Shown piece by piece: positions 1 to 64,000 of a stretch of DNA of 64,000 nucleotides. The translations under genes were made by a program, and so were the position numbers. The notes under the pieces are model-generated. The model searched no databases. It was given only the letters and a program-made list of their open reading frames with translations, and had not been told where the DNA came from. The stretch is from Edaphochlamys debaryana (lineage: Eukaryota; Chlorophyta; Chlorophyceae; Chlamydomonadales), in the NCBI GenBank assembly GCA_016858145.1, contig JAEHOE010000001.1:1302001-1366000 (forward strand). The letters are read 5' to 3'. Within the stretch, counting starts at the first letter, position 1. The number at the start of each line of letters is the position of its first letter.

Positions 1-3000
1 GAGGTGGCGTCGGCGTGGTGGTCACACCGGCTGAGCCAAGTCCGCACCACCACGACCACGATGACGAAGTCCGCGAGGGCAACGTACAACTGGAAGACGC
101 CCTATCCCCCCCCAACAGTCGTGATAAATCTTCACGCAGCATTCGGGCGGCCGCGGCCAACCTGAAGGCTCAACTGCAGAGCTGGTGGCCGGCTACTCGA
201 GCGCGTCGAGCCTCCTGCGGCCCTGTAGACGCTGACGTCGAGTCGAACATCCCCCCCGCCCAGCGCTTCGGCAGCGCCTACGCCCCCGCCTCGCACCGCC
301 GCGCCACCGACCACGCCGACCACCACCCCGCCAGCGGCCCCACCTCCGCGGCGACCAGCTCCGCCTGCGCCTACCCGGCCTCGGCCGTGTCCTCCACCGC
401 CACCTCCCCCTGCCCCTACGCCGCCAGCAGCCCCGGCCCCGGCCCCTACTACCCCCAGTCCCTCAGCCAGGTCCTCCGCGTCTCCTCCGTCACGAGCCAC
501 CTCCACCAGCACCAGCCGCACCCCAACCCCGACCCCAGCAAGCTCACCCACTCGCGTCGCTCGTGCGGCTATCCTGACGCGTCCGAGGCATCCTCGGGAC
601 CCAGCAGCACGAGCGAGGGTACCGCCGGCCCCGGCACGCCGGGGGCGCCCCAGCCCAGCTGCTGCTGCCCCCAGCCGCCGCGGACGCCTCCCCCTGCCGT
701 GGCACCAGTGCTGGCGCACAAGGTCCTGCCGCCGCCTCCCGTGTCCCACGCGTCGGCCGTGGCACAGGGCGGCATCGCGCCCCTGTCGCCGGCCCTGCAG
801 GCCGGCGCCGGCGGCAACAGCCACCCCACGCCCGTCTTCAACGCCTGCCCCACTCGGCCGCTGCCGGGCGAGGGGCTCTTCTACATGTGAGCAGCTGCTC
901 GTCCTCGAGCGCGTGGGCAGTTAAGGGTAGCCTACTGCTCTAACCCTTCAGCTGACGTCGAACCCCCCCCTTGCCGCTTGTCTACTTGACCCCGCCGCGC
1001 ACAGGTCGCCCTCTGCCCGCGCCTCAATGTGGACCGCCCGCCGCGGCGTGCGCTGGTCGTTGCGCGAGTATTCTCTGACACGGAAGCTCTACCAAGGGTA
1101 TGCGTCAAAGGTGTACCAGGTGCGGGCCAGCGGCCGACAGGGCAGCCGGTTCCGGGCGCGGTGCTGCACCCCGTGCTGTGGCCCACCCACCCTCCCTGTC
1201 CTCAAGCCTCCGCCGCTCTCCACCCGCCCCGCCCGAACTCCAGGCGACGTGCCTCACCAGCTCCCAGGAGGTGGTGCTCAAGGTCTACTCGCTCACGCAG
1301 CTCACCACCTTCCTCACCTACCAGGTGCGTGCGCGGCAACCTTACGCTCCTGCACCCGCCACGTGAATCTGGGAAGTGCAAGGCTACGTCTGCACGCGTC
1401 CTGCCTTAACCGCCCTAAATGCCGCCTGCGTCCTCCCAGGTCCTGCGGGAGCTCGACATCCACTCCCGGCTCCGGCACCCGGGCGTGGTGCAGCTGCTGG
1501 CGGCCTTCAGGGTGGGTTGGAACGCTGGGGCCATGCCAGTACGGACGCAGACCGCTACCAGGCCCGTCTCACGCACCCGACTGATACCCAATAATCTACG
1601 CGCCTACACGGCCTTGCCTCTACCGCGGCTGTGGCCCGCCATGACCTAATTATAGCCTCCCGCTGTCTTGCTTTAAACAGGAGGGAGATAACCTGGTGCT
1701 GGTGCTCGAGTACGTGCGCGGCGGCTCCCTGGAGTCGGCCCGACGCAAGCTGGGCGGGCGCCTGAGCGAGCCCTGGGCGGTGCACCTGGTGCTCCTGCCG
1801 CTGCTGCGCGCTCTGGCAGCCGTGCACAAGATGGGCGTGGTCCACAGGTGCGCGGGGGGAAAGACCAGCCCGGGCTGGACCTATGAGGCCAGGGTACGGG
1901 CCTGCCGGATCGTTGTCGACGAGATGGGGCTAGGTTTTAGTAGGCCCGTCTTGAATCCTCGCTGCCGGCTGTGTGCGTGTGCGCAGGGACATCAAGCCGG
2001 AGAACCTGCTGTTCACTCCCGACTGGCGCCTCAAGCTGTGCGACTTCGGTGTGTCGGTGGCGCTGCACGACGAGCGGGCGGTCACCCGCGCGGGGTCGCC
2101 AGAGTACATGGCGCCGGGTGAGGCAGGGCAGGGCGGAGCCGGGGAACTGGCTAGGTCATGAACAGCACCGGCGCAAGTTCTGGCTACGTGACACGCATGA
2201 GACTCGACCGGTTTCCTGGAAGACCGTTGGCTCTGACGCTTTACGTGTTCCTTGCCCTCCCGCCCGTCCTCTGCGCCCCACAGAGGTGAGCGCCTGCCCC
2301 CTGAAGCACACGCCCGCCGACAACAAGGTGGACGACGCCTTGGCGTACGGCACCGCTGCTGACGTGTTCTCGATTGGCGCGCTTGCGTACGAGCTGCTGG
2401 TGGGCTTCACGCCTTACCCCTCGGGGCCGCCGGCGGCCACCGTGGCTGCGTCCAAGGTGCGGGACGTTGGCCCGGAGGGCCTCATGCTCATTCCCGTCTT
2501 GCATCAAACAACTGCTGCACGGACGTAGCGCTGCCTACGACAGGCCTGGACTCATGTGTTCCCTGACCTCAACTGCAGGTTGTCCGCTGCATGACGGACC
2601 CGCACGCGACGCCCGCACCGGCCTCAGCGGCGGCGGAGCCGCGCAAGCCCGCGGCCCCCGTGCAGCTGGCCTTCCCGGGCAGCGTGAGCCCTGCCGCCCG
2701 CGCCTTCATTACCGCCTGCCTGCAGCCGCACCCGGGGGACCGCCCCACGGTGGACCAGCTGCTGTCGCACGAGTGGGTGGTGGGGCAGACGGCCATGCTG
2801 CAGTCCGCGGCGGAGGCGCAGCAGGCGCAGGCGCGGCAGGCGCAGCAGCAGGCGGTCACGGGGGCGGCGGCGCAGCAGCCAGTGGCGGCGCAGCAGCAGC
2901 AGCCGGCGGCCCAGCCTCAGTCGCAGCCCGCAAGGGAGGAGGGCGAGCAGAGGCTCGAGCAGGCCCCCGTTGCCATGGTGGGCGCACAACAGGTGTGTCG

Positions 3001-3022
3001 GGGGATGGCTGGGGCCTGCTAG
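1..3022 (+). CDS. Ser/Thr protein kinase, 5'-partial, multi-exon
   Basis: This is a eukaryotic protein kinase read across seven exons: 1-884, 1004-1120, 1244-1324, 1440-1511, 1681-1847, 1987-2117 and 2284-2456, then a last exon from 2579. The first exon is a Pro/Ser/Ala/His-rich, probably disordered leader that is open to the left edge with no in-frame ATG, so the start lies outside the window. The kinase core shows the VVLKVY lysine, a RELDIH helix-C glutamate, HRDIKPENLL, CDFGVS, SPEYMAPE and DVFSIGALAYELL. The glycine-rich loop is atypical (LYQGYASKVY). The Asp, Lys and DFG residues are present, so it should be active. The tail after the core is Gln/Ala-rich. The stop at 3020-3022 is read straight through the last exon. 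A donor at 2993 could instead join an exon at 3082 (stop near 3315) or at 3137. The fold resembles algal Aurora/CAMK-like kinases; the exact subfamily is uncertain. Confidence 0.85.
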
Positions 3023-3897
3023 AGATGGCAGCTGACTAGACTCTGGCCATCCGGGGCCTGGGGCTGAGCTGCCCTTTACAGTTCAGTCAGTTGGTATTTG
3101 CTTCACAAACGGATGATCTCCCCTTGCTCTGTGCAGACAGCCGTGGCTGTTCCTTGAAGCAACAGCCGGCGGTGGTGAGGCCGCTCGTTCCCTGCGGCGC
3201 TGTGGAGAGCGCTCCAAGTCAGGAGCCAACGCAGACGGGACTAGGGAGTGAAGAGTTGGGCGTGCCGTATGTGGACAAGGCGGCCAGGGTCATGCCTGGC
3301 ACGGGCGGTCAGTAGACGGGAAAGGTTATGATCGGGGGATGGGTGGGCGTGGCTGATAGTGCTCGCAAACAGCACATTGCCCGGGCTGAGACGCCTGCGG
3401 CATGTTGGAGTACCCGAACTTGATTGCAGCCTGGAATGATGAGAGGCGGGGAGCCAGGTCCTCAGCGCCGGAAGGCGTGCGGCTTAGGGGCCCCGTACAA
3501 ATTGGATTAGCACTTCAAGAGCGGTGTGGGCGCATCATCAGAGGCTTGTCATATTTCGCCCTCTTATCCATGTTGTCGGATTGTATGGCCTCGAGACGGG
3601 GCCATACTCTCTCCTCCGCATTCATGCCTGTCATGCCTAGAGAAGATGACTTTATCAGGGCACCGTCCGCCCTGCACGTGACCTGGGTATTGATTTGAAT
3701 GGTAGATGCTCGCGCGGCGCAATTTTGTAGGTGTTTGGGATTGACGGGCTGTGAGTGCCCACGTCTGGGCTGCAACGCGCGCCCCTTGTGGGTGGGTCCT
3801 CTTCCAGTATGTGAGGTTATGTGGGAGGGTATGAGGTGGCTGCCAGTGCCGCAGGCAGGAGATGGCGCAGCTGCAGGAAGCAGGTGGCCGATGAGCT

Positions 3898-3918
3898 GTG
3901 GTGGTGGTGGTGGTGGTA
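3898..3918. repeat. GGT trinucleotide microsatellite
   Basis: About six to seven tandem GGT units followed by a decayed unit, in noncoding sequence. It is a simple repeat with no evident function. Confidence 0.7.
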
Positions 3919-4516
3919 GGTGGCTTTCCTAGGGCCGGACTGGTCTTCGATTGTGAACCCTGAAGTATCCGACAGCCTGGGCCTATCGTGAGCCTTGTCC
4001 TCTGCAAATATTGAGGTGATTACGGAACGCCAGGCCGAGCCAGGGTGGGCTGCACAACGTCAGGCAGCCGCTGCATTTGGTGCTTTGCGAGCGTGATGGG
4101 GTGAGGGCGTTGTGTTTTGCCTGTGATCTGCTCAGTCCGAGCTACCCTAGATTCAGGAACGTGGACGGGGGTAAAAGTGATGCCCTCTCACCACCTAGCA
4201 ATTGACCTGCCCCTGACCTGCTGGGCACGGAAGCCAAGTATTACACCGTACCCGTGACCTAACGTATCAACAGCTCCTTACAGGCGACTTCCGAAGTTCA
4301 GGTCATGCCTGCCCCACCCGGACTGCAGCGTTAGGTGAATTGCCTGTGTGGACTTAAGGGCATCACCTGGCTACGCCAAACTAGGATACCTGGCTCAGCT
4401 CCGCGCAGCCTCTCGCAATCCTCGTGCGTCACCGAGCCCTAGCCCTTGGGTTTGGGCCCACGGCGTCTCTCAGCCCCTCTGCTCAGGCGCACACAACTGA
4501 CACAAGCCTGGCACGC

Positions 4517-4521
4517 TTACA
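4517..4521 (-). promoter_or_regulatory. possible TGTAA polyadenylation signal of the YggT-type gene
   Basis: The plus strand reads TTACA, which is TGTAA on the minus strand, about 380 bases past the stop codon at 4903. TGTAA is the usual chlorophyte poly(A) signal. A pentamer match alone is weak evidence. Confidence 0.3.
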
Positions 4522-4902
4522 TGGCCGCACCACACATGCGATCCAGGCCTACAGCTCCGCACCCCATGCGCTGCAACAAACTCTTGGGGCGCCGCTCGTG
4601 CACAGGGCCAATGGATCCCGTGGCTCCCGCCGCGGTGCCTCACCGTGTACGACGTGCACCCTGCCTACAGCAGCTGGCGCAGCGCCAACCGCCAACCGCA
4701 ACCGCCTTGTCCTGATCCTTTCGCCCGCTGCTCTCCTCTTAGTCCTCCTCTTCCCAGCCCCCCTCACTCAGTAACCCTCCTCAGCGGCCCCCCCATGCAT
4801 GCGCCGCTCCATCCTGCAGCCTGCCACCGCCTTGCCAGCCTCCAGCCGCTGCCCCACTGGCCCTCACGGTCATTCCCCTCTCCAGATCCATGCTCGACCG
4901 CC

Positions 4903-6553
4903 CTACTGCCCCAGCGTGCGCGACAGGTGCACCAGCTGGTTGCGCACAAAGTTGAGCAGCACGAAGCCAATCATGGGGGACACGTCGATGCCGCCGAAGG
5001 AGGGCAGGATGCCGCGGAAGGTGTTGAGGAAGGGGTCGGTGAACTGAGGGGGGGCGGGGAAGGGTATGGTGTGAGGGAACTCGGAATGGGGGAGCGAGGG
5101 ACGAGGGAGGGGTGCATCGCTCGTGTTCATGCCGGACACCCCAAGGGACATCTACTGCTGGCATGGTATCCAGGTGGCAGCTTTGGACGGTAGCTGCCCC
5201 CACTCCTCCGTAGGCCTCCTTCACCCACGCCCCCGATTAGTAGGCCCCAAACGCCAGGGGGTCCCCACAGCTGCCTGCAGCCGCCCTGACCCCCGGCTAG
5301 CCAGGCCCAGGCGCGGGTCTCGGGTCCTGCTGTCCTCCGAGAAGTGTGCCATTGCCATCGCCTGCCCGATGCTACTTGTCGACTACGCAGGGGACTGGAC
5401 CGCACGGCCCGGTCATCCCCCATCCCCCGATCAACCGCCGGTGCAGCGGCCCCCCCTGAAGGCCAGAGCAAGCACCCAAGCAGCCGCCCAGTCCCGAGGC
5501 AGTACAGCCGCAGACGCGACCGGTCCCTCCTCCAGCGATGCGTGGCGCCGTCATGAGCCGCGGCTCCGCTTGCCCTGGCTGCTGTCCCGCGGTGCGAGGC
5601 GACTTGCCGCCCCTGCCCAGTGCCCACCGCCCAGACCTGCAGCAAGATCCCCAGCCCCAGGTCCCGCGGTGCGTGGTAAGGCGGGCTGCTGCCCACCTGG
5701 CGCAGCGTGGCGAAGGGCTCGCTGAACCAGTTGATGTTGCGGAACCAGGTGAGGATGACGCGCAGGGTCAGGATGAGCAGGTAGATCTGGACGCGGGAAG
5801 GGGCAGGACAGAGCGGTCGACTGATTAGCTGCTGGGCCTGGGCGAGCCAGGAGGGTGGCAGCGCTGAGGAGGCAAGCGTGTGCTTGCAAGCCGGCCCGGC
5901 CCGGCCGCTCCCCGCCATGTTGCGCCGCTGACTGCCAGGTGCACGGCTGGATGATAGCCACGTTCAAGAAGAACGCCCCGCGCCACGTGGACCGCTATCC
6001 GTCACCGCGGTCTGTCGGGTGGTGGCCCCGACCCATGGCCTCGAGGAAGGTGGCCTGCCCCCGCGCAGCTCCTTCACTCAGTACCCCCGCCCCCGCAGCG
6101 CCTTCTTGCCCTTGTCGTAGGCTTTCCCCCTTCCCTTCCGCGCCCTGGCGGCACCCTGCAGTTCGCGCCCAGCTCTCACGTCTAGGCCCTTGGCGATGGC
6201 CCCGTAAAGCTCAGCCGTCGCTGACCCCTGAGACGAGGCCACCACGTTGGCCAGGGGCAGGCACACAGCTCCCGCCCAGGTGATGGACGACTTCAGCTCC
6301 TGCTTCACCACCTGCGAAACGATACAAACAGCGTGACGCCAGCTCACGCTTTGAACGGTCCGAGGCCCTCGCAAATCATCCAGAAGCAGTGCCTTACGTC
6401 GACCAGGGACTTCTCTTGCCCCTGCTGCTGCTTCCATGCGCTCCCGACAGCTGCCATGAGGCGCGCCTTCTGCACCAGCTTGGGGCAGACCGTGGTCGCG
6501 GCGCTCGCCTTGCAGACCAGTCGGCTGCTGCGCCCGGCGGTCGCCCGCGACAT
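4903..6553 (-). CDS. YggT-family (YLMG-like) plastid membrane protein
   Basis: YggT/YLMG proteins are small two-helix membrane proteins; plant YLMG members act in chloroplast nucleoid organisation and thylakoid biogenesis. The ATG at 6553 opens a 52-codon exon (6553-6398) that looks like a transit peptide: Ser/Arg/Ala-rich, few acidic residues. The next exon starts at 6311 and probably stops at a GTGAGA donor after AKGLD. A clear exon at 5786-5697 gives IYLLILTLRVILTWF, the hallmark YggT helix and its LTWF end. The last exon, 5043-4903, gives FTDPFLNTFRGILPSFGGID followed by a second hydrophobic stretch (IGFVLLNFV). The FTDP, FRGILP and GGID blocks are diagnostic. The middle exon(s) between about 6200 and 5790 are not fully resolved; FFLN (near 5970) joining IYLL fits the family. 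The gene is divergent to the mTERF-like gene. Confidence 0.85.
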
Positions 6554-7130
6554 CACCCCTACGCACGCGACAATAAAAGAAGGTCATCAGATTGGGCTCA
6601 CAACCCGTGCGCGGAGCGACCCAAAGTACCTGAACACTGCATTTGTGTGGACTCTGTCGGGGACGGGTGAGGGAGGTGGGGGGTTAGCGGGTTTGGATGC
6701 GGGGAGAGCAAGACGTGACGGTGTGGGTCAGCGCGATGAGGAGCGTCAAAAGCGCCTCGAGGGAAAACCCGCGCGGGCGGGCGCGCGGATGAACCGGGCG
6801 CGCAGACGTGGTCCATGAGCCCCTCGAACGCCCCACCACTGCATTCCAGGTTTCTGAGCTGTAATCACTGATCACTTCGTGACAGATTCAGGCCCTCGGG
6901 CACCTGCACACTCGACCAGAAAGAGTTTCGGGGCTTTGCGCGTCGCAAGCCGGGCGCCTGCGCATGGCGTCCTGCCCAACAGCATACTCTTCGGGGCTCA
7001 ATGCACACCGTTGCGTTGGTGCGGGCCGCGGTGAGCGTGGTGGAGGGCTTGCCACATGGCTTAATTGCTCCGACTGGAAACACCTCCGACCGCGCGCCGC
7101 GCCTGTTTCCCAGCTGCTCGCGAAGTCAAC
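6554..7130. promoter_or_regulatory. divergent promoter gap (YggT-type gene / mTERF-like gene)
   Basis: These 577 bases lie between two divergent start codons and must hold both 5' UTRs and promoters. No TATA box or other named element is convincing. Both neighbours are predicted organelle proteins, so shared control is possible but unproven. Confidence 0.4.
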
Positions 7131-10100
7131 AATGTCGCTCGTGCCTAGACGTGTATCGCAAGTCCAGCGCTGCGGCCTGGCCTCCAGTCGCTCCCGAGCC
7201 ACACACGCGTTCTAAGCCAGCCGGGACCCTGACGTGCGCCTTGCCCCGCCCCCTCCCAACGCCCCGCCCACAGCCCCGGTCTGCCCGCCCCGGGCCCCCG
7301 CGCGGCGCCACGTTTCAGCCGCTTCGTTAACCCAGCAGGCCAGCAGTACGGACACGCCGATCGAAGAGCACAATGTGGTTGCTGGGTCGGTTGCTGGCAA
7401 CCACCACCTCAACGGCCATGCTGTTGCGGAGGGCCTGGCGGTCCACGTAGCAGCACCACAGGGCATCCACCTCTCAGACCTGCTCGTCAGCGGCACTGCG
7501 GGCGCTGGCCGGGGCCGGCGCAAGAAGGCAGCGGCGGCCGACGCAGACAGCGCCTCTCCAAGCCACACAGCTGACGGCGAGGCCCATGCTCAGGCGCAGT
7601 CTGCCCCAACGACACCTGGGAGGCGCAGGAAGGCCAAGGCCCCTGCGGAGGCCCCACCTCCTCAGGCAGATCACGTGGTCTCGGCGGACAGCGTCACCGC
7701 TGCGCTGGCTGCGGCCAACGCCGCTGCGGATGCGGCCGAGACCGCCTCCACCTCCGCCCCTGCCCACACACCCGCCCCCGCCCGCAAGGCGCGGACGCCC
7801 AAGGCCCAGCTCGCCACCCCGCCACCATCCGGGGCGGCGGCGGCACCTCCCGTGGCCAGCCCTTCAACTCTGCAGCCCGTGGCGGAGGCGGTGGAGCAGC
7901 CGGCAGCCAGCCCGCCGGAAACGCGCGAGGCAGCCCGCGCGCGCATCGCCGCGCTGAAGACCAACCTGCTGCAGTCCCTGCGCCGCGAGTCCCGCAGCCC
8001 CTCGGCCAACTCCGTCAACCTCATCCTCACGCCCCTGCCCTCCAAGACCGGGGCCGCGCCCGCAGCCAGGCCGGTGACCGCGGCGGCGGCGGCGGCGGGC
8101 GGGGCAGCGTCGCCGCAGCCCTCGCCGCCGCAGTCCGAGCGGCTGCGGGCCGTGCCCCTCGCGCCCCTCGCGCCCCGCAGCTCGGACCGGAGCCCGGAGC
8201 GGCTTCCCCCTTCCCGGGGGGACGCCCGGGGCTACGGCGATGAGCGCGAGGGCCAGGAGGAGCGCGGCGGCCGCACGGGCCCGGGCCGTGTCCTGCGCCC
8301 CCAGCAGCGGAGCGACAGCCCCTTCGCCAAGCCGCTGGGCCCTTTCGCCCAGCAGCGGGGCGACTACGGGCGGGACCGCACACCCGCGGACCGGGCCGAG
8401 CGGGTGGAGCGGCCAGAGCCGGAGGAGGAGGAGGGCCTGGGCGGGCGGGCGCTCAAGCCGCGAGCGCTGCGCCGCGCGGAGGAGGCGGCGAGGCGTGCGC
8501 GCGAGGCCCCGGATCTCGCGGACCGGGAGCGACGGGCGGCGGCGCAGCGCTCCGCTGATGAGGAGTACGCGAGGTACGTGGAGGGCGTCGCGGCGGCGGT
8601 GGCCGCCGAGGCGAGGCTCTGCGGCGGCGCAGGCGCAGCCCAGCCCGCGGCTGCGGCCGGGCCGGCGCCTGTGATGGCAGCGGCAGCGGCTGCGGCTGCC
8701 GCCGAGCCGGTGGCCACGGTGGCCGCGGCGGCGGCGGTGGTGAGCAAGCCGGCAGCCGAGCCGGCGCAGCGGCAGCCGCAGGCTGCGGCGCCGGCCCCCG
8801 AGAAGGAGAAGGAGCGGGAGCAGGTGGACCTGCTCAAGGGCCTGGCCGCCATGTTCCGCAACTTCGCGCGAAAGCCCTCGCCCGCCGCCGCCGCGGCGGC
8901 GCTCGTCGCCGGCTCAGCCGCAGCCGCCGGCGCGGCCGCCACCTCGGCCGCCAGCGGCAAGGACATCCGGCTCATCCTCTCCCCGCTAGAGAACCCCGCG
9001 CCCGAGCCCGAGCTCGCGCCCGCGGCCGACGAGGCCGCGCAAGCCCGCGCCCTGGAGGCCTCCGCCGCCGCCACCGCAGCGTCCCGGGCCAGCCTGCTGA
9101 CGCTGCTCAAGCCCGTGCCCGTGGCGCGCCTGCCCACCATCACTCGGCGCAAGGCGGTCATGGGCTTCACGCGGAAGCGCTTCCGGCTGCGGGCTCCGTC
9201 GGCGGAGGACGCGGAGGAGGCCGGCGTGGCGCCCGAGGGCGAGGCGGGCATGAGCCCAGCCGAGGTGCGCCTGCTGCGGCGCAAGGCCTACTTCTACCGC
9301 CAAATCGCGCCCAAGCGCCTCACGGACCTGTCCGCCGGGGCGGGCGCAGGCGCGGAGGGAGCGGAGGAGGAGGGGGTGCAAGGCACGGAGGGAGCGTCGG
9401 CGCTGGGCGCGTTGGCGGCAGGCGGAGCGGTGGCGGCGGCGGCGGCGGCAGGTGCCGCGGGGGCTGCCAAGGCTGCAGATGAGGAGGTGCGGCCCAAGGG
9501 CCGCGTGACGGGCCGCTCGTACAACATGCGCCTGAAGGAGCAGTACAAGGACCGCCTCAAGCGCGTCGTACGGAAGGCGGCGCCGGTGCGTGTCGGGCCC
9601 GTGGTGGCGGCGTCAGTTGCCGCCGCCTCCGCCGCCAAGTCTGCGGCGGCGCCGTCGACGGCTGGTGCAGAGGACGACGCTGAGGCGGAGGGCGGCGCCG
9701 AGGTGGAGGCGCGCGGCGAGTACAACTCGGCTGCTGAGGTGGCAAACGACGTGTACGAGCAGGTCATGGGCGTACGACTGCCCGAGCGGGCCATGTACGG
9801 CAGGCGGGCGGAGGCCCTGGCGGCGATGAGCCCGCAGCAGATCAAGGAGCGCTCCAGGTGGGTTCAGGGGATGCCTGGGCCGGAAGGTTATTGCCAACGG
9901 CTGCGGTTCTGCGTCATCAGGATGTGAAGGAAGTGCAGTCCGACTGACAGATGGTGTTTGTCTGCGCAGGGCCTGGGTGGATGCGTGCGGCAAGGAGTAC
10001 GCGCTGGCCTTCCACGCCCGGTGAGCTCCCCGTGCGTCAGCTCCCTCTCTCTGCCCGCGCCTGCCACCCCCGACTTCTCTCCCCCGCCACTCCTCCACCA

Positions 10101-11746
10101 TTGCCTGCAGCCCCAACCCACTCCGCGGCCCTCCACCCCCACCCCCTCCCCATCCCCTCACCCTTCCCTCAACCCCCAAACTCCCGCCCTCGCCTCCCTT
10201 TCTCCCCCCAGCGAGCCCCTGCTCCTCGCCCGCCCCCCCGAGGAGCTCCTCCTCACCCTGGAGGCCTTCTCCCGCGTCTTCGACCTGCCGCCGGACGCCT
10301 GCGTGGCCGCCGCCCTGAAAGCGCCGGAGCTTGTGGGGCTGCCCGAGCAGCAGCTGGCGGGGACCGTGGCGGCGGTGTCGGACGCGCTGGAGATGGGCAT
10401 GGGCGAGGCGGGCAAGATCGTGCTCAAGATGCCCAGGCTGGTGGGTCTGGCGCGGGGGAGTGGGTTGGTGGCAGGGAAGAGGAGGGATGGTGTGGGGCCC
10501 GGCGCTTCGCGTGCGGGTTGCGGGGCGGGGCGGGGCGCTTGCTCGCGTCTGTGCGTTACGCGATGTCTGACTGCTGGACGCTTCCCTCCCTGCGCTGCCC
10601 CCAGGTGCTGAGTGAGGCCACCTTCCCCGTGGCCCGGCGCGTGGCGCTGCTGGGGGCGCTGCTGCCCGTGTCCCGCGACAAGCTGCGCCAGGTGGTGCGC
10701 AGGCGCCCGCAGCTGCTCACCAAGTCCCTGCAGGTGGGCCCGGGCCGGGGCCTGCGACGACCGCCACGCCACGCGCTTGCTGTCCTAGCCCGTCCCACCG
10801 TTCGGCTTGCGACCGCGATACATACGCCACATGCCCTGCTCCTCGCCTTCCTTCCCTCTCCCCCCAGTCCCTGGCCGCCTTCATGATGACGGCCTCCCAG
10901 GAGCTGGGGCTGCCCCTCTTCGACGTGGCGCTGCTCATTGCGGGTGGGTGCAGCGGGCGGTACGGGCATGGAGGGAGCGGGTTTGGGCTGGGTATGTTGC
11001 GTAGCCACGGCACATGGCATCAAGTGTTGGTGGACAAGAGTGCCATTCGTGGACGTCTGCTGTGCATGCAGAACGCTTCCTGGGTTGGGTTGCTCGGGCG
11101 CCTGCGCTAGGCCGGTCAGTGCTCACCTGGCCTTTCTCCTGCAACCGCCCCCCGCTCCGCAGGCTCGCCCGGTGTGACGGGCGTCAACTCCGCACGCCTG
11201 AGCTCGCGCTGGGCCGCCATTCGCGCCGCCACGGCCCGCGTGCCCGCCTGGCGCTCTCAACTGCAGGCGCTGCCGCCCCCCTCCCTGGGCCGCTGCCTGG
11301 TGGCCAACGAGACCGCCATCGCCCGCCTCGAGGTACGGCCCCTAGCAATGCCGTGACGGGGTTACACTGTTCCTCGTCCCTACTCAAGCCCCCAATGATA
11401 AGGCGCAAAATCTCGATGCTCATCCCATCGTCGCGTGCCTCTAACCACCGTCTTTACTCTCCTTCCTTCCTTCTCTTTTCCTTTGTGCCCGCAGCTGGTG
11501 GCGGACAAGGGCCTGGACGCCGACCCCTCGCTCGCCTCCTTCCCGCAGCTGCTCACCATGAGCGCCGGCCACTTTAAGTCGCTGGTGTCGCGGGCGGAGC
11601 GGCAGCAGGGCTCGCAGCGCTCCACGCAGCGGCAGGCGGGGGCCACGGCACAGGCGGCGGCGATGGGCAGGGCGTGGCGCAGCAGCGCTGGCACGCGGCC
11701 AGAGGCGTGGGAGGCAGCGGCGGTGGAGGAGGCAGTGGCGGCGTGA
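7131..11746 (+). CDS. mTERF-like protein with very long Ala-rich N-terminal region
   Basis: mTERF proteins are helical-repeat nucleic-acid binders of mitochondria and plastids. Here the C-terminal exons (9970-10020, 10212-10440, 10605-10733, 10868-10943, 11163-11332, 11495-11746) encode repeating helix pairs with the P-E-L / P-R-L / P-Q-L spacing typical of mTERF motifs, for example KAPELVGLP, LKMPRLVLS and RRPQLLTK. All junctions are in phase and the stop is TGA at 11744. The large first exon (ending at 9857) is roughly 800 codons of Ala/Pro/Arg-rich, mostly low-complexity sequence. The ATG at 7131 has a good AACA context and begins a basic, Ser/Arg-rich transit-like peptide, but its frame closes at 7213. 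A small intron near 7200-7340 is therefore needed to reach the long frame, and that junction is not fixed. The mTERF assignment is moderate; an unrelated helical repeat is the alternative. Confidence 0.6.
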
Positions 11747-13659
11747 GCACCCGCGGTCGTGGCGGTGGGAGAGCGAGAGGGCGTGAGGAAGAAGCGCAAG
11801 AGGGGAGAAGGAGATTTCAGTGCGGAGGCATGGCAAAGTGCATCGCTCGAGAGGCAGGGGCCCTCGGTTCCTGGCGTAGGCAGTGGACGGTGGGACAGAC
11901 AGCCGCCGGGAGGCTGGTAACAGGTGAGGTGAGGCGCTAGGGAGATGCGGTGGGCAGGTCGGTGGACTTGAGGAATGGCATATGTCTTTCCCATGGCAAC
12001 GTGAGCAGGAGGCCACCGAAAGGCTGGTGGAGCTGGAGCGGCGCTTAACAGCGCCGGGGAGAAGCGTATGGCAGATGTGAAGAGAGTTTAGCAACCATGG
12101 AAGCCTCGAGGAAGTTGCGGGGGTGTTGCGAAGACGTGCCGGCGTGGTGACTCGACTTTCAGTTGCCTGCGCTTGGCCCTTGCCAGCAGCAGTTTTGGCC
12201 ATCTTTTGTGCGGAATAGGGTCAGGAGCGTACTGACGCATGAACGACGTTGCTTTGCGCGCCTAGAGCTAGCGACAATCCAGCGAGAGAACGAGCCGTAA
12301 AGGCCGTGGAGCATTGCAGGGCTAGGGACAGGTCCCGAGTCAGGTGGATGAACCCAACACCTTGTCCCTCGGGCCCGAAAGGCCTGGAGCAACCGTGTCC
12401 TTTGGCGGCCTAGGGTGGTGATTCATCTTGTTGCACCCCCGTATCTGCCCCCGGCGTGTACTGTGGTTACGAAGAAACAAAAGCCGTTCTGAGTTGTTGC
12501 CGGGCTTTGACGCAAATTTTGTTGTCTTGACGCCTAGGGTAGCTCTGAAGGACAGCAGGTTGGAGAGCTAGAGGTTGATAGTCGTGGCTGGATGATCGTG
12601 TCCTGTTACAGAGAGGCTTCTTAATGGTCTGGCGGCCTGATGCAGATGCTGAGGTTGCTAACTATCTAGGCCAGGGATGGTCACGGATGGCCAGGGCGTC
12701 GGCGCAGCCGGACTGCCTCAACCGAGGGGGTCGGGGCCCGCAGCCCGTGTCACACCTGCCATGGCGGTGCCTGTGAGCATATAATAAGAGGAAGGGGGGG
12801 TGTCGTGTAAGCTCTAGAGCGTTCCCACCGGCTGTGGCCCAGGGTTGCTGCTGCGGTCACAAGGCAGCCGGGGTGGGAAGGTGACAAGTAGGGACGGAGT
12901 CGAAGACTTTGCACCCGTGATCTACCCGTGACGCCCGGCACGATACCCGTGAGGGCTTATCCTATGGCCTATCACGGGTTGCGCGTTGAGTTGGCCCTGC
13001 TGCGCGCAGCTCAGCTAAGGCACTCATGCTCTCCATGGCCTTTGCTTGCCCACCAGTGAAACCGTCTTCTCAGCCTGCCCGTCACCTGCTCTCCATCTGC
13101 AAGCCTGGCATGGCATCCTCGGTGCCACCCCTCAAACATGCAGACGCCGTCTACATGTAGTAGCATCCTGGTAGGCCAAGGCTGCGCGCGAGCGAGCCGT
13201 TCGTGGCCTCTCCGGTGCACACAGCTGCTGCCAGGATCTCCTCAATGAACATGTTATTGCGATGCTGTGGCGGGCCTTGCCGCATTCAGGATCCCCAACC
13301 AGGAGTAGAAGCCTTGTTATCATCAAATTAGTACAGGTCGTGAGTCGTTGGGGTGCGGGGTGCGGGGGGTCGGGGGCCGCGTCGAGCGAGCGTGTCGCGG
13401 TGGGTTACGGCGTGTCGCGTCGTGTGCGTTCTGCGCAGTCAACGCAGACCAAGGCAGTCGAAAGTTGGCACACCCGTGACGTTACTCATAGTGGCATACG
13501 CATTTAGCGCAGACGCAGCTGTCGTTGACTTCACGCGACCTACTTTGGCTGAAAGCTCCTGCTCCTGCTCCCGGGAAGACAATAGCGCGTTGCCAAACGG
13601 AATGCCCTCCAAACAAAGTCATCTTCCGGGCGACCTGCCACGTGCAGGAAGCCTAGCAG
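11747..13659. other. intergenic region upstream of the giant AAA+ gene
   Basis: No coding exon was recognised. The base composition is less GC-rich than the flanking exons. The first TGTAA after the mTERF-like stop is at 12806-12810, so its 3' UTR may be about 1 kb. The remainder should hold the promoter and 5' UTR of the giant gene; no clear element was found. Confidence 0.45.
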
Positions 13660-16600
13660 ATGGACCTCGCCAACATGGGCGCCAAGCCAGGACCGGCCAC
13701 TCTGCAAGGAGACGTGCTGCATGCCCTACGTGCGGCACGAGTGAGTGGAAGGGGGATGAGCGTTGCGGGATCACATAGTGGGGCCCGGTACCTCATTTCG
13801 CCCCCGGTATTCTTCCCCTCTGACAGGCCCTGTTCAAGGCCTTCAACTCAGGCTCGGGGCCTCGAGTCTGGATTGCGGCTGAGGCGGATGCGCTGAGCAC
13901 AGCCCTTCTGCGGCTGTGTGCTCCGCCTGCTGCCCGCAAGACCCTGGGCGACGTGCAGCTCCTCACCGTCTTCGACTACCTGCTCAAGCCCTTCGCCGCC
14001 CGCCTGCTCAGCCCCGCCCTCTTTGAGAAGCCTGGCTTGGCAGCCGCCGTCGAAAGCATCAAGTCCGGCGACGCCAATGGAGTCCGCGCCATCGCAGCCG
14101 TCATCAACGCCCAGCGCTCTATGGCGCAGGTGCTGTACTGGCTGCAACTCGAGGCCCGTACCGCAGCCTCGTTCGACCTGGTCATGAGCAAGACGCAAGA
14201 GCTGATCGCAACGCAGGCCTACTGCCCCTTCTTCAGCACCGAAGATGGCTTCAAAGCCGCCGAGAAGCACCTCGGGCAGCACGGCCCGCCGCCCAACCAC
14301 CCGCACCTCCACAAGATCCGCCGCCCCGAGGACTGCGCCACCCTTCCGCCCCTGCTGCCTCACCTGGTCCGCCTGCTGGACCCACCCTCCCTGATCCACG
14401 CCCTGGGACAGCCGCCGGCCCCCACTGCCGGCGCTGCCTCGGGCACCCCGCACTCCGCCGTCCGCAGCTCGCTGACGGCCTCCGCGACTGACGCCGTCGC
14501 GTGGCTGGCGGGCGTGCTGCTCAGGTGCACTGAGCCCAGCGTGCAGGCGGCCGTCGCCCCGGGCCTGGCCTCCGTCGACTGGCTGCCCGCCTGGCGGCTG
14601 TGGCTGGAGCCTCCGGCAGCCGACGGCGACAGCCAGGTCTGGCCGCTGATCCAGTACGCGCTGCAGGCGGCCGGACCGTCTGCCCTTGAGGAGCCCAACT
14701 CGACTGTCGGCACCGTCGCTGTGCCTGCGTTGTTGGCCTCGCTCCTCAAGGCCCTGGCCACAGCGCTTGAGCAGTGGGAGGCTGCTGAGGACACAGCTGG
14801 CGCCGCTGGCAGCGCGCCCGCCGGGGGCCAGGCCCGCCGCCTTCGCCACGTGACCTGGTGCCTGGTGGAGCGCCTCGCCCCTTTCCTCAGCACCACCTGC
14901 CCCGCCGCATCCGCTCTGGTCCTGGGCAGCGAGGTCCTCGCCAGCCCGACCATGCCGGCCGCACTCCAGGCCGCCGTGGCGGAGCACTACGCCAGCACCC
15001 TGTCCCTGGGGCCGCTCCCGCCGCGTGAGCTGTGGCCGTCCCTGCAGCAGCTGTGGCTGGCGCAGGGCCCGGGCTTGCACGAGGCTTGGGCCAGCAAGCT
15101 CCTCGCCCTGCTGCGTTCGAGCAGCGAGGCCAACGCCGCGGCATGCCGCCCACAGGCCTCGGAGCTAGCCCTGCTGCTGCTGCTGAGCTCGCTGCGACAG
15201 AGCCCCACGACCCTCGTGCGTCTGGTGGACCCGGCCACGCTGGCCTTCCTGGCCAAGCTCTGCGCTCAGCCCCTGCCCCTGCCTCCACAGCTGAAGCACC
15301 CGTCGCCATCACCCTTTGCACCCAAGCACACTTTACAGCGTAGAACGCGCCCAACGTCCAAACGAACGTCCGACGACAGAAGCACCCACCCCAGAAGCAC
15401 CCACCCCATGGGTGAGGCAGCGGGCGGCGAGGACGCCGCAGTGCTCTTCCAGCTCTCGGACCCCCTGCTGCAGCTGGCCAGCCGCGCCTATGTCGCCCAG
15501 AGTTGGCAGAGGAGCCTTGCGGTTCGCGGCAGCGCGCAGGCTGCAGCGGGCGCATTCGCCGCGGCTCTGCTGCAGCTGGCGGAGGCCGGGCCTGAGGCGG
15601 CTGGCGGCGGCGGGCTGCAGCTGATCCGCGCCCTGGATGCCCTCACCACCGGCCCCGGGGCCCTGCCGCTGTGCCAGGCCCTGATGGGCCAGGGCGAGCC
15701 AGGCGGCGCCGTCTCGGCGCTGACCCACATCGCCCTCGACCCATCCTGGCCGCACGAGCAGGCCGCCGCCGCCGCGCCGCTGCTCATGCGCCTGAGCGGC
15801 TCCGTCTTCCTGCGCAAGGGGCCTGACGGGGTGCGGCTGGTGCCGGTCACGGCGCAGCCAGAGCGCCAGCTCTACGCGGCGCCCGTCTGCGCCCTGCTGG
15901 GCTCAGAGCCGTCGCGGCAGCTCGTCTTGCAGGCCCCGTTCTCTCCCCTGGAGCTGGAGGCCTGGGCGGCAGCCGTGGACAGCAGCGACGCGGCCGCCCC
16001 CGGCCTGTGCGCAGCCTACGTGGGCTCTGTCGTGCAGGCCTGCTCGGGGCCGGCGGCTGGCGAGCCGAACGAGGCCATGCGCTCAGCCAGGGCGCACCTG
16101 GAGGCGCTGTCACGCCGCCTGAGCCAGCTTGACGCAGCGGACGACCACCGTCCGACGGCCAGCGGGACCCAGCAGCCGCCCTCGGCGCCTGAGGAGACCC
16201 TGCCGTGGCGCGCTCGGTACTCTGCGTGTCTGCCGGCCATGGTGAGACTGCTGGCCGCCACGGAGGACCGCGAGTTGGTTGCCTGGCTTGCAGCCTCCGC
16301 GGGAGCGCTGGCCGGGCTCAGCGCGCAGGACCGGGCCGCCCTGCATCGCGGCCTGGGCTTGAGCGGCGATGCCGACAGCGCCCAGAGCCCGGATGGCTCC
16401 CCCGCCGGCGGCGAGCCGGCCCCCGCCCCCGCCCCCGCCGGCAGCTTCATCTGCGTTGAGGTGGAGCAGCGGTGCACGCAGCGGCCGCCAGCGGTCCGCA
16501 GTGAGGACTTTGACGCGGCCGTGGAGGCGCTGCGGCAGCTGCTGGGCCGCATGTCCCGTACCGACGGTGCGGCTGTGGCCAGGGCCCCCGCCGGCCAGCC

Positions 16601-19600
16601 TGCTTTGGGCCTGGTGCTGACCGAGACCACGCAGCGCAACCTCGACACCATCCGGGCCGCGGTCGAGTCCGGCCGGCCGCTGCTGCTGAGCGGCGACACG
16701 GGCGTGGGCAAGACTGCCAGCGTGGCTCACGTGGCGGCGGAGCAGGGCCGCCGTCTGGTGCGCTTCAACCTCAGCGCCAAGGTGAGTAGTCTGGGCTGGG
16801 GTTGCGCCTAGCTAGCCTTAGCACTCAAAAGTGCTTGGGCCCATGATGATAGAGGCGTCCTTATGTGAGGAGTGACCCGAGGGTGTTGGCCATCTGCTCG
16901 TCCGACAGGTTACGGTCGAGGACCTGCTCGCACGGCTGGTGCTACGGCGGGACGCAGGCACCGGTCGGGAGGCGCTGGAGATGGAGCTGCAGCCCTTCGC
17001 GGCGGCCTTCCGGGACGGCCACTGGCTGCTGCTGGACGAGGCCAACCTGGCGCCCGACAACGTCCTGCAGGTGGGCTTCTGTGCCCCCATGCGGGCTTCC
17101 TGGATGCTGATGCTGAGTGCCCAGATGCCTCAACTTGCTGTCAGCTCTCCCTGCCCTGCACAGCTCAGCCTGGTTGTACTTGCTTGTGCCCCATGCAGGC
17201 CCTGCAGCACGCCTTGGACGTGGGCTCCCTGCAGCTGCGCAACCAGGGCTCCGCGCAGGAGGCATGCATCACCATCCGCCGCCACCCCGACTTCCGCCTC
17301 TTCGCAACCCAGAACCCGGACACGGGTAGGTACTAGCCAGCAAGAGGCTCAGCACTAAGAGATAAGATAAGGGGAATTTGGGATGCTGCCCCCACATCCA
17401 TTCTACCCGTCACTACGACTTGCTTGCAGGCCTCTTCAAGGACACGCGTGAGCGGCTGTCGGTGCCGCTGCTCAGCCGCTTCGAGTACGTGTGCTTTGAG
17501 GAGCAGACGCAGGCGGAGTGGCAGCAGGTGGGTCCAGACCAGGGGTTGGGAGGGCAGGCTACCTGCTCACTCCTTTTATTCATGCCGATGCGTGCCGATC
17601 GAGAAAGGTACACAAAGATTGTTTACCCCTTACCCCTGCTGACGTGCCGATCCTCCAGGTTGTCGAGGAGACTCTGCGCCGCAGCGGCGTGACAGCTCAG
17701 CTGGCTCGCGTGTGCGCGGCGGAGATGCTCCGCGTGCACAGCGCCATCCTCACCCAGCCGCAGGTGTGTCTTAGGGTTAGGGCTGCCGACCGTCCCAAAA
17801 GCCTGGCGGAACAACTGAGGTTGTCCTCGACAGGGTGCGGCACCCTGCGAAGTTGCCCTGCTTAGAAGCTGCAAGGGCTGTCAATGCAATGCCATTCATG
17901 CCCTGCGCAGGCTGCGACACCCTCTGCCCATATCACCATCCGTGAGCTGCTCAAGTGGACGTCCGCCCTGGCCAACCGCGTCAAGGGCACGGAGGGCGCC
18001 CTGACCGCTGGCCGGCCCTCGCAGCCGCTCCTTCAGGCCCTCAGCACCACTGCTTTCGTGGTGTACGGCGCCCGCCTCAGCAGCGCGGAGGCCCAGGACG
18101 CCCTGCTGCAGCTACTGCCCGACCCACTTCACGTGCGGAAGTGGCTGGCACACGAGCAGCCGAGGGACATGGCCGCCGAGCTGGAGGTCTTTGTCCGGAC
18201 ACTGGCCTCCGCCGTCAGTCCCTACAACCCGTCCTCGCCATCCACCGACGCCGCCATGAAGGCGGCAGCCGCGCAAGCCGCCAAGGAGACCCTGCTCGAG
18301 GCCGCTGCGGCCATGGGCGCTGGCGCAAAGGCCGCAGCCACCAAGGCGGCGCAACTCCTTGGGGCCCCCCAGGTCCAGGACGCCGCCCTCACCACCCACC
18401 GCGGTGTATGCGCTCTGCTCCGCCACCCCGACTTCCTGGCCCGCAATGGCGTTTACCGGGCTCCGGACCCGGAGCTGTGGCTGGAGTGGGCTCGGGCGGG
18501 CACCGCCGCCGCCATGGCCGCCGCCGCGCCCGGGCCAGGCGAGCCGGCAGCGTTGCCCCTGCTCACCGCCTTCTTCCAGGCCGGTCTGGAGCTTTACGCC
18601 GGCCAGCTGCGGGGCGGCGAGGCCCGCGAGGCCGTGCTCAACGTCTTCGAGGGTGCGCTCAAGGCTGCCGCTGGCAGCGAGGCCGGCGCATCCGACGATG
18701 CGGCTACCGCTGGCTCCTCCGCCGCTCTGTCCCTTCAGCCGCTGAGCCGGGAGCCGGGCCAGCAGCTGCCCTTCGCCGTCACGCCCCAAGTCCTCTCCGC
18801 CTGGACGCTGCTGCTGCCGGCGTTGACGGGCTCGGAGCCTGTCCTCCTGACGGGCGCGGGCGGCTGCGGCAAGTCGGCCTGCGTACGCGCTCTGCTGGAG
18901 CTCCTGGGGGCCACCCCGTCTCTGCACTATGCCCACATGACGCCAGGTGCGTGCACACGGTACAAGTAGATAACCTGCTTAGCCCTACTTGCCCTCCTTA
19001 CTTGGGCCCTGCTTGTGCCTAGACCACAGTTACAGGTACACTCGCCCCTCAAGCCTTACCACCCTTTGCCCGATGCGCAGAGTCCGAGTCCTCCGAGCTG
19101 GTGGGCCAGTACCTGCCCGCCGAGGACGGTGCCGCGGCCATTGTGTGGGTGGACGGACCCGTGACGGCCGCCTTCAAGAGTGGCGGCCCCGTGCTGGTGG
19201 ACAACCTCAACGCCGCTGAGGCCACGGTGCTTGAACGGCTCAACCCCCTGCTGGAGCGGGACCCCGTGTGGGTGCTGGCGGAGGAGGGCGACACGACCGC
19301 CACGCCCGTGCAGCCGGGCTTCCGCTTCTTCGCCACCCTCACCGAGCCCAGCACGCAGAGCGAGAAGCTGTCCCCGGCGCTGGCCAACCGCCTTTCCACC
19401 GTCCACCTGTTTGACTTGCTTGGGGCCAGCGAGGCCGTGTTCCGGCGGGAGGCGCTGCAGCTGGCTGCCGTCACCGGAGCAGAGGGCAGCGCTGCGGAGC
19501 TAGGCTCAGACCTGTGCGTGCTGCTGAGGAACCAGCTGCGAGACGGCAGGCCGCCGCTCACCCTCCGCGCGCTGGTGCGCCTCCTGGACTTGGCGCACCG

Positions 19601-22600
19601 GCTGTGCGTGTCCCGCGGCTTTGCCTACCCTGAGGCGCTGTGGGCAGCCTACGACGTCACCCTACGCGGGAGCCTGGGCGCCAGCGAGCCGGCAGTCACG
19701 CACGCGGTCCGACAGCTCCTGCGCCCCGCACGCCCCGACACGCCCAGCCCCCTCCTCAGCGACCTCCCGGAGCTGCGCTGCCACATCCTGCCGCCCTCGC
19801 GCCGCGGCACCGCGGCGGCGGTGTGGGCTTGCCTGCGCGCCGCCCGCTCTGTCCTCCTGGAGGGGCCCGCGGCCGTGGGCAAGACGTCTCTGGTGATGGA
19901 CCTGGCCCTCAGCACCGGCCGCCAAGTGTTCCGCATCAACAACTCGGAGAGCACCTCGCCCCAAGACTACCTAGGCACCTTCCTACCCGGCCCTTCAGGC
20001 GCCTGCGCCTTTCACTCCGGCCCGCTGCTTCAGGCCATGCAGCAAGGCGCCGTGCTGCTCGCTGACGAGCTCAACCTGGCCCGCCCCGCCGTGCTGGCGC
20101 TGCTCAACCCGCTGCTGGAGGGCATGGGGTGCATCCGCGTGCCGGGCACGGAGCGCGTCGTCCGCGCCGCGCCCGGCTTCTGCATCGTGGCGACGCAGAA
20201 CACGGCGCAGTACGTGGGCCGCTCGCCGCTGCCGGCCGCGCTGCGCAACCGCATGGTGGAGCTGCCCGTCCCCGACTTCGCCCCCGACGAGCTGCCCGAG
20301 ATCCTGTGCAAGCGCAGCGAGCGGCTGGCGGCGGCTGGCGCAAGGTGGGCAGCAAGCGGTTGGGTGACTTGGATATGGGCTATGGGAGCTATGATCTGAG
20401 CACAGCTACTGCTACCGCGGCTCCGTTGTCCTGCCCCTCGTCTGATTGATGCTGCTCAATCCTTGCTTTCTGCAGCGCGGGAACGCTCACGCCGGGTCAG
20501 GCGCAGCAGCTCTCCCACCTGTACTTCGCTATGCGCGGCGCCATCACCATGCGGCACCTCATCAAGATCCAGCGCCGCGCCGCGCGCTGCAGCGCGCCCT
20601 TCTCTCACGCAGCGGCAAGCCTTCTCCTCAGCCGTGTGGCGCCAGACTCGGACGCCGCTGCTGCTCTGATCGCCCAGCTCGCCAGCGTCCCAGGCTGGGA
20701 AGGCCTGCCCGATAGCATCCGCAGCGCGCAGCCCTCCGTTACTCAGCTCCCGGCGTCGGTGGTGATCAGTGACGGCCTCCTCACCCTCGAGCTGCCAGGG
20801 GCCGACTGCAGCCGCAGCAGGCACTGGGCGCAGGACAAGGGCCCGCCGGGCCGGTTCCTGCGCGCGCTGGTGGGGTTTGCCTTGGCCGCCGCCTGCGGAG
20901 AGCCAGTCCTGCTGTTCGGGCCCACGGGCTGCAAGACGGAAGTGGTCCGCACCTGGTGCGACATCATGGGCCGCCGTGAGGAGCTGCTGGTGGAGCACCT
21001 GACAACAGGTGGGGCCCGCCTTGGGTATCCACGTGGGGGCCGCCGCCCGTGCCCATGCCTGTCGTACTAAGTCCTTACGTCCCGTCCTGTTCCTGCAGAC
21101 ACGGATGGCTACAGCCTCGTCGGGCAGCTGACGCCCTTCTCCTGTGCAGAGCTACTCAAGGTGGGCTCAAAAGTTGCCTGAAGACCTTGCTTGCGAGTCT
21201 TGTCATGGCGTACCCTTGTGCAACAGCAGCATCTCCCTGCTTGCTGCTTCACAGGGCCTGCCTGCGGTCGTGTCCGCCGCCGCCTCCCGTCTGTCGTGCC
21301 TTCTGGCGGCCGCGGAGCTGCCGCCCAGCGCTCGGCAGGAGGCCCAGGTGGACCTGAGCCAGCTGCGGGGTGTGGTGGATACGCAGCTGCGGGGCGCCGT
21401 GCAGCAGTGCGAGCAGCAGCTGGCCGAGTGGCTAGCCAGGCAGGCGCCCACGGACTGGAATGACGACAGCACCTCAGTCGACCCTGAGGCGCTGCTCTCG
21501 GCCCCGGACATGCCCAGCACGGAGCCCACCGCCGCACCGCGAGAGCAGCCCTCGCAGCTCAGCGCTGCGGCCGTGGCCGCGGCCGTTGAGCAGGAGTTGG
21601 CCGCAGAGGAGCCAGTCCTGGTGGAGCAGGCCGCAGCGTTTGACCGGCAGGCCGCCCAGCCGCCTCACAGGCGGCTCAGCAGCAACGGTAGCTGGCAGTA
21701 CGCGTACGGCAGTGACGATGACGGCGGCAGCAGCGAGGGCCTCGACATGGATGCGCTACCCGACGACACAGACCTCATCAACATTGCCGCCAGGCAACCA
21801 GCCAGCACCGCCCGGGAGGAAGTGCCAACCACGGCCCCGCCGCCTGCCTCCTCCATCCTCAGCCGCACCACCAGCGGCGCGGACGCAGACACTGTGCTGG
21901 GGGCGCCGCTTTCGCCACCGCTCGCGTCGGGCGGCGACTGGGCCTGGGAGCTGGTGCAGATGGCCGACCTGGCCGCAGGGACGGCGCGAGGGCCCTTCCT
22001 GCTGCCCGAGGCTCTGGTCAGCGCTGTCACTGCCTGCCGGGGCCTGCTGGAGCGCCTCTGCTCGGCACTGCCCGACCCAGAGGCCCGCACCATGGCCAAG
22101 CGCATCGCGGACTCATGGGCCGCCGTCACCGAGGCCGTCAAGGCGGCCAACGCTGCGGCTGCGGCACGCGTGCCCGGCGGTGCCGCCGCGGCGTTCTCTC
22201 GCCCACTGTTCGTGTTCGTGGACGGACCCATCACCACCGCCGCCAAGCTGGGCCGGCCCGTGCTGCTGGAGGACTACGACCAGCCCAGCCAGGCCGTCAC
22301 GGAGCGGCTCAACCCGCTGCTGGAGACGGAGCGGAGTTTCACGGTCAGCGAGGACCTCACCGCCGGCGCCGCAGGCGTGGGCGCTCGTGAGGTGCCCGTG
22401 CCCGAAGGAACGCAGGTCTGTGCGACCGTCCACACCGTCTCTGCCAGCGGCGGCTCAGCGCTGGCGCGCATCAGCCCCGCCACGCGCTCCCGCTTCACCG
22501 AAGTCCTGGCCGAGCCGGCCTGGTGTCCCACCGCTTCCTGGCGTCCGTGGCCTCGCCGCTCGCTGCCCGCGACGCGTCCGCCGCGGTGGCGCTGCTGTCT

Positions 22601-25600
22601 GATCTCCAGACCGCCGCCGCCTGCCTGCCCCAGATCGCTGTGACCCGGGGCGCGGACGTGCGCACCTTGATGTCCTGGGCGGAGCTGGCGGCGAAACTGT
22701 ACGGCACCCCACGTGCTGCGCAGCCGGGCAGCGGCGCCGCTGCACAGAGCCTCAGCCTGGACCTGGCCTGGCTGTGGGCGGCGCGCTTCACCGTCCTGGC
22801 CCGCCTGCCCCTGGAGCAAGTTGAGGAGGTGCTACAGGCGTGGTGGGCTGCCAAGAAGGTACCGCACGTGCTGCCCACCGCCTACGGTGACATCCTGCAG
22901 CCCCCGCCCGAGGACCCGGACGCCTGCCCCGTCTACCTCGTCCCCGACCCCACCCGCCCCGGAGCCCACCGGCTGCAGCTGGCCTACACGGGCCTCAGCG
23001 TGCCGCTGCCCCCGCCCTCGGCTGGCGTTTGGCCTCCCTCGAGCCAGGGGCAGCTGGAGGCTCGCCTGCAGTTGACGCCCACTGCATCTCTGCAGCTCAA
23101 CCTCGCCAACGTGTTTGCGGCGCTGCTGGCCGACCGACCGCTGCTCCTGGAGGGGCCGCCGGGCATCGGCAAGACCGCCATCGTGCAGCGGGTGGGTTGC
23201 GTCTTCTATAATAGGCTTTGTGCACACATTCCGTGCCCGGGTCTTACTTTTTTGCGTTTTGGGTGCTGCTGGACCCTGTAAACCTGGCTATCAGCACGTC
23301 GCCCCAACATTCCATCGTTCCCTTTTCCACCAGGTTGCCGCCATGCTGGGCATCCCCTGCGAGCGCATCAACCTGAGCGGCACCACCACCACGCAGCAGC
23401 TGCTCGGCGGAGTGGTGCCTCGCATGCAGGTAGGCTCTACAGCAGGTCCTGTGATCGTACGTCGGAACGGCCTCGCTGACCTGAGCTTGCCTTGGCCCAC
23501 TGCAGGAGGGTATGCGAGTCTTCACCTGGCAGGACGGCGCTCTGCTGCGGGCCCTGCGCCAGGGCCACTGGGTGCTGCTGGACGAGCTCAACCTGGCGCC
23601 GCAGGAGGTGCTGGACGCGCTGGCACCCCTGCTTGACCGGTGAGGAACAGTGGCTTCCTGGTTCCCTGCAGCACGTTCTTTTGGCTGAGCAGCAACTACA
23701 ACAACCACTGAGCAATCACGTAAATTGCCGAACAGGAGCCCGGCTGGCGGGTGCGGCTGTTTCGTGCTGCCCTCCACGGGCGAGAGGGTACCGCTGCCCG
23801 GCAGCGTCCGCATCTTCGCAACGCAGAACCCCGCCTCTGCTGGTGGAGGCCGCAGCAAGCTGCCCCGCTCCATCGCCAGCCTCTTCAGCCACGTGACGCT
23901 GGCGGCGCCCTCCAAGCGCGAGGTGGCCAACATTGTGCTGTCGGTTTTCGGCCAGGCCATGGACCAGGGCTTCGTCAAGTTTGAGCACGTCAGCGCGGTG
24001 CTCAAGTTTCATTGGGAGGCCGTGGAGGCGCTGGTGGACCGCAAGCTTGCCCGCGCTGGCGGCGTTCAGCCCTTCAACCTGCGGGACCTGATCAAGGTGC
24101 GACTGTTTGTGCGCTGGGCAGCCCGCATGTACCAAAGCCCGCAGCAGCCCTGTCCGTTGACCTGGAGCCCTTACCGCTGATACCGTCCTTGCCCCTCATC
24201 CCACGTGCAGGTTCGGGACGTGCTGGTCAGGATCATGCGCGACCAGCAGATGCACTACGGCCTGCAGCTGGGCCGATCCCAGCCCGCAGACCCATCGCGG
24301 CCCCTGCCACCGGGCGCCCTAGAGGAGCCCAGCGCTGAGGCGGTCAAGACCCTGGCCCTGCGTAAGGTCCTGGAGGTGGTCTACGTCCTGGCCTTCCCCG
24401 ACGCTGAGGACCAGGCGGCCGTGCGCCGCATGCTCGACACGCACGTCGGGGCTGTAGCAGTCAGCGGCGCTGGTGTGGACGAGGACGGCCCTACCCTGGA
24501 CCTCAGCGTGCCGGGGCTGGCCCGCATCGGAAGCATCTACATGAGCCGGGGTGAGCTGGGTACTCATGCTCGTCCGCGCTGGTCTGCTTGGGAGGCTGGT
24601 CTGTTGGGGCAAGACGGCTTTATGCTGACCCGTTTTCGGCTTACAACACTCGCAGGCTCGGAAGAGGGCGTGGTGGCTCCGCTTGTCCCCACTCCTGCCA
24701 CGCGCCGTGACCTGGAGACCCTGGCCGCCGCAAGCTGCAGCGGCCGCACGGTGTGCCTCAAGGGACCAACGGCCAGCGCCAAGTCCGCCCTCGTGATGGA
24801 GCTTGCACGCCTGGCAGGCCGCCGCATGGTCATCATCCCCATGACCGCTGAATCAGGTGCGCGTCTTGAGATGGTATCTGGGCAAGTGTTGGAGGCGTCA
24901 AGCTGAAGGCACCGTGCCTTTCATGGGCCCTTTCCGCTGCCGCAGACGCCTCCGAGGTGGTCGGCTCCTGGCTCCCTCTGCGCAGCGCAGCGGCCCAGCG
25001 CGACGGCGGCCTCCAGGCCAAGACCCTGGCGCTGGCAGCCGACCTCCTGCGCTTGGCCTTGCCGCACCTGCTGCCGGCGCTGCGGCACTGGACGGCGCCT
25101 GCGGACGCCCCCTCCGGCACTGCCGCTCACCTGCAGCCGTCCAGCATCATTTCGCCTCTGGCCGACCTGCTGGCCGCGCCAGAGGTCGCTCAGCTCGCAT
25201 GTGGGCCCCCTTATGCGGAGACCGCTCCGGCAGGGCTCCGGGCCATCCTCCGCTCGTGCAGCCGGCTCATGGGCGCTGCTAGCGCCGCCAGCTCCTACGG
25301 CTACGTGCGCCTGCCGCCTGCGGTGTGGGCCCAGCTGCTGCGCCTGAAGGCTCGGCTGCACAGCTGCTGCGTCCTCCTGCGCAGCGTGGAGCAACACCTC
25401 AGCGCGGAACCCGAGGTGCGCTCACGGAGTCATGGGCATTCAGCAGCGCAGCAGGGTTCCATGACCACTGCCCCCTTGAACCGGCCCCGGCTTGCTTCAC
25501 CTTCGCAGGCTGAGCCCAGCCAGGAGCGAGACGGCCTGGCATTCGAGTGGGTCAACTCCTCCCTCGTGGAAGCGGCCAAGCGCGGCGACTGGGTACGTCT

Positions 25601-28600
25601 GAGCGCATCGGGAGCCTTGCTGGGTCATGGCCTAAGTTGTTGACCCAACTTCTAGGGTTGTGACTTTTGCTGGGCGGTTCGGAGTACATGGCGGACTCGG
25701 TGTGTGACTCTCCTCTAGGGAGCGCCTGGGATCGGGGGAAGTTGACTCTCTCCCCCTCATGTGGGGCCGGCAGCTCGTCTGCCCGCTGGCCGCAACACTG
25801 CAACGCGTCATTCCAAAGCTGGTGCTCTTATACCCTGGCTGAAGCCTTGGCCTATCGGGGTCAGAACTGCTTTTTATTCCCCGACATGGCCTTGCCTCAG
25901 GTGCTACTGGACAACATCGACTCCGCCCCGCCCGAGGTGGTGGAGCGGCTCAACAGCCTCATGGAGGACTGCCCCAGCCTCAACCTGTACGAGCACGCGG
26001 ACGGCGAGGTCCTGTCGCTGGGCTCCGGCATCCACCCCGACTTCCGCCTCTTCTGCACCGCCAACCCGCACCGCCAGCACGCCAACAAGCTGTCGTCCGC
26101 CTTCTCGAACCGCGTCATCTGCATCGGCCTCGCGCCCGTCGACACGGGCATCACAGTCGAGAACGCTCCTTCCCACGACCTCAACGGGGTAGGTGCAAGG
26201 CTGGTCCCTGCTGCGGGCTTGCGGACTGTGGGAATCGCAGGGCCTCTCGCCGCCCCGCACAAACCCAATCCTCAATTTACATCCCACCCTTTGCAGATCA
26301 TCCGCGGCCTGTTCGCTGGGACTGCCGGCGGTGCGGAGCTTGCTAGCGTGTGCGCTCTGTTCCACGCCGAGCTGGCGGCGCTCGTGGCGGAGGGCAGCGT
26401 GCACATGGCAGCCGGCGTCCGCCTGACGGCGCGCAGCCTACTGCAGGCCGTCGGCCATGCCGCTGCCCTCACAGCTGCCGGCGGCAGCAGCCAGCGCCCG
26501 CTAGTGCCAACCGTGGCCCTGGCGCTCGTGCGCAGCTACGCCGGCGCCATACCCAATGCTGCTGAGCGGCGCGCTGTCATCGAGACCGCCATTCAAAACC
26601 TGGGCCGGCCGCAGCTTCGCAAGGCCCTGTACGATGCGGAGCCCTCTGCCGCGACAGCCGACCGCAGTGAGGGCGCTGGCGCCTTGGCCCCCGATGCTGA
26701 GGGCGTCATGGAGGCGGCAGCCATGCTGCAGCACCACGCCACTGCGCTGCTGTGGTCCGCGCTCCCGGCGATGGAGGGCATGCCCGGACACGCGGCCGTG
26801 GCAGAGCAGGTGTGTGGCTTGAGCGATGGCTCATGGGCCGGTATAGAAGAGGCGGGGCTCCTGGAAGCTTCAAACCCATGCCCTCCTGAGCCTTTGATTC
26901 CAGTTTGCGCTCACGGTTGCACCTACGCATGCTGTTCTTGCAGGTGGTGCGTCAGGTCCTGCGCCCCAGCTTCCCAACCTCTGCAACCCAGCTCGCCGAG
27001 ATTGCTCAGCGTCTGCAGGTGTGGCCCTCTTGTCCCTTGCTGCCACTTCCTCTCTCCCACCTTACCTGGCTACGTCTCGCTCGTCTGGCTCGTCTGGCTT
27101 CTGAGCATCTTCCCGCACTCCCTCAGGACCTGCGGATGCCCCGGCGCGACGAGGTGACGTCTGTCCTACGCCAGTGGCAGCCGCCGGTGGCCCTCACAAT
27201 GCAGCTGTCGGGCGAGCTCCCGCGCGAGGCGGAGGAGCTCTCCCGCCTCGGCCGCCAGCTGCACCTGCGCCTCAAGGCCTTCATCCAGGGCGCCTCCTTC
27301 GCGGACGCCCCCCACAGGCGCTTCCTGCTGCTCCGCGTCGAGCAGGAGCTCACCAGCATCAGGCGCTGCTTTACCGCTGTGGCCGAGGCGGCCGTGGGCT
27401 CCTACTCAGTCGTGGGCTGCACGGCGGCTGCTGCGCTCCTACAGCCCGCCGCCGACCTGTCCAGCCGGGCTGGCGTGCTTCGCAAGGCCAGCGTCACGGC
27501 GGCGCGGGCCCTGGGCCTGCCGTGCGCCCTGGGCCGGCTGTCGGGAGCCATCGACGTGGTCGCCACCAAGGCCGAGCGGGGGTACCAGGAGCTGCTGCAC
27601 ATGGTGCGGCAGATGGAGCAAACGAGCCTGGCCTTCGCGGTGGCCAAGCTCCACAGCGTGCCCATCCACCGCTGCCCCGCGGCGCTGCCCAAGCTGCTCG
27701 CTCAGCTGCTGCCGCACACGCCCCCCGAGCAGCGGGGCCAGCTGGTGCGGCTGGCCGTGGGCATCCAGCTGCTGGCCGCCCGGTGGTGCAGCGAGCTTCT
27801 CGTGCCGACCTGCTTGCCGCCCCACGACGGCGGCCTCGTGGCCGCTGCTGTGGCCCCGTCAGAGCTCCTGGCGCTCCAGGCGCTGCACACGGCCCTGCAG
27901 CTGCTCGGCGATGCACCCAGCCCCGCGGACGGCGAGCTGCTCCGCGGCTACCTAATGCACTACGCCGTGCGCACGCAAGGTGACGTGGTGCAGGCACTGG
28001 AGGAGCTGCGTAGGCGCCAGCCGGGCGCACAGCTCTCGCCTGACGCCCATGCACTGCTGGACTCGCCCGCCGGCCGCCTGCTGCGGGCTGCGGGGGCGGG
28101 GGCGCTGACCCAGCACCGCGGCCTAGCCCTGGCGTGGCTCACGCTCCTGTGCGGACTAGCGGGCAGCTTGCCCCGCGCAGCTCGGGTGGCCCTGACCTCC
28201 CTGGACGTAAGGCAGGCCCCCGACGTGCCTTCCGAGCTTGCCGGTCTGCTGCTCGACAGGGTCGTGTCGCGGGAGCTACGGCTGCTGTTTGAGCGGCCGT
28301 CGGCAGAGAATGGGCACCAGGGGGTGGTCTGCGTCCTGGTCACAGAGGCGCGCCCGGCGGGGGTCACCGTGCGGCTGCTGACGGACGGTACGGGTTGTGA
28401 TGCGGCCGCCAGATACGCATCCGCGTTCACGGACGCCCTCGCGCAGGCGGTTGGCGGCCAGCTGGCAGTCACAACAGGAGAGCCTTTCCGACTTGACGCG
28501 CTCACGTCGTGGCATGTCAACCTCCCCATTGCGGAGCGATCGCTTGCGGCTGCCTGCACGCTCGCCACGCTAGCTGTCAGCGGTACCGCTGCGGCTCATG

Positions 28601-31600
28601 AGCAAGCCACGGCGGCGCAGGAGGCGTACAGCGAGGCCACCCGCCTGCTTGAGGGCTTGGCGGGCGCCCTCAGCGGGGGCTCGCAGGGCTCGTGCCTGCG
28701 GCTGCTCGAGGTGGTCGCAGACCGCGGCCCGAGGGCCCGGCCACTGACAGCGGAAGCGTTGAGGCAGCTGCGGGGCGCAGTGGAGTCACAGCTGATGGCT
28801 GCGTTTGAGTCGCTGGTCGGCAGCGGCCCCGTGGCGCGCTGCGGCCGCCAAGCCCAGCTGCAGCAGCTCTGCCAGCTGTCCGCGCCGCTGGGGGCCTTCG
28901 ATGCTGTCGCTGCTCTGCAGCAGCGGCTGCAAGACCTGCGGCCGGGGGACGAGGCCTTTGCGGCAGCGCACAGCATGGCCGGTCGCATGCAGCGCATGTT
29001 GCTCAACTTCGCTGGTGTCGTGGGGCAGTGGTCTCTGCGGTCTGCCTCGCCCGCGACGGATGTGCTTGACACCGTCTCAGCCGTCATGCAGAGCGTCCAG
29101 GAGGTGTACGCGACGCTCTTCCAGCGGTGCCTGGACCTGGACCCTCTGACTGGCGAGGTAACGGCGGTGCGGCTTTTCACCCCTCAGCTGCTGCAGACGT
29201 GCGAGGATCAGCTGCGCGCCGCAGCTGCCCGCATCGGCCTGACACAGCGCTCACAGGACGAGGCGCTTGGCCTGGCGACGCTGTTCGACTCAGCAGTCCT
29301 TCAGCCTCTCCTGGAGGCTTCCAGCACGCTGCCAGCGCCCTCACCCGCCAACGGCAGCGCAGGCCCCAGCATGCAAAGCCTACGCAAGCAGCACTTCGCC
29401 AGTAGGATCGCTCAAGCCCAGACGGAGCTCCAGGCTCAGCTGGAACGGGCGCGGAGGATGCAGCCCTCTCCCAACAACTTGCGTGCGGAAGCTGTGCGGC
29501 TGCTGAGCCAGCTGCGGCAGGCCGATGCAGGCCGATGCGAGGCGCTTCTCCTGGAGGACCTCCTCTACGGTGTACAGCGCAACCGCGCCGCCCTGGACTT
29601 GCACGAGTCAAACATCCAGCGGGCCGACCCTCTCCTTGGCAAGGTTAGCAAGGGGTGCGCGGCAATAATTGGGAGCGTGCTCATTGCCACTCCTGCTGCC
29701 ACACAATGACATTGCCCATTTCCCCCGTAACAGCTCCGCCCCGAGATCCGCCAGCTCGCCCTTGCTGACGGCCAGCTGGACGCTTCGCTTTGGGACCCCT
29801 CCGCGGGGAGCAGTGACACGCTGGCCAGCGCTGAGGCCCATGCAGAGCTCCAGGTGGCGTGCGAGTCGGTCAGCAGCCTCCTGCGGGGAGCCCACAGCGA
29901 CGCAGCGATGCGCGAGAGCCTGCAGGGCGTGCAGCGCCTCCTGTCTGATAACCTCAAGAGCGCCTGCTGGGCTCAGCTGCTCGAGCTACTACTGCTCAGC
30001 GAGGCCACACCTGACGCCGCCGCCGCCCAGCAGGCGCACCTTTCCGCCTTGGCAGTCGTCCTCAGCGACGAGCTAGGCGTGGAGCTCCAGCTCACTGCGG
30101 CAGACGGCTGGAGCTCAGCAGCGGCACCAGCGCTGCGGGACAAGGCCTTCACCGAGTACGCAGCCGCCAGGGCCGAGCAGCTGCTTGCAGCCGCGGACGG
30201 CAGCGGTGCTGGAGGCGGCCTCGCCGCCAACGACTTTCCGACGGCATCGGCGCTCGTACAAGCCGTACGGCGCAGCACGGCCCTAGACGGCGAGGGGCTC
30301 AGCCTGCTGGGACTGTGGGACAGACTGGGACGGCTGCACACGTGCGCCAGCTCTTTCCGCGGGGTCCTGAGCAGCTTCCTGCAGGGCCTGGGCGCGCACC
30401 TGCTGCCGCCCTCGCTGCAGCCCGCGGACCTGGCCTGCGTCTTCGCTCCAGCCGTGGTGGGACCTCTGCTGTCGGGAGTCCAGCCGCCAGCTGACGTGCC
30501 GCTGCCGCCCCTCGCCACGGCATCCCCTGCACTGAGCGAGCTCCTGAGCGCGCTACCATCTCTGGCGCAGCAGGCTGCACTGCCCGCGCCGGCAGGCGCC
30601 GCTGCAACTACCTCTCCGACAGCAGTGGAGGACCCTCTCGCCGGCCAGGCCCGCCTAGCCGCGCTGTTCCTAGAGCTCGCCCTGGCGCGTGTGGATGCCC
30701 TCGACTGGGATGCAGTCCGCGCTGCTGTGGAGCAGCACCATGGCACAGCCGCCGTCACGGGCGGCGCGCATGACGAGGTGGCGGTGCTGCGTACCCAGGC
30801 GCAGGAGCACGAGCGGCGCGGCCTTGAGGCCCAGCGCCGGGCTGAGGAGCTTTATGTGCAACTTCGAGACGTCGAGACGCAGCTGCTCCGCACTGACGCG
30901 CAGCTGCAGGCCTTGCAGGCGGCGCGCTTGACGCTGACGAACGCGCCGCGGGTAGACCAGCTCACGGCAGGGATGAAGCAGCTGCAGCAGCAGAGTGGCG
31001 AGCTCAATGCGGCCTACCAGGATGCGCTGAGGGTTGTCAGCGAGTCCAAGGAGGCTGCCGCATCCACCCGGGCGCAGCTTGACGCCCTGCTGCAGCACCA
31101 GCGGACCGCCCGCCTGCAGCGCCTGCAGGGCGCTATGACGGATCTGGCCAGCACCGGCAGGGAGGCTCGTGGGCAGCTGGCAACCGCTGCCTCTGGCGGC
31201 ACCGCTGCCCAGGCCGAGGCCCTGATCGAGGCGCTGCGCAGCCGCCCTTGGCCTGCCCTGGCCGCAGACCTTGCGCGCCTGCGGGCGGTCGCGGTCGAGC
31301 GGCTGCGGCCGCTGGCAGCGGTCATTGCGGAGACCCTCGGCGGACCGGACTGCCCGGAGGCGCAGGCTGTGCTCGCTGCTGCAAAGGCGGTGACCGCTGG
31401 CGTGGCGCACCTCGCATGCAGCGTCTGCGCCTGGACGGTACGCGAGACGGCGGACGGGCGGCCCGGCATGGAGGCTGGCGCCCGGCGGCTGTACGCGCAG
31501 GCCAAAGGCCTCGCCGCTCAGGCTCTCAAGCCCGGCGCTTCGCCGGACGACTATGCCTCCACCAGGGCTGAGCTGACCGTGCTCCTGAGCAGTCTGGGCG

Positions 31601-34600
31601 CTGAGTCCCAACCGAGCCCGGCGCAGAGCCCGGTTACGCTCACAGCCCTGGTGGCAACAGCTGAGGCGCACCACGGCCCGTCCTCTGCAGTTGCCACATC
31701 TCTCCGCACCCTCCGCACCTTCTTGCTGCGCCTGGTTCTCGCCATGGCCCGTCACGCCACCCTCGCGAGCCCCAACGACGGCACGCTGGCCAGCTCCTGT
31801 AACACCCTCCAGCGCATGCTGCGGCAGGACAGCGCCTTCACAGAGGACGCCGTGGCCAGGACGCTGTTGACAGCTGACAAGCTCGCCCTGCAGGCCTACC
31901 TGGAGCGCAGCACGGCCGAGCTGCCCAGCATGCTGTGCGTGCTCCGCAACGCCGGCGTGGCCACAGCACATGGCTACGACCCCAACCCTCTGGCGCTCGT
32001 GCACGACGCTGAGGCGCAGGCGGCACAGCTGGGTGATGGCTTCCTGGACGCGTCCTTCGTGTCGGCGCGCCTGCAGCAACTCCTGACCGCCCTGTCGGCC
32101 AAGGCGCTGGCGGGAGCGTGCAGCGCTGAGGCCGTTGAGCGCCTCACAGCCGCTGTGGAGGCCTTTTCCGCCATTGCCAGCGTTGACGTGGCCAGTGGCG
32201 GCGCGGCGTTCCTTGAGTTGGTGCTGGGGAGCAGCGCCGGTGAGGGCGCGTCCCCGTCCGCGGACAAGCTGCAGCAGCTGAGCGCCAGGCTCCAGAGCCT
32301 CGCGTCCTATTTGCAGGCGGCTGCCGCCGGCTCGGCGGCCGGCTCCGAGGCTGCAACGCATGCCGCAGGCTCGCTTGGCAGTCCCCTGTCAGGCGCTGTG
32401 GAGCGACTGCAGCTGGCGCTGATGCGGTCCCTGCTCGCCACTGGCATTGACCTGGTGTCCAGTAGCTTCACCCAGGACGCCGACCGCAGCATCACAGGTG
32501 AGGGAGGGGTGCCGGCGTTGCTGCATACGGCTCTGCCATGTTCTGCAACCTCTGTAGCTGCATACGACGGGGGCCAACATGGTCTGGTTGCTGTACCCTG
32601 CCCTCAGGCCACCTGGAGGACCTGGAGGACCCGGCGCTGCAGCTGTGGGAGCCCTGCGACGAAAGCGACGAGGAGGACGACGCTGGCGGCACGGAGGACG
32701 GAGAGGACGAGGAGGAGGAGGAGGAGGAGGAGGAAGACGAAGATTCAGCAAGCTCCGCCGCGGCCGCCGGTCTGCAGCTGCGCCTGGAAGCCATCCAGCT
32801 GGGTGCCTGCCGTTACCTGCCGGCGTTGCGGCGGGTGCTGCAGCGGCGCTTCTACGCTGCCCGGCACTGGACCGAGGGTGCTGCGCTGGACCCTGACTCT
32901 GCGCCTGAGGCGCCGCTTCCCACAGCCGACGCCGAGTGCCTGGAGCGGGCCGAGGTGCTGCAGGCCCTGGTCTCCGGAGGCCTCGTTGGCGCCCGAGAGC
33001 TGCTCCACTCGCTCGCCCGCTACTCCCCGGACCTGCTGGACGTTGCGAGCGTGGTCGGGGAGTACGCAAGGCTGTGCGCCGACGGCCTGAAGCTCCTGCA
33101 GACCCCACTGGAGGACCTGGAGCCCTGTGCCGACGGCCCTGACGACGGCCCTGACGACGGCGCTGCCTTCCTGGCCAGGCTGGCCGCCCTGGAGGGCTGG
33201 GCGTGTGAGCGCTTGGGGCAAGTGCTGTGGGGCCGGCTGGCTCAGACCAATGCCGTCGATGGCACTCGGGTGGTGGAGGAGCTTCAGGGCCTCGTCGGAC
33301 AGTGCGCCGAGCTTCAACAGGTGCGTCTTCAACCCTGCCGTTGCGGTGTAAACGTCCAACTCCCGCTAGGACCTTAGTTCAAACCCTGACTGAGGTGCCC
33401 TCTGCCATGCACGCAGGCCTGGGAGGTGTCCGCCAGTGCACTGGTCGCCACACGCCACCAGCAGCGCCTTGCTATGCACACAGAAGCCGAGCGCAGGGCC
33501 CAGCAGGAGCTGCTCGAGTACCGACAGCAGCAGCTCAGCGCAGTCCAGGGCGTGGCGGGCTTGCTCTCGAGGGCAGTGGCCGCAGATGACGAGGCCACCG
33601 CTGCCCTTGGGCAGGTGTGCCGCTGGGGACTGCAGCAGCATGACCAGCCGCAGGCTGTGGAGCCGCGCACAGCGAGGCTCGTCGGCCTGATCGACCGGCT
33701 GCACAAAGCCCAGGCTGCTGCTGCGGGCGTGTGGGACGGCATCCCCGAAGGCAAGCGGCAGGCAGGCATTGCAGCCTCCTCGGCCCCGCAACCCCTGGCC
33801 CCTGCGCTTGGCCCACTGAGAGCACACGCCGTGCGCGGACAGCTCCTCGAGAAGCTCCCAGCCATCATTTCGCTCAGCGCTCCGACTGGTCACACACTCC
33901 CGCATCGTGTGTCAGCTATCGATGTAGCCGTGGAGGGCGGCGTCCTGGAGCCCAACCCGCGCTGGTCACCCGCCGGCACCAAAGTGGACAGCACGCGTAC
34001 AGCGGCAATCTTTCCGACATCCCGGCTCTGGTACCAGGGCCAGAGTGTCGCATCCATTCGCGTCTCAAACCGGTCAGCGTTCAGAGTCGCATTCACCCTC
34101 CTGGGCAAGCCACACCCAACACAGGAGGAGCCAAGGGAAGGCGGGCTATTAGGTGGCCTAAGACGTGGCTGCCGAGCCCTTCTGGATACCTTCAGAGGCG
34201 GTGGCGAGCTGGTGCCAATACATTCGTACACCCTTCAGTACGACAGCCTTCTCAAGGTCACGGCTGGTGAACCTTGGGGCCTGCCGCTCCAGTTGACCGC
34301 TCAGGGCTACGTCTGGGTTCCGGTCCGCACCCCCACTGCCCCTCACGAGGGGCCAGGGGTTGCCGCCAGCGCAGCGGGGACGGATGATTCTGGCGATGTG
34401 GCTAGCGCCACCATCAGCGCCGGAGCCGCCGCCAGTGACGCGGATGCGGTGGATGCAGCTCTCCGCCACCTCGAGGGGCTGGTGGGGTCACTGGAGTCAG
34501 ACCTGGCGCGCTTGGGACGCATCCTGCAGGAGCAGCCACCTCGCATGTCCTCGCGCGGGCGGGACCTGGCGTCCGCCAGGCATGCCGACGAGCTGGCCTG

Positions 34601-37600
34601 GCGCAACAGCCGCCCCGCCCTCCTGCTCCGCGCGCTGGATGCCGCGCTGCAGGACTGCGCTGCCAGCGTGAGGAGCCTCACAGCCGCCTGCGTTGCTCAG
34701 CTGGACGGCGTGGTGCGAGAGCAGGAGCGGTGGCGCTGCGCCAAGGAGCTTATCAGCCTGCTGAGCGATGCTGTGCTCACCCAGGCGCCCGGCGAGGTCC
34801 GACGGCTGGTGCAGGAGGCAAAGGCCATGGCGCCGCTGGAGCCCAGCAGCTCACTGCAGCAGCCCCTGGACCTCTGCTGGTCAAGCGACATGGCGTCACT
34901 GTACCGCAAGGCCTCGTCTGAACTTGCGCCGGCTGCCGCAGGCGTCAGCTCCAGCGTGCTACCCCTCGTACACCGCATGCTGGGCCTGACGCTGTGCGGC
35001 GCAGCCGCTGGCGCCGACAGGCCCGAATGTGCGGTAGAGGGCCAAGCGCTGCTGCTCGAGGGCGAGGGGACGCTGGAGAGGCTGGCGGGCAGCCTCCGCT
35101 GCCCTCACAAGGCGCAGCTCAAGGAGGTGGGCTCGGGAGCAGTGGGGGCATGAAGGGCGGGTGGCGCAAGTATCTTGTTGGTGCCGGGCCTCTCAGGACG
35201 CCTGGATGCTCCTCCCTTGCACAGGTGGCCTACGCTCTGTCTGTAGCCAAGGCAATCGTAAACCGCAAGACCGAGCTCTTTGGAAGCCGCCGACGCGCCT
35301 ACAGGCAGCTCCGCTCGCTTCCGCCATTGGAGGAGGATGACGCGCTGCTGGCCCTCCGTGCCGCCAGCCGCAGCTCCGGGGCCTCGGCCACGGCGGTGCT
35401 GCTGGCCTCCCCCACAGGCGGATCGGTCTTCTTCGCCGGCAGAGGCTCCGCCTCCCTGTCCTTCGGCGATGTGCTGCTGGGCTCGTCGCCTCGCGTGTGC
35501 ACGCTGGCGGTGGTCAACGAGACTAACCGGGCCATCAAGGTAGGGCGATGGCCGATGGGGAGCGCCTAGGCAGTGACATCGCCCAAGGATGGCATGCTCA
35601 CTCTCGCAAAAGGCTTTCGTGACATCTATCCTTACCCTGCTATCCCTACCCTTTGCGTTGCAGCTTGACATCCGCCGGCTGGCCATTGACGACACAGCCG
35701 GCTCCAGCGGGACGGCACGGCCGCAGCCCCTCATCCGTACAGAGCCTGACCAAGCCCTGTACGTGCCCGCCAAGCAGCAGCGCCCCATCAAGTTCGTCCT
35801 GGACCCCGCGGCCCAGGAGGCCGCTGCAGGGGCCTGCAACGCCGACTTCCTGCTCACCAGCCCACTCGTGTGCCGGCCCCTGGAGCTCAGCTGCGGGGCC
35901 CGGGTGCAGCAGCTCGCCCTGCAGCTGGAGCCCGCTCAGGCGCTGGACTTCGGCCGCATCCCCACCCGCACCAGCCTGGACCGAACCGTCAAGATCACGA
36001 ACCCCACTGGCGTGGCCCTACGGCTCAAGGCGGCTTTAAGCCCAGCTCCAGGCGCCAACCGCGCCGACGCCACTGCCGCTCGCGGCCCGCAGCTGCGTCT
36101 CGCCAACGACGTACTCACCCTGCAGCCCTACGGCACGGAGACGCTGGAGTTGCAGCTGCAGTCAGGGGATCTGGACGGCCAGTCCCTAGCCTCCCAGCAG
36201 CTGTGCCTCATGGTCAACTCACGCAGCAACACCTTCGTCCTACCCATCAGCGGTACCATCGTCACGCCCTGCCTCAGCGCGGTGCTGCTGCGCGGTGTTG
36301 AGGGGAGCCCGGCGGTGCCGATCCGGGCTGACGCCGTGGTGCACGGCCCGCTGCTGCAGCCCGGGGAGCGCTGGTGCCCACGCCTGGTACTCTCCAATGG
36401 CGGCACTGTGCCCGTGGTCTGCGAGCTGAGGCCCAGCCGCCCGAACAGCTGCCCGGTGGCGTGGTGCCAGGGGCCGGGCCTGCTCAACCCCGGTGACGGC
36501 AAGGAGCTTGACCTGTCCCTCATTGACCCCACGGAGCTTCACCAGTCCAGCCTTTTCCTCACCCAGCGGGCGGCGTGCGAGCTTCACGTGACCGGGCTGC
36601 TGCCAATCCCCTTCACGGTGCAGTGGGAGGTGGCTCGTGCTGAGCTGACCGTGCACAGGTCGCAGCTCCCACTGCGCTTCCGCCTCGACACGGCCGAACG
36701 CACAAGGATGGAGGCTGCCGGGGCGCGCTACAACAGTGATGGCACCTTCTTGGGCCTCGCCGCTGCGGTGGAGGTCGCCAACGTCGGGCGTGTACCCCTG
36801 GAGCTGAGAGGCCTGCTGGCCAACGAGCCCGCGGAGGTGCAGTGCGCCAAGCCACCTCTCCCTCTGCAGCTGGGCCCAGGCGACACGCAAAGCCTGCAGC
36901 TGCTGCTCACGCCTGCGGCGGTGGCGCGCTACGCGGACAGCCTGCACCCAAGTGGCAGCACCTTTGACGTCAGCCTCTGCACCTCCTGCATCGTGAAGCC
37001 GTTGCTCAGCGTCCCCTGCAGGCTGGACCTTCAGGGACCGCGCCTGGTGCTGGAAGCTCCCTCCCTGGTCCTCGGCCCTATGGACCCTGGGGAGGGCAAG
37101 AGCGCCCGCCTGGTGCTCACCAACGTGGGCACAGCGGACGCGGAGGTGGTCGTGATGGTCCAGTCTGCGGGCCTGCCGCAGTCCATCTTGCTCTGGGACC
37201 AGGGCGACCTCGCCGCAGCGGGCATGCAGGAGCCCACAACCCTGTCTCCAGGGCAGAGCATGGGCTTCCGGCTACAGCTCAATGTGGCTTCGGAGACAGC
37301 GCTCGGCCGCTACGAGGCTGCCTTCCAGGTGAGGATTCTATCCACCTACCCTACCTATGATTCTTTCGGCAAGCAAACTCACGCAAGCTGGGTGCCTTCT
37401 TGTTTACTGTTAAGGGCAGCACGGGAGAGCCTTCTTGAGGGCTTGAGCTCGTGGGCTGTGCCGAGGTGCTGCGCCTGCCACCTGCTGTCATGCCGCGTAC
37501 TGGCCTTAGCCCTAACATCGTCCTATCACTGCAGGTCCGGAGCCTGAACGAGCTGGACCTGAACACTGGCGCTCGGGGCAGGTGCGCGGTGGCAGCAGCG

Positions 37601-40600
37601 CAGCACCGGCAGACAGCTCCAACCCACGGACTACTGTACTCACCACCTGTGTTGCTTGCGTGCAGGACGCTCACCCTGCCCGTCAGCATCATCGTGGGAC
37701 CCGTGGCCGAGCCTGTAGCTGACCCCGCATCGGAGCCCGTTCAGGAGCCGGCGGCCGGTGCAAGTGCAGCTGCAGACACCGTGGCGCCGGCGGCGGAGTC
37801 GGGCCCAGGCGAGGGGAACGCTTCTGACGCCTTCGCCGCAGACGCCGCGCTTGGTGTGACGGCGGTGGAGCGAGCAGGGGAGGGCCCCCTGTCGGAGAGC
37901 AGCCATGAGCCTGATGGCGACGAGAGCCGCGGCACGGATAGCGAGGACGACAGCGGGCACAGCAGCCAGGAGGAGAGCGAGGAGGAGGACGAGCAGGGCA
38001 GCGAGCCGAGTAGCGAGGAGCGGGCGCTGCTTGAGGGCCTGGAGGAGATGAGGGCTGACGTGGAGGAGGCACTGCCGGAGCTGGAGGCCAAAATTATGCC
38101 CGCACTCAAGTCCCCCATACCGCTACCGTCCCTCACGGAGTGCACGTGGGACCTGCTTTGCGTGTTCGACACCCTCCTCTGCGCCTTCCACGCCGCAGCG
38201 CAGCTGGCGCAGAGGCGCAGCGGCGCCGTCCGGGCCCACGCGCGTTGGCTGGTGGACGGCATGGCCCGGGCAGCGGCGCTTGCCCCGGCGCTGCGGGTGC
38301 TGTCGGGCGCGGCCCTAGACGCTGCGGTCAGCTCCGTCCTGGAGCAGCGGGAGGCCGAGCTGCGCCGCTGCCTGGGGCTGCTGCTGCCCCGCCTGCCGCT
38401 GCAGCTTGCGGCCTGGTGCCGTGACCTGGGCATCAAGCCCGTGGCTGAGGGCTTGGGCGCCGGGCCGGAGGACTTTGAGACCGGCCCGCCCGGCGCCAAC
38501 GCCCCGCCGGGCACCCGGCGTTCGGACTACTTCGCAGCCCGGGGCGACCTCGAGCTGATGCGAGGGCTGCAGGGCGGCCCCGCGGCGCCTGCTGACGCTC
38601 GGCCCGGCGCCGCGAGCGCTGCTGACCTGTTTGGCCAGGTGCTGGAGCTGGAGGAGCGGGTCGCGGACCGGACGGGAGCGGCGCGTGCGGTCCGTCAGAC
38701 CCAGGTGAGCGCGTTGCATAATCCTCCGCAAGTCAGTCGGTCAGCTTTTTGGGTATGCACCACGGCCGGGCCCTTCTCTCAGTCATCCGCTGACGAATCT
38801 TGCTTTGCCGCTGCTTGTGCTGCTGCTGCTCTTTCGCAATTGCCCTTCCGCAGGTTCTGGATGAGGAGATTCTGTTCGAGGAGTTCGCTGAGGCGGGAGC
38901 AGGCGGCGGCTCCGGCTCCGAGCTGCGCACCGGTGCCGTGCTGAGCGGGCTCATGCGCCGCGCTGACGCCGACCGCGCGGCAACCAGCCCCTGGGCAGCT
39001 ATGCCCGGCCGCCGGAGGCCCGGCGGCCAGCCCGGCCCTGGCGGACGCATGCTAGTCGCAGGCAACCCCATGGCCGCGCCCAGCGTCTCCTTCGAGGTAC
39101 GCGGCTGGGATGTCTACCTAGCGTACTGTTCTTCAACGAGCTCCGCTTAGGTAGAGGTGGTCGAGCCGTTCTGAAGTGGGCGTGCCCCTGCACTTTGCTG
39201 CACAGGCCGGCGGACCCACCCCCGAGGACGCCCAGCTGCAGGGTGCAGCCGCCGCGGTGCGGCTGAGCCCGCAGGTGCGAGAGGAGCATCTGCGCAACTG
39301 CAACTTGGTCGATCTGTACGGCAAGGCCACCGCAGTACGGCGCCAGGAGCTACGCCCCGAGGAGCTGGCAGCGGGCGCACGGGCGCCTGACCTGTCGCGC
39401 TTTGATGCCGCGGGCCTGGGGGGCCGGCCGCTTCCGTACCAACTGCTGGTCGAGTCGCCCACGGTGGTACAGGCAGTGGACATGGTCTCCCAGGTACGCA
39501 TGGAAAGCCGGGGCCACTCGACTGGATGCAGTCCTCTGCCAGGCTTGGCCTTTCCTGTCGTCGCCTTCACGCTGCCACCCGTCCCTGCCCCTGCAGGCGC
39601 TGCGCCTGCACCTGCAGCGGCTGTACGAGAGCACTGGGCCCTGCGCCGCTCCGCCCAGCTTCGAGTGGTGTCTGCTGGTGGACAACAGCGGCAGCATGGC
39701 GGCGCAGGCCAAGTCCCACGGCGCCAAGCTGGCGCTGGCGGTGCTGATGGAGGTGCTGCGCCGCCTCGAGTGCCCCTTCGCCGTCGCCAAGTTCGGGCGC
39801 AGGCAGCAGGTGCGCAGCAGGGGAGGTGAAGCCCACGGTTACCGAGTGATGTCCTGGCATCTGTGTGCCTTATCTCAAGCTCTTCACGTTGCCGCCCTGC
39901 CCTCCCCCTCTTGTGTCCCCCAGCTGCTCAAGGGCCTGGCCGACCCGTTCGACGCGGCCGTGGGGCAGCTGGTGCTCGAGTCCTTCACCTACGACGAGGG
40001 CACCTATCCTGCTACCGCCTGCGACTTCGCCTGCCGCGAGGTCTTCGGCCAGCCGCTGCCCGCCGAGCGCAAGGGCCTCACGCGGCGCACGGTGCTCATG
40101 ATCGTGGACGGACTGACGCTGGAGCAGGACGCCGAGGACTACCGCACAGCGCTGCGGGCGGGCACGGAGCAGGCGGTGGACCTGCTGGTGCTCAACATCA
40201 AGGCAAGCGCGGCGGGAGCAACGGTTGGCAGGACTTGAGCATCCAGGAAAGATGCCGTGCAGCTCCACTTGTGCAAACTGCCATTCCCCTTGCGCCTTAT
40301 TTTCTCACAAGTGCTGATGCTTGTTGATACCCTCGCTTGCCCACAGGACCAGCACCAAGACCCGCTCATGCCGACCGTCGAGCGCCTGCTGCGAGACATC
40401 ACCGTGCGCGGGCCCCAGGGCCACGAGGGCTACGAGATTCTTGCCGCTGAGGCCGCCTCCAGCCAGCTTGCGCCCCGCGTGGCGCAGCTCATGGCCCGGC
40501 AGTTCGTGCGCCTGGTGGCCGGCGTTCCTGCCACTGACGCGGCAGCGCCGCAGCAGCGCGTGCAGGCAGCGGGGCAGGCGCTGGGCGCAGGCGGCCTGGC

Positions 40601-43600
40601 GGGGCTCGTTGGCCCCGCACTTGACGAGTGGGAGGGCCCGAGCGGAGCTGCCGGAGTCAGCGTCACCCGCTTTGAGCGCATCAGCAAGCACGCGGGCAAG
40701 ATGACGCGTCAAAGCGTGACCGACGCTGGCCTCGTGCTGCCGGTCCAGCTCTACGCCTGCAGCCCCATGCGCGCCCCCATCCCCAACCTGAGCCGGGCGG
40801 TGGCCGCTGCCGGCGGCCCCGGCGCCCTTGCCACGGCCTTTGAGGCCGCGGGCGGGCAGCGCCTGCCTGAGCTCCTGGCGAACCTGGCCCAGACCGTGGT
40901 GCCGCAGAGGCTGGCGGCGGTGCGTGCCCGTCACCCGGCTGACGTCCGAGCCGCCGAGGACGAGTGGAACGCCGCGACGGCGCGGCTTGCTCCGCTGGTG
41001 TCACGCCTGGGCGAGGTTCTGTCGGGGGACGTGCTGCCGCCCAACAAGCTCAGCCGCACCGGGCTGCGCTTCGCGGCTCCAGCCTGCACATGGGCGGCCT
41101 GGTCCGCGCCGTGTCCACCAAGTTCAACGACCGCCGCATCTTCGCGCAGCGCTGCGTGGGCTCGCAGCGCCAGTACGCCGTCGCCATCGCGCTGGACTGC
41201 TCGCTCAGCATGGAGGGACAGGCGGCGCTGTGCGCTCTGGACGCGCTGGTGGCCCTAGTGGGCGCCCTCACGCAGCAGGGCGTCCAGGACTTCACGCTGC
41301 TCACCTTCGGCTCCTCCGTGCGCCTGGTCAAGCCCGCTTCCGAGCCCTGGGACGGCGCCGCCGCGCTGGCGCTGCTGTCGCAGCTGCGCCGTCACGCCGC
41401 CGACGCCGCCAGCCACGACGCGGCGGCCGTGGACGCGGCGGCGGCGCTGCTGGCGGCGCAGGGCTCCTGGCGCACGCAGCGGCGGCTGTTCGTGCTGACG
41501 GACGGGCTGGGCAGCACGGGGCTGCGCCTGGCGGCGGCGCTGCAGCGGGCCGAGGAGGCGGGGGTGCAGGTGGTGGGGGTGGCGCTGGGGCTGGAGCGCA
41601 GCCACGTGCCGCACTGCTACGGCCGCTGGGTGCACGCCGCGCTGCCGTCCGAGCTGCCGGACGCTCTGCAGGCGCTGTACGGCGCTGCGGATGAGGGCGC
41701 TGTGGACGAGGAGGCGGCGCGCTCTGCGGCTGAGCAGGCCGCCGAGGCGTGGGCCGAGTGCGGTGCGCTGCTGGCCTCGGGCCAGGGCGACGCGGAGCAG
41801 GTCCTGCGCAACCAGGAGCGCATCTTCGGCTCCATCTTGGGCCGCCTTGGTGAGCAGTCCTTGCTCTACTCGGCCTTCCTTGCCGCTTTCTGCATACCAT
41901 AGCTTAGCATCGCACCATGCCACACAGGCCTTGCCCTTGGCGCATTGTCGGTCAAGCACTCCTACGTTTGTACCCCCCAGGCGACGCCAAGGACCTGCAG
42001 CTGCAGCTGACGGCCCCCGGCAGTATGGCCCTGGACGTGGCCTTCGTGCTGGACCTCACGGGCAGCATGACGGCCTGGCTGGAGGTAGGCAGGAGGAGAG
42101 CTGTACTGGGGCTGCCACTAGGGCTGCTTCGGCCCATGCGGTGCGGTGCGCTTGTGCCTAGCCCGCTTGCTCTCCCACTGCCCTCTACGTATGTGCCCAC
42201 TGTCCGCTCGCTCCCCTTCTCCCAAACTTCCACAGGTGATCAAGGCCAACATCCGGGCCGTCGCTACCAAGATCGCGCCGCGCATCCGTGAGGAGTACCC
42301 CGATCTGGACATCAAGATCCGCTTCGCGCTGCTGGGCTACCGGGATGTGGGCGACAGCCCGCAATTCGAGAAGCAGGACTTCGTCGAGGACCCGGCTGTG
42401 CTGGAGGCACGGGTGGGTCATGACTCAGAGGGTGGGGTTCCCCAACAGACGGCCAGTGCTCATCAAACACCACATGAAGAGACTGCACCGTAAGTCCTCT
42501 CAAGCTTCCTCCCTCGCCCTTCCCCCTCGGCCGCTGTCCCCAGTTGAGGCGCATGCGGGCCTACGGCGGCGGCGACGGCCCGGAGGATGTGGCCTCAGCG
42601 CTGGCTCAAGCCGCAGACCTGGGCTGGGCCGCCAAGGCACGCTTCGTGGTGCTGCTTGCGGACGCCCCAGCGCACGGCTTCAGCGACAATGCCGCCCAGG
42701 ACCGCTACCCCAGGGGCATCTCCGGCGCTCCCTCCCTGCCGGAGGCCGTCCGGAAGCTGGCGAGCAGAGAGATTGAGCTGATGCTGTGCAAGGTAGGCGC
42801 TCAGGAGCTGGCACGGCAGATGTTGCTGCAGGGAAACACTTCTCTCACCGCTACAGTGCACTCTGACATACAGTAGGCTAGGTAGGGGCTGACCCCGTGG
42901 CTCCTCCCGCTGCTGTTGCCGCCGCCCAGGTCCGCAACCGCGTGCTGGACACCATGGAGGGAGCCATGCGGGAGGCCTACGACGACCCCGCCGCCGCTGC
43001 GCTGCGCTCGGTGCAGCTGTTCGACGACTCCTGCCTGCCCGCCACCCGCTTCCACCTCGTCTTCTGCCTGGACGCCAGCAGCAGCATGCAGGAGGGCAGC
43101 AAGTGGGCCGACCTCATGGCCGCCGTCCAGGCGCTCCTCGACCGCCGCCGCAACGACCAGGGCCTGGAGGACCTCGTTTCCGTCATCACCTTCAACAGCT
43201 CGGCGCGCTTCCACGCCCGGCTGGCCCCCATCACTTCCGTCGCCGCCGATGTGCTGTACACGGGAGGCGGCACGGAGTTTGCGCCCCCGCTGCGGTACGC
43301 GGAGTGCGTCTTGGCCCAGCAGCCGGCTGACTGCACGCCGCTGCTGCTCTTCATGTCGGACGGCGAGAACCAGGACGGCGATACGGCCCTGCGCATCATG
43401 GACCGCATCGTGCAGCGATACGGCAGCGTTCACAAGCTCGCGGTACACACCATCGGCTTCCAGGCGGGCTCAGGCGAGCCCATGCTGAGGGAGCTGGCAG
43501 CGCGGGCGGGCGGCGCGGGCCACTACCACTCGTGCCACACCGGGGTGGACCTGGCCTCTGCGTTCGTGCGCATCGCTGCCGGCTGCGGGGCGGTTGATGG

Positions 43601-43670
43601 GCTCATTTCTCGCTTCGCCGAGATCCTGTCGGAGCAGGTGGCGCTCAAGGTGGTGCACGACTACCTGTGA
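13660..43670 (+). CDS. giant midasin-like protein: six AAA+ modules, ASH-like Ig repeats, four vWA domains
   Basis: One gene of 38 exons reconstructed from phase-consistent splice sites, about 8,500 codons (roughly 0.9 MDa). Start: ATG at 13660 (MDLANMGAKPG), donor at 13741, next exon 13827-16781. Stop: TGA at 43668. Order by approximate residue: N-terminal helical region 1-950; AAA1-6 950-3,550; helical linker with coiled coil 3,550-6,200; acidic tract near 5,420; ASH-like repeats 6,260-6,870; second acidic tract near 6,980; vWA1-4 7,420-8,470. The AAA_5-type modules, long linker, acidic tract and C-terminal MIDAS match midasin (Rea1/MDN1), the dynein-related ATPase that strips factors from pre-60S ribosomes, but midasin has about 5,000 residues and one MIDAS. 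I infer force-driven remodelling of a partner held by the vWA domains; the substrate is unknown. Two single-base frame breaks (near 22516 and 41074) interrupt an otherwise intact reading. One intron is GC-AG. Confidence 0.88.
13827..16600 (+). other. giant protein: N-terminal helical region
   Basis: About 920 residues, Leu/Ala-rich and mostly helical in character, lie before the first AAA+ module, comparable in place to the midasin N-terminal domain but longer. Near 15290-15410 the sequence briefly turns basic and Ser/Thr/Pro-rich, unlike its surroundings. A 15-base unit is repeated in tandem at 15378-15407 and adds the repeated peptide STHPR/STHPM. This stretch could be an in-frame unspliced intron or a recent insertion. 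Confidence 0.6.
16600..26810 (+). other. giant protein: hexa-AAA+ (dynein-related) block
   Basis: Six P-loops are visible: GDTGVGKT (16692), GAGGCGKS (about 18852), GPAAVGKT (about 19864), GPTGCKTE (about 20920), GPPGIGKT (about 23155) and GPTASAKS (about 24765). Matching Walker B regions are LLLDEAN (17030), VLVDNLN (19194), VLLADELN (20052), VLLEDYDQ (22260), VLLDELN (23574) and VLLDNID (25903). Sensor-1 ATQN is present in modules 1, 3 and 5 only. Module 4 carries about 380 residues, and module 6 about 210, between P-loop and Walker B, resembling the large helix-2 inserts of midasin. The block is long enough for one intramolecular six-module ring, as in midasin and dynein. Confidence 0.88.
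26944..33320 (+). other. giant protein: helical linker, coiled coil and acidic tract
   Basis: About 1,950 residues of Leu/Ala/Gln-rich helical sequence follow the ring. A heptad-like stretch rich in Glu, Gln, Arg and Leu at 30770-31150 (EERRGLEAQ-type, QLRDVETQLL, QLDALLQHQ) is a good coiled-coil candidate. At 32640-32755 a nearly pure Asp/Glu run (ten or more consecutive acidic codons near 32705) matches in position the Asp/Glu-rich region of midasin. The linker in midasin acts as the mechanical lever; the same role here is inferred. Confidence 0.65.
35380..37328 (+). other. giant protein: ASH/Hydin-like Ig repeats
   Basis: At least three beta-type repeats follow the ASPM-SPD2-Hydin pattern of F/L-G-x-V/I, about 10 residues, then a V-x-N turn: LSFGDVLLGSSPRVCTLAVVN (near 35455), LDFGRIPTRTSLDRTVKITN (near 35944) and LVLGPMDPGEGKSARLVLTN (near 37068). 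Similar strands lie between them (near 36370 and 36760), suggesting about four to five repeats. Such repeats usually bind partners in cilia, centrosomes or large scaffolds. An alternative is a related MSP/Ig-like fold. Confidence 0.6.
39597..43600 (+). other. giant protein: four consecutive vWA domains
   Basis: Each domain has a DxSxS or related metal-binding (MIDAS) start: LLVDNSGSM (39670), IALDCSLSM (41185), FVLDLTGSM (42043) and FCLDASSSM (43063). Later acidic MIDAS residues are visible as MIVDG, LTDG, LLADAP and MSDGEN. The third domain has a GGGDGPEDVA block and ADAPAHG, a signature of the vWA type joined to alpha-kinases in proteins such as Dictyostelium VwkA, but no alpha-kinase follows. 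The fourth is a classic vWA with TGGGTEF supplying the MIDAS threonine and ends near the C-terminus. Between domains 1 and 2 lie about 280 residues of helical sequence containing the second frame break. Confidence 0.85.
40203..40346 (+). other. GC-AG intron in the giant gene
   Basis: The exon ending in LLVLNIK (40202) is followed by GCAAGC, and the next exon (DQHQDPLMP) begins after CCCACAG at 40346. Phase is 0 on both sides. AAG|GCAAG is the normal form of the minor GC-AG donor, and no GT donor keeps the frame here. Confidence 0.75.
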
Positions 43671-43838
43671 AAGAAAGCGGCAGGGGCGCAGGTGGCAGGG
43701 GCGCAGGTGGGGCTAGCAGCCCAAGCGGTTCGGGGTCGGGGTCGGGGAAAACGTTGCGCGCTGTCGCGGGTAGCATACCGGTACAGGGTGTATATCGCTT
43801 GTGTTTACAGGTTGCAGGACATGGAAGCCATGATCACG

Positions 43839-43843
43839 TGTAA
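43839..43843 (+). promoter_or_regulatory. possible TGTAA polyadenylation signal of the giant gene
   Basis: TGTAA lies 169 bases past the stop codon at 43670, a reasonable distance for the chlorophyte poly(A) signal. It is a pentamer match only. Confidence 0.4.
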
Positions 43844-43972
43844 GGCGCTCGTGTACCGCTTGAGCTCAGGTCAAGGGTCGAGTTGTGTGGGGTAGTGGGG
43901 GGCCTCTGCCCTTGGGGCCATGGCAGTCAGTCGGGGAGTCCGGGGGTCGGGGGTCAAATAGTAAGCATGGAG

Positions 43973-44016
43973 CGCTGAGAGTTGCCGAGAGTCCGGACTG
44001 TCGGCAACTCTCAGCG
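43973..44016. repeat. near-perfect 44-base inverted repeat (hairpin)
   Basis: The left arm CGCTGAGAGTTGCCGA (43973-43988) is the exact reverse complement of 44001-44016. The 12 bases between contain the palindrome GTCCGGAC, so the arms pair almost to the centre. A third copy of GCAACTCTCAGC follows at 44034-44045. It could be a terminal repeat of a small element, a hairpin in the 3' UTR or a small-RNA source. Confidence 0.8.
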
Positions 44017-44061
44017 AGGTACGACAACTCTCCGCAACTCTCAGCAGACCTTGTCATTGAG

Positions 44062-44075
44062 GCGCGATATCGCGC
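44062..44075. repeat. 14-base perfect palindrome
   Basis: GCGCGATATCGCGC is self-complementary over its full length and sits 46 bases after the 44-base hairpin. It has no known role; it may be part of the same element. Confidence 0.6.
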
Positions 44076-45426
44076 GATAGCGACTTCTATCAATTGGGTT
44101 CATAAGCCTGTAACAATGAAAGTCCAACAAAGCAATCGCGAGCCGCTGTCGCGAGGATGGCGAACAACGACTTTGACCAAGTGTTCTATCGCATCAGCTA
44201 GCCCAGATACCAGCACCATATATGTAGAAGGAGCCATTGGGCCGGAAGACGATGGCAGGGGCGCTCGCCGTCGCCGCCGGTGCCGCACGAGAGTCCTCCC
44301 CCCGCCCCCCTCGCCCCCCTTGACGGAGGGGCGGTGGTGGGCCTCGGGAGCAGCGGCTAGGGGCATAGCTGCAGGAGAGCTGGGTGAGGTGTGTGCGGGG
44401 GCCGACCTCACGCGCCTTCCTTGCCTCTGCCGCGCTGGGGCAACGGATACGTGCTCTGGCTTTCTGTTAGTATGCTCGGCGCGGCGGGAGGTGCTGCGCC
44501 CACGTACTACGGCCCCCTTTTCTGTACTTTCGGCTTACTACTATATGGCCACGGAGCCGGCAGTTTAGGGGTTGGTAGGGGTTAGCAGACATCAACTCTG
44601 GAGTGGCAAGCCGGCTAGCTCCCGTGAGTTCATGTAGGGCCTCTGCCCCCGGCCTCTGCACCCCGCCTCTGGCAGTTCTTGAAATTGTCGTTGCTAAACA
44701 TGGAGGCCAGTACGGTCCGACACCGCATATGTCACCACCTGTAAGTCGCTTGTTTTGGCGCAGCGGGTGGGGGGAGTGAGTGCCCCACAGAAGCCGGGGT
44801 GGTGCCGAGTCCTCGTGGGTGGCTGGGCTGGGCTGGGCCCGACTGGGCTTAGAACCTTAGGCCCCTGCACGTGAGGCACAACGGAGCTACTGCCGCTTTG
44901 GGTGCAGGCACTGCGACGAGGTTAAAGGGGGGGATGGCCCATGGGTTGCGATCTGGCCATGGCAAGTCGGGGCACAGTGTCGCAGGCCACGCAGGCAGAT
45001 TGGGGCGGAGGGTATCGCAGGGCATACGCGAGGATTCCTGAGGGGCAGCGTGCGGCAGATGGGAGCGAAAGGCGGGAGCGCCCAGAGCCTCGTCCCAGCT
45101 CGGGGCCCATGGCCGATCGACGGGGCAAGGGGGGGCCTTGGCGACCCGCATCCTCGGAATCTCTGACGAAGACCCTCAATGGACCCAGCTCCCGAATAGC
45201 TCTCAGCTTTGACCACAAGCATCACATCAGAAGAGCAGCACTGCCTCGGCGGTTTTGCAATTCATGGCACGCGACCGCTGACTGCGCTTCCACGAACACT
45301 TTGCACCCTTAAGGCATCGTCTTACAGACCACGTGGCTAGCGAGCAAGGAGCGACAACTGCGGCGGTCGGTCGCCCCGCATAAGCAATTGCGCCGGGCCC
45401 TCGTCGCTTCACGTTGCACAGCGCCG

Positions 45427-47317
45427 ATGAGCCCACAAGGTGATGCAAATGCCAAAGCAGTCGATGCTGTCCTGTGTAAGACCCCGTACTCCGCACAGGC
45501 ACCGCGGTGGCCCGCCGGCCGGTCCAGGAGCTCGTCGCCGACGGGACGGGGACCGCTGCTCCAGCCAAGCAGTCCGAGGGTGCTGATGCCGGGACAACGG
45601 AGGAGACCAAGGGAGGGGGCCGCCTGCCGCCTGTGGTCGTGTACCATGTGAGGGGGGTGCGCTGGGCCGACCGGGCAGAGGGAACGGCGGGTTAACCAGC
45701 AACATTGCGTGGGGCTTGGTTCGGGGTTTCGGGGTTCGTCGGCAACACTGTGGGCCTGGTCCGGGGGGGGGGCTGGTTGGTGGACGACAGCGGCCGCCAC
45801 CAAGCCCAACGGCGAATCGCTTCTCGTCCCCCAGGACTGGTTCAACCTCATCGCCATCGCATGGCTCAACGCCACCAACTTCTACTACCTGGCCACGGGG
45901 CGGCACTTCATGGTCTTTTACGTCAGCACCATGCTCTACTTCGTGGCGGACCTGGTGGGTACAGCTGGCGGGCCCTGCCGCTGAGCCTGCGGGTGGTAGT
46001 GCACATTTGGAGTACTTCATTGCTTGAGCGGATGGGGAAGGCGGATGGTACCGTACTCTTTCTGCTTGGTTGGCGATGTGGGTCGGAGGCACGGCGCCAT
46101 GTACGACAAAAGTCAGTGGTAAACAACCCTGTCGCCGCCTTCTCGCCCCGACCCAGATCTACGTGGGCGTCGTGCCCCGCTCCGTCAAGTCACCCCTGGT
46201 GAGGCCCGCCGCTGTGCTGAAGCGCGTTGGCTCGCACGCCTCGAGGCGTGGAGGGGCTGATCTGCCGCTGAGCCACCCCTGGGTACCGGTACGCGCACTC
46301 GTTCGTAGGCTCTTACCCGTCTCCTCCTTGCCGGCGCCCTGTCGCAGGTCATCTTGGCCCACCACGTGATCTCCGCGCTCTACATCCTCATCCCCTACCA
46401 CTACCCGCACTACGGCTGGTGCATGTCGTACTGCATGCTGGTGGAGGTGGGTCGGGAAGGGGACGCTCCAATTCGGCCCCGAATAGGTTATGCTTGGATG
46501 GAACGGTCACAAGTTTGGCAGGGCCCGGCGCGGGGGCAACTGTGTGGCCAGGATACGTTGTTCTGTGTAGTTGCACAGGGGGGCCCATTGACTCGCCGAC
46601 TGAATTGGTTGTGGGTCAGAGGCCAGGAGCCCCGGCTGCATTAGACTGTGGAGAGCCCGCCGGCTGTGCAACTGATGCCGCTCACGTTCTCCTCCTGCCA
46701 GCTCAACACATGGCTGCTCATTGCCAAGCGCACGCTGCGCTCCAAGGTGCTGGAGGTGCTCTTCTACGCGTCCTGGGTCATCCTCCGGAACATCTTCTAC
46801 CCATGTGGGTCGGGGCCGGGGCGAGGGGCTGAGGGTTGGCGTCCGGGAGGCGGGCACGACATGCCTGAAGACCTTTGGTGGGGGGTGAGGCGAGCTGGAA
46901 GCAAGGGCACATCATAAGACGCGAGAGACTGCTCCAGGGCCCCGCGCAGGAGCAGCGGTGGAGCGTGACGGCTACTGACAGTGTACTCGTGTGGCCCGCC
47001 ATCTTGCAGACCTGATCTACGCGTTCTACAAGGAGTGGCAGCACGAGACGCGTGTGTCGGGCACTCCGTGGAACCCAATCCTCGTCACCCCAATCTTCCA
47101 AACGGCTCTCACCGCCCTCAACTACTACTGGTGAGGAACCCGCTGGGGCGGATGCACTGTCAGAGGAAGGGTATGGAATGCAGCTTGGGGGGCCAGCTTG
47201 GGGCTGGCCTCAGCGGAACCCTGTGCAACTCTGGCCCGTACCCACCTGCCCACGCCCTTTCCCCTCACCAGGACCCTGTCCCTGCTGCTGAAGCCCAAGA
47301 AGTACAAGCAGCTGTAA
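45427..47317 (+). CDS. TLC-domain (TLCD4/TMEM56-like) membrane protein
   Basis: TLC proteins are multi-span membrane proteins of the ER or plasma membrane related to ceramide synthases; TLCD members influence membrane lipid composition. The chosen start ATG at 45427 (MSPQG) splices in phase at 45440 to an exon at 45499-45647 and then to 45835-45954, 46157-46198, 46348-46446, 46702-46804, 47010-47130 and 47272-47317 (stop TAA), giving about 230 residues. Visible features are hydrophobic helices (FYVSTMLYFVADLIYVGVV, VILAHHVISALYIL, LEVLFYASWVILRNIFY, ALTALNYYWTLSLLL) and the TLC histidine pair in LAHHVIS. The ceramide synthase Lag motif pattern is incomplete, so synthase activity is unlikely. 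The N-terminal 54 residues are hydrophilic, and the first exon is only 13 bases with a 59-base intron, so the start is the weakest part. An alternative begins exon 3 at 45791. Confidence 0.8.
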
Positions 47318-47791
47318 TGAGCGGGTAGTGCCCAGGCTTATCGCTTTGGGGATGGGGGGCGGAGGTGAAACGGTTGTCACGTGCGTGCCAGGCTGGATCC
47401 GCAGAGGGCGGGGGGCGGGAGGAACTGCCGCAGCGCGTGCATTGCTGAACTTGAACCGCAGCGCATCTTTCGGACCGCATATTGTGCTTGCACTGCTCAT
47501 TGGCTGTGCATGTTCTTTCACTGCGTAGACCACGGACTGGACACGGATTCTGCTTGCGGTTGACTTGAGAGCTTTGCTATGCGTAGCTTGTGAGGCTAGC
47601 GTATGAACTAGCATAGCAAAGATGCATTAGGAGCGGGGGCTTGGTGCTCGCAGCATAGGTGATGGCGTCCGCTGTGGAGCTTGGCTTGAAGGGCGCGGCG
47701 AGTCTTGCTGCGGACGCTGCAAGCAGGTGTGGGCGCGGTTGCAACAGGATATGCATTTGTGCAGCGACTCTCCCGCGCGCAAGTCACGCCC
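47318..47791. other. spacer between the TLC gene and the TKL kinase gene
   Basis: Holds the 3' UTR of the TLC gene and the promoter/5' UTR of the next gene. An ATG at 47662 opens a short frame (MASAVELGLKG) that does not join the kinase frame by a normal intron; it could be an upstream ORF or an unrecognised first exon. A short inverted repeat is listed separately. Confidence 0.45.
47572..47621. repeat. 11-base inverted repeat
   Basis: CTTTGCTATGC (47572-47582) is the exact reverse complement of GCATAGCAAAG (47611-47621) with a 28-base spacer that can pair further in part. It may fold in the 3' UTR of the TLC gene or be chance. Confidence 0.5.
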
Positions 47792-50749
47792 ATGCAAGTT
47801 GCCCACCGAGCCGGTGCTCCCGTTCATGCCACCAGAGACCAGGCCGTGCAGCAGCGGATAGAGGTAGCAGCTAGGCTGAATGCCCAGCTCTACGCCGAGG
47901 TGGAGCGGCACATCGCAACCCTCGACCGAGCGGAACAGGAGCGCGATGCCTGGGCGTCACACGCTCGGGAGCTAGCACAGAAGCTCGTTCAGGCGCGGAA
48001 ACACATTGCACGGCTCGAACGCGCCCTGGCCGCGACCGGCGCAGCCGTGCCGGCTCCCAGCCCCCTCGATGTCGCCACCGACAACGCGGACGAGGATGCA
48101 CGCCAGGTGGCTGAGCTGCTGCAGGTGGAGGCCACGGCCGTCGTTACCTCGGAGGGGGGCGCCCTCGGGGCGCAGACCTCGCAGCGCGCCCAGGCAGCTG
48201 CGCTGTACCCTGCCTCCGTGCTCTCAGCCACGCGGGAAACAAAAACCGCCATGGCAGCTGAGGCTGCCGCCAAGGCCGCCGGGGGGGACGCGGGGGCCGA
48301 GGTCAGGCCAAGCGGGGGCGACGAGGCAGCGGGCGTCCAGGTGCCCATCAACCCCACGCCCAACCAGCAGCGCGTGCTGGATGCGCTGGTGCGGCGGGGG
48401 CAGGCCATGGGCTGGCTGGTGCCCATGAGCGAGGTGGGTGCGGGGGCGTGGCCAAGAGGTCGGGGCGCGGTTCAGCAGTAGCGGCAGTTTTTGGTGAAGG
48501 CACCAAGCGGGGATTGCCTGAGTCGCACGGGGCTCGGGGCGGCCCACGTAGATGGTGGGGGCGATGCTGGAAACGTCCGAGCAGGGGGGCTGCCCCGTGT
48601 CTGGCTTCCGGGCCCGCAGGTGACGCTGGGGCGGGTGCTGGGCGAGGGCGAGTTCGGAGTGACGTACCTGGGCTGCTGGCGGCACGCCAAGGTGGCGGTC
48701 AAGATCGTGCGCCTGAGGCACGCGGCGGAGCTGACGTCCTTCCTGCGGGAGGTGCGGAGGGCGGGCTACGAGTCTGGAAGCGGGGTCTGAGCGGTCAGCT
48801 GACCCTGAGGCCTGTGTGATCACTGTCCGCGCGGGTCGAGGAGGTCGACCAGAAAACACCATGGAGAGCCTGTAGAAGGCGTGCCTGTCCGCTGCTGTGT
48901 GTGAGCACTGGCGCCCTTGCTCGCACGCCCCTGCTCAGGTGGAGACCATGTCGTACATCCGCCACCCCAACGTGGTCCCCTTCCTGGGCGCCTGCCTGAC
49001 CGCCCCCGACAAGCTGTCGCTGCTGTCCGAGTTCATGGACGTGGGTGGGGTTTGCCGGGGACTCGAGCATGGCCGCCGGTCAGGTCCCGTGCCCAGCTGA
49101 GGCTTCTTTGCGGGGCCGGCCTGGTTTAGATGGCTAGGCAGGGCCTGACCCCCCCACGGTGCCCGCATGTTGCCTCGTGCAGGGCGGCACGCTGCAGGAC
49201 TGGCTGCACCCGGGCGGCCTCCCCGCGCCCGGCACCGCCAGCGGCACCATCCTGCACCCCGTCAAGCCGCTCGTGGAGCGCCTCAAGATGGCCCACCAGG
49301 CGAGCGCGGCGGGGGCTAGGCCTGGCTGACCGTCGAGGTTACGCAGGCTGCGTACGGGCCCCACAGTAGCGCTTAAGCGGAGCCATGCGAGCCCGCGCCC
49401 CCTAAGCCCGCTCTCGGTCTCCTGCCGCGCAGGTGGCCCTGGGGATGTGCCCCTTCGAGTCCTGCCGCCCCGCCGCGCTGCACCGCGACCTCAAGCCCGC
49501 CAATGTGTACCTGGACCACACGGGGGTGGCGCGCGTGGGGGACCTGGGGCTCAGCAGGCGGCTGCTGGACGAGGCGCGCAGCTCGCTGACGGGCGAGACC
49601 GGCACGTACCTGTACATGGCACCAGAGGTCATGCGGTGAGCGGGGGCAGGGCGCGAGGCGGGGTCGTTCGGTGGAGGCACGGCGCGCACTCTGCCGCGGC
49701 GAGGCCCAGAGCGAGGTTTGGCTGAGAGTGTGTGCGAACGCTCGCTCCCCTGTGCCCTGAAGGCACGAGGTCTATGACTCCAAGGCGGACGTGTGGAGCT
49801 GGGGCGTGATGCTGTCGGAGTGCATCACGTGCGCCCTGCCGTACGGCCACACTTACATGACGCCCGTCCAGGTAGGGGATGGGCCGGGAGGACAAGGTGG
49901 TTGGGCGGGGCCAGGGCAAGCGTCAAGCCATGGCCACCGCGGACCCGCAGCATTGCCCCGCGACGGTCCAGGTCTGCAGAGTCCCGGATGCTCCTGCAAC
50001 CTGACCCTGCCTGTGCCTCACTGTGCTCACCAGGTGGCCATGGCGGTCGCCGAGGAGCAGCTGGCGCCGGAGGTGCCCAAGACGGTGCACGAGGAGGTGC
50101 AGGTAAGGCGGAGATGTGGTGCCGTCCACCCAGGCGCATTGCTGGCTCACCGCCGGGTTGCCCGCGCCCCGCTCCACGCCACCCCGCTCCATGTCGCCCC
50201 TCCTCACGGTTCCCCGCCGCCCCCCGCTCTGTCTCCAGCTGGTGCTGCGGCTGGCCTGCCAGTTCGACCCCGAGATGCGCCCCGACTTTGCCTCGCTGGC
50301 CGACATGCTGGGACACGCCATCGAGCACATGGAGGCGGCGCAGGTGGGGGCGGGGGCACTCGACTGCTCAGCTCGTCAGCAGGGTGGCGGGGGTCCAGTC
50401 CGGCGACGGGCGAAAGCGACGGGGCTGAGCCCCTCTCCAGCTAGCTGTCTGGCAAAAGCCTTGCATGACAAGAGGAGCCCCAAGTATCTGTTGACACTGC
50501 CCTTCGCCCTCTGCCCCGCAGAACGGGCGGCCGACGCTGCTGTCGTCTATCCAGTCGAGCCTGCTGGGCAGCTGGAGCGGTGCCTGGGGCTGGGGCACGG
50601 CCTACCCGCGGGCGGGGCAGGGGCAGGCGGCCAAGGCGGGGCCGCGCGTGCGGCGGATGCCGGGCGCCGCAGAGGCGCAGCAGCCGACGGCGCAGGGGCA
50701 GGAGGGGCGGGAGGTCAAGGAGGGGCAGCAGCAGGCGCAAGAGCGGTGA
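47792..50749 (+). CDS. TKL/Raf-like protein kinase with coiled-coil N-terminus
   Basis: Nine exons: 47792-48433, 48620-48751, 48939-49040, 49183-49299, 49433-49635, 49763-49871, 50034-50102, 50239-50343, 50522-50749, giving about 568 residues. The first in-frame ATG is 47792; the frame is open upstream to about 47670 without an ATG. Residues 20-90 form a charged helix with heptad spacing (coiled coil), then an Ala-rich stretch. The kinase core has GEGEFGVTYLG, VAVKIV, HRDLKPANVYL, VGDLGLS, GTYLYMAPE and DVWSWGVMLSE. The activation-loop start is DLG instead of DFG; the Asp is kept, so activity is plausible. The sequence AVKI, the GTYLYMAPEV block and the C-lobe DPEMRPDF fit the tyrosine-kinase-like/Raf-MAPKKK group, which phosphorylates Ser/Thr. 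The tail is Gly/Gln-rich. One intron (49300-49432) is GC-AG. Substrate unknown. Confidence 0.85.
49300..49432 (+). other. GC-AG intron in the TKL kinase gene
   Basis: The exon ends LKMAHQ with CAG|GCGAGC, and the next exon (VALGMCP) begins after CGCGCAG. Phase is 0. No GT occurs between this point and the in-frame stop at about 49327, so a GC donor is required to join the kinase lobes. Confidence 0.75.
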
Positions 50750-52048
50750 GGGGATGCAGTTGGCTAGGGCCAAGCACTGGCGGAGATGTGAGGTGTGAGG
50801 CTGTAGCGCGGCTTGGGGCAGTGCTCCGGGCTCAGGGCAGAGGTCGGAAACTGGAGCTTACGAACAGGGTGAAGCAGGGCCTGGGCTTGTTCGGGACCTC
50901 GGGCGCAAGGGCAGGTGCCTGGATACGGCTGGCTCGGACCGGCATGAATGTGGTTGGTACTGACGGGTGGTGGGACCGCACCTGGGCTAACTTCAGCGCC
51001 CCACATCATCTTGTCTAGGCTCCAGGACCCGATGAAATGCAGCTGGGCGCACGTGCGCTGGGTCCGAAGCCCAGGCATAGGACGAGGCCAAATGAGGATC
51101 GCGTTGCAGACGTATCCGAGGTATCTGCAAGCTCAGCTTTGCAGCTTGTGATTCGAGTCTCTGAGAGGCACTGTCCTGAGTCTGTCGCTGAGTCTCGTGT
51201 TGTATGACATATACGGACACAGCCCTCCGCTCAGGCTGCAGCGTGTGCCGTCCTGCACAAGAGGCCTCTCCTGTTCCTGCCTGTCATAGAGGAGGTCACG
51301 GGACATCTGGGAAGCAGGAGTGAACAAGTTAAGTGCAAAGTCCAGCTTTGCCACATGTGATCTTGATGTATGACTCGAGTCTCCGCATGCGCAGTCCATA
51401 GCAAATGATTGAGCCACCCTTCAGCACCGAGCCCCTTTCCCGGCAATCGATCCCAAAACGCCATGACGATAAGCGTGTAAGCACCACTAGAGGGCGGGGC
51501 ACATGAACTTTGACTAGTTGATGTGCCCCCGAAGGCCCTCCATAAAATTGTCCTTCGCATCGCCGTCAGCTCAGCTCACAACCCCAGTAGTAGTCTCTCC
51601 AGCAACGCCGGCGGTCACCCTATCCACACACGCCGCCCTCCGCCGAGGGGCAGCGCAAAGTAAAACCGTGCCGTGAATGGTAGACGGCCCCCAAAAGGTC
51701 AGGCAGCCACGGCCTGCCCGCAGCTGGCGGCCGCGTGCAAGTCTGCCGCAAAGAAGAAATGCGCTCAACGCGCGCCCCAGGATGCAACGTCTTGCAACAC
51801 CTGCCTCACCACCAAGAAGCTGACGTGTCTCTCGTTGGCGCAGTGCAGTACACCCACCGTGCCATATACGATTCATGCGAATGGTGCGCTTCATGTCTAC
51901 CCAGCTCTACTCTTCCTGCCTGTAAGCCCTAAAAGAGGCAGGCCTGCAAGTCCCTTCACGGCCCCAGCGCCGAGCCCGCCCCTACTCTACCCTTTGCCCC
52001 ATGGCCGAGCCCCACCAAGCTCCCATGCGCCGCTTGTTGGGCGCCGCC
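50750..52048. other. intergenic region between convergent genes
   Basis: No exon was recognised; the region should hold two 3' UTRs. The first TGTAA after the kinase stop is at 51476-51480. The 51130-51560 part is less GC-rich than its neighbours, with no clear repeat or element. Confidence 0.45.
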
Positions 52049-53163
52049 TCACCGCAGCAGGCGCACCAGGGCCGCCGCCTCCTCGTCCAGTTCCAGGGCC
52101 GCCGCAGCCGACTTGCCCTCGCCGGCCTCGCCCGCCTTGCCCTCTGCCTGCTCCACCGCCTGCACGATGGCCGCCGCCGAGCTCTCAGCGTTGGCAACGT
52201 CAAACACGCGCTCGGCCTTCTCCATGACGTCAGCGGGTACCGTGGCCAGGACCTTGGCGATGGCGTCGTCAATGTCAGCAATGGCCGCATTGAGCTTCTC
52301 CTCCGCGGGGAACTGCTTTTCCCGCAGGCAGTCCGCGAGGAGCAGGTCGTAGGACTCGAGCGCGCGGAAGAAGCCCGTCACGAGGGCCCCCACTTCCGTG
52401 GTGCGGCCGTCCCGGACCGCGTACTCGCTGATGGCCCGGATGTTCTCCCGCAGCGTGCTGCGTGCAGGGTAGGGAGGGTGAATAGGGGGGGATGTAAGCG
52501 CGGGTGGAGGGGAAGCAAGGGACCGAGCACTCGCGCAGAGGATGGGAAGTGGGGTAGGCAAGCCCGGGGCGCCTCGGCGAAATGAGTTCCGGGTGGGCTC
52601 ACCTGTAGGGCCCCTGGCGGAGCAGCTCGCGTGCCGCGCCGACATTGATCAGCCCAAGCCGCTTGGCGCCAGGCAACAGAGCCCGGGCCTCCAGCACGAG
52701 GGGAACGTACGTCTCGAGCCTGGGTGGGGTGACGGTGGGTGGGGGAGGCGGCAACGACGAAGGTTCGGAAGGATAGGTTCGGTGGTGAGGATACGCGCCG
52801 ACTCCCGACTGCTTTGCTGTATGCCCGCTGCCCCCCGTCGTCCCGATCGTTGCAACATCCCCGATCTTAGCATACTCACGGGTCCAAGGCCCGTTTCCGC
52901 ACGTAGCGCTCCAGTCCCCGCCCGGCCGCATGCGCCGGAAGGGATGCTTCAAGCTGCGCGACGTGCGAGAGCACCAGGCTCGACGAAAGCAGCAGAACGT
53001 CGCGGCGATCGAGGGCACCAGCTCCGTGCTTCCCCCGGGCTGACTTGCACGCTAGCGCAGCCGCCGGATTCGTGTCGGGGTGTGCGAAGGTCTGGCCGCT
53101 GCGCTGGAAGGGCCCAGAGGCACGGCTGAGGGCACAGGGCCGCAGCAGACCGACGTTGGCCAT
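52049..53163 (-). CDS. predicted thylakoid-lumen protein (DUF7880-like helical domain)
   Basis: Three exons, 53163-52880, 52719-52603 and 52457-52049, join in phase to about 269 residues. The N-terminus (about 95 residues) is bipartite: a Ser/Ala/Arg-rich transit region, then DRRDVLLLSSSLVL, a twin-arginine pair before a hydrophobic stretch, and AHA as a likely lumenal processing site. This indicates import to the chloroplast and Tat-type transfer to the thylakoid lumen. The mature part begins LERYVRKRALDPLETYVPLVL and continues with helices containing LLRQGPYR, LRENIRAIS and FFRALESYDLLL. This matches the plant plastid family with the same Y-V-K/R-K and L-R-x-N-I-R-A motifs (DUF7880 or related PsbQ-like helical proteins, from memory). 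Molecular function is unknown. The C-terminus is acidic/Ala-rich. The start is divergent to the HEATR5-type gene. Confidence 0.75.
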
Positions 53164-53592
53164 CGCTAGCTAGCGCGGACGCGCGGCGAAACTTGTGGTG
53201 TTGGAAATGTGGCCGGGAGCAGCTTTCCGCTCTGGGGCCTAGATATCAAGCCCCGCAGCCAGACAAGACACGTATATGGCCAAAATGCGTCAGAATTGTG
53301 GTTTAGATCTGCGTCAGCGTGTTCCTCGACTGGGGTTGAGGGGGCAACTCGACTAGGGCGCCTGACACAACTATCTATCCCTCAGACGTCGGCAGCAGAC
53401 CATCGATTGCAACAACAATGTGGGTGGGCCAGGTTCGTCTTCAGAACATCAGAAGGTCCAGCTGGGTCCATGCAGCAATCGCAATCCCCGCAACCTAGCA
53501 GCTCGGGCCTGCAGCTGTAGTGGAGATAAACCTCGGGCTTCACAGACAGTTTCTGCACTCAAGAAATGGACTAGTGCAACAGTTGACCGAGT
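53164..53592. promoter_or_regulatory. divergent promoter gap (lumen protein / HEATR5-type gene)
   Basis: These 429 bases separate two divergent start codons and must contain both promoters. The sequence is distinctly less GC-rich than the exons. No named element can be assigned. Confidence 0.45.
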
Positions 53593-56500
53593 ATGGAGTT
53601 TAACCAGGCTGGCCCGGGCGCTGCCCGTGGCTTCGTGGACGAGGAGGACTGCCTGCCATTCCCTATCTTTACGGCGGAGTTGGAGCTGCTGGTCGGCACC
53701 AAAAAGGGCGGCAAGCCCGATGGCGTCCAACTCCTGGAGCTGCTGCAGAAGATGGTGGCTACCATCCCACGCACAGACAAAACAGTGCTCAAGCAGCACC
53801 AGCGGCAGTGCGAGGGGATGCTGTGCGACGTCCTAGCTCACGGCATGGGTGCCGCGGTGAGTGCCTTTGCGGTTAACGGTGGGCACCTTGCAGCTCCAGT
53901 GCGTGAGCCCCAGCATATGTGTCGGGAGCTGTCGATACGGTGCAGTCAACAGACGATCCCCCGATCGGGATGCACTTGCCCGGGGTGGCAGCCCACGCAA
54001 GCACTAGTGTCAGCTTGGCAACCAGTGTGAGCAGGAGCAGGAGCAGGAGTGGTGTCGAGGGGCAAGGGCTGTGCGGCCTGACCCCTCTTAGCCCTCCCCA
54101 TCCCCTGTCCCCCACCTCCCGTCCTCCCCCATCCCGGGCAAATCGCAGGTCCGGCGCCTCATCTACAGCTGCATCTCCCTGCTGTATACGTACGGGGACT
54201 CCATCACCATCTACACACGCATTAACACGCTGCAGACATACCTGTCCAGCAAAGAGGGCATGAGCCGCTCCACCCCAGAGGTGGGGCCTCTGCACATGCA
54301 GAACTTGGCCTGGGCCTTACTGGGGCGCGCAGCCAGACGGCGGCCAGAGCGAAGGAGTTGGCATGAAAGAGTTGGCGGCATGGGCGGTGATGGGTTGCAA
54401 CCCGCAGAGGATCGGTGCTTACCTGTGCTGTCGGTCCTCGCTTCCCGCCCGCAGCCTGTTCGTGTGGGGATGCTGGACTTCCTGGCTCACCTCAACACGC
54501 ACCACGGCAGGTGCGTGCACTCAATCGGGGGGGAGGGGGTTCGCAGTTGATGGGGGCGCACGGCCTAGGACGGCGGCCCTGAGTCCCTCCCGCTGTATTG
54601 GACAGGATGCTGGCGAGCGCGGCGCAGGAGTCAGTGGGCATCGCCTCCCGCACCATCTACAAAAGCGGTAATCAAGCGGCCGTTCGCTGCGCCGCGCTGC
54701 ACATGGCGGCGGCAGTGACTCGCGGGCTCAACCCGCTGGACCGCTCAGCTCCGGCGGTGCAGACGGAGGCGTGGACCATCGTGCAGCGGAACGCGCGGGT
54801 GAGGGCTCAGGGCCACGGGGCTGTGTTCCTGGCGACTGGGGCGAGGTGCAGGTGCCCGTGCGGCGGGTTGGCGTTGTTAGGGCTACCGCTTGGTACTGCC
54901 GTGGGCGTTGGACTGAAGGACGGCGGTGCTGAGCTGAGATCTTTGTGTCCGCAGGACCGCACGTGCGATGACGTTCGCACGGGCTGCATGACGCTGCTGA
55001 GCGCGCTGTGCTTGGGAGGCGGCGCGGCGTTGTGGAAGGAGGGCGCGTACGGCGCCGAGGAGGCCCTGCGGCTGTGCCTGGCGCTCACCGAGGACCCGGT
55101 GCAGGTAGGAGCACGCAGCCGGTATGCGCTCACGAAGCATTCTATAGGTCCTAATGCATGGCTCCGTCATACAAGAACCGTGTCGCGGGCCGGACGAGTC
55201 TCAGTATTCTGACCTCCCTCGCGCCCTCTGGCGGTTCCAGGCCGTGCGTGACGCGGCCTTCCGGGCCCTGGGGGACCTGGCCTCGGCCTCGCGGGGCCCC
55301 GTGGCCGCCGAGGCCCTGGCCGCGGAGAAGCGGCCCGCCAAGAAGGCCTCGGCGGAGCGGGTGCTGGGCGGCTGCGTGCGGGCCTGCCTGGTGGCGCCGC
55401 TGGTGGAGGCGGCCGTGCACGCGCGGCGGGAGGTGGGGCGGCGCAGACGGGGGCTGGCACCGCAAAGGGCGGGGAAGGGGGCAAGGGGAGTTGTTGAACT
55501 CCGGAGCAGCCGTGCTGGGCCACAAGGTGCCTTCTCTTACAGCGCGCACGTCTTCCGGCCCGCGCAGGCGTGTCTGGGCATCAGTGGCGCCTGGATGGCG
55601 TACATCGCCTCGCTGCCCCGCCACAGGGCCGGGCACGACGCCACGGCGGACCTGATGGAGGTGGCGGCGACGGTGGGTGGCGGGGGCCGCAGGCCAGTCC
55701 GCAGATAAGCGGGGCATGTCCTGTCCCGGTACCAGCATGTTAAAGTCACCTGCAAGCGCCAGGCCCTCGGATGCAGCGATGCTCTTCCGCAAGACATGCA
55801 GTGTGGCTCATGCCGTTCTGCCCTCCTTCCGCAGCTCATCAACGCGGTCAGCGAGGCAGGCCGCCTTGCGGCTGAGGCGCGTGCCACGTCTGCCCCTGAC
55901 GCCGTGCCGGAGCTGGGCGCGGGGCTGGCGGGCGGCGAGCTGCCCCCGCTGCAGGCGTGCGCGCTGTACGTGCTGCGCCGGGGCGTGATGGTGGGCCTGG
56001 CGGAGGCGGGGCAGCGCAAGCTGTTGGAGCGCCTGGCCAACACGCTCGACAAGCGACTGGCCACGCCCGCAGCCGTCGTGGTCATGGAGGGTGGGTGTGG
56101 GGTGCTGGAAGCAGGGCTGGGGTTTGCTGCGGGGCCTCGGGCGCGGAGGGACGTGTGTTGGTGAAGTAGGAGTCTAGGGTCTGAGGTGTGGCGCCCGCGT
56201 GTGGTGTGGTGTCCTGCGCAGCCCTGGCGACGCTGCTGGAGGCGGTGGGCGAGGTGCCCGACGAGACGGCGGTGACCCTGGAGCAGCTGCTGCAGCCCTA
56301 CATCACCTCCAGCAGCGCCGCGACACGCCAGCAGGCCGCCGTGGCGCTGGCGGCCCTTGCGGCGGCACACCCCTCGGCTGCCGCACGCATGCTGACCGGC
56401 TGCCTCGACACTGTCGCGGCGTGTGCGGCGCAGATGTTGGCACCGCTGTCACCCCCGGCGGCAGCGGCGGCGGCAGCGGCCGACTTTGCCGCTGTGGCCA

Positions 56501-59500
56501 ACGGAGTCGTGACTGTGTCCCGCACTCCGTCGGCGTCAGCGGGCGGGAACGGGGCTGTCGCTCCTGGGACGCCCCCGCGCCCCACCACCCCCAGCACTGG
56601 CGCCGGCACGAGCCCGGCACCGGCCGGCGCGGGGACACCGGGCGGGCCGGGGTCGAAACCGCTGCTGAACCCTCGGGCGCTGCTGGACACGTGCCACGGC
56701 GCGGCTCTGGCGGCGGCGCGGCTGCTGCTGACGAGCGCCCGCGCGCCGCTGGGCTGCCCCTCCCGGCTGCTGCGGAGGGCGTTGGTGCTGGCGGAGGACC
56801 TGGTCACTAGCCCCGGCCCAGAGCACGCCCCCAACAGGTGCGCCGGGAGCCATTCCCGTGCTGCCTGCGCTGGGGCCTGACAGCTTCAAACCGGTTGTTT
56901 GGTCGTGCCTCCCCCTGCTGCTGCCCAGAGCCCTTGTCACAGCCGCATGCACCCCGCCCCTCTCCACTTTGTCCTCCGTAATCCCGTGCACCCTCCCCCG
57001 CCCCAGGGCCATCTGCCGGGAGGTGGGGTTCCTGCTGCTGGGCTCGCTGTGCTGCCTGGGCGTGCCGCAGGCCACTCGGGGGCCCGAGGCAATGGCTGCG
57101 CTCTGGCGCACGGCGCTGGGCGAGGCGGCGCGCAAGGAGCTGGACGAGCGCAGGTGGGCAAACGCTTCCCGGCACGCGCGGGTCTTGTTTGCGCGCGCGC
57201 GCGTCCTATCTCCTGTACTCTCTCAGCTGCCGGCCACCTGGGCACGCATAACCCCGCGCTTAACTTGTGCTCTGGTTGTCCTTACCTGACTGCGCCCTCC
57301 CCTTTGCCCAGCTACGCACGCCCAGGCGGCGAGCTGGACCTGGCGGTGCAGCTGTGGTGGCGCTCCGTGGCGCTCCAGGCTCTGGGCGCCTACGTGGCAG
57401 CCGCGCAGGCGTCCTCACGGTCCGGCGGGGGCGGCGGTGGGGGCCAGGGCAGCTTCCAGGCCTCCACGGGTGGCGCTGCCGCGGGCGGGTCCATGCGCGG
57501 CAGCAACTCCCTGACGCTCCTGGGCTCCCCCACGGGCTCCGCCGCGTCCTTCTCGGTCCAGTCGGAGTCGGGGCTCGCGCGCTCACGCTACGGCTCGGCG
57601 GCCGCGGGCGTGGGCGGCGGGGAGGGCGGCGACCCAGCCGACCTGATGACCCACCTGGCGCCGCTGGTTGCGCCGCTGCTGGAGCTGCTGGAGGGCCAGG
57701 GCTACCTGCAGGACCCGGCGAGGGCGCGGGGCGGACCCGGGGGCATCCTTGCGGGCGCCGCCGCCACATTCACGCTGTGCCTGCTGGAGCTGCACCTGCG
57801 CGCACCCGGGGCCCGCGTGGTGGCCTCATCCACCCACGTGGCCATGCTGGCAAAGGCCTGCCTGCGCCCCTTCCGGGCGGGCCTGGCTCCAGGTGCGTGC
57901 GTCTGGGCTTGGGCAAAACGCTGCGAGGCTGGTAGCTGAGCGGGAGGTGCTGACTGCGCGAGCTGACGGGTGCTGTTCTTGTGGTGCCACGGTTCTCTTT
58001 GCTGCAGCCACGGCAGACGCGCTGACGCTGTGTGCGCTGCGCGGGCTGCTGAGCTCGGACGACGCGCCGCTGGGGCCCTGGCCGGCGGGCGGGGACCTCC
58101 ACGAGGAGGCGCTGAGGGCCTACACTGGTGGGTGCGGTTCCGGGCCATGGCTTACGACACAGCTGGGGCAGTCACCCGGCAGAGCAAGAGGAGAGCAGGG
58201 CTTGCAGACCGAGGCGCCACGTGCAGGCCCCGGAAAAACACCAAGCGAAGAGAGCTGCATGTAGCCGTATGTGATCACATAGATGGTTGCTGTCGCGGAC
58301 TTCGTGCCTTGCAGGTGGCCGTGGCGCTCCCCACCTGCCCCCCTGGACCACTCCGGAGGAGCAGGCTGCGCTGGTCTCGGGCGGCGGCGGCGGCGGCTCT
58401 CTCGCTGGCCCCTCGGTCGCCAGTGACGGTGTCGCCCACACTGCCGACGGCGCCGACGCCTCCGCCGTGGCGGCCGCCGGGGCGGGTGCATCTGGTGCAA
58501 GTCCGTCCTCCGTTGGAGCGGCAGGGCCGGGCGGCGGCGGCGGCAGCGGGGCGGCGGCGGCGGGCCTGGAGCATGCTACGTTCCCGCAGCCCATGGGCCT
58601 CGAGGCAGCGCTGCTGACGGCGCAGCTGGTGCTGTTGGGGCGCCTGGTGGCGGCATCGCCGGTGCTGCAGCAGCTGCAGATCCTGGACGTGAGCGGTGCA
58701 AGCTGGGGATGGTAACAGGCAGTGACGGAGGGGGACGCTAGACCCGGCTCGTGCCCGACACCGGTGCTTGTGCGGGCGTACCCGGGGCCGGTGTTGAGAG
58801 GGCGCGAAACGAGACCGATCCCCGACTGGACTGTCTTCCTGCAGGTGATCCTGGGCGCGGTGCAGGCGGCCAAGACCCTGGCCCGCCAGAGCCGGGACTT
58901 GGCCGCGTGCCGGCGGCTGCCGCTGGGCGTGGCGGCGGCGGTGGCGGTGCTGGCGGGGTACGGCCCGGCAGCCACGGCGGCGCGGCGCTCTCGGGCGCCC
59001 CTGGACCCCAGCGACAAGGTGGGGCTGCGGGGTGCTGGGCCGGGGCCCGCTGGACATACTGTGACCGCGAGCGCAAAGCGACTGAGGCCCGGAGGCTCAC
59101 ACCTCTACCCTCCGCGCTGTCCACCCAGACGTCCGTACTCGCACGCAATGACCTAGCGTTGAATGGGGGTTGAGGGGGCGTTCCGCTTGCCCTGGCTCCC
59201 GCCCACGCAGGTCCCGGACAAGCTGCTCCAGCTCGCGCAGACGGTCATGCCCGACGAGCGGGCCGCAGCGCCCGACACAGCGGCCCTGGGCCGGGCCACG
59301 GCGGAGCTGTTTGCGGCCTCGGCAGCCGCGGGCAGTGACGCGTGGGCGCTGCGCGTGACCCGCGCGCTGAGCTCGGAGGTGGCGGCCTCTGCGGCGGAGG
59401 GGCGGGACTCGGAGAAGCGGGCGGTGGTGGCGCTGGCGCTGGGCGCGGCGCACCGGGCGCGCGGCGGCCTGGCCATGCAGGTGAGCCAGTTAACGGCGCA

Positions 59501-62500
59501 TGTGTGGCGGCCAGGTGCTTGCTCGGGTGCACGCCTTGAGGTCCTGTCGCATGCAGCTAATAAGGCTCTACTACCAGTAAGCAAGCGCCTCCCACAAGTG
59601 TATTGCTCTCGACCTTCGTCCGCAGAGCGCCGTGGCCGGCAGCGTGGACGCCCTGGTGGCAGCCGCCAGCCGCCCCGGCTGCGCCACCGCCGCTGCCTGG
59701 GTGCTGCACGGGCTGTGGCTGGTGGCGTGCGGCAGCGGCGGCGCCTTCGTGCCGCGCGTCAAGACCAGCCTGCAGCTAGGGCAGGAGCTGCTGGTAGGTG
59801 CCCGGTGCTGAGAAGCTTGGGATGCTATCAGATCGCCGCGAGTGCGTGCGCTCGTCCCCATGCCTATTGCTTGCCGCGCTCCCTGCACTCTGTCCCGCAG
59901 GTGAGCTCCTTTGAGTCCCCCGCCCTCCGCGCCGCCTGTGCCCGCCTGGCCAACGCCTCAGTGGCAGTGCTCGGGCCCGAGTTCACGCTGGGCTCGCTCG
60001 CCTACTCGAGGGCCAAGTGCCTCGTGGCCGCCAGCGGAGGCGTGGGCGAGACCTCGGGCGGCGGCGACGTACCCGGCTCTGACGCCAGCACCAGCGGGGG
60101 CGCCGGGGCTGGTGATGCGGGTCCGGCGGGGGCCGGCGCGGACGAGGAGGAGGGCGACGGCGGGCTGGGCCTGGTGCTGTTCGTGCAGCAGATCATTCTC
60201 TTCGCGCCGCACGCCGTGCCGCTGGCCAAGCACGTGCCCCTGCTGCTGGTGAGCGGAGGGGTTTATGGTATCATCGAGGATACCTGAGGTGCAGGTCATA
60301 AGAGTCGGACATATGGGTTGCACATGAGCGGGGGCAGCTACGTGCGATTGGGTTGCCAAACTAGTTGCTAGATTGAACAGGGCGTGGCAGACACCGTACG
60401 TGCGATTGGAAGAGCTGGTCTGACCTCTCGTCCTGTTAACCTCCCCCGCTCCCGCAGGCGCACCTGCTGTCCCGCCAGGCGGACCTGAGGGCCGCCTCGG
60501 CCCTGACATTGCGGCACCTCACCGAGCGCTCCGCCACAGCGGTGGCCCCCTCGGCCGCCGCGGCGGTGCTGTTCGCCGCGCTCGACGGGGAGGGTGACGC
60601 ACACATAGCAGGTGTGCAAGGGTGTTCTCTATAAGCCGCTTGCTTTTTCGCCTTGTGCTCAAATGCTCTGTTCACCACCTGTTGGTATGCATCGTTCCAA
60701 CAGGTCAGCTGCGCGCAACGCTCACGACCGTCCTCACGGCCAGAGCCGCCTCCCAGCCCTCCTTCTGGATGGCCCTGCTGTCCGACGTGGTGTTCGCGGC
60801 CGGGCCGGCCAATGCGAGCGCTGCCGCGTCGGCGGGCGGTGCGGCCGAAGGCGGGGCGCGCGGGGACCGAGACGAGGAGGAGGACCAGTACGCGGCCGCG
60901 GGCGGCGCGGCGGCGGGCGCTAGCGGCCTGCCGACGGCCGGCAGCTCCCGGGCGCTGCGGTCCGTGCGGGAGGTGCTGACGGCGCCGCACCTGCGGACAA
61001 GGCACTTCGCGGGTGCGTGGCAGCAGGCTGCATGCCCCCCGCGCCCCCTTCGCCTCCCCCTCCTGCCTAGCTCATTGCCCCTCATGCTCATCTTACCCTG
61101 TAAAATGTCCGTCCAGCCTGGCTCAACTTGCCGCTCCCCGTGTTCGGCCCCTCTTGTCCCCCAGCCGACTGCCTGCTCCGCCTCGTCCGCGTGTGTGTGG
61201 CCGCCGACGAGCGGCACCGGGACTCCTCCCTGCTGGACCGCCAGGGCGGCGGCGCGACCGCGGGCGCACCGGCGGCCGGTGCCGAGTCGGCGGCCGTGGG
61301 GGACGTGCTCATCGTCAAGCTGCAGGTGCGTGGAGCAGGAGGCCTGCGCCATTCCAGGAGCGCATAGGCTTGATGTGGAGGCTGCTTGCTGCAGGCCCGA
61401 GCAGCTGCAGCACCACCACATACCTGGGGCGGCCACGTGATTTGGGTGTCCTCGTTCCATCCCCGCGTCGCTTGCAACCAACTGAGTCCTTCCTGCCCCG
61501 CCCCACCCCAGGCGCTGGTGGATGTGGCCTTCAAGCTGGCCACCTGCCAGCTGGAGTCGCTGCGGCCGCACGGCGTGCGCATGCTGACGCTGCTGGTGCA
61601 GCTGTTCGGGGACGTGCCGGACCCCCTGCTGCCGGGTGAGGCGCGGCGGCCGCGCAGGCCACCGCACCATGCTGTCGCGGAACATGCAGCCCTTTATACC
61701 AGTCCTTCCCATTCCTCTGCTGTCGCCGGCGGATGGCACTCCTGGTGCAGGCTTATGCCGCGAGACCTTGCTCACGCCACGTCCTAGCCCTTGACCATCA
61801 CCTAGACTTAACAGCGCTCGCCCTCGCCTCACCTCATGCCCCAGGCGCCCGCCTCATGGAGCAGTACCAGGCGCAGGTGGTGTCGGCGCTGCGCTCCTCC
61901 CTGGGCGCCAGGCAGGCGGCGGCGGGCGGCCTGCCCGGGTTCTCGCGCAGCGGCGGAGGCGCGGCGCCCGCGCCCGGCACCGTGGGCGCTGCGGCGGCCG
62001 CGGACGCGGCGGTGCAGCACCCGCTGCTGCAGATCGCGGGCGGCACCCTGGCGACCGCCTTCCTCGAGAGCGGCCTGGCGGCGGGTAAGCAAACACGGGC
62101 TGCGGAATCCGCTCCCGTTCTGGTTCCGCTCAACCGCTCGCCCTTCTACCTCCACACTCCCCCACGCCTTACTCTGCTCCTCCACCCTCCACGCCCTCCT
62201 TCCCCCCTTACGCCCAGGCGACGCGCTGGTGATGCGGCGGCTCATGGAGCTGCTCTCGGCGCCCCTCGCGCCCGCGGCCTGGCGCAGCCTGCGCTACGAC
62301 GCCTACGCCGAGTGGGTGGGCGCGCGCGTGCGCCTGGAGCTCCTCCGCGCGCACGCGCAGTGCTCCGCCATCGCCGCGGCCGCGGCCGCGCGCGGCGACG
62401 CTCTGTGCGCCGGCATCGTGGCCAAGGCCCACGAGCCCTACGCCGGCCGCCTGGCGGCGCTGTGGGCCCAGCTGCTGCAGGACCACGCCGTGCTGTGCTC

Positions 62501-64000
62501 GCAGCATGACGAGGTCCTGGCGGCGTACCGCAGCCCGCTGATAGAGGGCGGGGACGTGGTGGAGGCGGGGGCGGAGGAGGAGAGCGTGGTGGGTAGGAGC
62601 GCGGTTGCGGCGGGTCAGGATGGGGCTGTTGGTGAGGAGGAGGCGGTGGTGGTGGCGGGGGCTGGGCCGCAGGCGGCCGCGGAGGCGGCGAGCGAGGGCG
62701 GGCTGACGCCCGAGCTGGCGGCCACGCTGCGGCCGGTCTATGCAGCCGCGTGTCCAGCAGCGCTGGCGGCGCTGGCGAGCTCCCTGCCACCCCCGGCGTC
62801 CGTGTCAGCGGACGCCGCCGCGCGCGGCCGCTTCCAGCGGCTGCTGGAAGTGGGGCTCATGCTGCTCACCGACACCTCCGCACGCCTCGCACACGCACTG
62901 CAAGCCGTGCTGCGAGACCGTGGCAGCGGCGCCGCGTCTGCCGCTGCCGCTGCCGACGGCGCCGCCTCGTCACCATCACATGCTGCCGACGGCGCCTCAG
63001 CCCTCGTGCGCGACTGCGCGATGCGCCTGGCGGGGGTGCTGCGGGCCGTGCAGCGGCTCCTGGCGGCGGGCTACGTGGCAGCAGCCTCGCCGGCGCCGGC
63101 GGCGGAGCCCCTGGTGCCGGCGGCCGTGCTGCGCGACGTGCTGGGCGTGCTGAGCGCCACCGCGGCGCATGCGCTGCTGCCCATGCAGTGGGCGCTGCTG
63201 GCTGGCTGGCTGCCCGCCAGCGCTGCGGGGCTGGTGCCCGGACTGGCGCTGCCCAGCTGTGCGATGGTGCGGGAGGTGTGCGGCTCGGCGCCGGAGGAGA
63301 GCCTTGGCGCGGCGGCGCGGGCGGGGCCGGGGGCGGAGCCGGCGGCAGGCGACTGGGACGCACCAGGTGAGCGCGCCACCACGAAACCTTTGCTGTGCTG
63401 CCTTCTCGACGCTTGTGGAGTACTTAGATCCCGGCATGCTCTTTTTAGTATGAGCACATATTACTGAGGGACCATTGAGAAACTTGCGCTATCCCACTGC
63501 AGGTGTGGACGGTAGCGGCACCTCTACACCCATGAACGGCAGTGGGCTGTTCCGGCCACGTGGGGTTGGTCACGTGCACTCCACTGATGACGACGAGGCG
63601 GGGCCGTCCCACGGCGCCGACGCCTCCGTCACTGCCGCCAGCGTTGAAGCCATCCTGCTGCTGACGTCCGTGTGTATACCGTACGAGTGCGGTGTCGTAC
63701 GGCACGACGACAAGCAGGATCCTGGGCCGGCCGTGCCGTACTGGCTGCAACGGCCGACGGGGCAAGGGACGCGGGGAGCGGGTGCGGAGGCTCCGCCGGC
63801 TCCTGGCTGTGTGCCGCTACCCCAGGCGGCGGGCGAGAACGCGGGCTTGCTGGCGCAGAGCGCTGTCCAGGCCTTGGCGGCAGCCCAGCTGCTGCTGCGG
63901 AGGTGAGCCTGCGCTTATGCGGCCATGGTAGCGGGCTCCCCGTACCTAAGGGTAGGCCCTCATCACGCGCTGCGCTTGCTTAACCCTCTCCACCCCTCCT
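53593..64000 (+). CDS. HEATR5/SWEETIE (Laa1-type) HEAT-repeat protein, 3'-partial
   Basis: HEATR5 proteins (yeast Laa1, plant SWEETIE) work with AP-1/clathrin-coated membranes in trans-Golgi and endosome traffic. ATG at 53593 (MEFNQAGPG) starts 24 visible exons in consistent phase, about 2,227 codons; the last, 63503-63902, ends at a GTGAGC donor and the gene runs off the window. Family landmarks in order: RRLIYSCISLLYTYGDSITI (54150), corresponding to the N-terminal ALYSIGDTFTVF region; RALVLAEDLVTS (56780) and GFLLLGSLCCLG (57028), corresponding to the SIAEDLL and WLLLGALMTLG block; ALWRTALGEAARKELDE; WVLHGLWLVACGSGG (59698); and RLMEQYQAQVVSALR (61850), corresponding to ILEQYQANVGAALRP. 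Helical HEAT repeats are interrupted by Gly/Ala/Ser-rich loops (56500-56650, 57420-57620, 58380-58570, 60030-60160) absent from animal forms. These loops are probably disordered and lineage-specific. Confidence 0.88.

Follow-up and report, generated by a model that had tools for sequence, protein, structure and literature searches.

Three copies of a midasin-related giant gene in the green alga Edaphochlamys debaryana: a likely ATP-driven ring joined to an array of vWA domains

Midasin, a motor that removes factors from new ribosomes, among them Rsa4 and Ytm1 from pre-60S particles, is usually regarded as a single-copy ribosome factor. The dynein heavy chain also carries an AAA ring and a linker in one chain, and the bacterial MoxR/NorQ-CobS ATPases are built from separate subunits in homohexamers, in contrast to the one chain considered here. 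To our knowledge, the HYDIN, CFAP65 and other ASH-domain families contain neither AAA nor vWA domains. In the midasin Rea1, AAA2 to AAA5 are functional and AAA1 and AAA6 lack Walker B (PMC6286127). An H2-alpha insert of AAA2 in yeast Rea1 fills the pore, hinders docking of the MIDAS domain and cuts ATPase activity 10-15 fold (PMC6286127, PMC11603028).

The locus compared here with these systems lies in a window, that is, the whole 64,000-nucleotide stretch of E. debaryana that was analysed (C1:1302001-1366000; contig JAEHOE010000001.1). It is a split gene of about 30 kb with a predicted protein of about 8,600 aa, in which six AAA_5 modules are followed by a long linker, acidic tracts, a weak ASH/Hydin-type Ig block and four vWA domains (Table 1). 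Additional full-length copies, collinear by blastn over the entire gene, are present on C2 and C20, and gene models were built with paralogue guidance in a genome of 141.9 Mb and 502 contigs. The window copy was modelled as 38 exons encoding 8618 aa, from an ATG at 13660 to a TGA at 43668-43670, and the other two models reach 9073 and 8739 aa, with pairwise amino acid identities of 59-61%. An AAA_5 profile search of the genome led to C1, C2 and C20 (23 of 124 candidates scored), and all six matches of a VWA profile fell on the same three, two on each (9 of 9 candidates scored). TGA codons occur within two of the AAA_5 matches and fall outside exons. Between the copies, dN/dS ranges from 0.14 to 0.74 and stays below 1 in 19 of 19 segments, which marks the AAA, linker, Ig and vWA4 blocks as coding sequence; the values are lowest in AAA1-3 and higher in the late linker and the Ig block. 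Identity across the three copies peaks in vWA2 (78%), AAA3 (74%) and vWA1 (67%) and is lowest in the acidic tract (18%). Pfam searches, run on pieces of the translated window model, returned VWA, two occurrences of AAA_lid_7 (the midasin lid) and AAA_5, the last of these five times in one piece and twice in the following one. Together with the motifs, they bear out the six AAA_5-type modules of the original prediction, which was made from the window sequence alone, and the acidic tracts that it had proposed are present as well.

Table 1. Features of the window copy of the giant gene, numbered from the first nucleotide of the window.
Feature	Position	Strand	Evidence
Whole gene, window copy	13660..43670	+	paralogue-backed model; collinear blastn matches to C20 and C2, end at 43670
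N-terminal region, ~930 aa	13660..16628	+	35% conserved three-way
AAA1: Walker A GDTGVGKT, Walker B LLDEAN, Arg finger SRF; site looks intact	16629..18196	+	motifs, Pfam, copies
AAA2: Walker A GAGGCGKS, Walker B LVDNLN (without Glu), ~68 aa from Walker A to B, without H2-alpha insert	18781..19770	+	motifs
AAA3: Walker A GPAAVGKT, Walker B ADELN; looks intact; best-conserved module	19800..20695	+	motifs, copies
AAA4: Walker A lost (GPTGCKTE), Walker B LLEDYD, long internal insert, Arg finger SRF retained	20846..22676	+	motifs
22-nt deletion against both other copies, frame-breaking, ~22515	22503..22520	+	blastn alignments
AAA5: Walker A GPPGIGKT, Walker B LLDELN intact; Arg finger lost (SIASLFSH)	23087..24430	+	motifs
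AAA6: Walker A GPTASAKS, Walker B LLDNID (without Glu), Arg finger NRV retained	24685..26555	+	motifs, Pfam
Long linker-like region, acidic run ~32700-32745	27127..35126	+	exons open and in frame in three copies; dN/dS 0.38-0.63
Ig-like block, ASH / HYDIN-VesB-CFA65 type, weak scores	35426..37691	+	Pfam
Second acidic tract	37931..38027	+	sequence
vWA1 (DNSGSM ... EGT ... VDG), probable intron 39810-39923 within; resembles midasin MIDAS	39597..40223	+	motifs, profile search
vWA2 (DCSLSM ... TDG), contains stretch homologous to midasin MIDAS loop	40944..41690	+	Pfam, solved-structure searches
1-nt deletion against both other copies, frame-breaking, ~41058	41054..41062	+	comparison of copies
vWA3 (DLTGSM), VWA_4-like	41981..42981	+	Pfam
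vWA4 (DASSSM ... GGGT ... SDG)	42982..43667	+	Pfam, VWA genome search

The unbroken reading frame proposed for the window copy was not upheld. Two deletions break the frame, one of 22 nt just past the AAA4 Arg finger and one of 1 nt immediately before vWA2, and the model remains in frame solely through two unshared 'introns' (22503-22609 and 40998-41053). The proposed set of 38 phase-consistent exons thus stands in part: the 38-exon model shares 28 of its 37 introns, in identical alignment column and phase, with at least one of the two other copies, but the phase holds only by splicing round the breaks. The exact exon count is unproven, because a further 'intron' (15302-15397) falls within an open reading frame and is not shared with the other copies, and the probable intron inside vWA1 is retained as an exon by the model. 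An in-frame TAG interrupts the C2 copy ahead of vWA2, and its frame switches within the Ig exon; in the C20 copy, several exons of which differ by extra introns, no frame break was found among the exons resolved. The breaks in the window and C2 copies may be assembly errors or genuine decay. That the window copy is a decaying pseudogene, with the family's working member on C20, is a serious possibility, although one we lean against: the two frame breaks and the damage to C2, with none found in C20, speak for it, while constraint between the copies is still strong by dN/dS, single-base gaps are also typical of assembly error and the C20 exons are only partly resolved. Decay of this one copy would be compatible with our main reading of the family.

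The genome also contains a canonical midasin, at C7, with six Walker A motifs, a long acidic region and a MIDAS domain that matches solved midasin at E 4.2e-58; its model runs on into an adjoining gene. With this gene in place the giant gene, itself present in three collinear copies, fails as the genome's one-to-one MDN1 orthologue, and its proposed separateness from MDN1 was supported. The likeness to midasin had been put down to a shared plan only, and this has to be revised. The AAA1-3 piece of the window copy matched solved midasin at E 7.2e-100, followed by NorQ (E 2.8e-15), CbbQ and CobS, and the dynein chain was absent among the 12 solved-structure matches of this piece at E 0.001. A profile of the three rings aligned with the canonical ring over 2091 columns (hhalign score 641, E 1.8e-76). 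Alignment in register scored above shifted alignment for AAA3-5 (411 versus 196), AAA4-5 (263 versus 186) and AAA5-6 (313 versus 226 and 225), and came near even for AAA2-3 (247 versus 236). The register is unsupported for the first modules, the AAA1-2 pair giving 217 against 99 off register and the window AAA1-3 aligning better with canonical AAA3-5 (344) than with canonical AAA1-3 (298); summed single-module bits in three registers (411, 404 and 382) barely prefer the in-register one. Outside the ring, hhalign found no match between the N-terminal region and the canonical N-terminus, and no homology to the midasin linker was detected in the giant-gene linker; as a control, the canonical linker exon itself returned no midasin in the best 60 of 122 matches.

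The four vWA domains of the original prediction were recovered, VWA by Pfam and vWA1 below the Pfam cut-offs with the D-x-S-x-S, T and D positions present in three of three copies. Against solved structures, vWA1 placed midasin first among named families (E 5.8e-4; integrin 0.007), and vWA2 matched the midasin MIDAS at E 4.9e-7 with the C20 sequence and 7.7e-9 with the profile. It also matched chain 8ql1, deposited as NDE1, which we take to carry a MIDAS because the canonical MIDAS matches it at E 1.2e-39. Direct comparison of the window vWA2 with the canonical MIDAS gave no blastp match at E 10 and an hhalign probability of 56%. Judged by sequence comparison, homology to midasin covers the ring and at least vWA1 and vWA2, and the giant gene is therefore not an unrelated design but a diverged midasin paralogue that carries additional vWA domains and an Ig block. 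A search with vWA2 found one protein, P0003, at 50% identity (7998 scored). Counted as K+R per 37 residues, the MIDAS-loop stretch has 13 basic residues in the canonical protein, 12 and 11 in two solved midasins, 9 in P0003 and 7, 7 and 6 in the three copies. Since the loop is kept but less basic, and in Rea1 this loop carries a nuclear signal (PMC6624252), the client would probably be non-nuclear and non-ribosomal.

The ATP sites follow one pattern in the window, C20 and C2 copies: AAA1, 3 and 5 retain Walker A and D-E, AAA2 reads D-N or D-G at Walker B, AAA4 has no Walker A and E-D, and AAA6 has SAKS and D-N. The C20 model skips the AAA1 Walker A, where the C20 open frame reads GDTGVGKT. The Arg finger of these modules, which we take to be S/N-R-F, is missing in AAA5 alone, in three of three copies, where it would serve the degenerate AAA4 site. 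By their motifs, sites 1, 3 and 5 look intact and sites 2, 4 and 6 degenerate. Walker A and B of AAA2 are about 68 aa apart in the window copy and 63-75 aa apart in nine database rows, versus 188 in the canonical protein, and there is thus no room for the H2-alpha insert. Two structure predictions (pLDDT 39 and 35) were too poor to use.

An AAA2-3 exon search gave at least 47 matches (8000 scored), and a 25-row tree of this region split 19 rows, including the three copies, from six (support 100/100), the canonical midasin being the only true AAA2-3 row of the six and the rest resembling AAA3-4 or AAA4-5 by motif. The AAA2 Walker-B Glu is absent in 16 of 16 readable rows of the 19-row clade, and the AAA2 signature is common to environmental sequences and one record named Didymodactylos carnosus (a rotifer; it may be contamination). 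These database relatives are fragments, and any vWA array would lie outside the stretches that they cover. A full-length protein search found no relative among 630 scored candidates, and viral contigs gave one pattern match and no relative. In the titles and abstract openings of open-licence literature on midasin paralogues and midasin-like proteins, the architecture was not found described.

The ASH-like Ig repeats that had been proposed fared less well. ASH scored 27.6 bits (Pfam cut-off 27), a HYDIN-type Ig 27.4 bits (cut-off 25.5) and no further Ig families; on a single exon ASH fell to 18.8 bits, and the HYDIN-type Ig of the C20 copy reached 24.6, both below the same cut-offs. An Ig profile matched no solved chain at E 10. 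The profile search proposed for the translation thus recovered AAA_5 and VWA, with ASH marginal, and the Ig assignment is weak.

We hold with moderate confidence that the locus is one of three copies of a midasin-related giant gene whose protein is likely an ATP-driven puller, gripping proteins through its vWA domains. This giant version would probably have a working cycle that differs from midasin's and use it to pull other proteins apart. Only the odd sites would hydrolyse ATP, the even ones being fixed or structural, and a MIDAS-like vWA could dock without a release step because AAA2 lacks the H2-alpha plug that hinders docking in Rea1. Force from the linker would then act on a client held by vWA2 or vWA1, and the remaining vWA domains and the Ig block would act as extra grips or an anchor, the Ig anchor being the weakest part of the mechanism.

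A second midasin that still serves ribosome assembly, with other pre-ribosomal or organelle-linked clients, would share the homologous ring and MIDAS-like vWA and the retained MIDAS-loop stretch. We consider it unlikely: the genome already has a canonical midasin, the even-numbered ATP sites and the insert of AAA2 have been lost, the MIDAS loop is less basic, and the canonical model contains nothing equivalent to the extra vWA and Ig-like regions. The degeneracy of half of the ATP sites and the several vWA domains would also suit a mainly structural scaffold, whose ring would serve as a regulatory switch and whose vWA and Ig-like regions would bind partners without exerting force, but sites 1, 3 and 5 retain both Walker motifs as well as the Arg fingers expected to serve them, under constraint, and such a scaffold is quite improbable. 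Two neighbouring genes, one AAA and one vWA, are scarcely credible and were rejected, as the order is identical and the middle exons are in frame in all three collinear copies, and the longest intron of the window model, 206 bp, leaves no intergenic gap between the AAA and vWA parts.

Extending the reading of an ATP-driven puller beyond this alga is more speculative. The family might represent a second midasin-type motor class in several eukaryote groups, one that lost the AAA2 plug and even-site catalysis and in which an odd-site three-stroke ring, a vWA array and an Ig anchor would dismantle or assemble cytoplasmic or ciliary complexes, not ribosomes. A paralogue without the AAA2 plug and with alternating intact and degenerate ATP sites offers a natural experiment on force generation in such rings, and it leads us to predict a client-removal pathway that has yet to be characterised. 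The copies, the AAA2 signature and the canonical midasin as a control make direct testing in the alga feasible.

Among the known systems, the dynein heavy chain is alike in its single-chain AAA ring with a linker. Dynein has no vWA partner (PMC7159879), whereas the giant gene carries a vWA array. The bacterial MoxR/NorQ-CobS systems are alike in combining H2-insert AAA modules with a vWA partner, and HYDIN, CFAP65 and ASH-domain proteins in one or two Ig-like stretches barely above the Pfam cut-off. Midasin (Rea1, MDN1) is closest, with a single-chain ring of six AAA_5 modules, a long linker, an acidic stretch and a C-terminal MIDAS-type vWA. It has one MIDAS and a long AAA2 insert, whereas the giant gene has four vWA domains, an Ig-like block and an AAA2 that lacks both the insert and the Walker-B Glu. 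The functional sites of Rea1 are 2-5 (PMC6286127), and those whose motifs are intact in the giant gene are 1, 3 and 5.

The two collinear copies of the giant midasin-related gene, on contigs C20 and C2, carry an intron between the first two AAA_5 modules (AAA1 and AAA2); judged by comparing them with the window copy at 18675-18750, this intron seems to be absent there or to be read in frame. Downstream of the separate canonical midasin gene on contig C7, two near-repeated stretches lie at the C-terminal end of the gene or genes at L022-L023, and these may be RAP-domain-like.

The genome's top AAA_5 match, among the 23 of 124 candidates scored, is located outside the midasin-type genes (L001). 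The C62 fragments, spaced ~4.81 kb apart, form a pattern resembling a tandemly repeated gene or unit. Near the window end, the HEAT-repeat match barely exceeds the Laa1/Sip1/HEATR5 cut-off of 27 bits.

Additional matches in the window and in the genome under study (G000)
Feature	Location	Strand	Score	Source
Open frame, Laa1/Sip1/HEATR5 HEAT-repeat match	window 61812-63464	+	27.4 bits	
Four AAA_5 fragments	C62, 472395-486956	all on one strand	equal	genome AAA_5 search
AAA_5 match L001	C116:347500-347910		105 bits
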